Assembly: GCF_009363795.1 (NCBI RefSeq)
Contig: NZ_CP045420.1
Span: forward strand, 2,585,001-2,649,000
Reading direction: 5' to 3'
DNA: 64,000 bases
DNA from: Palleronia sp. THAF1
Lineage (GTDB): Bacteria; Pseudomonadota; Alphaproteobacteria; Rhodobacterales; Rhodobacteraceae
Under the pieces are notes generated by a model. The model saw only the letters and a list, made by a program, of their open reading frames with translations, searched no databases and was not told the origin of the DNA. Positions within the stretch are counted from its first letter, which is position 1. Every line of letters starts with the position of its first letter. The translations under genes and the position numbers were made by a program. This document shows positions 1 to 64,000 of this stretch, in pieces.

Positions 1-120
1 ACTGGTGGATTGGCGGCGGCTGAAACGAACGTCGATGGCGAGCCCCAGCCCGAGCGATTGGACGCATTCCTTGGCAGAGAGGGCTTCGATCCGAACTACA
101 CCATCGGAATGCTGCGCTAG
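1..120 (+). CDS. C-terminal end of an unidentified protein (partial)
   Basis: A stop-free frame runs in from the left edge of the window and ends at a TAG at 118-120, giving about 39 residues that finish in FDPNYTIGMLR. The piece is polar and acidic, with no membrane segment and no motif I recognise, so no function is given. It lies on the same strand as the MaoC gene, but 97 bases separate them. That gap holds a palindromic candidate operator, which suggests the two genes are not simply one transcript. The start and most of the gene lie outside the window. Confidence 0.5.
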   Translation, partial: TGGLAAAETNVDGEPQPERLDAFLGREGFDPNYTIGMLR

Positions 121-137
121 ACCAAAGTACATGCTGC

Positions 138-163
138 AGTTGCAAAGTAATTATATTGCAACT
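138..163. promoter_or_regulatory. TTGCAA inverted repeat, candidate operator before the MaoC gene
   Basis: Two perfect 8-base arms, AGTTGCAA at 138-145 and TTGCAACT at 156-163, flank an AT-rich 10-base spacer. The site is about 55 bases before the MaoC-family start. TTGCAA-type palindromes are used by the RamB/ScfR-like regulators of short-chain acyl-CoA metabolism in alphaproteobacteria, but here the centre-to-centre spacing is 16, not the 12 of the PccR motif. The link to that family is inference. Confidence 0.4.
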
Positions 164-217
164 TTTGCCCGTTACGTGTAGCAATCTTGCAAGCAGGATT
201 ATTACGCGGAGACTGTC

Positions 218-661
218 ATGCTCGATACAACCACGTCCACCGGCCCGATTTTCATCGAAGATCTGACCGTCGGCCTGACTCGCCACATCGAGAAAACGAT
301 CATCGACCGCGATATCGAGCTGTTCGCCGAGGTGTCCGAGGACCGCAATCCCGTTCACCTGAACGAAGCTTACGCCCAATCCACCATGTTTCAGGGCCGG
401 ATCGCCCATGGCATGCTGACCGCCGCATTGATCTCTGCCGTGATCGGGGAACAACTGCCCGGCCACGGCACCGTCTACCTGCGCCAGTCCATGGCATTCC
501 TTGCCCCGGTCCGCCCCGGCGATACGGTGCGCGCGGAAGTCGAGGTGAAAGCGATCGACATGAAGCGTCGCCGCGTGACGTTGGATACCCGGTGTCTGGT
601 CGGTGAAACCCGCGTGCTGCACGGCGAGGCCACGGTGCTCGCGCCATCACGCACCGGCTAA
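218..661 (+). CDS. MaoC-family (R)-specific enoyl-CoA hydratase
   Basis: A 147-residue protein with the single hot-dog domain of the MaoC/PhaJ family. The hydratase-2 motif is clear: a catalytic Asp and His in DRNPVHL near residue 44, followed by GRIAHGML near residue 62. Proteins of this family hydrate trans-2-enoyl-CoA to the (R)-3-hydroxyacyl-CoA, either feeding polyhydroxyalkanoate synthesis or serving acyl-CoA breakdown. Length fits PhaJ-like single-domain members (about 135-160 residues). GGAG at 209-212 is the ribosome site. ribF follows 38 bases downstream on the same strand. Substrate chain length cannot be read from the sequence. Confidence 0.85.
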   Translation: MLDTTTSTGPIFIEDLTVGLTRHIEKTIIDRDIELFAEVSEDRNPVHLNEAYAQSTMFQGRIAHGMLTAALISAVIGEQLPGHGTVYLRQSMAFLAPVRPGDTVRAEVEVKAIDMKRRRVTLDTRCLVGETRVLHGEATVLAPSRTG

Positions 662-699
662 GGCTTGCCCATCGCGCCGTGCGGGCCTAGGTCGCGCGG

Positions 700-1632
700 A
701 TGCGCATCTTCCGCAGTCATACCGGGCTGAAGCCCGACGCCCGCGGGGCCGCCGCCGCCATCGGCAACTTCGATGGCGTCCACCTTGGCCATCAAGCGGT
801 GCTCGACCACGCCCGCGCCGCGGCCGATGATCTGAATGCGCCGCTGGGCGTCGTCACGTTCGAGCCGCATCCGCGTGAGCTGTTCCAACCCGACGCCGCG
901 CCTTTCCGCCTGATGAACGCCGAAGCCAAGGCCCACCGGCTAGAGCGTCTCGGCGTCGATCATTTGTACGAATTGCCCTTCACGACCGACCTGACCGCCC
1001 TGTCCCCCGATGCCTTCGCGCAGGACATCTTGGCGGGTGGGCTGGGCCTGAGCCACGTCGTCGTTGGTCAGGACTTTCATTTCGGCGCGAAGCGCGCGGG
1101 CGATGCAGAGACGCTCCAGCTCTTGGGCGAGAAATTCGGCTTCGGCGTCACCATCGCGACGCTGGTCCAGGACAGCGGGACAGAGATCAGCTCGACCCGT
1201 ATTCGCAAGGCGCTGAGCGATGGCGATCCCCGCTCCGCCGCGGCGATGCTGGGCCACCTGCACCGCATCGACGGGCCGGTGATTCACGGCGAGAAACGCG
1301 GGCGCACGTTGAACTACCCGACCGCCAATATGGACCTGACCGGCCTGCATCTGCCGCGATTCGGCGTCTACGCTGTGACGGTCGATATTTTGGACGGACC
1401 GCACAAGGGTCAGGTCAAGGGCGTCGCCTCACTTGGTGTCCGCCCGATGTTCGGAGAGAACGTGCCGAATCTGGAGACTTTCCTCTTCGATTTCTCCGGC
1501 GATCTTTACGGCGCGCACCTGTCCGTCGGGCTGGTGGAATTCCTGCGCGGAGAGGAAAACTTCGACAGCCTCGACGCGCTGATCCAGCAGATGGACGCCG
1601 ACAGCGCGCAGGCTCGGAAGATCCTCGCATGA
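700..1632 (+). CDS. ribF: Bifunctional riboflavin kinase / FAD synthetase
   Basis: RibF converts riboflavin to FMN and then FAD. The 310-residue length is typical. The N-terminal nucleotidyltransferase domain carries the signature GNFDGVHLGHQAV near residue 23 and SSTRIR near residue 166. The C-terminal riboflavin kinase domain begins near residue 185 with HGEKRGRTLNYPTAN, and has GVYAV and the catalytic-region Glu in NLETFLFDF. The stop overlaps the start of the next gene (ATGA), so the YcgN-type gene is probably translated by coupling. An essential housekeeping enzyme of the cytoplasm, with no anomaly. Confidence 0.95.
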   Translation: MRIFRSHTGLKPDARGAAAAIGNFDGVHLGHQAVLDHARAAADDLNAPLGVVTFEPHPRELFQPDAAPFRLMNAEAKAHRLERLGVDHLYELPFTTDLTALSPDAFAQDILAGGLGLSHVVVGQDFHFGAKRAGDAETLQLLGEKFGFGVTIATLVQDSGTEISSTRIRKALSDGDPRSAAAMLGHLHRIDGPVIHGEKRGRTLNYPTANMDLTGLHLPRFGVYAVTVDILDGPHKGQVKGVASLGVRPMFGENVPNLETFLFDFSGDLYGAHLSVGLVEFLRGEENFDSLDALIQQMDADSAQARKILA

Positions 1633-2102
1633 CCGATGATCCCATCCGCCGTCAGGTCGGCCGCCCGAAGTTCTGGGAACGCTACCCGCTCGACCAGCTA
1701 TCCAACGCCGAGTGGGAGGCGCTGTGCGACGGCTGCGGCAAGTGCTGCCTGAACAAGCTGGAAGACGAAGACACCGCAGAGATCGCCCTGACCCGCGTGG
1801 CCTGCCGCCTGTTCGACGACGACACCTGCCGCTGCGCGCAGTACGAGATCCGCAAGCAGTTCGTGCCGGAATGCATCGTGCTGACCACCGAAACCCTACC
1901 CAAGATCGCCTATTGGCTGCCACAGACTTGCGCCTATCGTCTGCTGCATGAAGGCGAACGCCTGTACCCTTGGCATCCCCTGATTTCCGGCGATCCCGAA
2001 ACGGTCCACGAGGCCGGCGTCTCGGCCATCGGTATCACGGTGCCGGAATTCGAGGTGCCGGAAGAGGAATGGGAAGACTACATTATCGAGGAGCCGACCT
2101 GA
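1629..2102 (+). CDS. YcgN-family cysteine-cluster protein (UPF0260)
   Basis: A 157-residue protein with the arrangement GCGKCC near residue 35, a single Cys at about 57, a CRCAQY block near 64, and further Cys residues at PECIV and QTCAYR. This spacing defines the YcgN/UPF0260 family, related to the YkgJ zinc/iron chelating domain. The molecular function is not established; the Cys cluster suggests metal binding. It overlaps ribF by four bases and is followed with no gap by the aldolase gene, so the three probably share a message. Confidence 0.85.
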   Translation: MTDDPIRRQVGRPKFWERYPLDQLSNAEWEALCDGCGKCCLNKLEDEDTAEIALTRVACRLFDDDTCRCAQYEIRKQFVPECIVLTTETLPKIAYWLPQTCAYRLLHEGERLYPWHPLISGDPETVHEAGVSAIGITVPEFEVPEEEWEDYIIEEPT

Positions 2103-3140
2103 ATGTTCTTTGCCTCTGACAACGCCGGCCCCGCGCACCCCAAGGTGATCGAAGCCGTGATGCGCGCCAATGACGGCTACGCCATGCCCTACGGCGCCGA
2201 AGACGCGATGGCACGCGTGCGCGGCAAGCTGCGCGACCTGCTGGGGATGCCCAACGCCGCGATCTACCTAGTCGCCACCGGCACTGCGACGAACGCGCTG
2301 ATGCTGGCCACCATGTGCAAGCCGTTCCAGACGATCTTCTGCTCCGAGGTTGCGCATATCGAAGAAGACGAGTGCGGCGCGCCGGAGTTCTTCACCTCTG
2401 GCGCCAAGCTGACATTGGTGGACGCGCCTCAGGCAAAGATGACGGCTGAGCACCTTCGCGAGGCAATCGACAGCACCGCCGATGGTGTCGTCCACGGCGT
2501 TCAACGGGGGCCGGTGTCGATCACCACCGTCACCGAGCGCGGCACGGTCTATACCTTGGACGAGCAGAAGGCGCTGGTGAACGTCGCGCGCGAATACGGC
2601 CTGCCCGTGCATCTGGACGGCGCACGGTTCGCCAACGCCGTCGCGTCGCTGGGCTGCACGGCGGCGGACATGGCGCAGGGCTTCGACGCGATCAGCTTCG
2701 GTGCCACAAAGAACGGCTGCATGGGGGTCGAAGCAGCCGTCTTCGCCGATCCCGCCCACGCGTGGGAGTTCGAGCTGCGGCGCAAGCGCGGCGGTCACCT
2801 GTTCTCCAAGCACCGCTTCCTATCGGCCCAGATGGAGGCCTATCTGGACGGCGACCTATGGCTGGAGATGGCGCAATCCGCCAACGCCGCCTGCGCTCGG
2901 CTGGTCGCGGGCTTGCGCAACATCAAGACGGTGACGCTCGCCAATGACAGTGAGGCGAACATGATCTACCTTACCTTCCCCCGTGCCGCACACCGCCGAC
3001 TGAAGGACGCGGGCGCGCAGTTCTATTCTATGGGCACGATGGATGGACCGGACGACGAGCCGGTGCTGGCCCGAATCGTCTGCGACTGGTCGGCAACAGC
3101 AGAGAACGCGGACCGTTTCCTGCGCATCCTTGAAGGCTAG
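2103..3140 (+). CDS. ltaE: Low-specificity L-threonine aldolase
   Basis: A PLP enzyme of 345 residues that cleaves L-threonine or L-allo-threonine to glycine and acetaldehyde. It begins FASDNAGPAHPKV, as in the beta-eliminating lyase/aldolase family. It has the conserved HLDGARFANA segment (Asp that contacts the PLP pyridine nitrogen) near residue 171, and the Schiff-base Lys is K203 in FGATKNG. Length and motif order match LtaE. The ATG follows the upstream stop with no gap, so it depends on translation from the ribF side. The 3' end overlaps the convergent hydrolase gene by four bases. Confidence 0.88.
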   Translation: MFFASDNAGPAHPKVIEAVMRANDGYAMPYGAEDAMARVRGKLRDLLGMPNAAIYLVATGTATNALMLATMCKPFQTIFCSEVAHIEEDECGAPEFFTSGAKLTLVDAPQAKMTAEHLREAIDSTADGVVHGVQRGPVSITTVTERGTVYTLDEQKALVNVAREYGLPVHLDGARFANAVASLGCTAADMAQGFDAISFGATKNGCMGVEAAVFADPAHAWEFELRRKRGGHLFSKHRFLSAQMEAYLDGDLWLEMAQSANAACARLVAGLRNIKTVTLANDSEANMIYLTFPRAAHRRLKDAGAQFYSMGTMDGPDDEPVLARIVCDWSATAENADRFLRILEG

Positions 3141-3925
3141 GCGCGCGGCGCTTTGATCGCCTGCGCCACCTGAGCCGCATGGGTCAGCGGCGCCATGTGG
3201 CCAGCCCCATCGATCCGGGTGCGCGTGGCGTTCGGCAGACGCATTTCCAGCGCATCAAGGATCGCGGGGATCACAGGATGCGTCTGGGCGCCCCGCACCA
3301 GCAGCACGGGCGCGTCGACGGCTTCCAGCGCGCCATCGGCCAGGAGCCCGCATTTGTCCTGCGACAATCCCGGCCCACTGCGCCGCACCAGGTCGATGCG
3401 CTTGACCATCTCTGCGCGCATCTCTTCGGGCATCGCGTCCCACGGTGCGCCGGTGCCCCAGATCTGCATGAAGGCGCGCGTTGCCGCCACGGCGTTTCCG
3501 CCACCGATGTCCGCCATGATAGGGGCGTGATCTTCCACATACCGGGCATGGGCATCCGTGCCCTCGGCCGCAGCGAAAAGAACCGGCTCGATCAGTGTCA
3601 GGCTGCGGACGAGCGCAGGATTTCGCACCGCGACGCCCAGCGCCACGACGCCGCCCAGCGAATGGCCAATCAGATCGGTGGGACCGTCAAGGAACGTTTC
3701 TGCCTGTGCGATGGCCCTGCCAAGATAATCCGCGTCGGCATCCGCATCGCCGCTGCGCCCATGCCCCGGCAGGTCGGGCAGGATCGCCCGCCCCTGCCCC
3801 AACGCCTTTGCCAAGGGCATCAGCGCGCGGCCCAATGCCAGCGAGCAGTGCAGCATCAGCACCCGCTCGCCTTCGCCGACCTCATCCCAGTGAGTGTCGA
3901 TCCTGCCGCGTACCTCTGTCGGCAT
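3137..3925 (-). CDS. Alpha/beta-fold hydrolase
   Basis: A 262-residue alpha/beta hydrolase. The nucleophile elbow is GHSLGG (Ser near residue 89). HCSLALGR near residue 26 occupies the oxyanion-loop position, and a GAGHMAPLTH segment near the C-terminus supplies the catalytic His. The reaction could be that of an esterase, enol-lactonase or similar, and the sequence does not decide. Its ATG overlaps the stop of the upstream isomerase gene in TGATG, so the two are translationally coupled and probably act in one pathway. Cytoplasmic: there is no signal peptide. Confidence 0.85.
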   Translation of the reverse strand: MPTEVRGRIDTHWDEVGEGERVLMLHCSLALGRALMPLAKALGQGRAILPDLPGHGRSGDADADADYLGRAIAQAETFLDGPTDLIGHSLGGVVALGVAVRNPALVRSLTLIEPVLFAAAEGTDAHARYVEDHAPIMADIGGGNAVAATRAFMQIWGTGAPWDAMPEEMRAEMVKRIDLVRRSGPGLSQDKCGLLADGALEAVDAPVLLVRGAQTHPVIPAILDALEMRLPNATRTRIDGAGHMAPLTHAAQVAQAIKAPRA

Positions 3926-4518
3926 CAGCGCGACAACTGCCAGTCAAGGTGATCCAGCCGATCCTGCCCCCAAAAACGATCGTCGCTGTCGGTGATATAG
4001 AACGGCGCGCCGAAGGCCCCGTTCATCACGGCATCCTCTAGGTTGCGGGCGTAGTCGTCCGCCGCACTCAGCATCGCGCTAGAGGCCAGCGATGGATCGA
4101 AGCCCGCCGCGTCCAGCTTCTCGGCGATCACGTCATCTTCGGCGATATTCTTCTCTTCCGCCCAGCAGGCGCGGCAAAGCCCGTGCACCAGCGCGCCTAT
4201 GTCGCCGCCACCGGCCTTCTGCGCGGCGATGATGGCGAAGGAAGACGGCGCGGGGTTCGTCGGCCAATGCGCGGGCTTCAGGTTGATCGGCAGGTCTTCC
4301 ATCGCAGCGATCCGCGCCAGTTCCTGCAAGCGGTAGTCCTGACGGTTCGGGTGCCGATCCTTGGGCGGCACGCCCCCAGTCCGACCGAACAACTGGATCA
4401 CGTCCAGCGGCTTGTATGTAATCGTGGCCCCGTGTTTGGCCGCAATCGTTTCCAGCCGAGTGCCTGCCAGATAGGTGAACGGCGAAACCGTTGCGAAATA
4501 GTAGTCGATATGGGCCAT
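3925..4518 (-). CDS. 2-hydroxychromene-2-carboxylate isomerase-like DsbA-fold protein
   Basis: A 197-residue protein of the kappa-class GST/HCCA isomerase family. It opens HIDYYFATVSPFTYLAG, where the Ser of SPFTY is the glutathione-activating residue of the family, and the C-terminal FGAPFYI segment carries the cis-Pro. These enzymes isomerise hydroxychromene carboxylates in aromatic breakdown or act as glutathione transferases, and the real substrate is unknown. I chose the ATG at 4518 because AGGAGG stands just ahead of it; the longer open frame to 4734 would overlap the prs start region and is low-complexity. Divergent from prs. Confidence 0.82.
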   Translation of the reverse strand: MAHIDYYFATVSPFTYLAGTRLETIAAKHGATITYKPLDVIQLFGRTGGVPPKDRHPNRQDYRLQELARIAAMEDLPINLKPAHWPTNPAPSSFAIIAAQKAGGGDIGALVHGLCRACWAEEKNIAEDDVIAEKLDAAGFDPSLASSAMLSAADDYARNLEDAVMNGAFGAPFYITDSDDRFWGQDRLDHLDWQLSR

Positions 4519-4616
4519 CCGCCCCTCCTGTCGTTTCGTTCCGGTTTCCGCCGTGGCGGGCGCTGTGCTAGGCCGCAGCGGCGGACCCGAGTCGTCCGTG
4601 CTGCCAAGGAAGTCCC

Positions 4617-5636
4617 ATGCCGACCACCCAAGAGCCGAAACTGATTTCGGGCAATGCCAACCTGACGCTTGCTCGCACAATTGCGCGGCGGATGTCGATG
4701 CACCGGGGCAAGTCGGTCGATCTGGTGGACGCACGGGTGGAACGCTTCAACGACGCGGAAATCTTCGTGGAAGTCTATGAGAACGTGCGTGGCGAGGACA
4801 TGTTCATCATCCAGCCCACGTCGAACCCCGCGAACGACAACCTGATGGAACTGCTGATCATGTCCGACGCGCTGCGCCGGTCGTCGGCGGCGCGCATCAC
4901 CGCTGTCATTCCCTACTTCGGCTACGCCCGACAGGACCGCCGCACCAAGGCCCGCACGCCGATCACCGCCAAGCTGGTGGCCAACATGATCGCCGAAGCG
5001 GGGATCGAGCGCGTTCTGACGATGGACCTGCACGCGGCACAGATCCAAGGCTTTTTCGATATCCCAGTGGACAACCTTTACGCCTCTCCGGTGTTCGCGC
5101 TGGACATCAAGCATGCCTTCAAGGGTGCCATGGAAGATGTGATGGTGATTTCACCCGACGTCGGCGGTGTGGCCCGTGCACGGGAACTGGCAAAGCGCAT
5201 CAATGCGCCGCTCGCCATCGTCGACAAGCGGCGCGAGAAAGCGGGCGAAGTGTCGGAGATGACTGTGATCGGCGACGTGACCGGCAAAACCTGCATCATC
5301 ATAGACGACATATGCGACACCGCCGGCACGCTGTGCAAAGCAGCCGCGACATTGATAGAGGCAGGCGCGGCAGAGGTGCACGCCTACATCTCACACGGCG
5401 TGCTGTCCGGCCCGGCGGTCGAACGGATCACCAACTCGGTGATGAAGTCGCTGGTCATCACCGACTCGATAGAACCGACGGAAGCCGTGAAGGCCTGCTC
5501 CAACATCCGCATCGTCCCCACGGCGCCGATGTTCGCGCAGGCGATCCTGAACATCTGGAACGGCACCTCTGTCAGCTCGCTGTTCGAGCATCACACGCTT
5601 GGCCCGATCTACGAGGGTCTATACGCCGACGACTAG
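4617..5636 (+). CDS. prs: Ribose-phosphate pyrophosphokinase
   Basis: Makes PRPP from ribose 5-phosphate and ATP for nucleotide, His and Trp synthesis. The 339-residue protein has the class I features: [11 protein letters not shown] near residue 66, [11 protein letters not shown] near residue 98, the flexible-loop KRREKAGE, and the PRPP-binding loop [12 protein letters not shown] near residue 225. It starts about 100 bases from the divergent isomerase gene and stands alone. It converges on the aldehyde dehydrogenase gene with a three-base gap and no visible hairpin between them. Confidence 0.95.
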
Positions 5637-5639
5637 GCC

Positions 5640-7013
5640 CTAGCGCATCATCCAGTCGATCAAACGGCGTTGCAGTTTGCCGTAGGGCGGACGCGCAAGG
5701 GAACTGCCGGACAGGCGCGACTGGGTGAACACACCCTTCGCGTGGGACAGCGCACGGAATCCTTCGGGGCCATGATAGGCCCCGATTCCGCTGTCGCCGA
5801 TACCGCCGAACGGCAGGTCTTCCTGAGCGTAGTGCAGCAGCGTGTCGTTGATCGTGACGTTGCCGCTGGTGGTGCGGTCGGTCACGGCGTCCCGCGCGGG
5901 TCCGGCAGGCCCGAAGACGTATAGGGCCAACGGACGGGGGCGCGCGTTCACATGGGCGATGGCGTCCTCGACCCCGTCATAGGGGATGATCGGCAGCAAC
6001 GGGCCGAAGATCTCGTCCTGCATCACGGTCATATCATCGGTCGCGTTCAGGATCAGACGCGGCGTGACGGCTTTGCTGTCGGCTGGCTTCAGTAGATCGA
6101 TAACACGCGCACCCTTGTCAGCGGCATCGCGGGCCATCGCCTGTAGCCTGTCACCGTGGGTGTCGTGGATCGGGTGCGTCAGACCAGCGGCCCCGTCAGG
6201 ATAGAGCTTGCGCGCCTGCGCTTGCAAAGCCGCCACGACGGCGTCCAGCTCGCCACGCGGCACCAGACAATAATCCGGCGCGATGCATGTCTGACCCCCG
6301 TTGGCGAGCTTGCCGAACGCGATGCTGGCGGCAGTACGGTCCAGATCGGCGCCGTCCAGCACAATCGCGGGGGACTTCCCGCCCAGTTCCAGCGTTACGG
6401 GCGTCAGATTAGCCGCCGCAGCTTGCATCACCTTGCGCCCGACGCTGGTGCCGCCTGTGAAGACCAGATGATCGAAAGGCAGTCCTGCGAAGGCCGCGCC
6501 GACATCGGCACCGCCCTCTACCAGCGCAACCTGATCCTGCGGGAAGGTCTCGGCGAGCATCGCGCGCAACTCGGCGTTCACATGCGGCACGTATTCCGAT
6601 GGCTTCAGTATCGCCCGATTGCCCGCTGCCAAAGCCGTGGCGAGCGGCATCAGCGACAGCGCAAACGGGTAGTTCCAGGGCGACATGATCCCCACGACGC
6701 CCTTCGGCTGATACAGCACGCGAGCGCGGGCAGGCATGAATGGCAGCGATACACGACGCTGTTCGGGCCGCATCCAACGGCGCAGGTTGGCGCGCAGGTA
6801 GTCGATGCCCTGCACCAACGGCACAAGATCCAGCAGTTCAGTTTCTGCCTTTGGACGGTGCCCAAAATCAGCCATCGCAGCAGCGGCGAAGGACTCGCGC
6901 CGCGCTAGAATCGCCGCCTTCAGCCGCGCCAGATCCGCCCGACGTGCGTCTGCATCTGGCGGGCCGTCACGCAGGAATGCGGCTTTCTGAGCCTCCAGCA
7001 AATCGTGCATCAC
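5640..7013 (-). CDS. Coniferyl-aldehyde-dehydrogenase-type NAD(P) aldehyde dehydrogenase
   Basis: A 457-residue ALDH superfamily member. Visible are the NAD-site PWNYPF near residue 114, FTGGTSVGRKV (glycine motif), the general base Glu in TLELGGKSP near residue 209, and the catalytic Cys in GGQTCIAPDYC near residue 243. The short length, the early Cys and the C-terminal HPPYGK-like PPYGKLQRRL segment fit the coniferyl-aldehyde/class 3 branch. It overlaps the upstream CoA-transferase gene by four bases, so the pair is an operon. The substrate is probably a long-chain or aromatic aldehyde (inference). Confidence 0.85.
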   Translation of the reverse strand: MMHDLLEAQKAAFLRDGPPDADARRADLARLKAAILARRESFAAAAMADFGHRPKAETELLDLVPLVQGIDYLRANLRRWMRPEQRRVSLPFMPARARVLYQPKGVVGIMSPWNYPFALSLMPLATALAAGNRAILKPSEYVPHVNAELRAMLAETFPQDQVALVEGGADVGAAFAGLPFDHLVFTGGTSVGRKVMQAAAANLTPVTLELGGKSPAIVLDGADLDRTAASIAFGKLANGGQTCIAPDYCLVPRGELDAVVAALQAQARKLYPDGAAGLTHPIHDTHGDRLQAMARDAADKGARVIDLLKPADSKAVTPRLILNATDDMTVMQDEIFGPLLPIIPYDGVEDAIAHVNARPRPLALYVFGPAGPARDAVTDRTTSGNVTINDTLLHYAQEDLPFGGIGDSGIGAYHGPEGFRALSHAKGVFTQSRLSGSSLARPPYGKLQRRLIDWMMR

Positions 7014-8191
7014 GCGTCCTTCGGAAAGCGGGCCACGATCTCATCGGTGTCCTGCCCGAAGCGCGGCGGCGCGCGGTCGAAGCGCACGGGTGTCTTCGAC
7101 ATCTTCAGCGGATTGCCTAACAGCCGCACGGCGCCCTTCGCCGTGCCCGGCACATCCATCGATACCACCATCTCACGCGCGACAGCCTGATCGGATGCCA
7201 GCGCCTGCCCCACCGTCTGTACGACCGAGGCGGTCACACTCTGCGCATCCAGCCCCGCCACGATGTCCGCCGACGGCAGGGCGCGCATTGCAGGCTCCAG
7301 TATGTCCATTAGCGCCTCACGATTGTCGGTCCGCGCGAAATTGGTGGTGAAACGTGGATCGGCAGGCAAGTCGTCCCGGCCAAGAAACGCGCAGAAGCGG
7401 TGGAATTGCGCGTCGTTCCCGACAGCTACGACCACATGCCCATCGGCCGTTGCGAACTCTTGATAAGGCACAATGGCCGGGTGTGCATTGCCATGGCGCG
7501 CAGGCTCTTCGCCCGTTTCCAGATGCGTCGTGCCCACGTTGATCAGCCACGACATCTGGCTGTCGAGCAGCGCGATATCCACGTGCTGCCCCTCGCCTGT
7601 CCGATCCCGGTGACGCAAAGCGGCCAAGATACCGGTACAAGCCTGCAATCCGCAGATGATATCAGCCACCGCGACGCCCACCTTCATCGGCGCGCCGTCC
7701 GGTTCGCCCGTGATCGACATGATCCCGCCCGCCGCCTGCGCCATCAGGTCGTAGCCCGGCTTGTCGGCGTTGGGGCCCGTCTGCCCGTAGCCCGAGATCG
7801 AGCAATAGATCAGCCCCGGATTGAACTGCAGCATCGCATCCGCGTCCAACCCGTATTTCGCCATACCGCCTGGCTTGAAATTTTCGACCAGCACGTCCGC
7901 CTCGGCCACCATGCGCCGGATCAGCGCCTGTCCATCGTCGGACGACAGATCCACCGCGACGGAATACTTGTTGCGGTTGGCCGACAGGAAATAGCCCGAC
8001 AGATCAGTGTCGCGGCCCGCATCATCCTTCACCGACACCGGCCCCCAGTGGCGCGTGTCGTCACCGCCTGTCGCGGGATTCTCGATCTTCCAGACCTCTG
8101 CTCCCAGGTCCCCCAGATGCTGCGTGCAGGTCGGCCCCGCGAGTACCCGGCTCAGGTCAAGCACCTTTACCCCGTCCAATGCTCCGGCCAT
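7010..8191 (-). CDS. CaiB/BaiF-family CoA transferase
   Basis: A class III CoA transferase of 393 residues. It begins LDGVKVLDLSRVLAGPTCTQ, has the NKYSVAVDL and LIRRMV segments, and carries the catalytic Asp in the ADKPGYDLMAQAAGG block near residue 160. Such enzymes move CoA between organic acids (succinyl, formyl or acyl donors), and neither donor nor acceptor can be deduced here. Start at 8191 with GAGGAT six bases before; the open frame extends further upstream without a ribosome site. Its stop overlaps the aldehyde dehydrogenase start, which suggests a shared role in acid/aldehyde breakdown. Confidence 0.87.
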   Translation of the reverse strand: MAGALDGVKVLDLSRVLAGPTCTQHLGDLGAEVWKIENPATGGDDTRHWGPVSVKDDAGRDTDLSGYFLSANRNKYSVAVDLSSDDGQALIRRMVAEADVLVENFKPGGMAKYGLDADAMLQFNPGLIYCSISGYGQTGPNADKPGYDLMAQAAGGIMSITGEPDGAPMKVGVAVADIICGLQACTGILAALRHRDRTGEGQHVDIALLDSQMSWLINVGTTHLETGEEPARHGNAHPAIVPYQEFATADGHVVVAVGNDAQFHRFCAFLGRDDLPADPRFTTNFARTDNREALMDILEPAMRALPSADIVAGLDAQSVTASVVQTVGQALASDQAVAREMVVSMDVPGTAKGAVRLLGNPLKMSKTPVRFDRAPPRFGQDTDEIVARFPKDA

Positions 8192-8372
8192 GCGATCCTC
8201 CGTCAGTGTGCCATAGTGACAGACCATACCGCGCGGGTCTGCGAAAGGCGGTTCGGCGGCCCAAGATGCCGAACTATCGCGCCGCAACTGACGAGAGGAT
8301 CGAAGACCAAGGCAACGACATGCATTCGAAATCGGTTAAATGAATGCCGATTCTTGGCTGAATAAGAAAAAG

Positions 8373-8449
8373 TGGCGCGCTGGGGAGGATTCGAACCCCC
8401 GACCCTCTGATTCGTAGTCAGATACTCTATCCAACTGAGCTACCAGCGC
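8373..8449 (-). tRNA. tRNA-Arg (anticodon ACG)
   Basis: A 77-nt cloverleaf on the minus strand. The acceptor arm GCGCTGG pairs perfectly with CCAGCGC, the discriminator base is G, and the CCA is encoded. The anticodon stem CTGA..TCAG encloses a loop with ACG. The T arm is GGGGG-TTCGAAT-CCTCC. A run of five T follows the CCA. The ACG anticodon, with A34 normally edited to inosine, is the standard bacterial reader of CGN codons. It stands alone between protein genes. Confidence 0.95.
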
Positions 8450-8515
8450 GTGCGAGGCGGTGACTAACGCCGCCCCGAGGGCTTTGCAAGCGGGAAAGCC
8501 GCGATAATTTACGTG

Positions 8516-8863
8516 CTACAATCCGGGGCGCACGCGGTCTGGCGATGTCAGCAGACGGGCGGGCACGTCATCGTCCACCGCGTAGTCCAGCGGCGCGTGG
8601 TCGGTGCAGAACGTGATGCGCTTGAAGTGGAAGCGATGCTCATCCCCTTCGACGGCGTCAGAGACGATCAGCCCCGTGGCGACATGGCGTTCACCTTCGT
8701 AAAGATGCACCAGACCCGGCACCGCGCGCGTTCCGGCATCCAAGGCCAGACCACTTTTCCAGAAGCGTCGGACAGGAGCATAGGTCTCGCCCCAGACAAG
8801 CCGTAGGCCGGTGAACCCGGCCGCTTTGGCCTTCCGATCCGATAGGGAAGATCGAGTTTGCAT
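8516..8863 (-). CDS. Conserved-looking hypothetical protein
   Basis: A 115-residue protein with no signal peptide and no membrane segment. It begins MQTRSSLSDRKAKAAG and contains a beta-rich middle (VHLYEGERHVATGLIV, HRFHFKRITF) and an acidic DYAVDDD stretch. I do not recognise the family. The start at 8863 is supported by GGAGGT five bases upstream; the open frame continues to 8911 but lacks a second ribosome site. It is divergent from the glutathionyl-hydroquinone reductase gene, 157 bases away, and ends 67 bases from tRNA-Arg. Confidence 0.65.
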   Translation of the reverse strand: MQTRSSLSDRKAKAAGFTGLRLVWGETYAPVRRFWKSGLALDAGTRAVPGLVHLYEGERHVATGLIVSDAVEGDEHRFHFKRITFCTDHAPLDYAVDDDVPARLLTSPDRVRPGL

Positions 8864-9020
8864 GGCACACCTCCTACTGCTCGGTGGAACATGACACTGC
8901 GCCATCCCCATTCAAGAACGGAAATATGAACAGTGGGTGAAATTCTCATGGCGCTTGCGGCACGCGTGGCGAAAGGGTCGCACTGGCCTAGGTGGCAGGC
9001 CGGACAAAAGGAGAGACTCG

Positions 9021-9995
9021 ATGGGTAAGCTGATCGACGGTACATGGCGTGACGTCTGGTACGACACCGACGCCTCTGGCGGGAAATTCGAGCGTTCGGC
9101 GCAGGACTTCCGCAACTGGATCACGCCCGACGGCGCGCCGGGCCCCAGTGGCGAGGGCGGCTTCGCGGCACAGGCGAACCGATATCACCTTTACGTCTCT
9201 TACGCCTGCCCTTGGGCCAACCGCGCTCTGTTCTTCCGCAAGCTGAAGGGGCTGGAAGACATGATCGACGTATCCGTCGTTCACCCCGACATGCTGTCCG
9301 AAGGCTGGGAGTTCCGCACCGATTTTCCGGGCACGACCGGCGACAAAGTGTTCGGCGTTCCCTACATGCGCGACGTTTACCTGCGCGCCGAACCTGCGAT
9401 GACGGGCCGTGTTACGGTGCCAGTGGTCTGGGATCTGAAGCAGAACAAGATCGTCTCGAACGAAAGCGCGGATATCATCCGCATGTTCAACGGCGCGTTC
9501 GACGGGCTGACCGGAAATACCGATGACTATTACCCGGAAGAACTGCGCGGCCGGATCGACGAGATCAACGACCGCGTTTACGACACCGTGAACAACGGCG
9601 TCTACAAGGCGGGTTTCGCCACCACGCAAGAGGCCTACGACGAAGCAGTCATCGCCCTGTTCGATTCGTTGGAGTGGTTGGAAGGCATCCTGTCCCAGAC
9701 CCGCTATCTGACCGGCGACCGCATCACCGAAGCCGACTGGCGCCTGTTCTCGACACTCGTGCGGTTCGATCTGGTCTATCACACCCACTTCAAGTGCAAT
9801 CGCAACTACCTGCGCGACTACCCCGCCATGTGGGCCTACACGCGCGAGCTGTACCAATGGCCGGGCATCGCGGAAGAGGTGCATTTCGACCACTTCGTGC
9901 GCCACTACCATTACAGCCATGACATGGTGAACCCGAATCGCATCATCCCCTTGAACCCGGTGCTCGACTGGTCCGAACCGCACGGGCGTGGATAG
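9021..9995 (+). CDS. yqjG: Glutathionyl-hydroquinone reductase (Xi-class GST)
   Basis: A 324-residue protein of the YqjG/ECM4 family, which uses glutathione to reduce S-glutathionyl-hydroquinones through an active-site Cys. The Cys is C63 in YACPWANRA. The thioredoxin-like domain contains VPVVWDLK and NESADIIRMFN (the gamma-Glu site of GSH), followed by a helical domain with LTGDRITEADWRLFSTLVRFD. Length matches the family. The start at 9021 is preceded by AAGGAGAG; the open frame extends to 8937 without a ribosome site. A short GC-rich hairpin follows the stop. Confidence 0.9.
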   Translation: MGKLIDGTWRDVWYDTDASGGKFERSAQDFRNWITPDGAPGPSGEGGFAAQANRYHLYVSYACPWANRALFFRKLKGLEDMIDVSVVHPDMLSEGWEFRTDFPGTTGDKVFGVPYMRDVYLRAEPAMTGRVTVPVVWDLKQNKIVSNESADIIRMFNGAFDGLTGNTDDYYPEELRGRIDEINDRVYDTVNNGVYKAGFATTQEAYDEAVIALFDSLEWLEGILSQTRYLTGDRITEADWRLFSTLVRFDLVYHTHFKCNRNYLRDYPAMWAYTRELYQWPGIAEEVHFDHFVRHYHYSHDMVNPNRIIPLNPVLDWSEPHGRG

Positions 9996-10002
9996 GACAG
10001 GA

Positions 10003-10023
10003 GCCTCCGGCGGAGGTATTTGG
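10003..10023 (+). terminator. Short GC hairpin with TATTTGG tail
   Basis: GCCTCC-GGC-GGAGG followed by TATTTGGGG, starting eight bases after the reductase stop. The stem is only five to six base pairs and the T-run is poor, so it may be a weak terminator. It may equally be one copy of a short intergenic repeat, because this shape is common after genes in Rhodobacterales (general recollection, not searched). Confidence 0.4.
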
Positions 10024-10037
10024 GGAACGATGAAGGT

Positions 10038-11048
10038 CTAGAGGCGGCAAGCGTCCGGGATATCGGCGTGGCCGGTCTCGATGAGGTCGGCCATGAGGCG
10101 GGCGGCCGGGATATGTGTGCCGAAGCCGATCTTGAAGCCGCCGTTCAGCACGTAGTGACCTGGCCGGTCGGGCCAGAGATCGATGACCGGCGCACGAGAC
10201 TTGGCGCGGGGCCGCAGGCCGGCCCAGCGCGCGGTCACCGGGGCATCCTTCAGAGCAGGCACAGCGATGCGTACGCGGGTGATGACGTCATCGAGTTGCG
10301 TGTCAGTGGACAGGTCATCGTAGTCCCGCTCGGTCGTGGATCCGATGCCGACGGTGCCGTCCGCGTGGGGCACGATGTGCAGGCCGTCGGCATAGATCTG
10401 GGGTAGGTCTTTGGCGTCATAGGCCAGGCGCGCGGCTTGGCCCTTGATGGCTTTGCCAGCCGTTTTCCCCATCGCGGCGCTAAGATCATCCAGGCCAGCG
10501 GCGCCCGTTGCGTGGATGACCGCGCCGCGCTCGGGTGCGTCTGTTTCGATGGCACCGCCGCGCATCTGGATGGCGTGCGCCAAGGCGGCGATGGCGCGCG
10601 GCGCGTCTACGCGGGCGGTGAGGGTGTCAAAGATGACGCGGCCCGTGGGGCTGAGCGGGGTCCAGCCTTCGGGCGCGTCGATCGCCTGCCAGCGGTGGTC
10701 GGGCCAGAGGGTTGCCGCACTTGTCGCGCGGGCAAGCGCACGTTCCTCGGCATCCGCATCGGCAAGCGGTTGCAGGCGGCCCGTGCGCGCGTAGCCGGGG
10801 CTTTGACCCATGCCTTCGATCTCGGCCCAGAAAGGCTCTGCCGCGACAAGGCACTCATATTGCAGCGCTTTCAGCGGCGTCCAGTTCTCTGGCACATGCG
10901 GCGCCAGCGCGCCGACGAGGTTGCCGGACGCGCCCGCCCCCGGCCCGGCAGGGTCGATCACGGTGACCTGCCAGCCCCGCGAGAGAAGCTCCCAAGCGAG
11001 GGTCAGACCGTAGATGCCCGCGCCGCGGATTGTGGCCTCACTTGTCAT
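10038..11048 (-). CDS. FAD-dependent oxidoreductase, MnmC C-terminal-domain type
   Basis: A 336-residue DAO-fold flavoprotein. The N-terminal dinucleotide site is RGAGIYGLTLAWELLSRGW, followed by GAGASGNLVGALAPH, which resembles the MnmC FAD domain; GGFKIGFGTH near the C-terminus closes the FAD site. In MnmC this domain removes the carboxymethyl group from cmnm5s2U34 in tRNA wobble positions. Its position, divergent from mnmD with a 45-base gap, supports a role in the same tRNA modification. A ThiO-like or other amine oxidase role is possible. A separate start next to the methyltransferase means the two MnmC activities are not fused here. Confidence 0.78.
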   Translation of the reverse strand: MTSEATIRGAGIYGLTLAWELLSRGWQVTVIDPAGPGAGASGNLVGALAPHVPENWTPLKALQYECLVAAEPFWAEIEGMGQSPGYARTGRLQPLADADAEERALARATSAATLWPDHRWQAIDAPEGWTPLSPTGRVIFDTLTARVDAPRAIAALAHAIQMRGGAIETDAPERGAVIHATGAAGLDDLSAAMGKTAGKAIKGQAARLAYDAKDLPQIYADGLHIVPHADGTVGIGSTTERDYDDLSTDTQLDDVITRVRIAVPALKDAPVTARWAGLRPRAKSRAPVIDLWPDRPGHYVLNGGFKIGFGTHIPAARLMADLIETGHADIPDACRL

Positions 11049-11093
11049 CGTTCCGGTCCCGTGGTGAGTGCGCGTGATGCAGGGGTAGGGCCG

Positions 11094-11765
11094 ATGATGA
11101 GCGATGAAAAGGTCACGTGGCGGGATGGCGTGCCGGTGTCGGTGCGGTTCGATGATCCATATTACTCACTGCAGGATGGCGTTGCCGAAACGCGTCATAC
11201 GTTCCTGGCCGGGAACGGGTTGCCGGGGCGGCTGGTGCCCGGCTTTCGGATTGCGGAACTGGGGTTCGGAACGGGGCTGAACGCGGTCTGCCTTCTATCG
11301 GACTTTCGTCGGATTTCCGTCGGACCATTCCGCGATGCCCCGCTGCGCTACACCGCGTTCGAAAAGCATCCGCTTTCAACGTCAGAGATGGAGCGCGCGC
11401 TGGCCGGGTTCCCCATCGTGGCGAAGGCGGCGTCGGAACTGCTGGACGCTTGGGACGGGCATCGGGCAGAGTTGGACGGAATCGTGATCGAAGTGATCAA
11501 GGGCGACGCGCGCGAGACCCTGCCTGGATGGGAGGGGCGCGCCGATGCGTGGTTCCTGGATGGTTTCGCGCCCGCGAAGAACCCCGAATTGTGGGAGGCC
11601 GAACTGATGACGCAGGTCGCGGCGCATACCGCACCCGGCGGCACCTTTGCGACGTACACCGCCGCCGGGCAGGTGCGGCGCGATCTGGCCGCCGTAGGCT
11701 TCGACGTGCAGCGCGTTCCGGGATATGGGCGCAAGCGGCACATGAGCGTTGGGCGATTGGCATGA
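11094..11765 (+). CDS. mnmD: tRNA 5-aminomethyl-2-thiouridine methyltransferase (MnmD)
   Basis: A 223-residue protein equal to the N-terminal half of MnmC. It has the SAM motif AELGFGTGLNAV near residue 60, FEKHPLS near residue 92, and the family signature DAWFLDGFAPAKNPELW near residue 155, where the Asp and Pro line the methyl-transfer site. It completes mnm5s2U34 in tRNA. The start could be either of two adjacent ATG codons (11094 or 11097). The open frame continues far upstream over the opposite-strand flavoprotein gene and is not used. The stop overlaps the following DMT permease start (ATGA). Confidence 0.88.
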   Translation: MMSDEKVTWRDGVPVSVRFDDPYYSLQDGVAETRHTFLAGNGLPGRLVPGFRIAELGFGTGLNAVCLLSDFRRISVGPFRDAPLRYTAFEKHPLSTSEMERALAGFPIVAKAASELLDAWDGHRAELDGIVIEVIKGDARETLPGWEGRADAWFLDGFAPAKNPELWEAELMTQVAAHTAPGGTFATYTAAGQVRRDLAAVGFDVQRVPGYGRKRHMSVGRLA

Positions 11766-12631
11766 GAGAGCAGAACACGCGCGCGGGCATCTGGCTGATG
11801 GTGCTGGTGACGTTCATCTTCGCAGTGCAGGACGCGATAAGCCGCCATCTGGCGGCGGAATACAATGTCATCATGGTCATCACGATCCGCTACTGGTTCT
11901 TCGCCGCCTTCGTGATCGCGGTGGCGTCCCGCGCCGCAGGCGGCATCCGGGCGGCGGCGCGCACGTCGCAACTGGGCGTGCAGATCTTTCGGGGCGTGCT
12001 GCTGGCGGTCGAGGTTTGTGTCATGGTGCTGGCCTTCGTGCTGCTGGGGCTGGTGCAGGCGCACGCGGTCTTCGCCTGTTACCCGCTGTTGATAGCGGCA
12101 CTTTCGGGGCCGGTACTGGGCGAAAAGGTCGGCTGGCGGCGCTGGGCGGCGATCGGCGTGGGCTTCGTCGGGATCATGGTGATCCTGCGACCGGGCTTCG
12201 CCGTGTTCTCTCCGGCGGCACTGGTGGCGCTGGTCTCTGCCTTCGCCTTCGCGCTGTACGGTTTGCTGACGCGCTATGTGGGCCGCAAGGACAGCACGGC
12301 GACATCGTTCTTCTGGACGGGTGTGGCGGGGGCGGCGGTGCTGACGCCGGTGGGCCTTTACCTTTGGGAGCCGATGAGCGGGCCGGATTGGGTCTGGATG
12401 GGCACCCTGTGCTGTTCGGCGGCGTTCGGGCACTGGTGCCTGATCCGCGTCTACGAAATCGCTGAGGCCAGCGCCGTCCAGCCCTTCGCCTATCTTCAAC
12501 TGGTTTTCGCCTCGGCCATCGGCGTGTTCGTTCTGGGCGAAACGCTGGAGCCGTGGACAGCGGTGGGCGCGGCGATCGTGGTGTCGGCCGGGCTGTTCAC
12601 GCTGATTCGGGCACGGAAGGTTGCGGGCTAG
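11762..12631 (+). CDS. DMT-superfamily (EamA) permease
   Basis: A 289-residue inner-membrane protein with about ten predicted helices in two EamA repeats (for example WLMVLVTFIFAVQDA at the N-terminus and VFASAIGVFVLGETLEPW, the typical second-repeat signature, near residue 250). Members export metabolites or amino acids, and the substrate is unknown. It is coupled to mnmD by a four-base overlap. A bidirectional hairpin and the opposite-strand rpmJ gene follow. Confidence 0.85.
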   Translation: MREQNTRAGIWLMVLVTFIFAVQDAISRHLAAEYNVIMVITIRYWFFAAFVIAVASRAAGGIRAAARTSQLGVQIFRGVLLAVEVCVMVLAFVLLGLVQAHAVFACYPLLIAALSGPVLGEKVGWRRWAAIGVGFVGIMVILRPGFAVFSPAALVALVSAFAFALYGLLTRYVGRKDSTATSFFWTGVAGAAVLTPVGLYLWEPMSGPDWVWMGTLCCSAAFGHWCLIRVYEIAEASAVQPFAYLQLVFASAIGVFVLGETLEPWTAVGAAIVVSAGLFTLIRARKVAG

Positions 12632-12694
12632 CCGGGCGTTCGCCCTCGAACGGGGTGTTTGGGAACGCAAAGAACAACGCGGGGCGGAAACAAG

Positions 12695-12724
12695 AAAGGC
12701 CGCCCCGGTGTGAGGGCGGCCTTT
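12695..12724 (-). terminator. Bidirectional rho-independent terminator of rpmJ / DMT permease
   Basis: Perfect 11-base arms AAAGGCCGCCC (12695-12705) and GGGCGGCCTTT (12714-12724) enclose an 8-base loop. It lies between the convergent permease and rpmJ genes, 23 bases past the rpmJ stop. The A and T ends of the stem give a short T tail on both strands, so it can serve both genes. Confidence 0.8.
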
Positions 12725-12747
12725 GATCTGGTCGAGGTCTGGAAACC

Positions 12748-12873
12748 TCAGCCCTGGCGGGCTTTGAACCGGCGCTGCGTCTTGTTGATGACGTAGACAC
12801 GGCCCTTGCGGCGCACCACGCGGCAATCGCGGTGGCGGGCTTTCAGCGAACGAAGCGAATTACGAACCTTCAT
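12748..12873 (-). CDS. rpmJ: 50S ribosomal protein L36 (long form)
   Basis: The 41-residue protein is highly basic. It opens [17 protein letters not shown] and continues [14 protein letters not shown], the signature of the zinc-independent ykgO-type L36 usual in alphaproteobacteria: only one of the four zinc Cys/His positions is kept. The start at 12873 is preceded by GGGAGAGAG. It is monocistronic, with a strong hairpin downstream and tRNA-Val 86 bases upstream on the same strand. Confidence 0.95.
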
Positions 12874-12958
12874 TTGCTCTCTCCCATCTGTCGCGGCGCG
12901 GGGCACGCGCCTGAGGTTTCGGTTCGGCACCCGAGGGGGCCAGTGAATATCGTGGCGG

Positions 12959-13033
12959 TGGTGGGAGATACTGGGATTGAACCAGTGACCCCTTCGATGT
13001 CAACGAAGTGCTCTACCGCTGAGCTAATCCCCC
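12959..13033 (-). tRNA. tRNA-Val (anticodon GAC)
   Basis: A 75-nt cloverleaf on the minus strand. The acceptor GGGGGAT pairs with ATCTCCC (one G-U pair), the discriminator is A and the CCA is encoded. The anticodon arm CTTCG-TTGACAT-CGAAG shows GAC, reading GUC/GUU. The T arm is ACTGG-TTCAATC-CCAGT. Confidence 0.95.
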
Positions 13034-13177
13034 GTCCGCCTATGTCCCGATCCCGAAGGACGCCGCATCAAATGCAACACGCACGGCCAGGGCCCCGCGT
13101 CGGTGGGCGGTCTATAAAAGCAGACGCTGCCCTGTTCAAGCGCTTTCCGAACACCATCTTGCCGGATAGGAGAAGCC

Positions 13178-14050
13178 ATGCCCGTCCGCCCCGACCCATT
13201 GCGCGCATTTGATCTGCATCAGCCCGAACAAAGGCTGACGCCGTTCGTATTTGCCTCTCCGCATTCGGGCCATCACTACCCGCCATCCCTTGCGCGGCGC
13301 ACGATTCTGTCGGCGCGGCAGTTGCGCTCGTCCGAGGATGCGTTCGTGGATCGTTTGTTCGCTAGCGCACCTTCGCAGGGCGCACCCTTGTTGGCCGCGC
13401 ATCTGCCGCGTGCGTGGCTGGACGTGAACCGCGCCGCCGATGAACTGGACCCAGCGCTGATCGAAGGCCAGCGGCGCGGCGCGCATAATCCGCGTGTGGC
13501 GTCCGGCCTTGGGGTGATCCCGCGCGTCGTGTCCGGCGGGCGCCCGATCTATTCGGGCAAGTTGCGCCGGACAGAGGTGCAGGAGCGGATCGAGAACACG
13601 TGGCACCCCTATCACGCCGCGCTCGAAGCACTGATGGCAGACAGTTGCGATCAGATGGGGCAGGCGATCCTGCTGGATTGTCATTCCATGCCACATGAGG
13701 CGCTGGATCAGGTGCGCGTCCGCGGTCGGCGGCCTGATGTGGTGCTGGGCGATCGGTTCGGAGCCTCTGCCAGCGACGATGTGACCGCTTTGGTCGAGTC
13801 AGAGTTCACGCGCGCCGGGTTCACAGTGTCGCGCAACGCGCCCTTCGCGGGGGCCTATATCGCACAGCACTACGGGCGACCCGAGGTGGGGCGGCACGTC
13901 GTGCAGATCGAGTTGGACCGCTCTTGCTACATGGATGAGGCCGCGATTGCCCCGCACGGCGGGTTCGATGAGGTGCGCGACCGTATTGCGCAGGTGATTG
14001 CGCGGTTGTGCGGCGCCGATATGTCGGGCGCTGCGCTGGCGGCAGAGTAG
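13178..14050 (+). CDS. N-formylglutamate amidohydrolase
   Basis: A 290-residue FGase-family protein, which hydrolyses N-formyl-L-glutamate to formate and glutamate (the last step of one histidine-breakdown route) or related N-acylated substrates. The family opening FASPHSGHHYP near residue 25, the WLDVNRAADELDP block near residue 79, a YHAAL segment and LLDCHSMPHE near residue 165 (metal-site His and Asp) are all present. GGAGA precedes the ATG. No other hut gene is nearby, so the physiological substrate remains open. Confidence 0.85.
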   Translation: MPVRPDPLRAFDLHQPEQRLTPFVFASPHSGHHYPPSLARRTILSARQLRSSEDAFVDRLFASAPSQGAPLLAAHLPRAWLDVNRAADELDPALIEGQRRGAHNPRVASGLGVIPRVVSGGRPIYSGKLRRTEVQERIENTWHPYHAALEALMADSCDQMGQAILLDCHSMPHEALDQVRVRGRRPDVVLGDRFGASASDDVTALVESEFTRAGFTVSRNAPFAGAYIAQHYGRPEVGRHVVQIELDRSCYMDEAAIAPHGGFDEVRDRIAQVIARLCGADMSGAALAAE

Positions 14051-14052
14051 GC

Positions 14053-14469
14053 TTAGCCCAACGCGCGCCGTAGGCGATCCTGGAAATGCGGGATGACATC
14101 CGGGCGCGACAGGAAATCCGTGACGGGCATCAGGATCAGGCGTCGGCCTTCTTCGCCCAGCGCAAGGTCCGCATCGCGCAATCCGGGCCAGCGGGCCGCG
14201 AAGAAGATGCCCCGTCCGTTGGGCAGGTCGTAGGCGGCGCGGTGGAACAGGCGATCTGCGGCAAGGATCAGGCCGGTCTCTTCCCGCACCTCGCGGATCA
14301 CCGTGTCTTCGGGAGATTCGGTCCCCTCTCGCCCGCCGCCGGGCAAGTCCCACCAGCCGGGCCATGGGATGTCGGGCCGGTCGTCGCGCAGAAGGGACAC
14401 AACGCTGTCGCCTGACAGGATCGCGACCTTTGCGCCGTGAAACGCCTCTGTTGTCGGGCCGCCCGTCAT
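14053..14469 (-). CDS. Nudix hydrolase
   Basis: A 138-residue single-domain Nudix protein. The box runs from GGGREGTESPEDT to REVREETGLIL (residues about 46-68), with the Gly, the spaced Glu and the REVREE core intact. It starts KVAILSGDSVVSLLRDD and has WWDLPGGG just before the box. Such enzymes remove nucleoside diphosphate derivatives such as oxidised nucleotides. It is divergent from dinB with only 14 bases between the start codons, so their transcripts overlap or one is leaderless. The substrate is unknown; a MutT-like role beside a translesion polymerase is plausible but inferred. Confidence 0.85.
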   Translation of the reverse strand: MTGGPTTEAFHGAKVAILSGDSVVSLLRDDRPDIPWPGWWDLPGGGREGTESPEDTVIREVREETGLILAADRLFHRAAYDLPNGRGIFFAARWPGLRDADLALGEEGRRLILMPVTDFLSRPDVIPHFQDRLRRALG

Positions 14470-14483
14470 CTTACATTGCCCCC

Positions 14484-15737
14484 ATGCCCGTCCTGTGCCG
14501 AGATTGCCTGACCACCTTCGCCGATGGGGCACGCTGCCCCACCTGCCGGTCGCCGCGCATCCTGCGGCACGCTGAACTTTACGATCTCTCCATCGCCCAT
14601 ATGGACTGCGATGCCTTCTATGCCAGCGTCGAGAAGCGGGACGATCCATCATTGCGCGATAAGCCGATCATCGTCGGGGGCGGCGAGCGGGGCGTGGTGA
14701 CGACCGCTTGCTACATCGCGCGGATCAAAGGCGTGCGCTCTGCCATGCCCATGTTCCAGGCATTGAAGCTGTGTCCGGAAGCCACCATCGTGCGCCCCCG
14801 ATTCGAGGTTTATGCAGAGGTCAGCCGTGCCGTGCGGCAGATGATGGACGAGCTGACGCCGGTGGTGGAGCCGCTGAGCCTGGACGAGGCGTTCATGGAC
14901 CTGACAGGCACTGCCAAGCTGCACGGTGCGCCACCTGCCGCGATGCTGGCAGGACTGGTGAAGCGGATGCAGGCGGAACTGGGGATCACGGGATCTATCG
15001 GGCTGTCGCACAACAAGTTTCTGGCCAAGATCGCATCCGATCTGGAGAAACCGCGCGGGTTTTCGGTGATCGGCAAGGCAGAGACGGTGGACTTCCTGAC
15101 CCCGCAGCCGGTGTCGCTGATCTGGGGCGTGGGGGCTGTGACGCGCGAGGCGTTGGAGCGCGCGGGCATCCGTACATTTTCCGACTTGCGCCGCTGGGAC
15201 CAACGCGACCTGACAGAGCGCTTCGGGGGCATGGGCACGCGTCTGTGGCATCTGGCGCGTGGAGAGGACGTGCGGCGGGTGACGGCCAACGCCCCCGTGA
15301 AAGGTGTATCCAACGAAACGACCTTCCGCGCCGATACCGGCGATGCAGAGGTCCTGGACGGTTATTTATGGCGAATGTCCGAGAAAGTCTCTGGCCGGCT
15401 GAAAGCCAAGGGAATCGCGGGCACCATCGTGACGCTGAAGCTGAAGCGGGCCGATCACCGGCTGCTGACCCGCCGTCTGACACTGGGTGAGCCGACGCAG
15501 ATCGCGGACCGGATCTACCGCACGGCGCGCGCGCTGATGGAGCCTGCGCTGGCCGAAGGGCCGTTCCGACTGTTGGGCGTGGGTGTCTCTGATCTGTGCG
15601 ACGGATCGCAGGCAGATCATTCGGGCGACCTGTTGGATCCCCAGGCGTTGGTACGGGCAAAGGCAGAGCGGGCGACAGACGCGATCAAGGCGCGGTTCGG
15701 GACGGATGCGATCGTGAAGGGGCGGGCGCTGCGGTAA
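14484..15737 (+). CDS. dinB: DNA polymerase IV (Y-family)
   Basis: A 417-residue error-prone translesion polymerase. The catalytic carboxylates are in AHMDCDAFYASVE (D41, D43) and SLDEAF (D134, E135). The fingers, thumb (IWGVGAVTREAL helix-hairpin-helix) and little-finger domain (VSNETTF to GVGVSDL) follow in order. The first 30 residues hold a CRDC..CPTC pair, a zinc-finger-like extension seen in DinB of several alphaproteobacteria. The extreme C-terminus does not show a clear clamp-binding motif by eye. It is divergent from the Nudix gene, 14 bases away. Confidence 0.92.
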   Translation: MPVLCRDCLTTFADGARCPTCRSPRILRHAELYDLSIAHMDCDAFYASVEKRDDPSLRDKPIIVGGGERGVVTTACYIARIKGVRSAMPMFQALKLCPEATIVRPRFEVYAEVSRAVRQMMDELTPVVEPLSLDEAFMDLTGTAKLHGAPPAAMLAGLVKRMQAELGITGSIGLSHNKFLAKIASDLEKPRGFSVIGKAETVDFLTPQPVSLIWGVGAVTREALERAGIRTFSDLRRWDQRDLTERFGGMGTRLWHLARGEDVRRVTANAPVKGVSNETTFRADTGDAEVLDGYLWRMSEKVSGRLKAKGIAGTIVTLKLKRADHRLLTRRLTLGEPTQIADRIYRTARALMEPALAEGPFRLLGVGVSDLCDGSQADHSGDLLDPQALVRAKAERATDAIKARFGTDAIVKGRALR

Positions 15738-15921
15738 AACCTGCACAACTCCGTTGATACCGTGTTTTCCCTTCCTTGTCCGGCAAGCCCCTCCCCGCTT
15801 GGCAGCATGCCCGAGGGCCAAGCGCGACAACCCGCGCACGATCGCGTCAGTCCGCTTGCCCGCGCGCCCTCCCCTGCTATGCCCAATCTCAACCCGAGAT
15901 GTGCCCAAACCCAAGGTTTCC

Positions 15922-17115
15922 ATGCGTCCCATCCTGACTGCCCTGCTGCTGTCCGTCGCCGCCCCCGCCCTCGCCGCCACTGGCGAAGGCGAGATCATCG
16001 TGCCCTGCGGAGGCCCCTTCTCCAGCTTCGTCCAGAACATGGAGCAAGCCGCCGTCCAACGCGGCGCCGATCCCGCGACCGCGCGCGCGTTCTTTGCCAA
16101 CGTCCGGCAAGACAGCGCAACGCTGGCCGCCGATCAACGGCAGGGCGTCTTCACCTTGCCCTTCACCGACTTCGCACGCCGTCTGATCTCGAACGCGCGG
16201 ATGCAGAACGGACAGGCCAACGCCGACCGCTACGCCCAGACGTTCCAACAAGTGCAGTCCCAGTTCGGTGTACCCGAAGGCATCCTGCTGGCCTTCTGGG
16301 CCTTCGAGACCGACTACGGCGCGGTGCAGGGCGACTTCAATACAGTGAACTCGCTGGTCACACTCGGGCACGACTGCCGCCGTCCGGGGCTGTTCCAGCC
16401 GCAAGTGCTGGCCGCTTTGGAGCTGTATGCGCGCGGCGATCTGGACCCTGCGACCACCACGGGTGCGTGGGCTGGTGAGATCGGCCAGGTGCAGATGCTG
16501 CCAGAGGATATCCTGACCAACGGCGTCGATGGGGACGGCGACGGACAGGTGACGCTGAAGACCTCTGCGCCCGATGCCCTTATGTCCGGCGCGAAGATGC
16601 TGCAGGATCTGGGCTGGCGCGCGAATGAGCCTTGGCTGCAGGAAATCACTCTTCCGCAGGGCTTCCCGCTGGATCAATCGGGGCTGGAAGTCACGAAGTC
16701 GGGCAGCGAATGGGCCGCGATGGGCGTCTCGCCCCGCTCTGGCGGGATCGCAGGGCCGAACCTGCCCGCCAGCGTGATCCTGCCACAAGGACAAGGCGGG
16801 CCCGCTTTCCTCGCCTACCCCAACTTCTCTGTCCTGTTCGAGTGGAACCAGTCCTTCACCTACGTGCTGACAGCCGCCTATTTCGCCACCCGTCTTGAGG
16901 GCGCGCCCGTCTTCAACGCAGGCAACCCCACGCCGCCGCTGTCGGACGCCGAGATGCGGTCACTTCAGACCAAGCTGCAGTCCATGGGCTACGACGTGGG
17001 CAGCGTCGACGGCATCCTTGGCGCAGGCACACGCGGTGCCGTGCGGGCCGAGCAAGCGCGCTTGGGGCTGCCGGTGGACGGGTGGCCCACGCGCCAGTTG
17101 CTGAACGCTCTGTAA
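15922..17115 (+). CDS. Periplasmic lytic murein transglycosylase (MltB type) with peptidoglycan-binding domain
   Basis: A 397-residue exported protein that cleaves the glycan strands of peptidoglycan. A signal peptide occupies residues 1-21 (ending APALAATG). The SLT_2/MltB domain holds the catalytic Glu E129 in FWAFETDYG, then LVTLGHDCRRPGLF and EIGQVQMLPEDILTNGVDGDGDG. A C-terminal peptidoglycan-binding-1 domain covers about residues 335-397 (LQTKLQSMGYDVGSVDGILG, then TRGAV). The ATG at 15922 directly begins the signal peptide. It stands alone, 184 bases after dinB. Confidence 0.9.
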   Translation: MRPILTALLLSVAAPALAATGEGEIIVPCGGPFSSFVQNMEQAAVQRGADPATARAFFANVRQDSATLAADQRQGVFTLPFTDFARRLISNARMQNGQANADRYAQTFQQVQSQFGVPEGILLAFWAFETDYGAVQGDFNTVNSLVTLGHDCRRPGLFQPQVLAALELYARGDLDPATTTGAWAGEIGQVQMLPEDILTNGVDGDGDGQVTLKTSAPDALMSGAKMLQDLGWRANEPWLQEITLPQGFPLDQSGLEVTKSGSEWAAMGVSPRSGGIAGPNLPASVILPQGQGGPAFLAYPNFSVLFEWNQSFTYVLTAAYFATRLEGAPVFNAGNPTPPLSDAEMRSLQTKLQSMGYDVGSVDGILGAGTRGAVRAEQARLGLPVDGWPTRQLLNAL

Positions 17116-17165
17116 GACAGGTGCGGCCCGCTTGACACCGGGCCGCCATTCCTCACGTTGCGCAC

Positions 17166-18143
17166 ATGACCCCTGACCACATCCCTGCCATCCTGACGCT
17201 GACCCTGAACCCGGCGCTGGACCTGTCGTCCGAGACGCCGCGTATCGCACCGGGCCACAAGCTGCGGTGTACAGAGCCCAGGTTGGATCCAGGTGGCGGC
17301 GGCATCAACGTCAGCCGTCTTGTCGCCCGACTGGGCGGTGACACGACTGCCTTCGTCGCACTGGGCGGAGGCACGGGAATGCAGTTGGTCGCCGCATTGC
17401 AAGCGGAACGGATTTCCACGCGCATCATCCCGATCGGCGGTGAGACCCGTCGATCCCTGTCGGTGCGTGACCTGACCACGGGCGAGCAGTTCCGCTTTAT
17501 GTTGCCCGGCCCTGCCCTGACAGCCGCCGAATACGATGCCGCTGTCACCGCGCTGACAGAAGAGGCTGCGGCGGGCGATTTCGTGGTGATTTCAGGCTCT
17601 TTGCCCACGTGTGCCGCGCCGGACCTGATCAACGACATCGCGCACCGCCTGTCCGAGCAAGGCGCACGGCTGGTGATCGATACCTCGGGTGCGGCGCTGG
17701 ATCACATTGTCGCGCATCCCCCTGCGGACGGAGCGATCCCGGAGGTCTTGCGTTTTGACCACCTGGAGGCGGAAGAAGCGGCCGGTCGCTTTCTGTCGAC
17801 CAAGGAAGATACGGCCCGCTTTGCCGCTGATCTCGTCGCACGCGGGATCGCAAGGCGGGTGGTTGTAGGGCGGCAGGCAGAAGGCAACCTGCTGGCCGAT
17901 GCAACCGGCATCTGGTTTGCGCAGGCGGCGACAGTCACGGTCATATCCACCATCGGCGCGGGCGACAGCTTTCTGGCCGCTCTGACCTTCGTGTTGGCCA
18001 GCGGCGCCTCTCCCGCCGAAGCGTTGCAATGGGGCACCGCAGCCGCCAGCGCTGCCGTGGCAACGCCGGGAACGCAGATCTGCACCCCCGAAGCGATCGA
18101 AGCACTGCTGCCCGAATGCGCCGTTCTGCCGGTGGCGATCTAG
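17166..18143 (+). CDS. PfkB-family hexose kinase (1-phosphofructokinase-like)
   Basis: A 325-residue ribokinase-fold kinase. It begins ILTLTLNPALDLS as in 1-phosphofructokinase and tagatose-6-phosphate kinase, has the substrate loop GGGGINVSR near residue 39, and the PfkB signature TIGAGDSF with the catalytic base D267. It phosphorylates a sugar phosphate with ATP. No PTS or sugar permease is adjacent, so the substrate stays open. A GC hairpin lies at 17123-17146 before the start. Confidence 0.83.
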   Translation: MTPDHIPAILTLTLNPALDLSSETPRIAPGHKLRCTEPRLDPGGGGINVSRLVARLGGDTTAFVALGGGTGMQLVAALQAERISTRIIPIGGETRRSLSVRDLTTGEQFRFMLPGPALTAAEYDAAVTALTEEAAAGDFVVISGSLPTCAAPDLINDIAHRLSEQGARLVIDTSGAALDHIVAHPPADGAIPEVLRFDHLEAEEAAGRFLSTKEDTARFAADLVARGIARRVVVGRQAEGNLLADATGIWFAQAATVTVISTIGAGDSFLAALTFVLASGASPAEALQWGTAAASAAVATPGTQICTPEAIEALLPECAVLPVAI

Positions 18144-18197
18144 CACAAACCCGCCGCAATCCTTGCCGGACATCCGGCTTCGTCAGCCCTGAAATTT

Positions 18198-18231
18198 TGG
18201 TATACCATGTCAAGATTTTTGGTATACCAAA
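18198..18231. promoter_or_regulatory. Two TGGTATACCA operators before the acid-sugar operon
   Basis: Perfect 10-base palindromes TGGTATACCA lie at 18198-18207 and 18220-18229; the second extends to TTTGGTATACCAAA. Their centres are 22 bases apart, about two helical turns, so two dimers could bind the same face. The second site ends 21 bases before the GTG start of the L-threonate dehydrogenase-like gene, a position suited to repression. The motif matches the known UxuR/ExuR-type GntR operator core and recurs at 40.1, 44.07 and 57.5 kb. Confidence 0.85.
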
Positions 18232-18252
18232 TCAAGCAGGGGAGATTTCGCC

Positions 18253-19158
18253 GTGGATACACCATCGAAGGTTGCCGTCATTGGCCTGGGCTCCATGGGG
18301 TATGGCATCGCCGCTTCTGCCTTGCGGGGTGGCCATCACGTCTGGGGCTTTGACGTCAACACGACCCCGGCCGACCGCTTTCGCCAAGAGGGCGGAGCAG
18401 AGGGTACGTTGGCCGATGTCGCCGATGGCTTGGATGTCGCGATACTTGTGGTGTTGAACGCAGCGCAGACCGAAGAGGTGTTGTTCGGCGCAGATGCGCT
18501 GGTGCCCCGGTTGCGGCAGGGCGCCGTCGTCATGTCTTGCGCGACCGTGCCGCCGCAATTCGCGCGCGACATGGAAACGCGCTGTTCAAAGGCCGGTGTA
18601 CTCTACCTGGACGCGCCGATCTCTGGCGGCGCGGTCAAGGCAGCAAGTGGCGATCTGACGATCATGGCATCGGGACCGGATGCGGCCTTTGCGGCGGCGC
18701 GACCCGTCTTGGATACCGTCGCGGCGACCGTGTTCGAGCTTGGCGACAGCGCCGGGCCGGGATCCGCGATGAAGGCGACGAACCAGTTGCTGGCGGGCGT
18801 CCACATCGCGGCGATGGCCGAAGCGCTGACCTTCGGTATGACCCAAGGCGTGACGCCGGAGGCGTTCCTCAAGGTGATCTCGAAATCCGCAGGCACCAGC
18901 TGGATGCTGGAGAACCGCGCCCCCCACGTGATCGACGGCGACTACACGCCGCGCAGTTCGGTCAACATCTGGCCCAAAGATCTGGGGATCGTGCTGGAGA
19001 TCGCGGAAGACGCAGGCTTCGACGCGCCGATCACCGCGACCGCGCTGGCGCAATACGGCAAGGCGGTCGAGATGGGGTTGGGCGGCGTGGATGACGCGGC
19101 GGTGGCCAAGGTCTACGCGCGGCAGGCGGGCCTGACCCTGCCCGGAGAAGACGAATGA
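18253..19158 (+). CDS. ltnD: L-threonate dehydrogenase-like (3-hydroxyisobutyrate dehydrogenase family)
   Basis: A 301-residue beta-hydroxyacid dehydrogenase. The Rossmann motif GLGSMGYGIA begins at about residue 10, substrate loop DAPISGGAVKAASG is near residue 119, and the catalytic Lys is in MKATNQLLAG near residue 175. LtnD oxidises L-threonate to 2-oxo-tetronate. The LtnD assignment rests mainly on the following otnK, otnC and otnI genes, because family members are hard to separate by eye. The start is GTG, with GGGGAG seven bases ahead. First gene of a chain in which most stops overlap the next start, under two TGGTATACCA operators. Confidence 0.8.
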   Translation: MDTPSKVAVIGLGSMGYGIAASALRGGHHVWGFDVNTTPADRFRQEGGAEGTLADVADGLDVAILVVLNAAQTEEVLFGADALVPRLRQGAVVMSCATVPPQFARDMETRCSKAGVLYLDAPISGGAVKAASGDLTIMASGPDAAFAAARPVLDTVAATVFELGDSAGPGSAMKATNQLLAGVHIAAMAEALTFGMTQGVTPEAFLKVISKSAGTSWMLENRAPHVIDGDYTPRSSVNIWPKDLGIVLEIAEDAGFDAPITATALAQYGKAVEMGLGGVDDAAVAKVYARQAGLTLPGEDE

Positions 19159-20423
19159 CCACCGTTCTGGGCTGCATCGCGGATGATTTCACCGGGGCAA
19201 CCGATCTTGCGGGGCTGCTCGCGCGCTCTGGTGTAAAGGTATCGCTGCGGATGGGCGTGCCTGATGAGACGCCATCCGAGACCGCACCGTTCGAGGTGAT
19301 CGCCCTGAAAATCAGAACCGTCCCGGTGGATCAGGCCGTTGCGCAGGCGCTGAATGCACTGGAATGGTTGCAGGCTGCGGGCGCGCAGCGGTTCTTTTGG
19401 AAGTACTGTTCGACCTTCGACTCCACGGCGGATGGCAACATCGGACCGGTGGCGGAAGCGTTGATGGACGCGCTGGGGTCCACGCAAACGATCTACTGCC
19501 CCGCTTTCCCCGAAAACGGGAGGGCGATCTTCATGGGCAACCTGTTCGTGGGCCAGCAGCCCTTGGCCGAAAGCCCGATGAAGGACCATCCGCTGACGCC
19601 CATGCGCGATTCCAGCCTGATCCGGCTGCTGAAGCCGCAGGTGACACACCCGGTTTGCCTGGCTGACAGGCTTACGGTGGCAAAGGGGGCGGAAGCCCTA
19701 CGCGATCACCTGAGCTACCTGTCGTCGGAAGGTGTTGCGCATGTGATCGTCGATGCGGTCGCCGATGAGGATCTGAAGACCATCGCGGAGGCCTGCCACG
19801 ACATGCCGTTGATGACCGGCGGTTCTGCACTGGCGATGCCGCTGCCAGCGTTGTTCGCAGCCGATGGCCTGTTGGCCGCCGATGCGCCCGGCATGCTGCA
19901 CCCCGATCTTGGGCCGGGCGCCGTGGTGCTGTCGGGCAGTTGCTCGGCGATGACCAATCAGCAAGTCGCCAGCTACTTGGCGACGGGCGCCGCCGCCTAT
20001 CGGTTGGACCCGCTGGAACTGGCCGAGCGCGGGCCCGACGCCGCCGTCGCATGGATCGCAGCACAGGATCTGACGAAAACCCCCCTGATCTATGCCACTG
20101 CCGATCCAGCGTCCGTGCGCGCAGCGCAAGAGAGGCTGGGCGTCGAGCGGGCCGGGGCCATCGTGGAAGACGCACTTGCCGCCTGTGCCCTGGCCGCGCG
20201 AGACGCGGGCGCGCGTCGGTTCGTCGTCGCTGGTGGCGAAACCTCGGGGGCCGTGACGCAGGCGTTGGGTGTGGACCGGCTGGATATCGGAGCCGAGATC
20301 GCGCCGGGGGTGCCGTGGTGCTTTGCCGTGTCTGAGGGCACGCCCATTGCGCTAACGCTGAAATCCGGCAACTTCGGAGCCGAGACGTTCTTTGCCGACG
20401 CCCTGTCGAAGCTGACCCCATGA
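19155..20423 (+). CDS. otnK: 3-oxo-tetronate kinase
   Basis: A 422-residue four-carbon acid-sugar kinase (DUF1537 type). The N-terminal substrate domain starts GCIADDFTGATDLAGLL, with the FWKYCSTFDST block near residue 78. The C-terminal nucleotide domain has VLSGSCSAMTNQQV near residue 257 and VVAGGETSGAV near residue 358, the ATP-binding segment. OtnK phosphorylates 3-oxo-tetronate at C4. It overlaps both neighbours by ATGA, and with LtnD, OtnC and OtnI forms the known L-threonate/D-erythronate route to dihydroxyacetone phosphate. Confidence 0.85.
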   Translation: MTTVLGCIADDFTGATDLAGLLARSGVKVSLRMGVPDETPSETAPFEVIALKIRTVPVDQAVAQALNALEWLQAAGAQRFFWKYCSTFDSTADGNIGPVAEALMDALGSTQTIYCPAFPENGRAIFMGNLFVGQQPLAESPMKDHPLTPMRDSSLIRLLKPQVTHPVCLADRLTVAKGAEALRDHLSYLSSEGVAHVIVDAVADEDLKTIAEACHDMPLMTGGSALAMPLPALFAADGLLAADAPGMLHPDLGPGAVVLSGSCSAMTNQQVASYLATGAAAYRLDPLELAERGPDAAVAWIAAQDLTKTPLIYATADPASVRAAQERLGVERAGAIVEDALAACALAARDAGARRFVVAGGETSGAVTQALGVDRLDIGAEIAPGVPWCFAVSEGTPIALTLKSGNFGAETFFADALSKLTP

Positions 20424-21070
20424 GCGAAGAGGCCCGCCTGCGCGACCTGATTTGCCTGTTGGCCAAGTCGATGTTCGACCGGGGGCTGACGGGTGGATCG
20501 ACCGGCAACATCTCTGCCCGCACGCCCGACGGTGGTCTGCTGGTGTCGCCCACGGGCACATCGTTCGGGCGGCTCGATCCCGCGCGACTGTCACGCTTCG
20601 ACTCGGATGGAAGGCTGATCGACGGAGACGCACCGACCAAGGAAATGCCGCTACATACCGCGTTTTACGATACGCGCAGCACGGCGGGCGCGGTGGTGCA
20701 TCTGCATTCCTGCCACTCGGTCGCGTGGTCGATGATGCCGGACGCGAATGAGGATGACTTCCTGCCGCCGCTGACCCCCTACGCAATCATGAAGCTGGGC
20801 CGCGTGAAGCTACTGCCGTTTTTCCTGCCCGGCGATCCCGCGATGGGAGAGGCCGTGCGCGGACTGGCGGGCAAGCGCAGCGCGGTGATGCTGGCGAACC
20901 ACGGGCCTGTCGTCGCGGGCAAGGATGTGGAAGCCGCCTGCAACGCTGTGGAAGAGCTGGAAGACACCGCGCGACTGGCGATGCTGATGCGGGGATATGA
21001 CGCGCGCGCGTTGACGCCCGAACAGGTGCAGGCGGTTGTCACGAAATTCGATGTGGAGTGGGACGGATGA
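20420..21070 (+). CDS. otnC: 3-oxo-tetronate 4-phosphate decarboxylase (class II aldolase family)
   Basis: A 216-residue class II aldolase/adducin-fold protein. GSTGNISAR near residue 31 and the phosphate-site region VSPTGTSFG are followed by the zinc-binding HLHSCHS near residue 94 and LANHGPVV near residue 158. OtnC decarboxylates 3-oxo-tetronate 4-phosphate to dihydroxyacetone phosphate. Adjacency to OtnK and OtnI separates it from L-fuculose- or ribulose-phosphate aldolases of the same fold. Four-base overlaps link it to both neighbours. Confidence 0.85.
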   Translation: MSEEARLRDLICLLAKSMFDRGLTGGSTGNISARTPDGGLLVSPTGTSFGRLDPARLSRFDSDGRLIDGDAPTKEMPLHTAFYDTRSTAGAVVHLHSCHSVAWSMMPDANEDDFLPPLTPYAIMKLGRVKLLPFFLPGDPAMGEAVRGLAGKRSAVMLANHGPVVAGKDVEAACNAVEELEDTARLAMLMRGYDARALTPEQVQAVVTKFDVEWDG

Positions 21071-21840
21071 AGTTCTCGGCCAACCTTGGGTTTCTATGGA
21101 CCGACCGCCCCCTGCCAGATGCGATCCGGGCGGCCCATGCAGCAGGCTTCGACGCGGTGGAATGCCATTGGCCGTATGACGTGCCGGCGGCAGAGGTGAA
21201 GGCGGCGCTAGATCAGACCGGATTGAGGATGCTGGGCCTTAACACCCGGCGCGGCGATGTGGCAGGCGGCGAGAACGGGGTAGCCGCCCTGCCCGGTCGC
21301 GAGGAAGATGCGCGCGCGTTCATCGACGAGGCGTTGGCCTATGCCGTGCAGATCGGCGCGGGCTGCATACATGTGATGGGCGGGTTCGCGCGCGGTGACG
21401 CGGCGCTGGCGGCCTACGTCTCTAACCTGCGCTACGCCTGCGATGCCGCTGCGCCGCAGGGGATCACGATCCTGATCGAGCCCCTGAACCGCCATGACGC
21501 GCCCGGCTACGTCCTGCGCACCACGGATCAGGCCGCGGAAATCATCGAGGCCGTCGGCGCGGCGAATCTGAAGATCATGTTCGACTGCTACCATGTCGGG
21601 CGCACTGAAGGCGACGTGACCACCCGCCTGCGCGCGCTGTTGCCGATGGTGGGGCATATCCAGTTCGCCTCTGTCCCCGACCGGGGCACGCCGGATCATG
21701 GAGAGCTGGACTACGCCTACGTCTTCGCCGCCATCCGCGATCTGGGGTGGGAGGCACCGCTGGGTGCCGAATACAAATCGGCAAAGCCGACCGATGAGAC
21801 GCTGGCTTGGCTGGCCCCGATACGGGAGCGGTTCGCATGA
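21067..21840 (+). CDS. otnI: 2-oxo-tetronate isomerase (hydroxypyruvate isomerase family)
   Basis: A 257-residue TIM-barrel protein of the Hyi/OtnI family. It opens KFSANLGFLWTDRPLPDAI; the metal-site Glu is in LIEPLNRHDAPGY near residue 140, followed by MFDCYHVGRTEGD near residue 178 and GHIQFASVPDRGTPDHGELDY near residue 200, with a last Glu in GAEYK. OtnI interconverts 2-oxo- and 3-oxo-tetronate. The ATG at 21067 overlaps the otnC stop; a start nine bases earlier is possible but less natural. A hydroxypyruvate isomerase activity is the main alternative. Confidence 0.83.
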   Translation: MKFSANLGFLWTDRPLPDAIRAAHAAGFDAVECHWPYDVPAAEVKAALDQTGLRMLGLNTRRGDVAGGENGVAALPGREEDARAFIDEALAYAVQIGAGCIHVMGGFARGDAALAAYVSNLRYACDAAAPQGITILIEPLNRHDAPGYVLRTTDQAAEIIEAVGAANLKIMFDCYHVGRTEGDVTTRLRALLPMVGHIQFASVPDRGTPDHGELDYAYVFAAIRDLGWEAPLGAEYKSAKPTDETLAWLAPIRERFA

Positions 21841-23084
21841 CCACCCGGATTGAAGCCGACTACCTGATCGAAACGCCTGTCGATCCTGCGAAGGCTGCTG
21901 CGGCGATGGCGGGCGAACAAAGCTCTGGCACCTTCGTTGCCGTGCCCGGAGAGACGCCCGAGTTGCACGAACGCTCTGCCGCGCGGGTCGAGGCATTGGA
22001 GGTCGTGGAAACGGTCGATGCCCCGTCGTTGCCCGGCGGGGCCACGGGCGACAGCTACACCCGCGCGCGCGTCACCCTGTCGTGGCCGTTGGACAACATA
22101 GGACCGGACCTGCCGAACCTGATGGCCACGGTCACGGGCAATCTGTTCGAGTTGAACCAGTTTTCCGGCCTGCGCATCCTCGATCTGCGGCTACCGGAAG
22201 CGTTCGCCGATGCCTACCCCGGCCCGAAGCACGGCATCCCCGGCACGCGCGATCTTGCTGGCGTGGCCGAAGGCCCGCTGATCGGGACGATCATCAAGCC
22301 CTCTGTCGGATTCAACGCAGAGCAGACCGCCGATCTGGTTGGCACGCTCTGCGATGCGGGCATCGATTTCATCAAGGACGACGAGTTGCAGGCCGACGGC
22401 CCGGCCTGCCCCTTCGAGGACCGCGCCCGCGCGGTAATGCGCGTGGTGAACGACCACGCCGACCGTACGGGCAAGAAGGTCATGTATGCCTTCAACCTGA
22501 CCGGAGAAGTCGATCAGATGCGCCGCCGTCACGACCTGATCCGCGAACTGGGGGGAACCTGCGTGATGGTCTCGCTCAACTCGGTCGGGCTGTCGGGTTT
22601 TCTGGGCCTGTCGCGCCACGCAGACCTGCCGATTCACGCGCATCGGAACGGCTGGGGGTATCTCAGCCGCGCGCCGATGCTGGGATGGGACTATGCCGCG
22701 TGGTCGAAGTTCTGGCGGCTGGCGGGCGCGGATCATTTGCACGTCAACGGCTTGCGCAACAAGTTCAGCGAGCCGGACGACAGTGTAATGGCCTCGGCCC
22801 GGTCGCTGTTGGAGCCGATGTTCGAGAGCAAGCCGTGCGTTCCGATGCCGGTGTTTTCGTCCGGGCAGTCGGCGGTGCAACCGCCGGAGACTTACCGTCA
22901 GCTGGGCAGTGCCGATTGCATCTACGCGGCGGGCGGTGGGATCATGGCGCACCCCGGCGGCGTGGCGGCGGGCTTGCAAAGCCTGCGTGACGCGTGGGAT
23001 GCGGCCATCGCGGGCGTTTCGGCGGATGACTACGCCAAGGACCACCCGGCGCTGGCCGCAGCACTCGGCAAATATCGCGCATGA
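21837..23084 (+). CDS. RuBisCO-like protein, probable 3-oxo-isoapionate-4-phosphate decarboxylase or transcarboxylase/hydrolase
   Basis: A 415-residue form IV RuBisCO large-chain homologue. The first active-site Lys is K154 in GTIIKPSVGF. The carbamylated-lysine metal site is intact as K180, D182, E183 in FIKDDEL. HAHRNGWG, HVNGLRNKF, VFSSGQS and GGGIMAHPGG match the substrate- and phosphate-binding segments. Several loop positions differ from true RuBisCO, and no small-subunit or phosphoribulokinase gene is near, so this is not CO2 fixation. Placed between OtnI and an OiaK-type kinase and next to an ApnO-type enzyme, it fits OiaX (giving L-erythrulose 1-phosphate plus CO2) or OiaT (giving 3-phosphoglycerate plus glycolate). 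The sequence alone does not choose. Confidence 0.85.
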   Translation: MTTRIEADYLIETPVDPAKAAAAMAGEQSSGTFVAVPGETPELHERSAARVEALEVVETVDAPSLPGGATGDSYTRARVTLSWPLDNIGPDLPNLMATVTGNLFELNQFSGLRILDLRLPEAFADAYPGPKHGIPGTRDLAGVAEGPLIGTIIKPSVGFNAEQTADLVGTLCDAGIDFIKDDELQADGPACPFEDRARAVMRVVNDHADRTGKKVMYAFNLTGEVDQMRRRHDLIRELGGTCVMVSLNSVGLSGFLGLSRHADLPIHAHRNGWGYLSRAPMLGWDYAAWSKFWRLAGADHLHVNGLRNKFSEPDDSVMASARSLLEPMFESKPCVPMPVFSSGQSAVQPPETYRQLGSADCIYAAGGGIMAHPGGVAAGLQSLRDAWDAAIAGVSADDYAKDHPALAAALGKYRA

Positions 23085-24406
23085 GCCTGCCGGACGGCAT
23101 ATTGATCGGCTGGGTCGGCGATGACTTCACCGGATCGGCGGCGAGCATGGAGGTGCTGGAGTTTTCTGGTGTGCCCGCGGTTCTGTTTCTGGACGTACCG
23201 ACGCCGGAGCAACTGGCGCGGTTCCCGGACGTGCGCGCGGTCGGCGTCGCCACGACCGCGCGCAGCCATGCGCCAGATTGGATGGACCGCCATCTGCCGC
23301 CGATTTTCGACTTCCTGCGTAAGACAGGCGCGCCGGTCATCCACTACAAGACCTGCTCTACACTAGATTCCGCGCCGCATGTGGGATCTATCGGCAGGGC
23401 GATAGAGATCGGACAGGGGGCGGTGGGCAGCGATACCGTGCCGTTCCTCGTCGCCGCGCCGATCATGCGGCGCTATCAGGCGTTCGGGCATCTGTTCGCA
23501 AGCGCTGGCGCGGACGTGTATCGGCTGGACCGGCATCCGGTAATGGCCCGCCATCCGGCCACGCCGATGACCGAGTCCGACGTGGCGCGGCATCTGTCAG
23601 CACAGACGGATTTGCCGGTCGGTGTGCAGACGGTCGAGGATCTGGAGCGCGACGCGCCCACTTTTCTAGCAAACGGCGGTATCGTCACGCTGGACGCGAT
23701 GACCGACTCACACATGGGAACGAACGGCGCGCTGATCTGGGCCCGGCCTCAGCCCTGTTTCGTCGCCGGATCACAGGGCATCGAATACGCATTGATCGCG
23801 CATTGGCGGGCGACTGGCGACCTGCCGCACACCGTCCGCACCGACGGCGTCGGCTCCGTGGATCGCATCGTCGCGGTGTCGGGCTCCGTCTCGCCCACCA
23901 CCGCCGATCAGATCGCCTGGGCCGGGGCGAACGGGTTCGAGGTCATCGCGCTGGACGCGGCGTCCGTCGTCGCGGGCGGCTCGGCGGACGCCACGTTCGA
24001 CGCTGCGATCCGCGCGCTGGAGGCGGGCCGCGACCCGCTGATCTGCACCGCGCGGGGGCCGGACGATCCGGCGGTTGCACGAATGAAAGCGGCCTGCGAC
24101 GGGATCGACGCAGAGACCGCGAACGCCCGCATCGGGGCGGCGCTGGGGCAAGTGCTGAAACGCATTCTGACGCAGACTGGCCTGACCCGCGCCGTCATTT
24201 CTGGCGGTGACACATCGGGCCACGCCTGCCGCGAGTTGGGGCTGTTCGCCTTTACCGCGCTGGCCCCGACCATCCCCGGCGCGGCGCTGCTACAAGCGCA
24301 CTCCGACGACCCCGCGCTGGTGGGTCTGCAACTGGCGCTGAAGGGCGGGCAGATGGGAAGCGACGATTATTTCGGCTGGATCAAACGCGGCGGTGGGGCC
24401 GCCTGA
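23081..24406 (+). CDS. oiaK: Four-carbon acid-sugar kinase family, probable 3-oxo-isoapionate kinase
   Basis: A 441-residue DUF1537-type kinase, clearly different from otnK four genes before. It opens LIGWVGDDFTGSAASMEVL, has HYKTCSTLDSAPHVGSIG near residue 88, and carries AVSGSVSPTTADQI near residue 264 and ISGGDTSGHACRELG near residue 373 in the ATP-binding half. The position after the RuBisCO-like gene (ATGA overlap) and before the oxidoisomerase gene matches OiaK, which phosphorylates 3-oxo-isoapionate to the RLP substrate. That assignment is from context; the kinase fold is direct. Confidence 0.8.
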   Translation: MSLPDGILIGWVGDDFTGSAASMEVLEFSGVPAVLFLDVPTPEQLARFPDVRAVGVATTARSHAPDWMDRHLPPIFDFLRKTGAPVIHYKTCSTLDSAPHVGSIGRAIEIGQGAVGSDTVPFLVAAPIMRRYQAFGHLFASAGADVYRLDRHPVMARHPATPMTESDVARHLSAQTDLPVGVQTVEDLERDAPTFLANGGIVTLDAMTDSHMGTNGALIWARPQPCFVAGSQGIEYALIAHWRATGDLPHTVRTDGVGSVDRIVAVSGSVSPTTADQIAWAGANGFEVIALDAASVVAGGSADATFDAAIRALEAGRDPLICTARGPDDPAVARMKAACDGIDAETANARIGAALGQVLKRILTQTGLTRAVISGGDTSGHACRELGLFAFTALAPTIPGAALLQAHSDDPALVGLQLALKGGQMGSDDYFGWIKRGGGAA

Positions 24407-24417
24407 TGGAGAGAGAC

Positions 24418-25260
24418 ATGACAAAAGTTGCACTGCTGGGCGCGGGCGGAAAGATGGGCGTGCGTCTGGCGCAGAACCTCAAGCCGACGCGGTTCGAGAT
24501 CGACCACGTGGAGGTCAGCGAAGCTGGGCGCCAGCGTCTGAAGGACGAGGTTGGCGTGGATGCCGTGACCGATGGCGACAACGCGATCTCCGACGCTGAC
24601 GTGGTGCTGATGGCGGTGCCCGACCGGCTGATCGGAAAAATCGCCCATGGCTTCGTCGAAAAGCTCAAGCCCGGTGCCGCCGTCATCGTGCTGGACGCCG
24701 CCGCCCCCTACGCGGGCGAGATGCCCAAGCGCGATGATGTCACCTATTTCTGCACGCACCCCTGCCATCCGCATATTCTGGAGCCGCACGACAGCATCGA
24801 GGCGCAGAAGGACTACTTCGGTGGCATCGCAGCCCCGCAAGGGATCGTCTGCGCGCTGATCCAAGGGCCGGAAGAGCACTATGCCCTGTGCGAAGAGATC
24901 GCCAAGATCATCTACGCGCCGGTCGCCCGCTCGCACCGCTGCACGCTGGAGGGGATCGCCATTCTGGAGCCTGCCCTGTCCGAAACGGTCGCCGCCACCA
25001 TGGCGCTGGCCCTGCGCGACGCGACGGACCGCGCGGTGTCCATGGGCGTGCCGGAAGCCGCGGCGCATGACTTTATTCTGGGTCACCTGAAGATCGAACT
25101 GGCCATCGCCTTCGGTATCTTCCCGGAGGGCAAATTCTCGGACGGAGCATTGATGGCTATCGACAAGGCGAAGTCGGTCATCTTCAAGGAAGACTGGTTG
25201 GATCAGATCTTCTCGCTCGATGCGGTGAAGACGTCCGTGAAAGACATCTGCGCCGGATAG
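24418..25260 (+). CDS. apnO: D-apionate oxidoisomerase-like dehydrogenase
   Basis: A 280-residue Rossmann protein beginning KVALLGAGGKMGVRLAQNL. It has DAADVVLMAVPD-like and LDAAAPYAGEMPKRDD segments, then the distinctive FCTHPCHPHI (residues about 115-125) and a helical C-terminal domain. This matches the phosphogluconate-dehydrogenase-like family in which ApnO oxidises and rearranges D-apionate to 3-oxo-isoapionate. Start at 24418 with GGAGAG six bases ahead; an ATG at 24406 overlaps the kinase stop but leaves no ribosome site. Adjacent OiaK-type and RLP genes supply the next two steps. Confidence 0.78.
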   Translation: MTKVALLGAGGKMGVRLAQNLKPTRFEIDHVEVSEAGRQRLKDEVGVDAVTDGDNAISDADVVLMAVPDRLIGKIAHGFVEKLKPGAAVIVLDAAAPYAGEMPKRDDVTYFCTHPCHPHILEPHDSIEAQKDYFGGIAAPQGIVCALIQGPEEHYALCEEIAKIIYAPVARSHRCTLEGIAILEPALSETVAATMALALRDATDRAVSMGVPEAAAHDFILGHLKIELAIAFGIFPEGKFSDGALMAIDKAKSVIFKEDWLDQIFSLDAVKTSVKDICAG

Positions 25261-25281
25261 GCGATCAGGGGAGGAGACCCG

Positions 25282-26220
25282 ATGACCAAGACACTCGCAA
25301 TCGGCGGCTATACGGAAACGGACCGCGCGGCCTATGAGGCAGATCTATCGCCCGTCTTTCTGGACGGACCCGCCGCATTGGCTGACATGGAAGAGGCCGC
25401 ACGCGCCGAAGTGACCGCCATCGGCTACAAGGGCCACCATGCCTTTGGGGCCGAGCAGATGGACCTGCTGCCGAACCTTGGTCTGATCGCCAACTTCGGC
25501 GTGGGCTACGACGCCATCAACATCCCCGCCGCCGACGCGCGCGGGGTCAAGGTGACGAACACGCCCGACGTGCTGAACGACGATGTGGCCGACCTCGCCG
25601 TGGGAATGCTGCTCGCCCAGGTGCGCGAGATGATGCAGGCAAGCGAATGGGCGCGCGATGGCAACTGGGCGGAAAAGGGCGAATACCGGCTGAACCGCAA
25701 GGTGTCCGGCAACACCGTCGGCATCCTTGGGCTGGGTCGCATCGGGCACGAGATCGCGGACCGGCTGGCAGCGTTCAAGATGGACATTCATTACTGGTCG
25801 CGCTCGGAAAAAGAGACGCCGGGCTGGACCTACCACGACGATCCGGTGGCGTTGGCGCAAGCAGTGGATTTCCTGATAGTCGCCTTGGTCGGCGGCCCAG
25901 ACACGGAAAAGTTCGTGTCGAAAGAGGTCATCGCCGCGATGGGTGAGCGGGGCGTGCTGATCAACATCTCTCGCGGGTCGACCGTGGACGAAGAGGCGCT
26001 GATCGCCGCGTTGAAGGACGGCACCATCTCGGGCGCGGGGCTGGACGTGTTCCTGAACGAACCGAAGATCGACGCGCGGTTCTACGACCTCCCGAATGTG
26101 GTCATCCAGCCGCACCAAGGCTCCGGCACCGTCGAGACACGGGCCGCCATGGGGCAGCTTCAGCGCGACAACATCACAGCGTTCCACGCGGGTGACAGCC
26201 TGCTTACGCCGGTGAACTAG
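25282..26220 (+). CDS. D-isomer-specific 2-hydroxyacid dehydrogenase (glyoxylate/hydroxypyruvate reductase-like)
   Basis: A 312-residue NAD(P) dehydrogenase. GFGVGYDAINIPAA near residue 73, the Rossmann motif GLGRIGHEIADRL near residue 152, catalytic Arg in NISRGSTVDE near residue 233, Glu in DVFLNEP near residue 262, and His in QPHQGSGT near residue 283 are all in order. Members reduce glyoxylate, hydroxypyruvate or other 2-oxo acids. If the RLP is OiaT, this enzyme could handle the glyoxylate/glycolate side product (inference). GAGGAGA precedes the ATG, 21 bases after apnO. Confidence 0.82.
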   Translation: MTKTLAIGGYTETDRAAYEADLSPVFLDGPAALADMEEAARAEVTAIGYKGHHAFGAEQMDLLPNLGLIANFGVGYDAINIPAADARGVKVTNTPDVLNDDVADLAVGMLLAQVREMMQASEWARDGNWAEKGEYRLNRKVSGNTVGILGLGRIGHEIADRLAAFKMDIHYWSRSEKETPGWTYHDDPVALAQAVDFLIVALVGGPDTEKFVSKEVIAAMGERGVLINISRGSTVDEEALIAALKDGTISGAGLDVFLNEPKIDARFYDLPNVVIQPHQGSGTVETRAAMGQLQRDNITAFHAGDSLLTPVN

Positions 26221-26227
26221 GGGTACG

Positions 26228-26998
26228 ATGATGCGCGAAAACCACTTCAAGAAAGCGATCCTGAACGGCGAGCAGCAGATCGGCATTTGGCATATGACGC
26301 GTGACACCCAGATCACCGAGATGCTGGGCGGCTGCGGGTTCGACTGGGTGCTGATCGATTGCGAACACACGCCGAATTCCGAAGCTGACGTGCTGGGCAT
26401 GTTGCAGGCGCTGAACGGCAGCCCGTCGATGCCCGCCGTCCGCCCGACGCACCTGAACGTGGCAGAAATCAAGCGCCTGCTGGATATCGGCGCGCAGACG
26501 CTGATCGTGCCCTACGTCCAGACCGTGGAAGAGGCCAAGCTTGCCGCTGCTGCCGTCAGTTATCCGCCCGAAGGCGTGCGCGGTGTCTCTGGTGGGTCGC
26601 GGTCCAGCATGTATGGCACCGTGCCGGGCTACTTCCAGAAGGCGCGCGACGAGATCTGCCTGATCATCCAGATCGAAACCGTCTCTGCCATGGACCAGTT
26701 GGAAGACATTGCCGCGGTTCCGGGAATCGACGGCATCTTCATCGGCCCCGCCGATCTGGCAGCCTCCATGGGTCATCCGGGCAATACCGGCCACCCGGAT
26801 GTGGTCGAGGCCATCTTGTCCGCGATGAAACGCATCCGCGCGGCGGGCAAACCCGCGGGCTTCCTGTCCGCCGACCAGACGATGCTGGACAAGGTGGTCG
26901 AGGCGGGCTGCACGTTCACTGCCGTCGATATCGACTTCGGCCTGCTCCGTCGCGCGGCACTGGACCGACTGGCGACCTGCCGGAAGTTCAAGGGCTAG
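26228..26998 (+). CDS. HpcH/HpaI-family class II aldolase
   Basis: A 256-residue TIM-barrel aldolase that splits 2-keto-3-deoxy acids to pyruvate plus an aldehyde. Catalytic His is in DCEHTPNSEAD near residue 45; the metal ligands are Glu in IQIETVSAM near residue 149 and Asp in IFIGPADLAASMG near residue 175. It is close to the 2-keto-3-deoxy-L-rhamnonate and 4-hydroxy-2-oxoheptanedioate aldolases. Two ATG codons are adjacent (26228, 26231). Last gene of the operon that begins at 18253; noncoding sequence follows. Confidence 0.85.
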   Translation: MMRENHFKKAILNGEQQIGIWHMTRDTQITEMLGGCGFDWVLIDCEHTPNSEADVLGMLQALNGSPSMPAVRPTHLNVAEIKRLLDIGAQTLIVPYVQTVEEAKLAAAAVSYPPEGVRGVSGGSRSSMYGTVPGYFQKARDEICLIIQIETVSAMDQLEDIAAVPGIDGIFIGPADLAASMGHPGNTGHPDVVEAILSAMKRIRAAGKPAGFLSADQTMLDKVVEAGCTFTAVDIDFGLLRRAALDRLATCRKFKG

Positions 26999-27320
26999 GC
27001 GGCTCGGGAAGTGGACTGCCCCGGTGTCTTCAGGAGAGGCCAGATCAGTGGACGAGGCTGCCGTTAGCCGAAGGTGAAGAAACTCAGCAGCCCCGCAGGC
27101 GGAGGTTCGAGACGAATTAAAGCATAGAACCAGTTGGGTTTCAGTATGCGAGGCCTTGGTTCCGATAAAGGAAGCTGGTGAGAAGATATGGCTTCAACCG
27201 CTGCAGGAACAGCTTGATCTGACTTTCTCAGCGGCCTCGACCTCGATCATTCGGCTTGCAATCGCTTGAAGGATCATCTGCCTGTGTGAGCCGTGGGGGC
27301 ACCAAGACTTCCACGCTTAG
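26999..27320. other. Noncoding stretch between the acid-sugar operon and the decaying locus
   Basis: About 320 bases without a credible gene. Every frame is broken by stops within 30-70 codons and no ribosome site leads a plausible start. No clear hairpin-plus-T terminator was seen after the aldolase gene. The base composition is more AT-rich around 27100-27200 than in the flanking genes, which could mean a degraded insertion. I could not identify a transposase or terminal repeats. Confidence 0.5.
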
Positions 27321-28793
27321 TCAAATTCCGGACGCTGCCCCTTTTCCTGCACTGCGACCGAAGACGGCACCAGAGGTCAGGCCAGAGCCGCCCGGGTAGC
27401 CTTCTTAGAAAACACCTCCGACAAGCTCTCCGGCGGCGAAGAGACCGGGGATCGGCGCGTCGTCTGCGTCCAGAACGGCGCCGTCGTCAGAGACCTTCAG
27501 CCCCCCATAAGTAAAGGTGATGCCGCCTGTCACGGGATAGGCTTTGAAGGGCGGGGTATCGAGCATCTGCGCCCAGTTCGACTTGGGCAACGGCAGTCCT
27601 TTGGTGCCCTTTCCGTCAAGCACAGTCGGGTCGAAGGCGACATCGGCGTTCACAGCCTCGTTGAACGCGCTGATCGTCGCGCGGGCCGCAGTGGGATCGA
27701 CGCCGTCCAGTTTCTCGCACAGCTCTTCCAGCGTGTCGGCCTGCACGAAATGCGCGTCGTGAAAGCGATATTCGGCGTAGAGCAGATCATCCACTTTCGC
27801 GTCGAAGATCTGCCAGGCGAAATGGCCGGGCTGTTCCAGCACCGCCTTGCCGAATTGCGCGTAGGTGTAGTTGCGGAAGTTCTCGCCTTCGTCGACGAAA
27901 CGCTGGCCCTCGGCATTCACCATGATGCCGAGGAAATAGCAGACCTCGCGGTAGTTCTTCCGCTCGGCCGCGGGTAGATCAAGGCCACCGAAATCGGCCA
28001 TATGCAGGTCCATCGGCGTGGCGTGCGCGCCCGGATACAGGCCGTAGCGCTGGGCGCCGACGGTATCCGCCATCGCAAGCCCGTCACCGGTATTGTGCGG
28101 CGTGCCGCGCACTTTCGCCTTGTCCCAATGTCCGCCCATTAGCGTCTTGCGCATCTCGGCGCTGGCCTCGAACCCGCCGCTGGCGAGGATCACGGCGTCG
28201 GCCAGAATGTCTTCATCACCGACCTTCACGCCCGTGACGCGGCCACCTTCGGTCAGCAAGCTGGTCACGGCGCTATCGTAGCGGACCGTGCCGCCAAGGC
28301 GCTGGAACGCGGCCAGTTCCATGTCGAACAGGCCGACGCCTTCGTTCTCGGCGGCTAGCGTCAGGCCACCCCAGAACACGTGGCGACCGTCCTTCTCAAA
28401 GCTCTGGCGGCTGTAGATCGGCTCGAATTTTACGCCATGCTGGCCCAGCCATTGCATCGCGTCCAGCGACTCGCCGATCAGGCGGTTCTGCTAGGGCGAC
28501 AGGGGCCGGCCTCCGTTGAAGCCCAGCAAATCCTCGGCGAACTTGGCGCGGCTGTAGCCGCCGAAGTCGGTGGTGGCGAGGCGCGGATCGTTCGGGTCCT
28601 TCAGCAACGGCAGCAGATCGTCGGCCCCATCATAGGCAAACCGCATGGCGCCAGCGGTGTATTTGGTGTTGCCACCCGCCAGCGCCTTGCCAGCCTTCTC
28701 CAACATCAAGACCTGCGCGCCGCCTTCCAGCGCGGCAAGACCCGCACACATGGCAGCATTGCCCGATCCCACGACGATAACCTGCTTTGACAT
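27321..28793 (-). pseudogene. tcuA: TcuA-like FAD dehydrogenase broken by two in-frame stops
   Basis: The 491-codon frame encodes a fumarate-reductase/tricarballylate-dehydrogenase-type flavoprotein. FAD site VIVVGSGNAAMCAG at the N-terminus, LASGGFEAS near codon 190, RFVDEGENFRNYTYAQ near codon 300, and GELVGGVF followed by EGYPGGSGLTSGAVFGR near the C-terminus are all in one frame. It is interrupted by TAG at 28491-28493 (codon 101) and TAA at 27405-27407 (codon 463, where the family has an aromatic residue). No frameshift is needed. The flavoprotein should oxidise a tricarboxylate such as tricarballylate, feeding the PrpF and Tct genes nearby. It is divergent from the GntR gene. Confidence 0.85.
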
Positions 28794-28819
28794 TTGTAAT
28801 TCCTCCGATTAGCAATTTG

Positions 28820-28837
28820 TGCATCCGAGTGGATACA
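28820..28837. promoter_or_regulatory. Inverted repeat in the GntR / tcuA divergent promoter
   Basis: TGCATCC-GAGT-GGATACA is a near-perfect 7+7 palindrome (one mismatch) 17 bases before the GntR start and 26 bases before the start of the divergent tcuA pseudogene. It has the size and position expected of an FCD-type GntR operator and is unlike the TGGTATACCA sites. It probably serves autoregulation and control of the tricarboxylate locus (inference). Confidence 0.55.
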
Positions 28838-28854
28838 ATTTGGAAAGACCGTCG

Positions 28855-29502
28855 ATGACCGCCGATCCAACAGACCTGTCACAAGGCGGCGTGGCCTTCG
28901 CCAAACTGATGCAGGCGATAGAAGCGGGTCAGTATCGGCCCGGTGATCGCCTGCGCGAGGTCGAGATTGCCGAGCGCCTGTCCCTGTCGCGCACCCCGGT
29001 CCGAGAGGCGTTGCGGCGGCTTGAGGCCGAAAACATCATCGAACACCGCCCCCGCGTCGGTGCCGTCATCCGTAAGTTGGAGCAGTCCGAGGTCGTCGAG
29101 CTTTATGAGATGCGACTGGTGCTGGAACGCACGGCCGCGCAGCTCGCCGCCAAGCACGCCGTCGCGGCAGAGGTCGACGTGCTGGCCGGATTGAACGACG
29201 ATCTGGCCGCCTGTGAAGACGATCCCGCGCGGGCAGCGGCGATCAATCAGAGCTTTCACCGCACGATCTACCTTTCGGCGCGCAACCGGTTCCTGCTGGA
29301 CGCCGCGCGCGCGATGAACAACGCGCTGCTGCTGCTTGGCCCGACCACGCTGGCAGATGCCGAACGGATCGCGACCGTGGCGGACCAGCATCGCCAGATC
29401 ATCGAAGCCATACGCGCAGGTGATATCGACGTGGCAGGCGCGGCGGCAGAGGCGCATCTGCAAACCTCTTTGCGCTACCGTCTGCGGGCCATGCGCGAAT
29501 GA
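28855..29502 (+). CDS. GntR-family transcriptional regulator (FCD domain)
   Basis: A 215-residue regulator. The N-terminal winged helix-turn-helix reads RPGDRLREVEIAERLSLSRTPVREALRRLEAENII (residues about 26-60; the string is given in pieces in the family as PGDRLRE, SRTPVREAL). The C-terminal FCD ligand-binding domain follows, with EMRLVLERTAA and a metal-site His in FHRTIY, DQHRQII and AEAHL. Start at 28855 behind GGAAAG; the frame is open to 28819. It overlaps the AbrB-family gene by four bases. It probably controls the tricarboxylate locus and remains intact while its neighbours decay. Confidence 0.87.
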   Translation: MTADPTDLSQGGVAFAKLMQAIEAGQYRPGDRLREVEIAERLSLSRTPVREALRRLEAENIIEHRPRVGAVIRKLEQSEVVELYEMRLVLERTAAQLAAKHAVAAEVDVLAGLNDDLAACEDDPARAAAINQSFHRTIYLSARNRFLLDAARAMNNALLLLGPTTLADAERIATVADQHRQIIEAIRAGDIDVAGAAAEAHLQTSLRYRLRAMRE

Positions 29503-30527
29503 TCCGTATCGCGATCACACACGCAATCGCCGCTACGGGCGTCGCGGTCTTCCTGGTCCTGTCACTGCCCTTGCCGTGGCTGCTTGGACCGATCTTCGCC
29601 TGCCTGATCGCGGCGCTTGCGGGCGTGCCCATGCGCGGAATCCCGGTCCTGAACAACGCCATGCGCTCTATCTTGGGCGTCGCGGTGGGGGCGACCTTTA
29701 CCACCGCGCTTGTGATCACGATGGCCTCAATGTGGTCGACGCTGATCCTTGTCCCGGTGATGGTCGCGGCGATCGGGCTTGTCGGCGTGCCGTATTTCCA
29801 GCGGCTCTGGGGCTTTGATTTCGCCACCAGCTACTACGGCGCGATGCCCGGCGGTTTGCAGGACATGCTGATCTTCGGAGAGGAAGCGGGCGGCAATGTT
29901 CGCGCGCTGTCCCTGATTCACGCGACGCGCGTCATGGTGATCGTGGTAGCGCTGCCGTTTATCCTGCAGGGCTACTGGGGCGTGGACCTGAGCAACCCGC
30001 CCGGAGCGCCGGCCGCCAGCCTCCCGCTGGCGCAGATGGCACTGATGGTCGTGGCGGGGCTTGGCGGCTGGCAGATCGCCAAGCGGGTGGGGCTGTTCGG
30101 AGCCTCTATCCTCGGCCCGATGATCCTGGCGGGTATCTTCGCGCTGGCGGGGCTGTTGCAACACCGCCCCCCAGCAGAGGCGATCTGGGCCGCGCAGTTC
30201 TTCATCGGACTGACGGTGGGCACAAAATACGCGGGCGTAACGGCAAAGGAGGTGCGGCATGACGTATCCGCCGCCTTCGGATTTTGCATCGTCCTGCTGA
30301 TCCTATCGGCGATTTTCGTGGAGGCGATCCACCTCTTCTCGCTTGCCCCGCCGATGGAGACCCTGTTGGCCTTCGCCCCCGGCGGTCAGGCCGAGATGGC
30401 CGTGCTTGCCCTGATCGCGGGGGCCGATCTGGCCTTCGTCATCGCGCATCACGTTCTGCGGATCGTGGTCGTCATCCTCGGCGCACCCATCGCGGCGCGG
30501 CTGTTCAAGCCTGCACCAAAGGGGTAG
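29499..30527 (+). CDS. AbrB-family (ammonia-monooxygenase-like duplication) membrane protein
   Basis: A 342-residue integral membrane protein with about ten to eleven helices and two AbrB-duplication repeats, each showing the glycine-rich LLGPIFACLIAAL or ASILGPMILAGIFAL pattern and the GVAVGATF / GLTVGTKY motif. MPGGLQDML and FAPGGQAEMAV repeat at the same positions in the two halves. Function is not established; members are often next to TTT transporter genes, as here. It is coupled to the GntR gene by ATGA. The last 23 bases overlap the opposite-strand prpF remnant. Confidence 0.83.
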   Translation: MIRIAITHAIAATGVAVFLVLSLPLPWLLGPIFACLIAALAGVPMRGIPVLNNAMRSILGVAVGATFTTALVITMASMWSTLILVPVMVAAIGLVGVPYFQRLWGFDFATSYYGAMPGGLQDMLIFGEEAGGNVRALSLIHATRVMVIVVALPFILQGYWGVDLSNPPGAPAASLPLAQMALMVVAGLGGWQIAKRVGLFGASILGPMILAGIFALAGLLQHRPPAEAIWAAQFFIGLTVGTKYAGVTAKEVRHDVSAAFGFCIVLLILSAIFVEAIHLFSLAPPMETLLAFAPGGQAEMAVLALIAGADLAFVIAHHVLRIVVVILGAPIAARLFKPAPKG

Positions 30528-30666
30528 GCGGATGGCCGGACCCGACCATGGCGATCAGAACCTGCGCCAGCGTCTCTTGATCTTCCGGCAAATCGGCGCG
30601 GTTCAGGTAGGGCCCGCGCGAGGTGCCGCCGCGCATGAAATGGAAGGGGATCGCGGTTTGGGTCAT
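30505..30666 (-). pseudogene. prpF: PrpF-family isomerase, N-terminal remnant only
   Basis: The 53-residue frame starts MTQTAIPFHFMRGGTSRGPYLNRADLP, cited here in part for its MRGGTSRG signature, the invariant start of PrpF and 4-oxalomesaconate tautomerase proteins (normally 350-390 residues). After MVGSGHP the expected sequence is lost, and the frame ends at 30505 inside the 3' end of the opposite-strand AbrB gene. About 85% of the gene has been deleted. Its ATG overlaps the tctAB stop, so it was once translated after the transporter. PrpF isomerises aconitate-type trans/cis tricarboxylates. Confidence 0.85.
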
Positions 30667-32690
30667 GTCAGGGGCCATGGCAGGTCGATGAAGTTTTGCA
30701 GCAGTCCGGGCGGGAAGTCGCGGTTCAGCGTCCACGCCATGCCGCAGATGAAGGCGATCCCGGCGACGGTGTAAAGCACGGCATGGCCCCAACCCTTGCC
30801 CGCGCGGTAGCGGATGAAGAGAGCCAGAAAGCCTGCCAGCGCGATGATGAACCCGAACAGCGCCGAGGCGATCAGAAGGCTCACGAACCACGCCAGCGTG
30901 GCCCACAGGCCGTAGGCATTGTCATCCGCTTCCTGCGCTTCGCGGTCGGCGAAGACGGGCGCGGTCTCACCCGCGCGCATCATTTGTACCAAGAGGAAAG
31001 CGCGACCGATCAAGGCAACGGTGACCACGAAGATCGGAAAGACCCGGTCCATACGAGCGTAGTCGGGGATGAGGACGGCGTTCCAATAGGCCACTGCGAC
31101 GTAGCCGGTGATCGCCAGCATGAAGACCAGCGGCGCGCGTTTGCTGCCGGAAGACACCGCGCCTTCGGCCTGGATTGTCTTGGCCTGCCGCAGACCGACG
31201 ACGACGGACAAGAGCGTGATGATGATCAGCACGATCACGATGGGGCTGAAGATGTAGTCGATGCCGTCTTCGAACCCGCGACGGAAACGGGACGCTCCGA
31301 TCTGGTAGGCCTGGTTGGTGTAGCGCTCTGCCGGGCCGGACAGCACGAAGCCGATCAGGAAAGCCGGGCGCGACCAGTCGAAGCGGCGCATCAGGATGCC
31401 CAGAAGACCGATGCCGAACAGGGCAACCAGATCCCAGATTTCTTGCCGGGACTGGAACGCCACGAAGCTGATGATCATGAACAGGAAAGGGGCCAGCAAG
31501 GCGAAGCGGATCTGCGTGAGCCGCGCGATTTCGCCAGATGCAGCGATGCACAGAACCGTGCCCACCACATTCGCCAGCGCCAGAAGCCAGACGATGGCAT
31601 CGGTGAAATCAAGGTTGTTCTTCAGCATCGACGGCCCGACCTCGATCGAGCCGGTGCCCAGAAGCGCCACGGCAGAGATGAAGATCGCCATCGAACCCGA
31701 TCCGGGGATGCCGAACAGTAGCGTCGGCACCAGCCCGCCGCCTTCCTTTGCGTTGTTCGAGCTTTCCGGCCCGATCACGCCGCGCACGTCGCCCTTGCCG
31801 AACTCGGATTTGTCCCGCGCGCCCTGAACCGTGTGCCCGTAGGCGATCCAGTCCACGACCGATCTACCAAGCCCGGGGATGACGCCGACGACCACGCCGA
31901 TCAGCGAGCAGCGCATGGACAGCCACTTGTTCGCCCACCAGTCGCGCACGCCGTCGACCCAGCCACCGCCGATGGGCGCGCGATCTGAAATCGCCTTGTC
32001 GCGGCGCAAAAGGGCGATGATCTCGGGGATGGCGAAGATGCCTAGGCCGACGATGACCAGCCGAAGGCCATCGGCGATGTAGGGTATGTCATACGTTGAC
32101 ATGCGCAGCGCGCCAGAGCTTGCGCCCTCGCCGATGGTGCCCACAAGGATGCCCAGACAGGCCGCGATCAGACCCTTCAGCGCCACCCGACCGGCAAGGA
32201 TGCCGACCATCGACAGCCCAAAGATCGTGATCATCAACAGCTCTGGCGTCTGGAACAGCAGAACCACGGGACGCGCGGCCAGGATGAAGACGGTCAGGAA
32301 CGCCGCCCCCACCAACCCGCCGAACAGCGACGACGCGAAGGCCGCCGACAGGGCACGCGCGGCCATGCCCTTCTTCGCCATGGGAAAGCCGTCGAGCACG
32401 GTCGCCTGCGAAGCGGAAGAGCCGGGGATACCCATCAAGACGCTCGCGAAGGTATCGGATGTCGGGACCACCGCGACCATGCCGACCATCAGGGCAAGGC
32501 CGGTCGCAGGTTCCATCCCGAACATGAAGGGCAGCAACAGCGACAGGCCCGCGATACCGCCTAGGCCGGGAAAGACGCCAATGCACAGGCCCATCACCAC
32601 GCCAAGCACAAGGAACCCCAGCACGTGGACCTGCATGATCATGCCAAACGCATCGTTAAGCGCAGGCAGTGCTGTCGCGAAGACATCCAT
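30663..32690 (-). CDS. TTT tripartite tricarboxylate transporter, TctA-TctB fusion
   Basis: A 675-residue inner-membrane protein. Residues 1 to about 500 are TctA: PGLGGIAGLSLLLPF near residue 46, GIPGSSASQATVLDG near residue 85, and the second repeat VIPGLGRSVVDWIAYGH and FGIPGSGSMAIF. The last 150 or so residues, with four helices (APLVFMLAITGYVAV to GMAWTLNRDFPPG), are a TctB small subunit fused on. It would import tricarboxylates with a periplasmic TctC protein, but the local tctC is broken. Start at 32690 with GGGGGAA before it. A terminator-like hairpin separates it from tctC. Confidence 0.87.
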   Translation of the reverse strand: MDVFATALPALNDAFGMIMQVHVLGFLVLGVVMGLCIGVFPGLGGIAGLSLLLPFMFGMEPATGLALMVGMVAVVPTSDTFASVLMGIPGSSASQATVLDGFPMAKKGMAARALSAAFASSLFGGLVGAAFLTVFILAARPVVLLFQTPELLMITIFGLSMVGILAGRVALKGLIAACLGILVGTIGEGASSGALRMSTYDIPYIADGLRLVIVGLGIFAIPEIIALLRRDKAISDRAPIGGGWVDGVRDWWANKWLSMRCSLIGVVVGVIPGLGRSVVDWIAYGHTVQGARDKSEFGKGDVRGVIGPESSNNAKEGGGLVPTLLFGIPGSGSMAIFISAVALLGTGSIEVGPSMLKNNLDFTDAIVWLLALANVVGTVLCIAASGEIARLTQIRFALLAPFLFMIISFVAFQSRQEIWDLVALFGIGLLGILMRRFDWSRPAFLIGFVLSGPAERYTNQAYQIGASRFRRGFEDGIDYIFSPIVIVLIIITLLSVVVGLRQAKTIQAEGAVSSGSKRAPLVFMLAITGYVAVAYWNAVLIPDYARMDRVFPIFVVTVALIGRAFLLVQMMRAGETAPVFADREAQEADDNAYGLWATLAWFVSLLIASALFGFIIALAGFLALFIRYRAGKGWGHAVLYTVAGIAFICGMAWTLNRDFPPGLLQNFIDLPWPLT

Positions 32691-32713
32691 CACGGATTCC
32701 CCCAGAAAGTTCG

Positions 32714-32748
32714 AAAAAAAACCCACCCGTTCGGTACACGGATGGGGT
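32714..32748 (-). terminator. Terminator/attenuator between tctC and tctAB
   Basis: Arms ACGGATGGGGT (32738-32748) and ACCCACCCGT (32721-32730) pair with one bulge and one mismatch around a 7-base loop. On the minus strand eight T follow directly. This is a rho-independent terminator shape in the gap after the binding-protein gene, fitting the usual excess of binding protein over permease. Read-through would supply tctAB. Confidence 0.75.
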
Positions 32749-32758
32749 CGAAGCGCCC

Positions 32759-33556
32759 TTAGTTCAGGACGACGCCGTAACGCTCTTCCAGCCAACCGAT
32801 GATGAAGGCCTTGGCTTCGGGCGACACTTTGGTCGCGCTTTCCAGCGCAGCTTGCGCCGCATCGCCGGTCATCTGCGGGTAGACGCCCAGACGAGCTTCC
32901 GAGTTCTCGGCGAAGTCGTCGCGCGCTTTGACCGCCTCGAAAGCTTCGGTGTAGGTCGCGATGGCCTCTTCCGACGCGCCGGCGGGCAGGAAAACCATCT
33001 TCTGCGCGGCGAAACCGGCGATGAAGAAGGCTTTCCAGGCGTCCCAACGCTCACCGCTCGTTTCGCAAGATTCGGTGGCTTCGCAGACTTCCTTGAAGGA
33101 CGGCATGTCGGGGAAGGTGGGATCGCGCACGATGTTGCCCGCGTCGTCCAGCGCACCGAACGAGACCCACGGGGTTGCCGTGCCAGCCTCGACCAGCGGC
33201 ACGACGCCGCCCAGGTAGGAAGACGAGGTTTGGTAGTCGATATTGGCTTCGCCACGCTCGAACATCAGACGGCCATCGCCGCGACCTTCGATGCCGAAGA
33301 CCGGCAGCCCCAGCATTTCCCATGCCAGAAGCGGGACGAGGTCAAGACGCGTGGCGCCTTGGCTGCCGTAGATGAAATCTTCGCCCTGCAGCGCGGTCAT
33401 GTCACTGTTGTCGCCCGGTCAGCCGGGCAGCGCGTCGAATAGCACGGGCGCGTGCGCGTTCACCCACTTGGCCGATCCGTCGGTTTCCATGAACTGGATC
33501 ATCCATTCGATCGTCTCGCCGGACATGTCCATTTTGCTGGCTTCGGGCAGCACCTG
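32759..33556 (-). pseudogene. tctC: TctC-type substrate-binding protein, 5'-truncated and with an in-frame TGA
   Basis: About 265 codons of a TTT periplasmic binding protein. Recognisable parts are SGETIEWMIQFM, GEDFIYGSQGATRLDLVPLLAWEMLG (in pieces FIYGSQGATR, LDLVPLLAW), GRLMFERGEANIDYQT, PDMPSFKEVCE and a C-terminal WLEERYGVVLN. A TGA at 33419-33421 (codon 46) interrupts the frame after ALPG; PGDNSDMTALQ continues in the same frame. Upstream of about 33556 homology stops, so the signal peptide and roughly the first 80-100 residues are missing. The nearest downstream ATG (33400) would give a 213-residue cytoplasmic fragment. Confidence 0.8.
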
Positions 33557-33587
33557 CGTTCCGCTTCGAGCAGTCGACAAGGCCAAT

Positions 33588-33618
33588 GTACGAACCTTGC
33601 ATCCGCCAACATTCGTAC
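33588..33618. promoter_or_regulatory. GTACGAA / TTCGTAC inverted repeat before the response regulator
   Basis: Perfect 7-base arms GTACGAA (33588-33594) and TTCGTAC (33612-33618) with a 17-base spacer. It ends 11 bases before the TTG start of the response-regulator pseudogene and lies just past the truncation point of tctC. It may be a remnant operator of the divergent tctC/tctD promoter, or a hairpin in the leader. Confidence 0.4.
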
Positions 33619-33629
33619 CTGGGCTGCAC

Positions 33630-34298
33630 TTGCGCATCGTCGTCGTCGAGGACGACATCTCGGTCGCGAAAGGCATCGGCTACTACCTGCAGGACGCGGG
33701 CCACACCGTCGATCTGCTGCACGAAGGGGCAGAGGCGGATGCGTTTCTGGCCCATGATGACGCCGACATCGTAGTGATGGACATCAACCTGCCCGGCATC
33801 GATGGCATCGCAATCTTGCGTCGGATGCGAGATCGGGGAGACACCCGCCCGGTCTTGCTGCTGACCGCGCGGTCGGACACGGGGGACAAGGTGGCGGGCC
33901 TCGATGCCGGGGCCGACGACTACCTGAGCAAACCCTTCGAGATGGATTAGTTTTGCGCCCGCATCCGTGCCCTGTCGCGCCGTGTGTCCGCGCGGTCCGG
34001 ACCGGTTCATACCATTGGAGGCCTACGCTTCGATCACGCCGCCCGCAGTCTGAAGGGCGCGGACGGCCCCCTTGATATCCCGCGCCGAGAGGTCGCGCTG
34101 TTCGAGCGTCTGCTGATGGCGGATGGGCGTATCGTGTCGAAACAGATCCTGCTCGACAGCCTGTATGGCACCGGGGCCGACGTGGATGAGCCGGTGGTCG
34201 AGGTCTACGTCTCGCGCCTGCGCAAACGGCTACAGCCCCACGGGATCTCGATCACCGTCAAGCGGGGGTTGGGTTACATGATGCAGGCGGTGCCGTGA
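33630..34298 (+). pseudogene. TctD-like OmpR-family response regulator with a TAG nonsense codon
   Basis: A 223-codon frame with full OmpR-type layout. The receiver domain starts LRIVVVEDD (TTG start), phospho-acceptor is D51 in VMDINLPG, LLTARSD and the Lys in LSKPFE follow; the winged-helix output domain ends VEVYVSRLRKRL and RGLGYM. TAG at 33948-33950 (codon 107) falls where the family usually has Glu in KPFEMDE. As it stands only a lone receiver of 106 residues can be made, so DNA binding is lost. The stop overlaps the kinase GTG start. It is beside the broken tctC, so this is the usual tctC-tctDE divergent arrangement. Confidence 0.87.
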
Positions 34299-35644
34299 AC
34301 CGCAGCCTGTCCCTGCGCGCGCGTCTGACGGTCGTCATCCTGACCCCGCTTTTGCTGATCGCGCTGGCTGTCGGTGCTTGGGCCTACATTGATGCGCAGC
34401 GCGCCGCCGCCGCGCGGTTCGACCGTTCGCTTCTGTCTACCGCGCTCGCCATCTCGCGCGATACGGCCGTGACCGGGGGCGACGCGCTTAGCGAAGAGAC
34501 GCGCGATCTGCTGCGCGACACCTCTGGCGGGGCAGTGTTCTACCACGTCTATGCTCCCGACGGGGTCTTCGTGACCGGCTACGCCACCCCGCCGGTGCCG
34601 CCCGAACAGGTTCCGTCCGACGCCACTCAGGCGTATTATGACGCCGTCTACCGCGGTGCCCCGGTCCGGGCGCTGCGCTTTTCGCAAAGCACATCCATCG
34701 ACCAAGTGTCTGGCTTGTTCACTTTCACTGTGTGGCAACAAACGGCGCTGCGCGACGGCTTCGTCCAACGCCGCACCGAGCCCGTGTTCGTCATCATCGC
34801 GTCCATGATCGGCGCGTTGGCCTTGATCGTTTGGTTCGGGGTGCGTCTGGGCTTGACCCCGTTATTGGAACTGGAAGAGGCCATCGCGCGCCGGTCCGCA
34901 ACCGATCTGTCTCCGATCCGTCGCCAGGTCCCGGAAGAGGCTTACGGCATCGTCGCCCGTTTCAATACGCTCCTATCAGAGCTGTCGCGCACCATGGCCA
35001 ACAAGGACGCAATCATTTCGAACGCGGCGCATCAGCTTCGCAATCCCATCGCCGGCGTGCAGACACTGGCAGAGGCGGTTCATCATGCTCGAACCATGGA
35101 GACGGCGAAGGAACGCTCTGCCAACCTGCTGGTGGCTGTAAGAGAGGCGGGGCACCTGACGGACACGCTTCTGACGCTTGAAAAGGCACGTGCCCCTGCG
35201 ACGCCCGTATAGTTAGACCCTGTTCCGATGCTCGAACAGATCGCTAGAAAGACCGCCGCCCGGTGCGCAGAGCGCGGTATCGTCTTTGCGCACGATCTTC
35301 CTGCACAGCCGGTCCAGCTTGCGGGCGATCCGGTCATGTTCGAGCAGGCGATCCTGAACCTGCTGGACAACGCGCTGGTTCACGGGGGCCCGGATACGCG
35401 CAAGATCGACCTGACCGCGCGCACGGTGGACGGGGCGCTGCACATCATGGTGCGCGACGACGGGAAAGGCATACCGCCGGACGCCTTCGATCGCACGCTG
35501 GAGCGGTTCAGCCAGATCGGCGCCGGCACGGGATCAGGCCTTGGGCTTCCCATCGCCGCCGCAGTGGCCGAGTCCTTCGGCGGCCGGATCGCCTTGGCGA
35601 ACGAAGCGGGGCAGCTGTCGGTCACCTTGATCCTGCCGATGTAG
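34295..35644 (+). pseudogene. TctE-like sensor histidine kinase with a TAG nonsense codon
   Basis: The 450-codon frame starts at GTG, overlapping the regulator stop. An N-terminal membrane helix (VVILTPLLLIALAVGAWAY), a periplasmic sensor domain, a second helix (IIASMIGALALIVWFGV), HAMP-like linker and the phospho-accepting H246 in NAAHQLRNP come first. TAG at 35210-35212 (codon 306) follows, then, in the same frame, the ATPase domain with LLDNALVHGG, DDGKGIP and GTGSGLGLPIA. The kinase could be made only as two pieces; the ATG at 35228 might start the ATPase part. The sensor is of the TctE type for tricarboxylates. Confidence 0.87.
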
Positions 35645-35876
35645 GGGCGGAAAGGATCGTCGCCAATTTCCGAAGGTTCTGTGCGCTTGCGGAAAGGAGG
35701 AATTCGGCGTTTGCGCCGCAAGGCCCTTGCAATCGGAGCTCTCCGAGGCCGAGGATGCGCTTGAGGTGGGCGAATAGGGTTCTGAACTGCCGTTTGCTGC
35801 GCCGTGGGCGGCCGGTAATTCTTCGGTAGCGCGGCCGGGCATCGTCCTGCTTCGGCCGCCCCTGCCCGACTTTCAA
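35645..35876 (-). mobile_element. Transposase C-terminal fragment (DDE-type insertion sequence remnant)
   Basis: A minus-strand open frame encodes FAHLKRILGLGELRLQGP and then CGANAEFLLSASAQNLRKLA, the ending typical of DDE_Tnp_1-type transposases (IS1182/IS5-like, exact family not certain). Only about 75 residues are left; the catalytic core and the inverted repeats were not found. It fills the gap between the broken kinase and denD, so an insertion-sequence event probably marks this edge of the decayed locus. Confidence 0.7.
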
Positions 35877-35895
35877 CCGAAGAGCCTGTCAGCCA

Positions 35896-36861
35896 TTACG
35901 CCGCCGGTTTGTCGTCTTCAAGATAATAGCGGATGTTGTCCTCGAAGGTCTCATCCGCCTCCAGCCCCAGCGACAGCGCCTTGTCGGCGCGTAGATCGAA
36001 GCGCCATCCTTTGACAATGGCCTGAATGTCGGGCTGGGCGTCCCATGTGATGCGCTCCGCCGGTTCCGGACCTGCAACGGCGGTCATGGCGTCGATCAGC
36101 TGGCGGACGGACCACATCTTGCCGGGCATGATCATGCATCGGTTCTGGCCCAGATCTTCGGCCCTCAGCTCGGCCCCCTTGATCAGGTTCTCCACGCATT
36201 TGCGGGGGGACAGGTAGTAGTGCAGGAAGTCGTCCTCGACCGGGCAGTTTGCGGGCTGGCCGTTCAGAGGTTCTCGCAGGATGGATGACATGAAGCTGGA
36301 CGCCGCGCGGTTGGGCGCGCCCGGACGGACAGAGATCGTGGGCAGGCGGAAGCCGCGCCCGTCGATGTAGCCCTTGCGCGAATAGTCGTTGATCAGAAGT
36401 TCACCCACCGCCTTCTGCGCGCCGTAAGAGCCTTGGGGGTTCAGGAACGTGTGATCGGTGATCGGGTCCGGGACCTCTCCGCCGTAGACGGCCATCGACG
36501 ACGTGAAGACCAACACTGGTTTGCTGCCCAGCGTGCGCAGGCGTTCCAGAACGTGAAGCGTGCCGACCATGTTGATCTGCCAGCCCGCGTCGAAATCCTC
36601 TTCCGCGTGGGCCGAAACGATGGCGGCCAGCAGGTAGATCACGTCCGCCTCTGCGGTGACGGTCTGCTCGACCGATGCGGGGTCGGCGATGTTGCAGGTG
36701 GTGGTCTGCACCTCGAAAGAGGCATCGACCGGCGTGGGGTCATTGATGTCGGCCAGCGTCAGCTTGGTGATGGGCTGGCCGCGAAGGGTGCCGCGTTCGG
36801 CCAGCTTTGCGGCCAGCTTCTGACCGATGACGCCACCGCCGCCGATGATGAGGATGTTCAT
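35896..36861 (-). CDS. denD: D-erythronate dehydrogenase-like epimerase-family protein
   Basis: A 321-residue extended-SDR protein. NILIIGGGGVIGQKLAAKL forms the NAD site, TSSMAVYGG near residue 120 and the catalytic YGAQK (Tyr and Lys) near residue 146 follow, and PTISVRPGAPN lies near residue 175. The family member DenD oxidises D-erythronate to 2-oxo-tetronate, the substrate of the OtnI-OtnK-OtnC set encoded at 19-22 kb. It is last of a minus-strand group (lysE, oxidase, FAH protein, denD). Uronate dehydrogenase-type or other sugar-epimerase activity is the alternative. Confidence 0.8.
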   Translation of the reverse strand: MNILIIGGGGVIGQKLAAKLAERGTLRGQPITKLTLADINDPTPVDASFEVQTTTCNIADPASVEQTVTAEADVIYLLAAIVSAHAEEDFDAGWQINMVGTLHVLERLRTLGSKPVLVFTSSMAVYGGEVPDPITDHTFLNPQGSYGAQKAVGELLINDYSRKGYIDGRGFRLPTISVRPGAPNRAASSFMSSILREPLNGQPANCPVEDDFLHYYLSPRKCVENLIKGAELRAEDLGQNRCMIMPGKMWSVRQLIDAMTAVAGPEPAERITWDAQPDIQAIVKGWRFDLRADKALSLGLEADETFEDNIRYYLEDDKPAA

Positions 36862-36898
36862 ATGCGTTCTTCCTTATCGTTTGTGTCTCTGGCTTTCG

Positions 36899-38041
36899 TC
36901 ACAGCAGCCCCCGCCCCGCCAGATTGCGCATCAGGGCAGAGGTGCCGAAGGTCCACGGCGGGCAGTCGGGCGAGAGGCGGACGGTGTTGGTCAGCGTGCC
37001 GAGCGATGGCTCTGATATGCGCACAACGTCTCCAACATGGTGGGTAAAGCCCTGCCCTTGGCCGTCGCGGTCCTGCGTTGGGGCGAACATTGTGCCGCAG
37101 AACAGCATGACGCCGTCGGGGTATTGGTGGTGTGCGCCAAGGGTCTGGGCGACCAGATCGGCGGGATCGCGGCTGATCTGAGTCATCGACGACGCGCCGG
37201 TCATCTCGAACCCGTCGGTGCCGGTGACCGTCATCGTCAGTTCGGCGCGCCGCACATCGTCCAGCGAGAAGCCGTCGTCGAACAGGCGGATCGCGGGACC
37301 GATGGCGCCAGAGGCATTGTTGTCCTTGGCCTTGCCCAGCAGAAGGGCGGATCGCCCCTCCACGTCGCGCAGGTTCACGTCGTTACCCAATGTCGCGCCG
37401 ACGATGCGACCGGCGGGGCTGACGGCCAGCACGACCTCGGGCTCGGGGTTGTTCCAGGTGGACACCGGATGCAGCCCCACCGCCGCGCCCCAGCCCACGG
37501 CGGACATGGGCTGGCCCTTGGTGAAGACCTCTGCGTCCGGGCCGATTCCGACTTCCAGGTATTGCGACCATAGCCCTTCGGCCATCAGAACGCGCTTGAC
37601 CTCGTCGGCCTGCGCCGAGCCAGGGGTCAGGCCCGCAAGGCTGTCGCCGATGATGCGACCCACCTTGGCGCGGATGGCGGTGGCGCGGTCGGCGTCGCCC
37701 GCGGCCTGCTCTTCGATCACCCGTTCCACCATGGAGGCGGCGAATGTGACACCGCAGGCCTTGATCGCCTGCAGATCGTTGGGGGACAGCCAGCGCAGCG
37801 CGTCACCGGTGGCGTCGGGGGTGGATGCGTCGTGCAGGTCGGTGACGGCGCAGACGTCTTCGCCAGTTGCGGCGCGCGCGGCATTGGCCGGGTCGTCGGT
37901 GGCCAGCAGGTCAGCCATCGTCGGGTGCGCTTTACCGGTGATGTCGATCACGCGGTCGCCGTCGATCCGGACCAGCGCGGGGCCGATGCCGGGACGCCAG
38001 ATGCGACCGACGAGGGTGGCGTTCGTGGTTTCGGGCAGCAT
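36899..38041 (-). CDS. FAH-family 2-keto-3-deoxy sugar-acid dehydratase-like (XylX/KdaD type)
   Basis: A 380-residue fumarylacetoacetase-fold protein. QAIKACGVTFAASMVERVIEE (seen in parts as IKACGVTFA, SMVERVIEE) and the metal-site EPEVVLAVS near residue 215, NDVNLRDVEGRS and KAKDNNASGAIGPAI follow. The length and these blocks match the group containing Caulobacter XylX and KdaD, which dehydrate 2-keto-3-deoxy-pentonates to 2-oxoglutarate semialdehyde. The IlvD/XylD-like dehydratase at 44.1 kb would make its substrate. GGGGGAA precedes the start. Assignment to pentonates is inferred. Confidence 0.75.
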   Translation of the reverse strand: MLPETTNATLVGRIWRPGIGPALVRIDGDRVIDITGKAHPTMADLLATDDPANAARAATGEDVCAVTDLHDASTPDATGDALRWLSPNDLQAIKACGVTFAASMVERVIEEQAAGDADRATAIRAKVGRIIGDSLAGLTPGSAQADEVKRVLMAEGLWSQYLEVGIGPDAEVFTKGQPMSAVGWGAAVGLHPVSTWNNPEPEVVLAVSPAGRIVGATLGNDVNLRDVEGRSALLLGKAKDNNASGAIGPAIRLFDDGFSLDDVRRAELTMTVTGTDGFEMTGASSMTQISRDPADLVAQTLGAHHQYPDGVMLFCGTMFAPTQDRDGQGQGFTHHVGDVVRISEPSLGTLTNTVRLSPDCPPWTFGTSALMRNLAGRGLL

Positions 38042-38052
38042 GGGCGTTCCCC

Positions 38053-39429
38053 CTAGTTTGCGGCGGGCAGCATCTTGCCCGGATTAAGGATGTTATGCGG
38101 GTCGAAGCCCGCCTTGATCGCGCGCATGTACGCCAGCGCGGCGCCGTGTTCGGCGGCCATGAACTTCTGTTTGCCCAGCCCGATCCCGTGCTCTCCGCTG
38201 ACCGTGCCTCCAAGGCGCAGGGCGGTTTCGGCAAGAGCGGTCGTGAACTTCTCGGCGCGGGCCATCTCGTCCGCGTCCTGCGGATCGACGCTGAGGCCCG
38301 CGTGAAAGTTGCCGTCGCCGACGTGGCCGACGATGGTGCTTGTCAGCGCCAGCCGTACCGCGTCCCGTTGGGCCTGCAACACCGCTTCGGCAAGGCGAGA
38401 GATCGGGACACAGACATCCGTGGGCCAGATATGCCCGCCCTTGCCCAACGCGGCGCTGGCGTAATGCGAGTCGTGGCGCATGGCCCAGAGCGCGTTGCGC
38501 TCTTCGGTGGTCTGCGCCGTCGCCCAGCCTTTCGCGCCGAAGTCTGCCGCGATCTCTTCGAACGTCACCGCCTGCGCCGCGACGCCGTCGGGCGTGCCGT
38601 GAAATTCAAGGAACAGATGCGGTTCTTCCGGCAAGCTGACGCCGGAGTAGGCGTTGAAGCCGCGCACCATCATCTCGTCTACCAGCTCGATCCGCGCCAT
38701 GGGCAAGCCGGACTGGATCGTCAGGATCACGCAGTTCACCGCATCTTCCACTGAAGGAAAGCGGCAGGTGGCCGCGGTGATCACCTCTGGCGTGCCCTGC
38801 AGGCGCAGGGTCAGTTCGGTGATGATCCCCAGCGTCCCTTCGGAGCCGATCAGCAAGTGCGTCAGGTCATAGCCCGTGGATGATTTGCGCGCCCCGCTGC
38901 CGGTGCGAATGGTCGTGCCGTCGGCCATCACGGCTTCCAACGCCAAGACGTTCTCGCGCATCGTGCCATAGCGCACGGCGGTCGTGCCGCTGGCGCGGGT
39001 CGCCGCCATGCCACCGACGCTGGCATCCGCGCCGGGATCGACGGGGAAGAACAGGCCGGTGGCGCGCAGGTCTTCGTTCAGCCGCTTGCGGGTGATGCCC
39101 GGCTGGACGGTGGCGGTCAGGTCTTCGGGGTTCACGCGCAGAACAGAAGCCATCCGCGCCATATCAAGGCTGATGCCGCCTTTCGTGCAAAGGTGCTGCC
39201 CTTCCAGCGAAGACGCGGCGCCGTAGGGGACCACGGGGCAGCGTTCCTCATTACAGATCTTCAGGATGGCCGAGATTTCCTGTGTCGTTTGCGGGAAGGC
39301 CACGGCGTCGGGCGGGGTCGCGGGATAGTAGGTCTCGTTCTGGCCGTGCTGGTCGCACATAGCCTGACTGGTCGTCAGGCGCTCGCCCAGCAAATCGGCA
39401 ACGCGGATAATGGCATTCGCGATGGTCAT
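38053..39429 (-). CDS. FAD-binding oxidase, D-lactate / glycolate dehydrogenase (GlcD/Dld) type
   Basis: A 458-residue flavoprotein with the PCMH FAD domain: PVVPYGAASSLEGQ near residue 66, FFPVDPGADASVGGMAATRASG near residue 127 (in parts), KSSTGYDLTHLLIGSEGTLGI near residue 190, and a C-terminal HVGDGNFHAGL and SGEHGIGLGK metal/substrate site. It oxidises D-2-hydroxy acids such as D-lactate or glycolate, passing electrons to the respiratory chain. Glycolate from an OiaT-type RLP or lactate from 2,4-diketo-3-deoxy acid cleavage would be fitting substrates (inference). Its start overlaps the lysE stop (ATGA). Confidence 0.85.
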   Translation of the reverse strand: MTIANAIIRVADLLGERLTTSQAMCDQHGQNETYYPATPPDAVAFPQTTQEISAILKICNEERCPVVPYGAASSLEGQHLCTKGGISLDMARMASVLRVNPEDLTATVQPGITRKRLNEDLRATGLFFPVDPGADASVGGMAATRASGTTAVRYGTMRENVLALEAVMADGTTIRTGSGARKSSTGYDLTHLLIGSEGTLGIITELTLRLQGTPEVITAATCRFPSVEDAVNCVILTIQSGLPMARIELVDEMMVRGFNAYSGVSLPEEPHLFLEFHGTPDGVAAQAVTFEEIAADFGAKGWATAQTTEERNALWAMRHDSHYASAALGKGGHIWPTDVCVPISRLAEAVLQAQRDAVRLALTSTIVGHVGDGNFHAGLSVDPQDADEMARAEKFTTALAETALRLGGTVSGEHGIGLGKQKFMAAEHGAALAYMRAIKAGFDPHNILNPGKMLPAAN

Positions 39430-40028
39430 GCAGCGTTCCCGGATGCCGACCACAGCGCCAAAGCCACGACACCCAGCATCGACAGCGCCATCGCTATATT
39501 GATCGCCCGTTGCGTGCGCGGCGGCAGGTTCAGGCGGTGCAGCGACACGCCCGCCCAAAGCCACGCCAGATGCAAAGGTATCCAGATCGCGTTCAGGATC
39601 AGCGCCTTGGTGATCATTTCGAACAGAAAGCTGTCGGGCGCATAGTTGAACCCCAGGATCAGAGAACTGTTCACCGCGTAAGCCTTCGGGTTGATCGCCT
39701 GCAGCATCAGGCCGCCCAACACGCCGGGCGCTGTCTTTGCCTCCATGAACGAGATCTGCGCGCCTGCGAAGGCGATCCGCGCGGCCAGATACAGCAAGTA
39801 GCAAACCGATCCGATCAGCAACAACGTGCGCAGCCACGGCACCGACAGGATGATCGCGGCAAGGCCTGTCATCACCGACAGCATCACAAGGTTCGTGCCG
39901 ATGAACAGGCCCAGAACGTACCGCAGCGACGGGCGGAAGCCGTAGGCCGCGCCGAAGCCCGCGGTCGTCATCACGCCCGGTCCCGGCGTGATAATCAGGA
40001 AGAAAACGGCTGCGGCGAAGGTCAGCAT
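39426..40028 (-). CDS. LysE-family translocator
   Basis: A 200-residue membrane protein with about six helices, starting MLTFAAAVFFLIITPGPGVMTTAGFGAAYGF in outline (motif TPGPGVM near residue 15), the standard LysE/RhtB opening. It exports amino acids or small metabolites, and the substrate is unknown. It is the first gene of the minus-strand group that continues into the oxidase, FAH protein and denD. A TGGTATACCA operator lies 97 bases before its start. Confidence 0.85.
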   Translation of the reverse strand: MLTFAAAVFFLIITPGPGVMTTAGFGAAYGFRPSLRYVLGLFIGTNLVMLSVMTGLAAIILSVPWLRTLLLIGSVCYLLYLAARIAFAGAQISFMEAKTAPGVLGGLMLQAINPKAYAVNSSLILGFNYAPDSFLFEMITKALILNAIWIPLHLAWLWAGVSLHRLNLPPRTQRAINIAMALSMLGVVALALWSASGNAA

Positions 40029-40124
40029 GGGGCGAACGCGCCCCGCGCGGTGCTGGTGTCGAACGACGCTGTCACGGCAAGCCTCCCTCCCTTCCCCAGA
40101 GCGACGATTGCATTGCCCTCAGGA

Positions 40125-40134
40125 TGGTATACCA
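40125..40134. promoter_or_regulatory. TGGTATACCA operator between lysE and a 3-hydroxyacid dehydrogenase gene
   Basis: A perfect 10-base palindrome nearly midway in the 195-base divergent gap: 97 bases from the lysE start and 90 from the plus-strand dehydrogenase start. One copy could control both transcripts. Same core as at 18.2, 44.07, 57.53 and 57.59 kb. Confidence 0.8.
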
Positions 40135-40223
40135 TTTCGATCAAGCCGGGTTGACCGGGCAATGTCAATGGCCTGCGCCGGATCGGATGGCATCGCGGCA
40201 GGGCGACAAACGGGGGGACTACC

Positions 40224-41147
40224 ATGAGCGATAAACCAACAATCGGGTTCATCGGCGTCGGCTTGATGGGGCACGGGATGGCCAAGAACATCCTGCAGGG
40301 CGGCTATGCCCTTGTCATCAAGGGCAACCGCAATCGCGGCCCGGTGGACAGCCTGCTGGGCATGGGCGCGACAGAGGTGACGACCGCGCGCGAGATGGCC
40401 GAGCGGTGCGATATCATCCACCTGTGCCTGTCGAACTCGCCGCAAGTCGAGGCCATCATTCGCGGCCCGGACGGCATCCTTGCGGGCGCGCGCGAGGGGC
40501 TGATCGTGGTGGACACGACGACCGCCGATCCAACCTCGACCATGGCGCTGGCCAAAGAGATGGCCGCCAAGGGGGTTCACATGGTAGACGCACCGCTGGG
40601 CCGGACACCGAAAGAGGCAGAGGAAGGCAAGCTGGACGCCATGGTCGGCGCGTCGGACGAGGCCTTCGCCAAGGTGAAACCGGTGCTGGAATGCTGGACC
40701 GGATCGATCAACCACCTTGGGCCGGTAGGATCGGGCCACAAGATGAAGCTGATCATGAACTTCATGTCGATGTCCTATGCCGCGATCTACTCCGAGGCGC
40801 TGAGCATCGCGGTGAAGTCCGACCTGACGCCCCAATCGGTGCGCGACGTCATGGGCCCGTCCCGCATGGGTTGCGGTTTCTTCGACACGTTCTTTTCAGC
40901 AACCGTCGGCGGCGATCCGAACGCCCACAAGTTCGCCATCGCGAATGCCGCGAAGGACGTACGCTACGTGGCCAACATGGCGATGGCGGCGGGCGTGATG
41001 AACCCGATGGGCGCGGCGGTGCGCAACTACTTCGACCAAGCGGAAGCGGCGGGCAAGGGACAGGACTACGTGCCGACCATCGCCAACCACATCGCCGAGC
41101 TAAACGGCTGCGACCTGCCGAGGGCGGTGAAGAAGGGGGAGGAGTAG
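40224..41147 (+). CDS. NAD(P)-dependent 3-hydroxyacid dehydrogenase, 3-hydroxyisobutyrate dehydrogenase family
   Basis: A 307-residue protein with Rossmann motif GFIGVGLMGHGMAKN at residue 8, DTTTADPTSTM near residue 97, substrate loop DAPLGRTPKEAEEG near residue 119, and catalytic Lys in GSGHKMKLIMNF near residue 176. The family includes tartronate semialdehyde reductase, 3-hydroxyisobutyrate and L-threonate dehydrogenases; the PLGRTP loop is shared with the paralogue at 48290. The exact substrate is open. GGGGGG lies before the ATG and a TGGTATACCA site 90 bases upstream. Confidence 0.83.
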   Translation: MSDKPTIGFIGVGLMGHGMAKNILQGGYALVIKGNRNRGPVDSLLGMGATEVTTAREMAERCDIIHLCLSNSPQVEAIIRGPDGILAGAREGLIVVDTTTADPTSTMALAKEMAAKGVHMVDAPLGRTPKEAEEGKLDAMVGASDEAFAKVKPVLECWTGSINHLGPVGSGHKMKLIMNFMSMSYAAIYSEALSIAVKSDLTPQSVRDVMGPSRMGCGFFDTFFSATVGGDPNAHKFAIANAAKDVRYVANMAMAAGVMNPMGAAVRNYFDQAEAAGKGQDYVPTIANHIAELNGCDLPRAVKKGEE

Positions 41148-41292
41148 GGATTAGAGGGGTTGGTGGGGATGCGGCGTGATTGGGTCGCACCGTGTCGGGA
41201 ATGACGGCTTTGAGTTCTCTAGCAGAGCCAAGAAAGATAACGGTATTTGACACGAACTCTTATTTGCCCGAGCAACAGTTTAATAAAGGCAT

Positions 41293-41727
41293 GTGCGAGG
41301 CATTGAACGCTATATGGAACTATCAGAAAGTACAATCGCAACCTTTATGGAGTTCGGCGAGCGCTTCAATCTTCTTGCCCAACAAGAGATATATGAAGAC
41401 GGTGCAATTTGCGTCTTCTATGATCGGCAAGCTGGTTTAGACGAAGACATATGGATGTGCTTCAACAATATTGATGAAATCTCTTATAGCGCAGGCAAAT
41501 TTTTCGGTGGAAGCGCCTTTCCATGTCCGGACGCGCTAAATGATTTTACCGAGAGTATTAACGGTATCCTATCCGGCAGGCATCAAATCCGTTACGGCTG
41601 GTTTGGATCAGTTCTTGAAGAAAAAGTTGGTGAGACATGGAAGATCAGGGGAAGGTACTCAAGTCCACACTGGAACGGTTTTCGGTTCCGAACTTTCGCA
41701 AATAAACCGCTAGAAGGAAGCTATTGA
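41293..41727 (+). CDS. Orphan low-GC hypothetical protein
   Basis: A 144-codon frame (GTG at 41293 behind AAAGG; ATG at 41314 also possible) ending at 41727. The predicted product is acidic and rich in Phe, Tyr and Trp (EDGAICVFYDRQAGLDED, DEISYSAGKFFGGSAF, WKIRGRYSSPHWNGF), with no membrane segment. I do not recognise it. Base composition and codon use are plainly more AT-rich than all neighbours, so it is a candidate for recent transfer. Small acidic orphans of this kind can be immunity or antitoxin proteins, but no toxin gene is visible nearby. An overlapping frame at 41180-41440 is less protein-like. Confidence 0.5.
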   Translation: MRGIERYMELSESTIATFMEFGERFNLLAQQEIYEDGAICVFYDRQAGLDEDIWMCFNNIDEISYSAGKFFGGSAFPCPDALNDFTESINGILSGRHQIRYGWFGSVLEEKVGETWKIRGRYSSPHWNGFRFRTFANKPLEGSY

Positions 41728-41822
41728 CCGCAAGAAATTTTTGGCATTTCCGCGACATCAGGTTCCAGGATTTCGCCAGTATTGGTGCCATGCGCGTGCC
41801 ATGGCTTTTGTCGCTCCCCCCC

Positions 41823-42521
41823 CTACTCCACGATCTTCGCCGTTCCGTCGGCCAGCATCGCTTCCACCGCTGGCATCTCGCAGAAGCCGTCTTGGACCTT
41901 CGCGTCCAGCGTGTCTTCCAGTTCCTGAATGGCTGCCAGCTGCGCGATGACCGCGTCGATCTGGGCGTAGGGGACGACGACGACGCCGTCGCGGTCGGCG
42001 ACGATGATGTCTCCGGTCTCGACCTGCCGCCCGCCGACGACCGCGCCGAAGCCGACCTTGCCGGGGCCGTTGGAGTAGGGGGAATTGGGGCTAAGGCCTG
42101 CGCACCACGCGGGCAGACCGGCGGCGACGATGCCGGGGTAGTCGCGCATCTGGCCGTCGGTCACGAAGGCCGCGACGCCCTTGTTCTTCATCATCCCGCA
42201 GAAGCGGTCTCCGGCGGCCGAGCAGTTCTTGTGGCCGTGCACGGCAGAGACGATGATGTCGCCCGGCTCTGCGATATGCAGCGCGCCCATGGTGGCCAGG
42301 ATCTCTGCCGGCCCGTTGTCGGCCACCAGCGCGGGGCCGTGGGCGTGGGTGGGCAGGTCAAGGCCGCCGCCGATGGGCTGGATAGACGCGTCGAGCGCAC
42401 CTTGTCCGCCCATCGCGTCGCATAGGAAACCGGTGGGAATGTCCTTGAACGCGCCCACCTGTTCAGCACTGGGGCGGCGGATGGTGGCGCGGATTTGCAG
42501 CTTTGGCGGCTCTTTGATCAT
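41823..42521 (-). CDS. RraA-family protein (HMG/CHA aldolase-oxaloacetate decarboxylase type)
   Basis: A 232-residue protein of the RraA/DlpA fold. Visible are GFLCDAMGGQGALD near residue 30, the substrate-site GPALV, GDIIVSAVHGHKN, and the metal-site segment FVTDGQMRDYPGI near residue 122 with Asp-Arg-like DGQMRD in place of the common DGaVRD. The VGGRQVETGDIIVADRDGVVVVP block near residue 170 (in parts) is diagnostic. Relatives cleave 4-hydroxy-4-methyl-2-oxoglutarate or decarboxylate oxaloacetate; a 2-keto acid substrate fits the region. Start at 42521 with AAGGA. Confidence 0.82.
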   Translation of the reverse strand: MIKEPPKLQIRATIRRPSAEQVGAFKDIPTGFLCDAMGGQGALDASIQPIGGGLDLPTHAHGPALVADNGPAEILATMGALHIAEPGDIIVSAVHGHKNCSAAGDRFCGMMKNKGVAAFVTDGQMRDYPGIVAAGLPAWCAGLSPNSPYSNGPGKVGFGAVVGGRQVETGDIIVADRDGVVVVPYAQIDAVIAQLAAIQELEDTLDAKVQDGFCEMPAVEAMLADGTAKIVE

Positions 42522-42538
42522 GGGGTGTCCTTCGTGGT

Positions 42539-42862
42539 TCAGGTCAAGAGGAATTGCATCAGATACAACGCGCCCATCCCCGCCACGATGGCCCAGATCA
42601 CGCCGAAGCGCAGACCTGCCACGAAGGCCGCGACGGCGGCGATCATGCGGATGGGATCGGGGGTGCCGCCCGTCGCTTCTGGCCACACGACCAGCGGCAC
42701 GAAAAGCGCCGGGAAGACCGCGACACCGACATAGCGCAGGTAAAGCAGCGCCCAGTCGGGCAGCCTGCGTCCGCCCAGAAGGCCAAGGAACGAAAATCGG
42801 ATCAGGAAGGTGCCAAGGCCCAGCAGCAGGGTCAGCACCCAGAAAGAGGTCGTGTCGATCAT
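42539..42862 (-). CDS. azlD: AzlD-family branched-chain amino acid exporter subunit
   Basis: A 107-residue protein with three to four helices (FWVLTLLLGLGTFLIRFSF, LLYLRYVGVAVFPALFVPLVV), the usual size of AzlD. It pairs with AzlC to export branched-chain amino acids or analogues such as azaleucine. The ATG overlaps the azlC stop. Confidence 0.85.
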   Translation of the reverse strand: MIDTTSFWVLTLLLGLGTFLIRFSFLGLLGGRRLPDWALLYLRYVGVAVFPALFVPLVVWPEATGGTPDPIRMIAAVAAFVAGLRFGVIWAIVAGMGALYLMQFLLT

Positions 42863-43569
42863 GCGCTCGCCCTCGCGCGGCGTTTCACGAACAACTCGGC
42901 TTGCCCGCCTGCCAAAATGCCGAGCAATGCCGCGACCATCAGGCCCAGCGACCACGGCACCCACGCAAAGGCCAGGGCAGAGACGCCCGCCACCAATGCC
43001 GTGACGATATGCGGGCCGGACCGCAAAAGGGGCGCCGTCAGCGCGATGAAGCAGATCGGCACCGCGAAATCGAGGCCGAAGGACGCCGGGATCGCCTGCC
43101 CCACCAGCGCGCCGACAAGCGTGAAGCCGTACCAGAACGGGCAGATCAGCATCATGCATCCGAAGTAGTAGGCGACCTTGGACGCGGGCGTCATCTCTGG
43201 CCGATCCTCATAGGTGCGGTAGGCGACGGCGAAGGCCTGATCGACCATGAGGTAGGCCATCAGCGCGCGAATGCTCAGGCGGGCGTGACCGATATGCGGA
43301 ACCAGAGCGGCGGAATACATCGCCATGCGCAGGTTCACCGCCAGCGCCGTCAGCAGCGCGATGAAGACGGGCGCTTGGTCCTGCAGCAGCGCCAGCGCGG
43401 TGAACTGAGATGCGCCCGCGATCACCAGGACCGACATCGACATCGTCTGCAGGACGTCCAGCCCCGCATCCCGCGCCACCACGCCGAACAGCAGCGAGTA
43501 GGGCACCACGATCAGCGTGAACGGCGCGCAGTCGCGGTAGCCCTGCCAGAAAGCGCGGGCCTGGGTCAT
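42859..43569 (-). CDS. azlC: AzlC-family transporter large subunit
   Basis: A 236-residue membrane protein with six to seven helices. GYRDCAPFTLIVVPYSLLFGV near residue 9 (in parts PYSLLFGV), AGASQFTALALL near residue 50, NLRMAMYSAALVPH near residue 78 and DQAFAVAY are the AzlC hallmarks. With AzlD it forms an exporter. It overlaps azlD downstream and the exported hypothetical upstream by four bases each, so the three are one transcript from the 44.03 kb promoter. Confidence 0.87.
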   Translation of the reverse strand: MTQARAFWQGYRDCAPFTLIVVPYSLLFGVVARDAGLDVLQTMSMSVLVIAGASQFTALALLQDQAPVFIALLTALAVNLRMAMYSAALVPHIGHARLSIRALMAYLMVDQAFAVAYRTYEDRPEMTPASKVAYYFGCMMLICPFWYGFTLVGALVGQAIPASFGLDFAVPICFIALTAPLLRSGPHIVTALVAGVSALAFAWVPWSLGLMVAALLGILAGGQAELFVKRRARASA

Positions 43570-44027
43570 TCCACCTGTGCTGCGCGCTGGACCAACCGCA
43601 CATAGGTCAGACCCGCGGCGTTCGCCTTGCACCGGGCACCTTGCCGCTGGATGACCTCACCCGTGTCGCGGCCCACGGCGCGCGACAGCTCCTCAAGACG
43701 GTCGCATTGCAGCAAGGCCGATAGAACATCGTACTTCGTTTCGATCCGCGCGATGGTCGCGATCTCTTCGGATGCGCCCTCGGTCAGGCGGGCGATACGC
43801 TCGGCGATACCCGCGTTGAACGTGGCTGCCTCCTTCGTGAAGCACAGCGTGGCCACGGCGGGTGTTTCCGGATCGGTCGCATCGCAGGTGGCCAGTGCGT
43901 CGGTAATACAGGCACCGGGCGTTTCGCTTTCGGCGATGCAGGCGTCTACCGCAGCGATATCGACCTGCGCCATCGCTGGCGCGGCCACTGCAAGACAGGC
44001 AACAGAGAGAAGCAGGCGGATTGTCAC
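43566..44027 (-). CDS. Exported small Cys-containing hypothetical protein
   Basis: A 153-residue protein. A signal peptide (IRLLLSVACLAVAAPAMAQ) is followed by a mature part with Cys residues in DACIAE, GACITD, ATCDAT, TLCFTK, LQCDRL and ARCKAN: six, enough for three disulphides. I do not recognise the family; the spacing is reminiscent of LprI/DUF1311-type periplasmic proteins. The start is GTG at 44027 behind GGGAGAT. It is the first gene before azlCD, and is divergent from the dehydratase gene with a shared TGGTATACCA site. Confidence 0.65.
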   Translation of the reverse strand: MTIRLLLSVACLAVAAPAMAQVDIAAVDACIAESETPGACITDALATCDATDPETPAVATLCFTKEAATFNAGIAERIARLTEGASEEIATIARIETKYDVLSALLQCDRLEELSRAVGRDTGEVIQRQGARCKANAAGLTYVRLVQRAAQVE

Positions 44028-44070
44028 AGAAGGATCTCCCTGAACGCACGACCATCTCGGCCCTTGCATT

Positions 44071-44080
44071 TGGTATACCA
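44071..44080. promoter_or_regulatory. TGGTATACCA operator between the exported protein and the IlvD/XylD-like gene
   Basis: A perfect palindrome (TTTGGTATACCATTT in context), 47 bases before the dehydratase ATG and 43 bases before the divergent GTG start. Same core as the other five sites in the window. Confidence 0.82.
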
Positions 44081-44127
44081 TTTAAGGAAGCTGTGCCAAG
44101 GCCGTCCGTTGGCCGAAAGGGGATCAG

Positions 44128-45909
44128 ATGACAGATACGCGCGCCAACAAACGCTTCCGCTCGCAAGAGTGGTTCGACAACCCGAACAATCCGGGCATGA
44201 CAGCCCTGTATGTCGAGCGCTATCAGAACAGCGAATACACGCGCGAAGAGTTGCAGGGCGGGCGCCCGATCATCGGCATCGCGCAGACCGGCAGCGATCT
44301 GGCGCCCTGTAATAAGATTCATGTCTTCCTCATGGACCGGATCAAGGCGGGCATCCGCGAGGCAGGCGGCGTTCCGATGGAATTCCCGGTTCATCCCATT
44401 CAAGAAACCGGCAAGCGCCCCACCGCCGCATTGGACCGCAATCTGGCTTATCTGAGCCTCGTCGAAGTGCTGCACGGCTATCCGATCGATGGCGTCGTGC
44501 TGACCACTGGCTGTGACAAGACCACCCCTGCCATGCTGATGGGCGCGGCCACCGTGGACCTGCCCGCCATCGCGCTGAACGGCGGGCCGATGCTGGACGG
44601 TTGGTGGCAGGGCAAGCGCGCGGGCTCTGGCACGATCGTCTGGGAAAGCCGCCGCCTGCTGGCCGAAGGCAAGATCGACTACGAAGAATTCATGAGCCGC
44701 GTGTGTTCGTCGGCCCCCTCGCTGGGTCATTGCAACACCATGGGCACCGCCAGCACGATGAACGCAATGGCAGAGGCCTTGGGTATGACCCTGACCGGCA
44801 ACGCCGCGATTCCCGCGCCTTTCCGTGAGCGGATGGCAATGGCCTACCAGACAGGACAGCGCATCGTTCAGATGGTCCTGGACGATCTGAAGCCGTCCGA
44901 CATCATGACGCGTGAAGCCTTCGAGAACGCCATCGTCGTAAATGCTGCCATCGGCGGGTCCACCAACGCACCGCCGCATCTGCAGGCCGTCGCGCGCCAC
45001 ATCGGGGTCGAGCTGGATGTGAAGGATTGGGAAACCATCGGCTTCGACGTGCCGCTTCTCGTCAACATGCAGCCCGCCGGCGAATACTTGGGCGAATCCT
45101 TCTACCGCGCGGGTGGTGTACCTGCGCTGATGGGGGAACTCCTGAAGGCCGGTCGCTTGCACGAAGACGCAATGACCGCCACCGGCGCGCGGGTGTTGGA
45201 AAACCTGACCGGCTGGCGCAGCCGGGACGAGGACGTGATCAAGCCATACGACGCGCCCATGCGCCCCAATGCGGGCTTCAAGGTGCTGTCGGGAAACCTG
45301 TTCGATAGCGCCTTGATGAAAACCAGCGTGATCTCTGACGACTTCCGCAAGCGATTCCTGTCAGAGCCGGGGAACGAGGGCGTCTACGAGGCCCGCGCCA
45401 TCGTGTTCGAGGGGCCGGAAGACTACCACGACCGCCTGAACGATCCCGCGTTGGAGATCGACGACCGCTCCATCCTGTTCATCCGCGGCGTGGGCTGCGT
45501 CGGCTACCCCGGCAGTGCAGAGGTGGTGAACATGCAGCCGCCCGACGCGCTGATCCGGGCGGGCGTGAACCACCTGCCCACCGTAGGCGACGGGCGACAA
45601 TCGGGTACGTCGGAAAGCCCGTCGATCCTGAACGCCTCGCCGGAAGCTGTCGTGGGCGGGGGGCTGGCCTATCTGCGCACCGGCGACCGCGTGCGGCTGG
45701 ACCTGAACGCCAGCCGGATGGACGCGCTGGTGCCAGAGGACGAATGGCAGGCCCGCATCGACGCGTGGGAGCCGCCCGTGTTGCACCACCAGACCCCGTG
45801 GCAAGAGATCTACCGCACGCATGTGGGACAACTGTCCACCGGCGGCTGTCTGGAACTGGCGACCGCCTACCAGAAGGTCGGCCGTGACCTGCCGCGCGAC
45901 AATCATTGA
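44128..45909 (+). CDS. IlvD/Edd-family sugar-acid dehydratase (D-xylonate/L-arabinonate dehydratase-like)
   Basis: A 593-residue iron-sulphur dehydratase. The three cluster Cys are in DLAPCNK near residue 60, TTGCDKTTP near residue 130 and GHCNTMGTAST near residue 200. The Mg/substrate segments GGSTNAPPHLQA, GVGCVGYPGSAEVVNM (in parts) and DGRQSGTSESPSI follow. The length and the GHCNTMGTAST / SGTSESPSI wording fit the pentonate-dehydratase branch rather than biosynthetic IlvD. It makes 2-keto-3-deoxy acids, feeding the XylX-like FAH protein or an aldolase. It lies directly behind a TGGTATACCA operator, and an SDR gene follows at 16 bases. Confidence 0.87.
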   Translation: MTDTRANKRFRSQEWFDNPNNPGMTALYVERYQNSEYTREELQGGRPIIGIAQTGSDLAPCNKIHVFLMDRIKAGIREAGGVPMEFPVHPIQETGKRPTAALDRNLAYLSLVEVLHGYPIDGVVLTTGCDKTTPAMLMGAATVDLPAIALNGGPMLDGWWQGKRAGSGTIVWESRRLLAEGKIDYEEFMSRVCSSAPSLGHCNTMGTASTMNAMAEALGMTLTGNAAIPAPFRERMAMAYQTGQRIVQMVLDDLKPSDIMTREAFENAIVVNAAIGGSTNAPPHLQAVARHIGVELDVKDWETIGFDVPLLVNMQPAGEYLGESFYRAGGVPALMGELLKAGRLHEDAMTATGARVLENLTGWRSRDEDVIKPYDAPMRPNAGFKVLSGNLFDSALMKTSVISDDFRKRFLSEPGNEGVYEARAIVFEGPEDYHDRLNDPALEIDDRSILFIRGVGCVGYPGSAEVVNMQPPDALIRAGVNHLPTVGDGRQSGTSESPSILNASPEAVVGGGLAYLRTGDRVRLDLNASRMDALVPEDEWQARIDAWEPPVLHHQTPWQEIYRTHVGQLSTGGCLELATAYQKVGRDLPRDNH

Positions 45910-45925
45910 ACGAAGGCGAGACAGC

Positions 45926-46663
45926 ATGAGCAAGACCATCATCATCACCGGCGCGGGCGGCGGCATCGGCAAGGCGACCGCCGACGCGTTCCTAGACGCA
46001 GGCTGGCGCGTCGGCTTCGTGGGACGCACGCCCGAAAAAGTGGAAGAAGCGGCAGGCGGACGCGATGGCGCGCTGCCCCTGCCCTGCGATGTGACGAACG
46101 AGGCAGAGGTGTCGGACGCCTTCACCAAGGCGCAGAACCAGTGGGGCCGGATCGACGCGATCTTCAACAACGCGGGCGTGTCGATGCCGTCCGAGACCAT
46201 CGACGAGATCGACGTGGACGCATGGCGCAACCTGATCGATATCAACGTCACCGGCAGCTTCATCTGCGCGAAAGTCGCTTTTGGATGCATGCGCGCGCAA
46301 AACCCGCAGGGCGGGCGCATCATCAACAACGGCTCTATCTCGTCCGACGTGCCGCGCTGGGGTTCGGCGGCCTACACCGCGTCCAAGCACGCGATCACGG
46401 GGCTCACACGGTCGATCAGTCTGGATGGTCGCGCGTTCTCTATCGCGTGCGGCCAGATCGACATCGGCAACGCGCTGACCGACATGGCGCGCAAGATGAC
46501 CAAGGGCGTGCCGCAGGCCGACGGATCCATCGCGGTCGAGCCTGTGATGGACGTGTCGCATGTGGCGAACTCGGTCCTGCACATGGCCAGCCTGCCACTG
46601 GACGCGAACGTGCAGTTCATGACCGTGATGGCAACCAACATGCCCTATATCGGGCGCGGCTGA
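45926..46663 (+). CDS. SDR-family sugar or sugar-acid dehydrogenase
   Basis: A 245-residue classical SDR. TGAGGGIGKATADAF gives the cofactor site, NNAGVS near residue 80, catalytic Ser in NGSISSDVP near residue 136, and YTASKHA (Tyr, Lys) near residue 150. The active site is complete. Instead of the usual PG motif, the tail reads CGQIDIGNALTDMA, seen in a sugar-acid-cluster SDR group. The substrate is not fixed; a sugar or aldonate is likely from context. ATG at 45926 behind GAAGGCGAG, in one unit with the dehydratase. Confidence 0.82.
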   Translation: MSKTIIITGAGGGIGKATADAFLDAGWRVGFVGRTPEKVEEAAGGRDGALPLPCDVTNEAEVSDAFTKAQNQWGRIDAIFNNAGVSMPSETIDEIDVDAWRNLIDINVTGSFICAKVAFGCMRAQNPQGGRIINNGSISSDVPRWGSAAYTASKHAITGLTRSISLDGRAFSIACGQIDIGNALTDMARKMTKGVPQADGSIAVEPVMDVSHVANSVLHMASLPLDANVQFMTVMATNMPYIGRG

Positions 46664-46669
46664 ACAGAG

Positions 46670-47557
46670 TTACGCGGGCGCCTTCTGGCGCTCGCGGTTC
46701 CAGATATACAGGCCAGAGGCGATGATGATCAGCCCGCCGGCCAGCGTCCAGATCGTTGGATAAGTTGCAAAGACAAGGATGCCCGCTACCGCCGCAAGAA
46801 AGATCTGGCTGTAGACCATCGGCGCAAGGATCGACGCATCGGCCCAGCGATGTGCAACGGTGGCAAGGATATGCCCCATCATGCCGAACCCGCCGATCAG
46901 AAACATGATCAGCCACTGCAGGCCGTTTTCGGGCCAGACCCACACAGCCCACGCGAACGGCGCCAGGGCGACCGACGCCAGCCCTGACGACCACACCTGC
47001 TGGGTCGCGTTAGTCTCTATCCCAGCCAGCATCCGCGTCATGATGAAATAAAGCGACGCGATAATCAGCGCAGCTAGCGAGAAGAACATCGCCGGGTGGA
47101 ACTCTGTCCCCCACGGCTGGATCACCACGAGCACACCCAGGAACCCCACGCAGACCGCCACGATCCGACGCAATCCCACGCGCTCTCCCAAGATCGGGAT
47201 GGCCAGCAGCGTGACCACGATGGGACCGGCGAACATGATGGTCGTGGTGACGGTGATCGGCAGCGATTGCAGCGCGAAGAAGTTGCAGATTGTCGATCCG
47301 AACAGGAACAGCGACCGCAGGGCCTGCCGGAACGGCGCTTCGGAATGGAAGATCAGGCGCCGTTCCTGCGGCAGATACAGGATCATCGCATAGGCGAAGT
47401 GCCCGAAGTAGCGCACGAAAACGACCTGCATGACGGGTAGCCCCGCCAGCACCAGCCACTTGGCAGAGGTGTCGATACAGGTGAAGAAGACGACCGCGAA
47501 GAACATGGTCAGCACGCCTGCCTTGGCGCGGTCTTCTCTGGGAATGGGGGTGCTCAT
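46670..47557 (-). CDS. DMT-superfamily (EamA) permease
   Basis: A 295-residue membrane protein with about ten helices. It begins KAGVLTMFFAVVFFTCIDTSAKW; the first EamA repeat ends near FAGPIVVTLLAIPILGERVG (residue about 110, in parts) and the second holds VYSQIFLAAVAGILVFATYP. A small-molecule exporter of unknown substrate. It is the last gene of a minus-strand run that starts with the TRAP binding protein at 57.46 kb. Confidence 0.83.
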   Translation of the reverse strand: MSTPIPREDRAKAGVLTMFFAVVFFTCIDTSAKWLVLAGLPVMQVVFVRYFGHFAYAMILYLPQERRLIFHSEAPFRQALRSLFLFGSTICNFFALQSLPITVTTTIMFAGPIVVTLLAIPILGERVGLRRIVAVCVGFLGVLVVIQPWGTEFHPAMFFSLAALIIASLYFIMTRMLAGIETNATQQVWSSGLASVALAPFAWAVWVWPENGLQWLIMFLIGGFGMMGHILATVAHRWADASILAPMVYSQIFLAAVAGILVFATYPTIWTLAGGLIIIASGLYIWNRERQKAPA

Positions 47558-47570
47558 GGGCGTATCGCGA

Positions 47571-48293
47571 TCAGATCGTCATTCCGCCATCAATGCAGAC
47601 GCACTGCCCGGTCATGTAGCGGCTTTCGTCGCTGGACAGGTAGACGACCAGATCGGCGATCTCTTGCGCCTGACCAATGCGGCCCATGGGCTGACGGGCA
47701 ACGAAGGCGGTCATTGCGGCATCGTAGTCTCCGCTCGCGCGCAGACGTTCATGCAGGCTAGGACTGTCCACCGTGCCCGGCGCGATGGCATTGCAGCGGA
47801 TGCCCTGCCCCACGAAATCGGCGGCGACCTGCTTGGTCAGCCCGATCGTGGCGGCCTTTGACGTGCCGTAGATGAACCGGTTCGGCAGGCCCATGACGGA
47901 AGAACACACCGATGCGATGTTCACGATGGCCCCATGCCCCCGGTCTATCATCCCCGGCAGCGCCGCCTGAATCGCCTGCATATGGGGGCGGACATTCAGG
48001 TTCATTGCCGTGTCGAAGTCCTGATCGGTGGCCTCAAGGATCGTGCCCGCATGGACGATACCGGAACAGTTCACCAGAATATCGGGAGCGGTGTCGTGCA
48101 CCGCCTGCGTCAGCGCCACCTTGTCGGTCACGTCAAGCGCGAAGGCATGGGCGGCCTTGAGCCCCTTCAGCAAATCACCATTCAGGTCGGTCGCCGTCAC
48201 CGACGCCCCTTCACGGATCAGCGCCTCTGCCGTCGCGCGCCCGATGCCTTGCCCAGCGGCTGTGATGAAGGCGGTCTTGCCCTGTAATCTCAT
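47571..48293 (-). CDS. SDR dehydrogenase resembling 2-keto-3-deoxy-L-fuconate dehydrogenase
   Basis: A 240-residue classical SDR: TAAGQGIGRATAEAL at the N-terminus, NCSGIVHAGT near residue 78, catalytic Ser in NIASVCSSVMG near residue 127 and YGTSKAA near residue 142, ending CIDGGMTI. The set, including VNCSGIVH and NRFIYGTSKAA, resembles the DHRS6/KDF-dehydrogenase group of nonphosphorylative L-fucose/L-rhamnose breakdown. An Lra6-like FAH hydrolase is encoded at 58.3 kb and an enolase-type dehydratase at 52.7 kb, which would complete that route (inference). The ATG overlaps the stop of the reductase gene upstream. Confidence 0.8.
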   Translation of the reverse strand: MRLQGKTAFITAAGQGIGRATAEALIREGASVTATDLNGDLLKGLKAAHAFALDVTDKVALTQAVHDTAPDILVNCSGIVHAGTILEATDQDFDTAMNLNVRPHMQAIQAALPGMIDRGHGAIVNIASVCSSVMGLPNRFIYGTSKAATIGLTKQVAADFVGQGIRCNAIAPGTVDSPSLHERLRASGDYDAAMTAFVARQPMGRIGQAQEIADLVVYLSSDESRYMTGQCVCIDGGMTI

Positions 48294-49180
48294 TTCTTTT
48301 CCCCAAGATGGGCCTGCATCCAGTCCACCATCGCGGGCACCATCATATTACCCTCTCCGCCGTCGCGCGCTTCGCGCAGGGTGGCGTCGGCGGCCCCGGA
48401 CATGCGGCTTTGCAGGCCAAGATCCTGCGCCATCTGGCGGTAGTAGCCCACGTCCTTCGCCGCGTTCGCGACCGAGAAGGCCAAATCGACCTGACCGTCC
48501 ACCGCATAGTTGCGGATGAAGCCCATCATGCCCGAATGGTTCGGCCCCGCCGCCATGACGTCATACAGCGCCTGCCGCTCGATGCCCGACGTGTCGGCGA
48601 CCGCGAACGCCTCTGCCATGGCGCAGGCGGTGGTCATGGCGAAGTAGTTGTTGATCAACTTGATCGTGTGGCCGTTGCCCAGCGCACCAAGGTGGAAGAC
48701 GTTTTCGCCCAACACGTCGAGCACCGGTTTGACCCGAGCGTAGGCGTCCGCATCTCCCGCGCACATGATGTTCAGCTGGCCGTCCTTGGCGTGCGCTGGC
48801 GTGCGGCCCAGCGGCGCGTCGAGGTACGTTGCCCCCTTCTCTGCCAGCGCCGCGCCGATCTTCTTGGTGGACTCGGGCAGCGAGGTGCCAAAGTCGATCA
48901 CGACCTGCCCCTGTTTCGCGCCCGCCAGTACACCGTTGTCACCGTAGACGCGGCTTTCGACCTGATCAGAGGTGCCGACGCAGAGCATCACGATATCCGC
49001 GCTTTCGGCCAACGCCTTGGCGCTTTCCGCCTCGGTCCCGCCGCGCGAGATGGCTTCCTCCACACCCGTACGGTCGCGGTTGCCCAGAACAGTCACAGCA
49101 TAGCCTGCGCCCTGCAGGCATTCGACCATCGCCCGGCCCATGAGGCCAAGGCCAATGAAGCCTATCGTCGGTGTCGTCAT
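48290..49180 (-). CDS. NAD(P)-dependent 3-hydroxyacid dehydrogenase, 3-hydroxyisobutyrate dehydrogenase family
   Basis: A 296-residue paralogue of the protein at 40224. GFIGLGLMGRAMVE forms the Rossmann site, DFGTSLPESTKKIG lies near residue 95, loop DAPLGRTPAHAKDG near residue 117, and catalytic Lys in LGNGHTIKLINNYFA near residue 175. It is probably a reductase or dehydrogenase for a short 3-hydroxy acid made in sugar-acid breakdown. Its stop overlaps the SDR start. Confidence 0.83.
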   Translation of the reverse strand: MTTPTIGFIGLGLMGRAMVECLQGAGYAVTVLGNRDRTGVEEAISRGGTEAESAKALAESADIVMLCVGTSDQVESRVYGDNGVLAGAKQGQVVIDFGTSLPESTKKIGAALAEKGATYLDAPLGRTPAHAKDGQLNIMCAGDADAYARVKPVLDVLGENVFHLGALGNGHTIKLINNYFAMTTACAMAEAFAVADTSGIERQALYDVMAAGPNHSGMMGFIRNYAVDGQVDLAFSVANAAKDVGYYRQMAQDLGLQSRMSGAADATLREARDGGEGNMMVPAMVDWMQAHLGEKK

Positions 49181-49196
49181 CGTTTTCCCCTTCGTT

Positions 49197-50258
49197 TCAT
49201 ACGCCAGTATAATCGCCGGGCACCTGCCCCGCGCGCACAGGCCTGCCCTGTTGTGCGGACAAGGCGGCTGCCAGCGTCATCTCCAACGCCTTCATGCCAT
49301 CCGCGCCCGTACACAGCACGTCGTCTTCTGCTCCACCGACCACGCCGGCGAAACGGGTGATCTGTTCCAGCAGCGGATCGACCGTGTCGCAATGCGGGCC
49401 ATCGCGGCGCGTCAGCGGCTTGGACCACTCGACCTCTCCGGGATCGGAGCGGCCCCAGAAGGTCAGCGATGGAAACTCCAGCGAGCCCAGCGTGCCGACG
49501 AACCGCAGGTAATCCTGCCCCGATGGCGCGATGGCCGGATTCTCGGCGGTCGCGGACTCAAACGACCAAGGTGACGCGCCCGCGTCGGAAATCAGGAACG
49601 AGCCCAAAGCGCCGCTTTCGAACCGCAAGGCGAGGGCGGAAGTATCCTCGACCATCAGCCCGCGCCGCGCGTTGGATGTCAGCGCGGTGATCTCATCGAT
49701 TTCGCCAAGGAAGAAACGCAGGAGGTCCAACTCATGCGTCAGGTTGGTCAGCAGTGGGCCAGCGCCGGGAAGGCGCCGCCATTGTGCGTCGTAATAGGTG
49801 TCGTGTTTGCGCAGGGACCACATGCCCTGAACGCCGACGACATCGCCGATCTGCGTCAAGGCCTCGCGCGTGGCGCGCGAAAACGGATGGCAGCGGCGGT
49901 GGTGGCCGGTGAATAGCGGGACGCCCCTGTCGGCGGCGCGAGTCACGATATCCGTCGCCTGATCCATCGTCCCGGCGACAGGCTTTTCGACGATCACCGG
50001 CCAGCCCCGGTCGATGCATGCCAACGCAGAGGCATGGTGGTCCTGCGTCGGCGTGGCGAGGATCGCGGCGCGCGTCTCGTCGGGTACGTCATCCAACGTC
50101 GCGACCGCGTTCAGCCCCATGGACCGCAGTTCGGCCCGCCGCGCAGCCACCGGCTCGACCACCGCCGCGATGCGGGTCGCCGCACATTCCTGCGCCACCT
50201 GCACATGCCGCATCCCGATGGAACCTGCGCCGATGATGACGACCGGCAGTTGGCTCAC
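49197..50258 (-). CDS. Gfo/Idh/MocA-family oxidoreductase
   Basis: A 353-residue protein. VVIIGAGSIGMRHV is the Rossmann site, VEKPVAGTM near residue 95 is the family EKP motif, and HHRRCHPF and GPLLTNLTHELDLLRFFLG (in parts) carry the conserved His and Asp residues of the second domain. It oxidises a sugar or cyclitol. The start is GTG overlapping the stop of the altronate dehydratase gene; an ATG-started extension into that gene is not credible. Confidence 0.85.
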   Translation of the reverse strand: MSQLPVVIIGAGSIGMRHVQVAQECAATRIAAVVEPVAARRAELRSMGLNAVATLDDVPDETRAAILATPTQDHHASALACIDRGWPVIVEKPVAGTMDQATDIVTRAADRGVPLFTGHHRRCHPFSRATREALTQIGDVVGVQGMWSLRKHDTYYDAQWRRLPGAGPLLTNLTHELDLLRFFLGEIDEITALTSNARRGLMVEDTSALALRFESGALGSFLISDAGASPWSFESATAENPAIAPSGQDYLRFVGTLGSLEFPSLTFWGRSDPGEVEWSKPLTRRDGPHCDTVDPLLEQITRFAGVVGGAEDDVLCTGADGMKALEMTLAAALSAQQGRPVRAGQVPGDYTGV

Positions 50259-51745
50259 ATCACGGCCCCGACCTGCCACGGCACGAATTCGTAGTCGCCA
50301 AGGCCTTGCGCTTCGGACTTCGAGGCTTCGCCCGATGCCATGCGCAACCACATCTCGTAGATCTCGCGGCCCACCTCTTCGACGCTGGCGCCGTGCGACA
50401 GGATGGTGCCCGCGTTCACGTCCATGTCCGATGTCAGGCGCTGGAACATCTGCGTGTTGGTGGCGACCTTCATCGTCGGCGCGGGCTTAGAGCCGAAGGC
50501 CGATCCCCGCCCGGTGGTGAAGCAGACAAGATTGCAGCCACTGGCGATCTGGCCGGTGACGCTGGCCGGGTCGTAGCCGGGGCTGTCCATGAAGGTGAAG
50601 CCACGGGTGGTGACGGGTTCGGCGTATTTGAACACGCCGGTCAGGGGGGTCGTGCCGCCCTTGGCCGCAGCCCCAAGCGACTTCTCAAGAATCGTCGTCA
50701 GCCCGCCCGCCTTGTTTCCGGGGCTGGGGTTGTTGTCCATGTTGCCGCGATTGCGGCTGGTGTAGTCCTGCCACCACTCGATCAGGCCGATCAGTTTGTC
50801 GCCCACGGCGCGATCCGTCGCGCGGGCGGTCAGCAGGTGTTCGGCGCCGTAGATCTCTGGTGTTTCGGCCAGCACACCGGTGCCGCCCTGCGCCACCAGC
50901 AGATCGCAGGCATGACCGACCGCCGGGTTCGCGGTGATGCCCGACCACGCGTCAGAGCCGCCGCATTGCAGGGCGACCATCAGTTCAGAGGCTGGGCATT
51001 CCTCACGCTGCACATCATTAACCAGCGGCAGCATCGCCTCGATCTTCTTGATTCCCAATTCAACCGTGGTGCTCAGGCCGCCCACGTCCTGGATGTTCAT
51101 TGCCTGAAACAGCGGGCCGGGGGTCAGGCCGTAGGCTTCGATCAGCCAGTCGATCTGCATCATCTCGCAGCCCAGACCCGCCATCAGCACGCCGCCCACG
51201 TTCGGGTTGCGCGCATAGCCCCAAAGGGTGCGTTGCAACAGCTCGAAGCCCGTGCCGTCCCCGCCCATGGCGCAGCCGGTGCCATGGACGAATGCGGCGA
51301 CGCCGTCGACGTTGGGATAATCCGCCAGCTTGTCCGGCGTGAAGTGTCCTGCGATCATCCGGGCGGCGGTGGCCGAACAATTTACCGAGGTCAGAACGGC
51401 GATGTAGTTGCGCGTACCGACCCGTCCGTTGGACCGGCGATAGCCCTTGAAGGTGTCCCGCTGCGTGGCAGGCACGACCGGGCGCAGGTTGGTCGAGAAT
51501 TCGTACTCCGTATCCACATTGCGGAACTCTAGGTTCTGTGTGTGAACGTGTGCGCCTTTCGCGATGTCTTCCGCTGCATAGCCGATGACCTGCGCGTATT
51601 TGTGGACGGGTTGGCCCTTGGCGATATCCACCGTCGCCATCTTGTGGCCGCGCGGGATCAGTTGGGTCGCCCCCTCCTGCCCCACTTCCAGCGGTGTGAT
51701 CGCAGTGACGACGTTGTCTTCGGGGGACAGGCGGACAGTGTTCAT
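50255..51745 (-). CDS. uxaA: Altronate dehydratase family protein (UxaA type)
   Basis: A 496-residue full-length UxaA-type dehydratase. The N-terminal SAF domain (NVVTAITPLEVGQ to GHKMATVDIAKGQPV, in parts) is joined to the SDH/altronate core with GYRRSNGRVGTRNYI near residue 100, HGTGCAMGG near residue 153, LQCGGSDAWSG near residue 262 and PTMKVATNT near residue 430. It dehydrates D-altronate or a related hexonate to 2-keto-3-deoxygluconate. Presence of a hexuronate-type enzyme in a transcript with a UxuR-like operator is consistent. Confidence 0.82.
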   Translation of the reverse strand: MNTVRLSPEDNVVTAITPLEVGQEGATQLIPRGHKMATVDIAKGQPVHKYAQVIGYAAEDIAKGAHVHTQNLEFRNVDTEYEFSTNLRPVVPATQRDTFKGYRRSNGRVGTRNYIAVLTSVNCSATAARMIAGHFTPDKLADYPNVDGVAAFVHGTGCAMGGDGTGFELLQRTLWGYARNPNVGGVLMAGLGCEMMQIDWLIEAYGLTPGPLFQAMNIQDVGGLSTTVELGIKKIEAMLPLVNDVQREECPASELMVALQCGGSDAWSGITANPAVGHACDLLVAQGGTGVLAETPEIYGAEHLLTARATDRAVGDKLIGLIEWWQDYTSRNRGNMDNNPSPGNKAGGLTTILEKSLGAAAKGGTTPLTGVFKYAEPVTTRGFTFMDSPGYDPASVTGQIASGCNLVCFTTGRGSAFGSKPAPTMKVATNTQMFQRLTSDMDVNAGTILSHGASVEEVGREIYEMWLRMASGEASKSEAQGLGDYEFVPWQVGAVM

Positions 51746-51766
51746 GTGGGCAACTCGGTCAGGGGA

Positions 51767-52708
51767 TCAGGCGCAGGCGGGGCTGTCGCTTTTCCAACGG
51801 TGGATCGGGATGTGTGGCTGACCGCCCAAGCGCAGGCGCGCATCGCGCCACATGTCCCGCCAAACCTGCCAATCGGTCAAAACACGTTCAGGATGCGCAT
51901 GGGAGCGGGCGACGAACTCTGGGAAGTGCGACCGGCCCGTGGGTTGCCCGGTGACGTTGTAGCGTACATCGAAGGACCAGCGGAACCGGTCCGATGTATT
52001 GTCCAAAGAGGCATGCGGCGTCAGCGGATGGAAGATGACCGCGCCACCCGCCTTGACCGGAAGCGGCTGTGCTTTTTCCAGATCGAGGCAGCCGTCCGCG
52101 ATGGCCGTCTGCTTCTTTGGGCAATGCGGATACATCTGCGGCTTGCCGGGGATCACCTGAAGGCAACCATTCTCCACAGTCGCATTGGAGATCGCCAGCC
52201 AAACCGTGACCATCTGCGTGCCGTCGCCGTCTGCGTGCGCGACGGCACGATCCTGATGCCAGTCGGTCGCCATGACATGGGCGCGGTTTTCAGAACCGTT
52301 CAGCGTCGGCGCAGGGGGCTTGAGGCGGACGTGCTGGATGGGATTTGATGTCAGTTCCGGCCCGATCAGCGACTCCACCAGATCCAGCAAGTGCGGCGCT
52401 GTTATCATGTCGAACACCGCAGGCCCGAAGTGGAACGGCGTATCCGGCGCGATGTCTCCGCCGGGCAACGAGATATCCATAGGCTGGAACCAGTCGCAGC
52501 CCGCGTCGTAGCTGGTCAGCAGCTTTTGCCAGAAGTCCATGTCGCCCGGCGGGGGCACCCGTCCTTCGGCGTGCCAACCGTCATACAAGGTGTCGAGCAG
52601 GTCTTCGTACTCGCGCTTCACACTGTTGAGGATCGGCATGGGCAGAACGTCAGGCACGACGATTACGCCGTTGGTGTTGAAGTCGTCGATCTGTTGCTGC
52701 GTCAGCAT
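51767..52708 (-). CDS. Phytanoyl-CoA dioxygenase (PhyH) family protein
   Basis: A 313-residue non-haem iron, 2-oxoglutarate dioxygenase. The Fe ligands are the His and Asp in WHQDRAV near residue 164, and the distal His in HPLTPHASLDN near residue 230; an Arg in RWSFDVRY would bind 2-oxoglutarate. It starts LTQQQIDDFNTNGVIVVPD as the family does. It hydroxylates an unknown substrate; its place among sugar-acid genes suggests a small carbohydrate or compatible solute. Start at 52708 behind GGGAGT. Confidence 0.85.
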   Translation of the reverse strand: MLTQQQIDDFNTNGVIVVPDVLPMPILNSVKREYEDLLDTLYDGWHAEGRVPPPGDMDFWQKLLTSYDAGCDWFQPMDISLPGGDIAPDTPFHFGPAVFDMITAPHLLDLVESLIGPELTSNPIQHVRLKPPAPTLNGSENRAHVMATDWHQDRAVAHADGDGTQMVTVWLAISNATVENGCLQVIPGKPQMYPHCPKKQTAIADGCLDLEKAQPLPVKAGGAVIFHPLTPHASLDNTSDRFRWSFDVRYNVTGQPTGRSHFPEFVARSHAHPERVLTDWQVWRDMWRDARLRLGGQPHIPIHRWKSDSPACA

Positions 52709-52719
52709 GGCGAAACTCC

Positions 52720-53805
52720 CTAGACTTTGACGGATTCCAGTTTGTCCCAATCGAACACCACCCCATGGCCGGGACGATCGGGCGCAATGGCGTGGCCGTC
52801 TTCGATCTGCAGCGGCGTCTCGACATAGTTTTCCAGCCCAAAGCCGTGCGCCTCCAGATACGAGCGGTTCGGACAGGCGGCGAGCAGGTGCACCGTGATG
52901 TCATGCGCGCCGTGGCTGGTGACGGGCAGGTGGAACGCCTCTGCCAGCCGCGCGATCTTCATGAAGGGCGTGACGCCACCGCAGTTGGTGACGTCCGGCT
53001 CTGGGAAGGTCACACCGCCTTCGATGGCTGTGCGGAATTCCCACAACGAGCGCAGGTTCTCACCCGCCGCGATTGGGATGCCGCCTTCTGTCAGGATGCG
53101 ACGATGGCCGGCGGGGTCCTCTGGCGGGATGGGTTCCTCGAACCACGTCAGGTCGAATTCCGCGTAGGCCTTGGCCGCGCGCACGGCACCGTCGACGGTG
53201 AATTTCATGTTCGCGTCAGCCATCAAGGGCATGTCTGGCCCAAAAGCATCGCGCAGGGCGGCAAGCTTGGCCACATCCTCTCGCAGCAGATCCCGGCCCA
53301 CCTTCATCTTGATGGCGCGGTGGCCCTTGGCGCGGTTTTCATGCGTCTGCTCGACCAACTCCGACGGCGTCAGGTGAATGTCGATCCCGCCAGCATAACA
53401 GGGCACCCGCGCGTCGAACCCACCCAACAGACGCCACAGGGGCAGATCCGCGCGTTTCGCCTTCAGATCCCACAGCGCCATATCCAGCGCCGAAAGCGCC
53501 AGCACCGTTGGCCCGCCACGTCCGCCGTAGTGGAAGGCCCACCATAGGTCCTTCCAGATCGCCTCGATCAGCGATGGATCGCGGCCGAGCACCAGCGGGG
53601 TCATCTCGCGGGCGAGAATGTCGGCGATGGCCCCGCCGTTCACACCGCAGGTAAAGGTATAGCCTACGCCCGTCGCCCCGTCGCTGTCGGTCACGCGGGC
53701 GGTGACGACCTCGAACGCGGTCATCGTGCCGTGCATGCTGTCTTCCAGCGCCACTGGCAGCGGGATCAGGTAGTGGTCGGTCTTCACGCTGGCGATAGTG
53801 GTCAT
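52720..53805 (-). CDS. Mandelate racemase/muconate lactonizing enzyme family (enolase superfamily) dehydratase
   Basis: A 361-residue enolase-superfamily protein. The barrel residues are KMK in AIKMKVG near residue 167, metal ligands Asp in MADANMKF near residue 196, Glu in WFEEPIPP near residue 222, and Glu in AGENLRS near residue 247, with the His-Asp dyad in SHGAHD near residue 298. This residue set suits acid-sugar dehydration by proton abstraction. The sugar acid is unknown; L-fuconate or L-rhamnonate-type acids would match the KDF-dehydrogenase-like and Lra6-like genes nearby. Confidence 0.85.
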   Translation of the reverse strand: MTTIASVKTDHYLIPLPVALEDSMHGTMTAFEVVTARVTDSDGATGVGYTFTCGVNGGAIADILAREMTPLVLGRDPSLIEAIWKDLWWAFHYGGRGGPTVLALSALDMALWDLKAKRADLPLWRLLGGFDARVPCYAGGIDIHLTPSELVEQTHENRAKGHRAIKMKVGRDLLREDVAKLAALRDAFGPDMPLMADANMKFTVDGAVRAAKAYAEFDLTWFEEPIPPEDPAGHRRILTEGGIPIAAGENLRSLWEFRTAIEGGVTFPEPDVTNCGGVTPFMKIARLAEAFHLPVTSHGAHDITVHLLAACPNRSYLEAHGFGLENYVETPLQIEDGHAIAPDRPGHGVVFDWDKLESVKV

Positions 53806-53879
53806 GGCGCGGTCCGCAAATTGCAAAAGGGGCGGAACGCGCCCGCCCCCTTGGGATGTCTAGAATGCCGGCCCTGCGA

Positions 53880-55505
53880 TCACAGGAAGATCGACACGAT
53901 GGGCGGCCAGATCAGCAGGACCGACAGTGCCACAAGTTGCAGCGCGATGAACGGCAGGAAGCCCCGGAAGATCGCCGTCAGCGTGATGTGCGGCGGTGCG
54001 ACCGACTTCAGGTAGAACGCCGCAGGGCCGAAGGGTGGCGACAGGAAGCTGACCTGCATGTTCATGCAGAACACCACACCGAACCAGATTGCCACGTGAC
54101 GCGGCTCCAACTCTCCGAAGATGCCGATTTCCGCTACGGGAAGTTTCAGCACGATGGGCAGGAACACCGGCATGATCAGCAACACGATGCCGACCCAGTC
54201 CATGAACATCCCCATGATCAGGAAGATCAGCATCATCACCAGGATGATCGACATGGTGGGCAGTTCCGCCGCGATGATCAGGTTGGCCACGTAGGTCGGA
54301 CCGCCGGACAGGGTGTAGGCCGCTGCCAGCGCCGCCGCACCGATGGTCACCCAGATGATCGTGCCGGTGGATTTCAGCGTGCGGATCAAGCTGTCCCACA
54401 CGATCTCGAACGTCATCTCGCCGCGGACAAGGCTGATGGTGAAGACGGCAACGACGCCCATGCCAGCGGCTTCCGTAATGCCGGTGATGCCCATGTAGAT
54501 GGATCCCAGAACCACGCCGATGACGATGACGGGCGCGATCAGGCCCTTGCCCATGTCCCAGCCGGTGGCGACACGCTCTTTGCCGATGGCGAACATCGCG
54601 GCGAACAGCGCGCCGAAGAAGCCCGCGATCCAGGGCAGGTCGGACACCATGCCCAGCGCAATGGGGTCTTCGCCCGGTTGCAGGGTGTTCTGTCCGGTGA
54701 CGGTGAAGAACAGTGCGCGCAGGAACAGCACGCCGGTGACCCACAGGCCGAACTTCGTCAGGAAGCCCAGAAACATCAGACCCTTTTCACGTCCGTGCGG
54801 CTCATCGGGGTCGATGGGCGGCAGCGGGGCCAGCGACGGGTTCACCCGCGTGCGGATAAGGATGTAGACGATGAAGAACGACGCCAGCATGAAGCCCGGC
54901 AGGAAGGACGCGGTGAATAGCGCCTTGATCGAGGTTTCGGTGACGAGGCCGTAGAAGATCAGAACGATGGACGGCGGGATCATCGTGCCCAAGGAACCAG
55001 ACGCACAGATCGTGCCGATGGCAAGGTTCTGATCATAGCCCAGCCGCAACATCTGCGGCAGCGCGATCAGGCCCAGCAGCACGACTTCACCGCCGATGAT
55101 GCCCGACATGGCGGCCATGATGACGGCCATGATCGAGGTCACGACAGCAATGCCGCCCCGCGTGCCCGACAGCCACACGTTCAGTGAAGAGTACATGTCC
55201 TTGGCGATGCCGGAGCGTTCCAGCAGGGCCGCCATGAAGATAAACAATGGAATTGATATCAGGACGTAGTTGGTCATCTGCCTGTAGACCGCCTGGCCCA
55301 GCACAGACATCGGCCCTGCCCCGAAGTCGCGGAATAGAAGTTCCGGACCGAACTTCATGATAAGAACGGCAACCGCCAGAAAGGCCGAAGCAAAGCCAAG
55401 CGGCATGCCGATGGCCAGCAGGAAGAACATCGCCAGTAGCAGGATGATGCTCAGCGTTCCGATGTCGGGGACCTTCATCCACGAGAGCATGCTCAGGAAT
55501 TCCAT
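53880..55505 (-). CDS. dctM: TRAP transporter large permease (DctM)
   Basis: A 541-residue membrane protein of about twelve to fourteen helices. IPLFIFMAALLERSGIAKDMY near residue 80 (in parts), SGIIGGEVVLLGLIALPQM, ASGSLGTMIPPSIVLI near residue 157 and MDWVGIVLLIMPVFLPI are DctM hallmarks. With DctP and DctQ it imports carboxylates or sugar acids using the sodium gradient. Slightly longer than the usual 430 residues because of an extra segment around residues 250-330. Start at ATG 55505; GTG 55511 lies closer to GAGG and is possible. Confidence 0.88.
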   Translation of the reverse strand: MEFLSMLSWMKVPDIGTLSIILLLAMFFLLAIGMPLGFASAFLAVAVLIMKFGPELLFRDFGAGPMSVLGQAVYRQMTNYVLISIPLFIFMAALLERSGIAKDMYSSLNVWLSGTRGGIAVVTSIMAVIMAAMSGIIGGEVVLLGLIALPQMLRLGYDQNLAIGTICASGSLGTMIPPSIVLIFYGLVTETSIKALFTASFLPGFMLASFFIVYILIRTRVNPSLAPLPPIDPDEPHGREKGLMFLGFLTKFGLWVTGVLFLRALFFTVTGQNTLQPGEDPIALGMVSDLPWIAGFFGALFAAMFAIGKERVATGWDMGKGLIAPVIVIGVVLGSIYMGITGITEAAGMGVVAVFTISLVRGEMTFEIVWDSLIRTLKSTGTIIWVTIGAAALAAAYTLSGGPTYVANLIIAAELPTMSIILVMMLIFLIMGMFMDWVGIVLLIMPVFLPIVLKLPVAEIGIFGELEPRHVAIWFGVVFCMNMQVSFLSPPFGPAAFYLKSVAPPHITLTAIFRGFLPFIALQLVALSVLLIWPPIVSIFL

Positions 55506-55511
55506 TGTCAC

Positions 55512-56312
55512 TTACCTCAGCGTCTTGCGGATGTTTTCGATCTCGACTTCGTCCATATCGTCGAGGGACAAATGCTCAGGGGCCTTGTTCCAGTCGGCGA
55601 TGATGTTCGACAGCGCCTGCAGCGCAACGAGACAGATGATGATCAGGATGGCGCCCTTCAGGATGCCCGGAATGGGCGGATCCCACGCGGTGCCGAAGGT
55701 CTCCATTCGCAGGAAGCGGCGCATGGCGTCATCGTAGCCGCCCCAGACCATTGCAAAGGTGAAGAACCAGATCAGGAACAGCGAGATGATGTCCGAGACC
55801 TTCTGAAAGAAGCGGGGCATCATGTCGTAGATCACGTAGATGCGAATGTGGCTGCGCTGCTGCATGGCGTAAAGGCCCGCAAGCAGGAACACGAAGCTGG
55901 CCATGAAGAGAGACAGCTCGTTCGCCCAAAGCGTCGGGCGCGCGAAGACGTAGCGAGAGACGACCTCGTAGAACATGACCAAAACGGTCAAGGCGACAAG
56001 GATCATCGCGACCCGCGACAGGACGAGGGATATGATGTCGAACACGCCGTCGGGATGATACTCGATCGCGCCACGGCTGTCGGACAGGTAAAGCGACAGG
56101 GTCAGGACGGTGCCCAGTATCACGAACAGCATCAGCTGAACCATCGGGCGACCCTCGGGGCGGATCATCTCGTACATTCCGATGGAGTCTTCAGTCAGCA
56201 GGCGGTTGGCGATCAACCAAACGTACAGAACGGCGAAGACGGCGGAAAATCCGATTGCGGCCATGCGTATCGGCTTGCGCATCGGACCCAGCCAAAGGCT
56301 TTCCTGATTCAT
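55512..56312 (-). CDS. dctQ: TRAP transporter small permease (DctQ), enlarged
   Basis: A 266-residue membrane protein. The last 170 residues are a normal DctQ (four helices; VMFYEVVSRYVFARPTLWANEL, in parts, is the family signature near residue 128). About 95 extra N-terminal residues carry two more helices (AAIGFSAVFAVLYVWLIAN and MVQLMLFVILGTVLTLSLYL, in parts). Usual DctQ proteins have 160-180 residues. It stops seven bases before the chosen dctM start. Confidence 0.85.
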   Translation of the reverse strand: MNQESLWLGPMRKPIRMAAIGFSAVFAVLYVWLIANRLLTEDSIGMYEMIRPEGRPMVQLMLFVILGTVLTLSLYLSDSRGAIEYHPDGVFDIISLVLSRVAMILVALTVLVMFYEVVSRYVFARPTLWANELSLFMASFVFLLAGLYAMQQRSHIRIYVIYDMMPRFFQKVSDIISLFLIWFFTFAMVWGGYDDAMRRFLRMETFGTAWDPPIPGILKGAILIIICLVALQALSNIIADWNKAPEHLSLDDMDEVEIENIRKTLR

Positions 56313-56376
56313 CCTGACAATCCCCCGAAGAAAGCGGGCCCGTTGGCGGCCCAAGGTAACGGCACATCTGGAGAAC

Positions 56377-56400
56377 GCGGGCCCCGCAATGGGGGCCCGC
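56377..56400 (-). other. Strong GC hairpin between dctP and dctQ
   Basis: Perfect 9-base arms GCGGGCCCC (56377-56385) and GGGGCCCGC (56392-56400) around a six-base loop, with no T-run. It lies in the 135-base gap between the TRAP binding protein and the permease genes. It most likely protects the dctP message end or partly blocks transcription, raising DctP relative to the permeases. Confidence 0.65.
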
Positions 56401-56447
56401 GATAGACGAGCGAAGAGGCACGACCATCAGGCCACGCGTCGTCGTCC

Positions 56448-57461
56448 TTAGTCGATCAGACCAAGCTGGCTGAGGTAGGCTTTGTGGCTTTCGACCAGCG
56501 CCGCGGCTTCGGGGCTGCGGGTGGCCCAGTCATCCCAAGCGGCCTGAGCGGCAACGCGGAATTCCTTGCGGTCTTCGTCCGACCAGGCGTACAGCGTCAC
56601 GCCCTGCTCTTGGAGTTCAGCGGCGGCTTCGGTGTTGGCCTTTTCGTTCGCCATGGCGATCTGGAAGGACAGCTTCTGCCACGCGGTCTCCATGATGCGG
56701 CGCTGCTGCTCGGTCAGGCCGTTCCACACGTCGAGGTTACAGGCCAGGTGATCCGACGGCATCGAGTGGAAGCCGGGGTACGTGGCGTGCTTGACGATGT
56801 CATACAGACCAAGGCCCACGTTGTTCGCCAGACCCGAAGCGTCGGCACCGTCGATGATGCCGGTTTCCAGCGCGGTGAAGATCTCGGTGAAGTCCATCAC
56901 GATGGGCGAGGCGCCCAGCTTCTCGAAGATCTCGGTCTCCATGCCCGGGGGCGAACGGAACTTCCAGCCTTCCAGATCCTCGGGACCGGCCAGCGGCTTG
57001 GAGGACGAGAACGATTCCTGACCGTAGATGGCCCAGCCGATCAGCTGCATGTTCTGCGCGTTGTAAAGCTCTTGCGCAGCCTCCCAGCCACCGCCGTGAT
57101 ACAGCCAGCTATACTGCTGCCACGGGGTGTCGTAACCGCCCATGATGTCGCCGACAAACTGGAACGCGGGGTTCTTGCCGGTCTGGTAGGCACCGCCCGT
57201 CGCGTCGCAATCCACGATGCCGTTGATCGCGGCGTCGAAGGTCTCGGTCGTTGCGACGACAGAGGAAGAGTAGAACATCTCGATGGTGATATCGCCGCCG
57301 GACATGGTTTCGACGTCGTCGATCCACGTGGCCAACATCTTGCCGGTCGGGTGCTCGGTTGCGTAGTGCGTCTGGATGCGCAGGTTCACAGGCTCGGCCA
57401 CTGCGGCACCTGCGACCAATGCGGTCGCACCAGCCATCATCAAAGCTGACTTCAAGTTCAT
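56448..57461 (-). CDS. dctP: TRAP transporter substrate-binding protein (DctP)
   Basis: A 337-residue periplasmic protein. Signal peptide MNLKSALMMAGATALVAGA (in part) ends at AVAEPVN. GGDITIEMFYSSSVV near residue 55, LEGWKFRSPPGMETEIFEKLG (in parts; the carboxylate-binding Arg of the family is in KFRSP) near residue 165, and IIDGADASGLANN near residue 205 follow. It delivers the solute to DctQM; an acid sugar is likely from the operon. First gene of a minus-strand series reaching to 46.67 kb. A TGGTATACCA site lies 72 bases before its start. Confidence 0.88.
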   Translation of the reverse strand: MNLKSALMMAGATALVAGAAVAEPVNLRIQTHYATEHPTGKMLATWIDDVETMSGGDITIEMFYSSSVVATTETFDAAINGIVDCDATGGAYQTGKNPAFQFVGDIMGGYDTPWQQYSWLYHGGGWEAAQELYNAQNMQLIGWAIYGQESFSSSKPLAGPEDLEGWKFRSPPGMETEIFEKLGASPIVMDFTEIFTALETGIIDGADASGLANNVGLGLYDIVKHATYPGFHSMPSDHLACNLDVWNGLTEQQRRIMETAWQKLSFQIAMANEKANTEAAAELQEQGVTLYAWSDEDRKEFRVAAQAAWDDWATRSPEAAALVESHKAYLSQLGLID

Positions 57462-57507
57462 GGTTATTCCTCCCTAAGCGGCTCTGCGTGGCCACCTGTC
57501 TTAAATT

Positions 57508-57525
57508 GATGCAGTCGAGTGCATC
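57508..57525. promoter_or_regulatory. GATGCA / TGCATC inverted repeat before dctP
   Basis: Perfect arms GATGCA (57508-57513) and TGCATC (57520-57525) around GTCGAG, 46 bases before the dctP start. A second palindrome type in this promoter, distinct from TGGTATACCA; it might bind another GntR protein. Confidence 0.45.
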
Positions 57526-57533
57526 GCGACGAA

Positions 57534-57599
57534 TGGTATACCATCCTGACAAAACCGTAGCGAACGAAATCTCGACACGCAACGTTTTTTGGTATACCA
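57534..57599. promoter_or_regulatory. Two TGGTATACCA operators in the dctP / GntR divergent promoter
   Basis: Perfect palindromes at 57534-57543 and 57590-57599, centres 56 bases apart. The left copy is 72 bases from the dctP ATG and the right copy 69 bases from the GntR ATG, an almost symmetric layout. This allows control of the TRAP operon and autoregulation of the GntR gene. Confidence 0.85.
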
Positions 57600-57668
57600 G
57601 ATTTGAACTTTCGTTGTTCTGTTCTAAGCAGCCGAAACGAAGGTAGCTGAACAGTCAGAACAGGCCGA

Positions 57669-58400
57669 ATGTCGAAAGAATCGCTTGCCGAACACATCGC
57701 CAACGGACTTCGGCGCGACATCCTTCGGGGCAAGCTGTCGCCCGGCAAGCCGGTGAAGGAACGCGACATCGCGGCGGATATCGGCGTCAGCCGCACCCCC
57801 ATCCGCGAAGCGATCCGCATCCTGTCGAAGGAAGGTCTGGTCGAGCTGCGACCCTCTCGCAGTCCCATTGTCGCGATCTCTGATTTCACCGAAATCTCGG
57901 ACCAGACAGAGGTGCTGATCGCGCTGGAAAAGCTGTCTGGCGAGCTGGCCTGTAACAATGCCACCGACCGTCAGATCGAACAGTTGGCCAAGATCACAGC
58001 CAATATGTCCGACAACTTCGACACTGCCGATCCACTGGACATGTTCGAAACCGACATGTCCTTCCATACCGCCATCGCGGTCGCCTCTGGCAATCATGCG
58101 CTGGCCGAAACTCACGGGACATTCCTGCGCCGCCTGTGGCGCGCGCGCTATCTTGCTGCCAGCAAGCGCCGCAATCGCGACCGGGTGGTCAACGAGCACA
58201 CGTTGATCCTGAATGCCTTGCGCGCACGGGATGCAAGCGCCGTCCGGGACGCGATCGACAACCACCTGTGGCACCTTGCGGACGATATACGCGCCGCCAT
58301 GGAGCACGAAGCAACCGCACACGAATATAGGGAAGACAACGATGAAGCTTTTGCGATTCGGACCGAAGGGACAGGAAAAACCGGGCATGCTGGACGCTGA
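57669..58400 (+). CDS. GntR-family regulator (FCD domain), candidate TGGTATACCA-binding protein
   Basis: A 243-residue regulator. Winged helix: LSPGKPVKERDIAADIGV then SRTPIREAIRILSKEGL (residues about 23-58). The FCD domain carries its metal/ligand residues in ALEKLSGELA, DMSFHTAIA (His), NEHTLIL (His) and DNHLWHL (His). It lies next to two TGGTATACCA copies, so it is the best candidate for the regulator of that motif, known for UxuR/ExuR-type FCD proteins. The 3' end overlaps the next gene by 59 bases, an unusual length. Confidence 0.87.
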   Translation: MSKESLAEHIANGLRRDILRGKLSPGKPVKERDIAADIGVSRTPIREAIRILSKEGLVELRPSRSPIVAISDFTEISDQTEVLIALEKLSGELACNNATDRQIEQLAKITANMSDNFDTADPLDMFETDMSFHTAIAVASGNHALAETHGTFLRRLWRARYLAASKRRNRDRVVNEHTLILNALRARDASAVRDAIDNHLWHLADDIRAAMEHEATAHEYREDNDEAFAIRTEGTGKTGHAGR

Positions 58401-59187
58401 CGGCAACGTCCGCGATCTGTCCGGCAAGGTTGCTGAATTCGCGGGTGACGGCGTGTCGCTGGACGCCTTGGATGCGATCCGCGCGCTGGACGTGGACCGC
58501 CTGCCGGTCGTCGCGGAACCGGGCCGCATCGGCAGCCCGCTGGCGTCTGTTCCGAACTTCTTCTGCATCGGCCTGAACTACGCCCTGCACGCGAAGGAAA
58601 GCGGCGCGGACGCGCCATCGGAACCCATCGTCTTTTCCAAGGCGACATCGGCGCTGTCCGGACCGTTCGATCCGGTCGTCATCCCGCGCACCTCCGAGAA
58701 GAGCGACTGGGAAGTCGAGCTGGGTGTCGTGATCGGCAAGCCGACCCTGTATGTCAGCGAGGATGACGCGCTGGATCACATCGCGGGCTACTGCACCATC
58801 AACGACGTGTCCGAGCGCGCCTTCCAGATCGAGCGTCTGGGCCAATGGATCAAGGGCAAGTCAGCCCCCACCTTCGGTCCCGTCGGCCCCTATCTGGTGA
58901 CGGCGGACGAGGTTGGCGATCCGCAGAACCTGCGCGTATCTCTCGACCTGAACGGAGAGACCGTTCAGGACTCCAACACCAGCGACATGATCTTCAGCGT
59001 GCGCCAGATCGTAAGCTACATGAGCCAGTTCATGCAGCTGATGCCCGGTGACATCATCGCCACCGGCACGCCGTCGGGCGTCGGCCTCGGCATGTCGCCG
59101 CAGCGCTTCCTGAAGCCTGGCGACGTGATGGAGATCGAGGTTCACGGGCTGGGCCGTCAGCGGCAGGAAACCGTCGCCGCAGAGTGA
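58342..59187 (+). CDS. FAH-family hydrolase resembling 2,4-diketo-3-deoxy-L-rhamnonate/fuconate hydrolase
   Basis: A 281-residue fumarylacetoacetase-type protein. NFFCIGLNYALHAKESG near residue 72, PIVFSKATSAL near residue 94, the metal-site EVELGVVIGK near residue 122, GYCTINDVSERAFQ near residue 148, and IATGTPSGVGLG near residue 237 are all present. Length and blocks match the Lra6 group, which hydrolyses 2,4-diketo-3-deoxy acids to pyruvate and lactate or hydroxy acids. The KDF-dehydrogenase-like SDR at 47.6 kb would make the substrate. ATG at 58342 behind GGGAAG, inside the GntR reading frame. Confidence 0.83.
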   Translation: MKLLRFGPKGQEKPGMLDADGNVRDLSGKVAEFAGDGVSLDALDAIRALDVDRLPVVAEPGRIGSPLASVPNFFCIGLNYALHAKESGADAPSEPIVFSKATSALSGPFDPVVIPRTSEKSDWEVELGVVIGKPTLYVSEDDALDHIAGYCTINDVSERAFQIERLGQWIKGKSAPTFGPVGPYLVTADEVGDPQNLRVSLDLNGETVQDSNTSDMIFSVRQIVSYMSQFMQLMPGDIIATGTPSGVGLGMSPQRFLKPGDVMEIEVHGLGRQRQETVAAE

Positions 59188-60155
59188 CCCCGAACCTCAA
59201 CGCCTATCTCTACTTCGAGGCCGTCGCGCGGCGCGGGACCATCACCCGCGCCGCCGAGGAGCTTTCGGTCTCGCCGTCCGCCGTCAGCCAGCAGGTCAAG
59301 CTGCTGGAGCAACGTCTGGGCATCAAGCTGTTCCGCCGCGAGGGCCGCGCCCTGTCGCTGACGTTGGAGGGCGAGCAGCTTTACCAATCCTCGACCACCG
59401 CCTTGCGCTTACTTCGCGACGCCGGGCGGCACCTTGGCAAGACGCGCGAGACGCATCGCCTGAACCTGCGCGTGACGCCCAGTTTCGGGGTGCGCTGGCT
59501 GGGGCCGCGTCTGGCTGATTTCGTGGCGCGCCATCCCGATTGGGATCTGCGCATCGACGCCGCCCCCGATCCCACTGATTTCGAGCGTGAGATCATGGAT
59601 CTGGATATTCGCTACGGCGCGGGCGACTGGCAGGGACTGCACGCGCAGGACGTGGTGCCTGACCATGTGCTACCGCTGTGCAGCCCGGATTATCTGGCAG
59701 AACTGAAGAGCGATGCAGGTCCCGCCATGATGCTGGATCAGGCCCGCCTGATCGACAGCGCGCGGGCCGTTTGCCAGTGGGACTTCTGGCTTCTGCAAAA
59801 CGGCATTCAGACGCAGGCCAACCGCAAGTCGATCCTCATGGACCGCTCATCCATGGCGCTGCAATTGGCGCTGGACGGGGCGGGGATCGTGCTGGAATCA
59901 CTGGCGCTGGCGCTGCCGGAAGTGACCGAGGGGCGACTGGTCCCTGTGCTGTCCGATGTGCCGGTGCTCAGCTTCCCCTCCTACCGCGCCATCTGCCCTG
60001 CCCGGAACCTGAACCGCCGTGCTGTACGGCAGTTTTTGGGTTGGCTGGACGACGCCGTGGCCGAGCACGCGACGCAGGTGGACGCAGTGCTCAGGCGTCA
60101 CGGGCTAACGGTTCAGACGCTTGGCTTCGACGGTAGTCAGTTGATCGCGCCCTAG
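59184..60155 (+). CDS. LysR-family transcriptional regulator (GcvA-like)
   Basis: A 323-residue LysR protein. Helix-turn-helix residues 5-62 include YFEAVARRGTITRAAEELS, VSPSAVSQQVKLLE and LGIKLFRR; the effector domain starts near residue 92 with LRVTPSFGVRWLGPRL and has DLDIRYGAGDW, as in the GcvA group. GTG start overlaps the FAH stop. It may sense a sugar acid or product and add a second layer of control. The 3' end overlaps the convergent SDR gene by four bases. Confidence 0.87.
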   Translation: MTPNLNAYLYFEAVARRGTITRAAEELSVSPSAVSQQVKLLEQRLGIKLFRREGRALSLTLEGEQLYQSSTTALRLLRDAGRHLGKTRETHRLNLRVTPSFGVRWLGPRLADFVARHPDWDLRIDAAPDPTDFEREIMDLDIRYGAGDWQGLHAQDVVPDHVLPLCSPDYLAELKSDAGPAMMLDQARLIDSARAVCQWDFWLLQNGIQTQANRKSILMDRSSMALQLALDGAGIVLESLALALPEVTEGRLVPVLSDVPVLSFPSYRAICPARNLNRRAVRQFLGWLDDAVAEHATQVDAVLRRHGLTVQTLGFDGSQLIAP

Positions 60156-60904
60156 TGGATCAGCGACCCGCCGTTCACGTCGATTTCCGAGCCGGTTACA
60201 TAGGCCGACAGGTCCGAGGCCAGGAACAGCGCACAACCCGCAACGTCAGACGCTTCCCCGGCGCGCCCCATGGGGATGCCGGCCTTGATCTGCTCCATCA
60301 TCTCGTCGGTCAACATTCCGCCGGTGATATCCGTCGCGATGAACCCCGGACAGATCGCGTTCGAGCGGATGCCATCGGGCGCCAATTCCCGCGCCATGGC
60401 CTTCGTCAGCCCCAGCACACCGGCCTTGGCCGCCGAATAATGCGGCCCGCCGAAGATGCCGCCACCGCGCTGCGCCGACACGGATGACATCTGCACCAGC
60501 TTGCCCGACTTACGCTCCCGCATGTGCGGGATGACGGCCTGGCTCATGTGCAGGGTGCCCAGCAGGTTCACGTCCAGCACCGCGTCGTAGTTCTCGTGGC
60601 TGATGTCCATAATCTTCAGCGGCTGGGTGATGCCTGCGTTGTTGACCAGAATGTCGATCTGGCCGAACGCCTCCAGCGCGGCAGCGACGGCGACGTCGCA
60701 GTCTTCCTTGCGGGTGACATCGCAGGCCAGACCGATGTGCTCGTCCCCGATATCGGCGGCGGCATCTTCGGCCTTCGCAGCATCTAGATCAAGGATCGCG
60801 ATGCGTGCGCCGTGGGCCGCGAAGAGTTGCGCGGTCGCCTTGCCCAGGCCCCGCGGGCTGGCGGCCCCTGTGATGATGGCGGTCTGTCCGTCCAGAAGCT
60901 TCAT
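60152..60904 (-). CDS. SDR-family oxidoreductase (FabG-like)
   Basis: A 250-residue classical SDR. TGAASPRGLGKATAQLF is the cofactor site, NNAGITQ near residue 86, Ser in QMSSVSAQRGGG near residue 138, YSAAKAG near residue 153, and the tail SGSEIDVNGGSL is FabG-like. It is encoded with a 3-hydroxyisobutyrate-type dehydrogenase and a split transketolase, so a sugar alcohol or sugar-acid substrate is more likely than a fatty-acid one (inference). Confidence 0.83.
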   Translation of the reverse strand: MKLLDGQTAIITGAASPRGLGKATAQLFAAHGARIAILDLDAAKAEDAAADIGDEHIGLACDVTRKEDCDVAVAAALEAFGQIDILVNNAGITQPLKIMDISHENYDAVLDVNLLGTLHMSQAVIPHMRERKSGKLVQMSSVSAQRGGGIFGGPHYSAAKAGVLGLTKAMARELAPDGIRSNAICPGFIATDITGGMLTDEMMEQIKAGIPMGRAGEASDVAGCALFLASDLSAYVTGSEIDVNGGSLIH

Positions 60905-60914
60905 TGTCGGTATC

Positions 60915-61802
60915 CTAATCCTTGTGAACGGGATGGCCGGTCAGCGCCTCATAGGCGCGGATCACGGCGCTGTCGTCTTCGCGGCCCAGGCCCATGCCGC
61001 TTGCGCCGATCATCATCTGGTAAGCGGCAGCGGCCAGCGGCACCGGCGCGCCGCTATCCCGCGCAGTTTGCACCACAAGACCCAGATCCTTGATGAAGAT
61101 ATCGACGGTTGACGTCGCTGTCGCGCCGGTCGTCATCATACGCGGCGCGCGATCATCCATCATCCAGCTTTGCCCGGCAGAACTGGACACGATGTCGAAC
61201 AGCGTCTGCGGATCGCACCCGGCTTTCGCGCCGAAGGCCATCAGCTCGGCAGCGGCGACAAGATGCACCCCGGCGGCAAGCTGGTGAACGACCTTGTAAG
61301 TCGCGCCCAACCCGGCCTCATCCCCCAGCCGGTGAACCTTTTTCGAGATTGCAGCCAGCACCGTATCGGCCCGGTCGAATGCCACTTGCGGGCCGGACGC
61401 CATGATTGTCAGCCTCCCATCATCGGCCCCGACCTGACCGCCGGAAACGGGCGCGTCGAGCATCGTGTGACCCTGCTCGGCCAGCCTTGCAGCAATCGCC
61501 CGCGCCTCTGAAGGCGCCACGGTAGAAGACAAGATAACGACCGCACCCGGTGCCAAAGCGTCGGTGACGCCGGCGAACAGCGCCGCTTCGGCCTGCGCGG
61601 CGGTGGCGACCATGACCAGCAGCAGATCGCAGTCTGCGACGACGTGGGCAGCGTCCTCTCCGGTCGAGCCGCCCTCCTGTGCGAAGCGGGCGCGCGCACC
61701 CTCGGACAGGTCGAACCCGGCCAATGGAATGCCCGCCGCCATGATGTTGCGGGCCATGCCCTGACCCATCGCGCCCAGCCCGATCATCGCGGTCCCGGTC
61801 AT
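60915..61802 (-). CDS. NAD(P)-dependent 3-hydroxyacid dehydrogenase, 3-hydroxyisobutyrate dehydrogenase family
   Basis: A 295-residue protein, the fourth of this family in the window. GLGAMGQGMARN near residue 8, SSTVAPSEARAIA near residue 93, loop DAPVSGGQVGADDG near residue 117, and the Lys in GATYKVVHQLAAGVH near residue 170 are present. The SGG loop and the VHQLAAGVHL stretch place it nearer to the LtnD-like protein at 18253 than to the two PLGRTP-type paralogues. Substrate unknown. A ten-base gap separates it from the SDR downstream. Confidence 0.84.
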   Translation of the reverse strand: MTGTAMIGLGAMGQGMARNIMAAGIPLAGFDLSEGARARFAQEGGSTGEDAAHVVADCDLLLVMVATAAQAEAALFAGVTDALAPGAVVILSSTVAPSEARAIAARLAEQGHTMLDAPVSGGQVGADDGRLTIMASGPQVAFDRADTVLAAISKKVHRLGDEAGLGATYKVVHQLAAGVHLVAAAELMAFGAKAGCDPQTLFDIVSSSAGQSWMMDDRAPRMMTTGATATSTVDIFIKDLGLVVQTARDSGAPVPLAAAAYQMMIGASGMGLGREDDSAVIRAYEALTGHPVHKD

Positions 61803-61803
61803 T

Positions 61804-62847
61804 CTAAGCGTTCAACCATGACTTGATCGACGCGCAGATGCGCGGAACGGTGATCCCGTACTGATCGTGCAGCGTCGGCAGCGCGCCCGCGTCAAGAAAC
61901 GCGTCCGGCAGGGCGATCTGGCGGAAGGGCACATGCACCTGCGCGCGCATCAACGCACCCGCGACGGCCTCTCCCAGCCCCCCGGTGATTGAGTGGTTCT
62001 CTGCCGCGACGACCAGCCGCCCGCCCTTGGCGGCCTCGGCGCAGATGGTTTCGGCGTCCAGCGGTTTGATCGTGGGCGAGTGCAGCACCGCGCAGGATAT
62101 GCCGTCGTTGGCCAGCGCCTTCGCCGCATCCAAAGCGCGCATCGTCATGAACCCGGACGAGACGATCAGCACGTCCGTCCCGTCGACGATCATCTGTGCC
62201 TTCCCCAGTTTGAACCGATAGCCGTATTCGCCCAGCACGTTCGGCACCTTGCCCCGCAGAAGGCGCATGTAGACCGGGCCGGGCGTGTCGGCGATGGCGC
62301 GGGTCGCTTGGTCAATGTCCACCGCGTCGCAGGGGTCCAGCACCGTCAGGCCCGGCATCCCGCGCATGATCGCCAGATCCTCGGTCGCTTGGTGGCTGGG
62401 GCCGTAGCCGGTCGACAGACCGGGCAAAGCACAGCAAATCTTGACCGGCAGGTTTTCCTCGGCAATCGCCATGGCGATGAAATCATAGGCGCGGCGCGCC
62501 GCGAAGACGGCGTAGGTGGTGGCGAACGGCACGAAACCCTCGCGCGCCAGACCGGCGGCGGCGGACATCAACAGCGCCTCTGCCATGCCCATCTGGTAGA
62601 AACGGTCTGGATGCGCCTCGGCAAAGATGTGCAGATCGGTGTATTTCGACAGATCGGCGGACAGCCCGACGATATCGTCGCGCGTCTTCGCCAGATCGAC
62701 CAGCGCGTGACCGAACGGCGCCGCCACCGTGTCGCGTCCTTCCGCGTCGAGCGAGGCGATCATCGCGCTGGTGGCGACGCGCTCTCCATCCGGGACCGAA
62801 CGCGGCGTGTATTTCGACTTGCGACGAGAGGAGGCGGGGATGTTCAC
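61804..62847 (-). CDS. Transketolase C-terminal subunit (split transketolase)
   Basis: A 347-residue protein equal to the pyrimidine and C-terminal domains of transketolase. ATSAMIASL near residue 26, GLSADLSKYTDL near residue 60, FYQMGMAEALLMSAAAGLA with the catalytic ThDP Glu in MGMAEA near residue 83, and the C-terminal HDQYGI follow. With the N-terminal subunit it forms a complete ThDP enzyme. Start GTG at 62847 overlaps the partner's stop. It could be the apulose-4-phosphate transketolase subunit AptB, since D-apionate genes are in the window, or another ketose transketolase. Confidence 0.83.
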   Translation of the reverse strand: MNIPASSRRKSKYTPRSVPDGERVATSAMIASLDAEGRDTVAAPFGHALVDLAKTRDDIVGLSADLSKYTDLHIFAEAHPDRFYQMGMAEALLMSAAAGLAREGFVPFATTYAVFAARRAYDFIAMAIAEENLPVKICCALPGLSTGYGPSHQATEDLAIMRGMPGLTVLDPCDAVDIDQATRAIADTPGPVYMRLLRGKVPNVLGEYGYRFKLGKAQMIVDGTDVLIVSSGFMTMRALDAAKALANDGISCAVLHSPTIKPLDAETICAEAAKGGRLVVAAENHSITGGLGEAVAGALMRAQVHVPFRQIALPDAFLDAGALPTLHDQYGITVPRICASIKSWLNA

Positions 62848-63695
62848 AGCGGCGTCTCCTGATCCAGATGGGCAATGGCCTTGGCCCATTCGTCGGCCTC
62901 GACCCGAATGAAATGGGTGCTCTCGCGGGTTTCCAGGAACGGCACGCCCTTGCACATCTTGGTGCGGCAGATGATGACGCGCGGCTGATCGCCCGGATGG
63001 TTGCGCGCGGCGTCGAAGGCGGCGACCAGCGCGTCCAGATCGTTGCCGTCAACCTCTTGCGCGTGCCAGCCGAACGCGGCCCATTTCGGGGCCTCTTCCG
63101 CGGTGGCCAGTGCGTCCAGCGTGGGGCCGTCCGCCTGCTGGTTGTTGAAATCGACGATGGCGATCAGGTTATCCAGCTTCCACTGCACGGCAGACATGAC
63201 TGCCTCCCAGGTGGAGCCTTCGCCCAGCTCGCCATCCGACAGAAGGTTGTAGACGAAGGCGTCCGACGTCTTGTGCTTTAGCCCCAGCGCGGCCCCTACG
63301 GCGATGCCCAGACCGTGGCCCAACGAGCCGCCCGTGATCTCCATCCCCGGCGTGTAGGACGCCATGCCGGACATGGGCATACGGCTGTCGTCCATCCCGT
63401 AGGTCTCGATCTCGTCTTCGGGCAGGATGCCAGCCTCTAGCAGAGCCGCGTAGAGGGCAATCGCGTAGTGGCCGATGGACAGGTAGAAGCGGTCGCGCCC
63501 CTCCCATTCGGGATCATCGGCGCGGTAGGTCATCGCGTGGAAGTAGGACGTGGCAAGCACATCCGCGACGCCCAATGCCTGCCCGATATATCCCTGCCCC
63601 TGCACCTCTGCCATACGCAGGGCATACCGCCGGATCGCCCAGGCACGGCGCGCAAGGCTGACGTTGGATCCAGAAATGTCGCGTTGATCTGGCAA
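62844..63695 (-). CDS. Transketolase N-terminal subunit (split transketolase)
   Basis: A 283-residue ThDP-binding half. GHGLGIAVGAALG near residue 125, the ThDP motif SDGELGEGSTWEA near residue 155 ending at VDFNNQQADG, and SIGHYAIALYAAL near residue 77 are typical of the split family, where GDG often reads SDG. I chose the TTG at 63695 because GGGAGAG stands just ahead; the frame is open to a TTG at 63737 and a GTG at 63710. First gene of a minus-strand group with the other subunit, a dehydrogenase and an SDR. Confidence 0.83.
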   Translation of the reverse strand: MPDQRDISGSNVSLARRAWAIRRYALRMAEVQGQGYIGQALGVADVLATSYFHAMTYRADDPEWEGRDRFYLSIGHYAIALYAALLEAGILPEDEIETYGMDDSRMPMSGMASYTPGMEITGGSLGHGLGIAVGAALGLKHKTSDAFVYNLLSDGELGEGSTWEAVMSAVQWKLDNLIAIVDFNNQQADGPTLDALATAEEAPKWAAFGWHAQEVDGNDLDALVAAFDAARNHPGDQPRVIICRTKMCKGVPFLETRESTHFIRVEADEWAKAIAHLDQETPL

Positions 63696-63774
63696 GACGG
63701 TCTCTCCCACGTCGCTATCGGGGAACAGTCGCTGCAAGTTACGGCCTGCGACAAGCGGGAAATCGTAAAGGACT

Positions 63775-63791
63775 GTTTAGCACAGCTTAAC
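63775..63791. promoter_or_regulatory. GTTTAGC-ACA-GCTTAAC near-palindrome in the divergent promoter
   Basis: A 17-base inverted repeat with one mismatch, midway in the 174-base gap between the transketolase gene and the plus-strand gene at 63870. Placement suits an operator for both. It is unlike TGGTATACCA, so another regulator (LacI- or DeoR-like) is possible. Confidence 0.4.
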
Positions 63792-63869
63792 GACTGCGTT
63801 GGAAAACATGATGGTTCTCTGCCATCGCCCGCCGTTATCGTGGCTTGACCCCACTGGAAGGCGCACGCC

Positions 63870-64000
63870 ATGAACCTGTCCGCAATGCTCGCCAAACGCA
63901 CCGCCGAAGGCCGCCCCGTTCGCATCGGCCTGATCGGCGCGGGCAAGTTTGGCTCCATGATCCTGGCTCAAGCGCAGCACATCGACGGCTATCACATCGT
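63870..64000 (+). CDS. NAD(P)-binding oxidoreductase, homoserine-dehydrogenase-like (partial)
   Basis: The first 43 codons of a gene cut by the window edge. It starts MNLSAMLAKRTAEGRP followed by the Rossmann motif IGLIGAGKFGSM, an opening I associate with a group of sugar-cluster oxidoreductases annotated as homoserine-dehydrogenase- or SAF-domain-like. GGAAG lies five to ten bases before the ATG. Divergent from the split transketolase. Its full domain make-up cannot be seen. Confidence 0.6.
   Translation, partial: MNLSAMLAKRTAEGRPVRIGLIGAGKFGSMILAQAQHIDGYHI

Follow-up and report, generated by a model that had tools for sequence, protein, structure and literature searches.

UxuR, whose regulon serves hexuronate catabolism, and ExuR, which has an acid-sugar ligand, are GntR regulators of the FadR subfamily, and the core of the Escherichia coli UxuR operator is presumably TGGTATACCA. 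In the available part of PMC4494728, FadR-subfamily sites are described as A/T-rich with TKGT/ACMA boxes, GT and AC being separated by 2 nt in UxuR sites but by 3 nt in those of ExuR. AraR2 of Halomonas has likewise been predicted to join an acid-sugar dehydratase and a TRAP transporter in a GntR-family regulon, but it concerns L-arabinonate only, and Halomonas, unlike the system found here; the same source describes GguR and a Rhodobacteraceae UxuR, which comes with an ABC transporter and UxaC and is not the present system (PMC5507952, available part). VdtR of Brucella also regulates D-erythronate and L-threonate catabolism, but it belongs to the DeoR family whereas the regulator here is a GntR protein (PMC10580937, excerpt). 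The Route III non-phosphorylative pentose/deoxyhexose pathway shares with this locus an acid-sugar dehydratase, an SDR that is a 4-dehydrogenase in that pathway and a candidate one here, and a FAH/MhpD-family hydrolase; the Herbaspirillum cluster has a COG2721 (UxaA/GarD-superfamily) dehydratase and the transporters described are of ABC type, whereas a TRAP transporter is found here and the hydrolase scores below its NCBIfam cut-off (PMC6336799 and PMC11199699, available parts). For the D-apiose cluster of Rhodobacteraceae strain LCG007 no regulator is named in the available text (PMC11747546), and unlike that cluster the Oia/Apn homologues here fall below equivalog cut-offs and lie behind ltnD-otnKCI. 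The available text of PMC5343134 holds no regulon of the kind found here, and no description of this regulon was found in the openly licensed literature searched; when papers were searched for the operator string, no title among the matches listed concerned bacterial gene regulation.

In our study, the window (the whole 64,000-nt stretch of DNA analysed) was found to carry TGGTATACCA six times, exactly at the positions given by an earlier sequence-only reading, along with a regulator gene beside the last copy.

18198-18207, no strand: operator 1 of the ltnD promoter, exact match
18220-18229, no strand: second operator of the ltnD promoter, 22 bp past the first
40125-40134, no strand: operator of the lysE / HIBADH-like divergon, exact match
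44071-44080, no strand: operator of the xylD-like / azlCD divergon, exact match
57534-57543, no strand: operator on the dctP side, exact match
57590-57599, no strand: operator on the gntR side, paired with the dctP-side site at a conserved spacing of 56 bp
57669-58400, plus strand: GntR/FCD regulator, proposed repressor (PF00392 and PF07729)

By its profile matches the 57669 protein is a member of the FCD subgroup of the GntR family, with an N-terminal GntR winged helix (PF00392, 61.9 bits) and a C-terminal FCD domain (PF07729, 91.4 bits), both above the cut-off. Its predicted model (pLDDT 92.1) has the GntR/FCD fold and matches GntR/FCD structures including 9isw (TM 0.77/0.89) and 3fms. D129, H133, H177 and H199, invariant in 9 orthologues, are candidate metal ligands, since FCD domains have a conserved Asp/His set that binds a metal; across 32 homologues H133 and H177 do not vary and H199 hardly does, D129 belonging to neither group. 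The protein scores far below the NCBIfam models of the Uxu regulator (32.4 bits, cut-off 442) and of ExuR (38.9 bits, cut-off 396), and by these cut-offs it is neither; UxaC, UxuA and UxuB were also not among the best NCBIfam matches of the region proteins scanned. The operator, of the form TGGT-AT-ACCA, has 2 nt between GT and AC and so shares with UxuR this spacing and the predicted control of acid-sugar catabolism, whereas ExuR has 3 nt (PMC4494728, available part); of the UxuR/ExuR-type operator proposed earlier, only the UxuR half holds. Directly beside the core, 91% of 138 distinct sites have A or T, with a weaker bias at the next two positions, and the operator falls in the FadR-subfamily class of TKGT/ACMA palindromes in A/T-rich surroundings.

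The genes behind the first pair of operators begin with L-threonate catabolism.

18253-19158, plus strand: LtnD, L-threonate dehydrogenase (NF043037, 413.7 bits, cut-off 350)
19155-20423, plus strand: OtnK, 3-oxo-tetronate kinase (NF043035, 550.9 bits, cut-off 350)
20420-21070, plus strand: OtnC, 3-oxo-tetronate 4-phosphate decarboxylase (NF043034, 289.8 bits, cut-off 250)
21058-21840, plus strand: OtnI-like 2-oxo-tetronate isomerase (NF043033, 267.1 bits, below cut-off 325)
21807-23084, plus strand: OiaX-like RuBisCO-like decarboxylase (NF042437, 456.7 bits, below cut-off 700)
23081-24406, plus strand: OiaK-like kinase (NF042436, 440.8 bits, below cut-off 700)
24406-25260, plus strand: ApnO-like oxidoisomerase candidate with a PGDH_C domain (PF16896, 197.4 bits)
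25282-26220, plus strand: D-2-hydroxyacid dehydrogenase, below equivalog cut-offs
26228-26998, plus strand: HpaI/GarL-type aldolase (TIGR02311, 296.7 bits, below cut-off 368.8)

The PGDH_C family is, as we take it, linked to ApnO. D-apionate breakdown, which had been read from this module, is a family-level assignment here because the OiaX- and OiaK-like scores stay below 700, so that of the ApnO-OiaK-OiaX set the two equivalog scores are not reached; the module may nevertheless work like the D-apionate pathway. The 8.9 kb that follow (26998-35896) form a different, tricarballylate-type gene block with no site, so the 40-kb acid-sugar region described earlier is an interrupted one. Acid-sugar genes resume with the second and third groups.

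35896-36861, minus strand: DenD, D-erythronate dehydrogenase (NF043036, 387.3 bits, cut-off 325)
36899-38041, minus strand: FAH-family protein of 380 aa (PF01557, 32.8 bits, cut-off 23.9)
38053-39450 (approximate start; a longer ORF, to 39837, would overlap lysE), minus strand: GlcD-like FAD oxidase (TIGR00387, 349.9 bits, below cut-off 567.9)
39426-40028, minus strand: LysE-type exporter (PF01810)
40224-41147, plus strand: HIBADH-family dehydrogenase (profile match)
41823-42686 (start probably too far upstream), minus strand: RraA-like protein (PF03737)
42539-42868, minus strand: AzlD (PF05437)
42859-43632, minus strand: AzlC (PF03591)
43566-44027, minus strand: small protein, no Pfam match
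44128-45909, plus strand: XylD-like acid-sugar dehydratase of the IlvD/Edd family (NF009560, 1002.5 bits, cut-off 684; nearest PDB entries 5oyn, 7m3k)
45821-46663, plus strand: SDR oxidoreductase (profile match)

With LtnD, DenD, OtnK and OtnC all above their cut-offs, an L-threonate/D-erythronate pathway is predicted. The fourth group comprises the transporter, further dehydratases and the genes following the regulator.

46670-47557, minus strand: EamA-family transporter (PF00892)
47571-48293, minus strand: SDR, nearest PDB entry L-2-keto-3-deoxyfuconate 4-dehydrogenase (8XWK/8Y4J)
48290-49180, minus strand: HIBADH-family dehydrogenase (profile match)
49197-50351, minus strand: Gfo/Idh/MocA oxidoreductase (profile match)
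50255-51745, minus strand: GarD/UxaA-family dehydratase (TIGR03248, 378.2 bits, below cut-off 730.85)
51767-52750, minus strand: PhyH-family dioxygenase (profile match)
52720-53826, minus strand: mandelate racemase/muconate lactonizing-family dehydratase or cycloisomerase (profile match)
53880-55511, minus strand: TRAP large permease DctM (TIGR00786, 231.4 bits, just below cut-off 268.45)
55512-56354, minus strand: TRAP small permease DctQ (PF04290)
56448-57461, minus strand: TRAP solute-binding protein DctP (NF037995, 107.9 bits, cut-off 50)
58342-59187, plus strand: FAH-family hydrolase (NF053535, 384.3 bits, below cut-off 500; nearest PDB entry 8gsr, L-2,4-diketo-3-deoxyrhamnonate hydrolase)
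59184-60155, plus strand: LysR-family regulator (profile match)

The SDR at 47571 and the FAH hydrolase at 58342 have L-KDF 4-dehydrogenase and L-2,4-diketo-3-deoxyrhamnonate hydrolase as best PDB matches and are candidate enzymes of a Route III (4-dehydrogenase plus hydrolase) pathway. Among solved structures the best match of DctP was 4pe3, which has a generic name only and gives no ligand.

Taken together, about 33 of these genes very probably form a single local regulon under the 57669 protein. Its predicted operons would cover uptake by the TRAP transporter, the catabolism of L-threonate and D-erythronate, a module resembling Oia/Apn, several dehydratases of acid sugars and a route through a 4-dehydrogenase and a hydrolase. 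The six palindromes would be the operators of this protein, each probably bound by one dimer that represses the adjoining promoters. The pair 56 bp apart would repress the TRAP operon and the regulator's own operon, the pair 22 bp apart the ltnD-led operon, and the single central sites the lysE/HIBADH and xylD/azlCD divergons. The pathway enzymes and the candidate FCD metal ligands suggest that a carboxylate derived from an acid sugar may release the protein, a 2-keto-3-deoxy acid being one possibility. Release would induce uptake and, with it, the breakdown of C4 acids (threonate/erythronate), Oia/Apn-type breakdown and that of pentonates and hexonates led by dehydratases.

The sites lie close to start codons, as had been claimed, each being 28-102 bp away when measured from the site centre to the chosen starts. 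The distances are 28 and 50 bp to ltnD, 94 bp to the HIBADH-like gene and 101 bp to lysE, 52 bp to the xylD-like gene and 48 bp to the small ORF, and, in the dctP-gntR region, 77 bp to dctP and 74 bp to gntR. The four promoters spoken of earlier are better described as promoter regions, of which one is unidirectional and the other three are divergent, so that the four could serve seven transcription units; a sigma-70 scan of 57440-57700 gave no promoter-like match. At three of these regions the sites, 48-102 bp upstream of start codons, would fit either sign of control, and the 57669 protein might activate, or do both, for example by repressing its own gene and activating transport. This is improbable, as the ltnD sites would more naturally block than activate and FadR-subfamily regulators with such a layout are mostly repressors.

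The distribution of the 57669 protein across genomes argues that it recognizes the sites. Among 295 genomes of the family, the 12-mer TTGGTATACCAA is present in 30 of 45 with a 57669 orthologue versus 17 of 250 without (Fisher p 3e-18), and in at least two copies in 21 of the former versus 2 of the latter. It occurs in 26 of 32 genomes whose orthologue has at least 50% identity and in 4 of 13 below 50%; the 17 carriers lack an orthologue at the threshold used. In a set of 60 genomes (own included), at least three 11-mer matches, both strands summed, were found only in the own genome and nine others, all nine with an orthologue of 53-62% identity, and the rest had at most one. Of 80 named loci, 22 have an orthologue with at least 41% identity, and 21 of these carry exact TGGTATACCA, as against none of the 58 with more distant homologues; 23 of 26 further orthologue loci of about 3.6 kb (L108-L133) carry a site. 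Exceptions are L119, L126 and L129, with no site within 3.6 kb; L152 (Hoeflea, orthologue of 59% identity), with none in 20.6 kb; L155, where the sole site upstream of gntR has one mismatch; two of the 45 orthologue genomes, in which even the 10-mer is absent; and several others where its frequency does not exceed that of the reversed control or where it lies away from the gene. On this sequence evidence the 57669 protein is well supported as the regulator of the sites.

The binder could in principle be a different GntR/FCD protein of this bacterium, whose genome has FCD matches at about seven places, one of them (28819-29502) inside the 40-kb span; two of the five closest relatives of this protein, G007 and G015, also have sites, though both hold a 57669 orthologue. 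We consider this very unlikely from the comparison made, which covered the 28819 protein among these. No site lies near its gene, and the sites track 57669 orthologues. Its homologues (E<=1e-30) occur in 35 of the 60 genomes, the closest outside the own genome (G033, 61%) being without the 11-mer and two others (G029, G014) having one match each. Moreover, G135, G233 and G076 lack the block with this gene between HpaI and DenD, the two being separated by about 60-150 bp, yet they retain the sites.

We also compared the layout of 44 dctP-gntR divergons, counted only where both genes stood in one locus (G004 and G015, for example, were left out), from 19 of the 26 loci L108-L133, 17 of the 22 named loci, seven relatives' stretches and the window; L125 and L164 are duplicates, and L085 resembles L103 at 96%. 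Of the 44 divergons, 43 have one or more exact sites and 33 have two, 31 of these with a spacing of 54-60 bp; among 36 divergons chosen by gene match alone, 35 have a site. Spacing does not follow intergenic length (r -0.07), which is weak evidence because these lengths span only 180-249 bp. In the examined stretches an exact site lies within 300 bp upstream of XylD in 22 of 23 relatives' copies, and upstream of DctP in 35 of 36, with weaker retention at LtnD (8/13), OiaX (2/4), LysE (4/13), HIBADH1 (4/14) and GntR (35/42) and none at the downstream operon genes GarD (0/24), FAH281 (0/28), EamA (0/29) and OtnK (0/9); these counts and layouts are partly selected, because some stretches were chosen around sites. 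In G135, of another genus, each of the four promoter regions has a site or a pair, the pairs being of 55 and 22 bp and the latter preceding ltnD, and a 23-bp pair precedes oiaX in G233 and L144. The pairing of regulator and operator recurs in many related bacteria, and the single regulon under this GntR protein proposed by the sequence-only reading is strongly supported by the co-occurrence, the autoregulatory position and this layout in other genera.

Six identical 10-mers in 40 kb might also have arisen when promoter DNA was duplicated or recombined, with no present regulatory role. This is highly improbable, as the flanks differ among the six sites, the 44 divergons have 43 distinct upstream sequences, other genera keep the sites at matching promoters, and the spacing is mostly 54-60 bp. 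Chance or composition is refuted, as no copy arose when the window was dinucleotide-shuffled 100 times and the other 3.28 Mb of the genome hold none.

Exact and one-mismatch matching of TGGTATACCA across the genome (3,340,253 bases, 2 contigs) gave no exact copy beyond the six of the window, which has no further place at up to one mismatch. Elsewhere 24 one-mismatch places were found versus 43 for the reversed control pattern; 20 are inside called ORFs and 4 outside, and they look like background. By the same caller four of the six exact sites are outside ORFs, so the claim that all lie between genes stands directly for these, while the other two are judged intergenic. Site 40125 falls in a called 89-aa ORF (40022-40291) that overlaps both the Pfam-supported lysE (to 40028) and the HIBADH-like start (40224), and site 44071 lies at the extreme 5' end of a called ORF (43566-44081), whose GTG start at 44027 would leave the site outside. 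Gene starts and coding labels are approximate because the caller is a simple GC3 heuristic.

For the use of acid sugars in Rhodobacteraceae, this study provides a regulator, an operator and about 33 genes that can be tested. In relatives, the operator can serve to place further, unknown genes in the regulon. We propose, tentatively and with some doubt, that one FCD regulator, one operator and one inducer make a widespread Rhodobacteraceae master switch, in which C4, branched apionate-type and C5/C6 aldonates and aldarates are treated as a single nutrient class, one pathway module can replace another behind the same operator, and cooperative binding to a double operator of fixed spacing, about 56 bp, ties transporter to regulator. 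If true, C4, branched and longer acid sugars would stand behind one switch and their common inducer would be directly searchable.

Two smaller observations concern the relatives. Homologues of the small protein occupy the same place there, e.g. in G135 and G233, and the operator marks further dehydrogenases and TRAP binding proteins, encoded on other contigs, as candidate members of the regulon.

The proposed operator, the 10-bp palindrome TGGTATACCA, was found in six exact copies in the window, at the six coordinates where the sequence-only reading had placed it, and the window scan gave no further copy even with one mismatch tolerated. The whole-genome scan added no seventh exact copy, and there were 24 one-mismatch matches elsewhere; the reversed control pattern gave 43. 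The set far exceeds chance and is specific to the acid-sugar cluster. As to the accompanying claim that the palindrome always lies between genes, a crude ORF caller placed four of the six exact sites outside ORFs and two inside, and in our judgement these two are intergenic. The same caller put 20 of the 24 one-mismatch matches in ORFs. The exact core used for site counts can miss weaker sites. The predicted sites and the gene units behind them are as follows.

18198/18220: site pair, 22 bp apart, upstream of the nine-gene ltnD-led operon (LtnD, OtnK, OtnC, OtnI-like, OiaX-like, OiaK-like, PGDH_C-domain protein, 2-hydroxyacid dehydrogenase, HpaI-type aldolase)
40125: single site, between lysE-GlcD-like oxidase-FAH-denD and a HIBADH-type dehydrogenase
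44071: single site, between the small protein-azlC-azlD-RraA group and an IlvD/Edd-family dehydratase with an SDR
57534/57590: site pair, 56 bp apart, between the ten-gene TRAP operon and gntR-FAH hydrolase-lysR
57669-58400 (+): gntR, the proposed regulator

As judged from strand and spacing, all units together would hold about 33 genes. These comparisons point to a real, conserved local regulon of the ordinary GntR kind. The effector and substrates assigned to it are putative, as are its transcription starts and the sign of control. The set of acid-sugar modules behind this one predicted operator is unusually broad, and no prior description of the regulon was found in the openly licensed literature searched.

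The 57669 protein carries GntR and FCD domains (Pfam). Eight FCD matches were found in the own genome, two being halves of one place. Of these, the gene at 57669-58400 alone has exact sites in its promoter, since all exact copies in the genome are confined to the cluster. Among 295 family genomes, orthologues (E<=1e-45) were present in 45 and the 12-mer form TTGGTATACCAA in 47. The 12-mer occurs in 30 of the 45 orthologue genomes against 17 of the 250 without (Fisher p 3e-18), or 29/44 against 17/250 when the own genome is excluded; it is found in 26/32 genomes at >=50% orthologue identity and in 4/13 below 50%. Fifteen orthologue genomes lack the 12-mer; 13 of them contain the 10-mer, in several cases distant from the gene and no commoner than the control. 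Seventeen genomes have the 12-mer and no orthologue at this threshold; among them, at least G260 and G138 hold a closer homologue by profile, which in G138 shares the contig with the site. In another relative, G176, the gene for a different GntR/FCD homologue (C3:22912-23472) has an exact 12-mer (C3:23727) upstream, at a distance of about 255 bp or less, and this homologue is possibly a second regulator sharing the operator.

A scan of GTDB species gave 80 named loci, 22 of them with a homologue at least 41% identical to the 57669 protein, mainly from Rhodobacteraceae genera such as Roseivivax, Sulfitobacter, Donghicola, Salipiger, Paracoccus and Thalassobacter. The exact site is held by 21 of these 22 and by none of the remaining 58 with weaker homologues. 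It lies <=320 bp upstream of gntR in 16 of the 22; beyond those, in three Paracoccus loci (L154, L157, L161) a site pair precedes a xylD-led gene run containing gntR. Exceptions among orthologue loci are the named loci L152 and L155, and L119, L126 and L129. In L144, labelled an Oceanospirillaceae MAG, the DctP, OiaX and ApnO homologues are 75-83% identical to those of the window, through either a mis-binned contig or transfer.

The predicted structure of the 57669 protein (pLDDT 92.1) is similar to FCD structures, among them AlkR/VanR 9isw and TM0439 (3fms/3sxy), the title of 3sxy calling it a metal-binding FCD regulator. D129, H133, H177 and H199 are invariant across nine orthologues. Residues of this type bind metal and a carboxylate ligand, and such a role here would fit an acid-sugar-derived effector. 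The operator had been called UxuR/ExuR-type: its GT/AC spacing is that of UxuR, whereas the ExuR spacing is one base longer, a difference described in PMC4494728. By NCBIfam the protein itself is neither UxuR nor ExuR.

Comparison of 44 divergons between gntR and dctP (TRAP solute-binding protein), 43 of them distinct, showed at least one exact site in 43 and two in 33; among divergons fetched by gene match alone, 35/36 have a site. The inter-site distance is 54-60 bp in 31 of the 33, and the intergenic length (180-249 bp) shows r -0.07 with site spacing. PMC4494728 interprets a constant distance in such divergons as indicating that the two operons are controlled cooperatively. Such control of the dctP and gntR operons may apply here, and the argument is no more than suggestive because the divergon lengths span a narrow range.

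Across the promoter regions, G135 has sites at all four with both pairs kept (55 and 22 bp). In G233 four regions carry sites, oiaX replacing ltnD, and G325 has four and one more. G133 and G076 have sites at the dctP/gntR, xylD and HIBADH regions and beside the 2-hydroxyacid dehydrogenase, and no site before ltnD was found within the fetched stretch. A 23-bp site pair stands immediately upstream of oiaX-oiaK-apnO in L144 and G233, and in L147 these three genes share a strand with the TRAP genes and are found past them; the Oia/Apn module is therefore tied to the operator in several arrangements. Sites are less regular at LtnD (8/13), LysE (4/13) and HIBADH1, the dehydrogenase at 40224 (4/14), than at DctP and XylD, some regional counts being taken from stretches picked around sites. 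Downstream operon genes in the relatives' stretches are without sites.

Window 60152-63737 (SDR, LtnD-like and split transketolase genes) has no site; L147 and L160 do have an exact one, before the homologue of this transketolase. Single sites on other contigs of G008, G013, G010, G004 and G011 (L089, L106, L083, L084, L092, L098) lie at or near starts of DctP-like (60-63% identity) or HIBADH-like (59-64%) genes, and therefore the regulon may extend past the cluster in those relatives.

The best-founded pathway assignment is the predicted L-threonate/D-erythronate catabolism, from LtnD, DenD, OtnK and OtnC; LtnD, OtnK and OtnC each exceed their NCBIfam cut-off. The Oia/Apn assignment is a putative, family-level one. 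The nearest PDB entry is L-2-keto-3-deoxyfuconate 4-dehydrogenase for the SDR at 47571 and L-2,4-diketo-3-deoxyrhamnonate hydrolase for the FAH protein at 58342. Together with the presence of three kinds of dehydratase (IlvD/Edd, GarD/UxaA and MR/MLE), these matches make the cluster similar to the Route III pathway, for which the substrates here are presumptive. The end products of that pathway, according to PMC6336799, are pyruvate and glycolate or lactate, and glycolate use would be a fitting role for the GlcD-like oxidase at 38053.

Between HpaI and DenD lies an 8.9-kb block (26998-35896) with a TcuA-like dehydrogenase, a second GntR/FCD gene (28819-29502), an AbrB-type protein, a TctA transporter and two-component genes. 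The same gap is only about 60-150 bp in G135, G233 and G076, which suggests that the block was inserted into the regulon. Several of its genes are broken across adjacent ORFs (27405-28793 and 33372-35644), through either decay or sequencing frameshifts: the TcuA-like FAD protein is in two pieces, the response regulator has receiver and effector separate, and the histidine kinase has sensor and HATPase separate.
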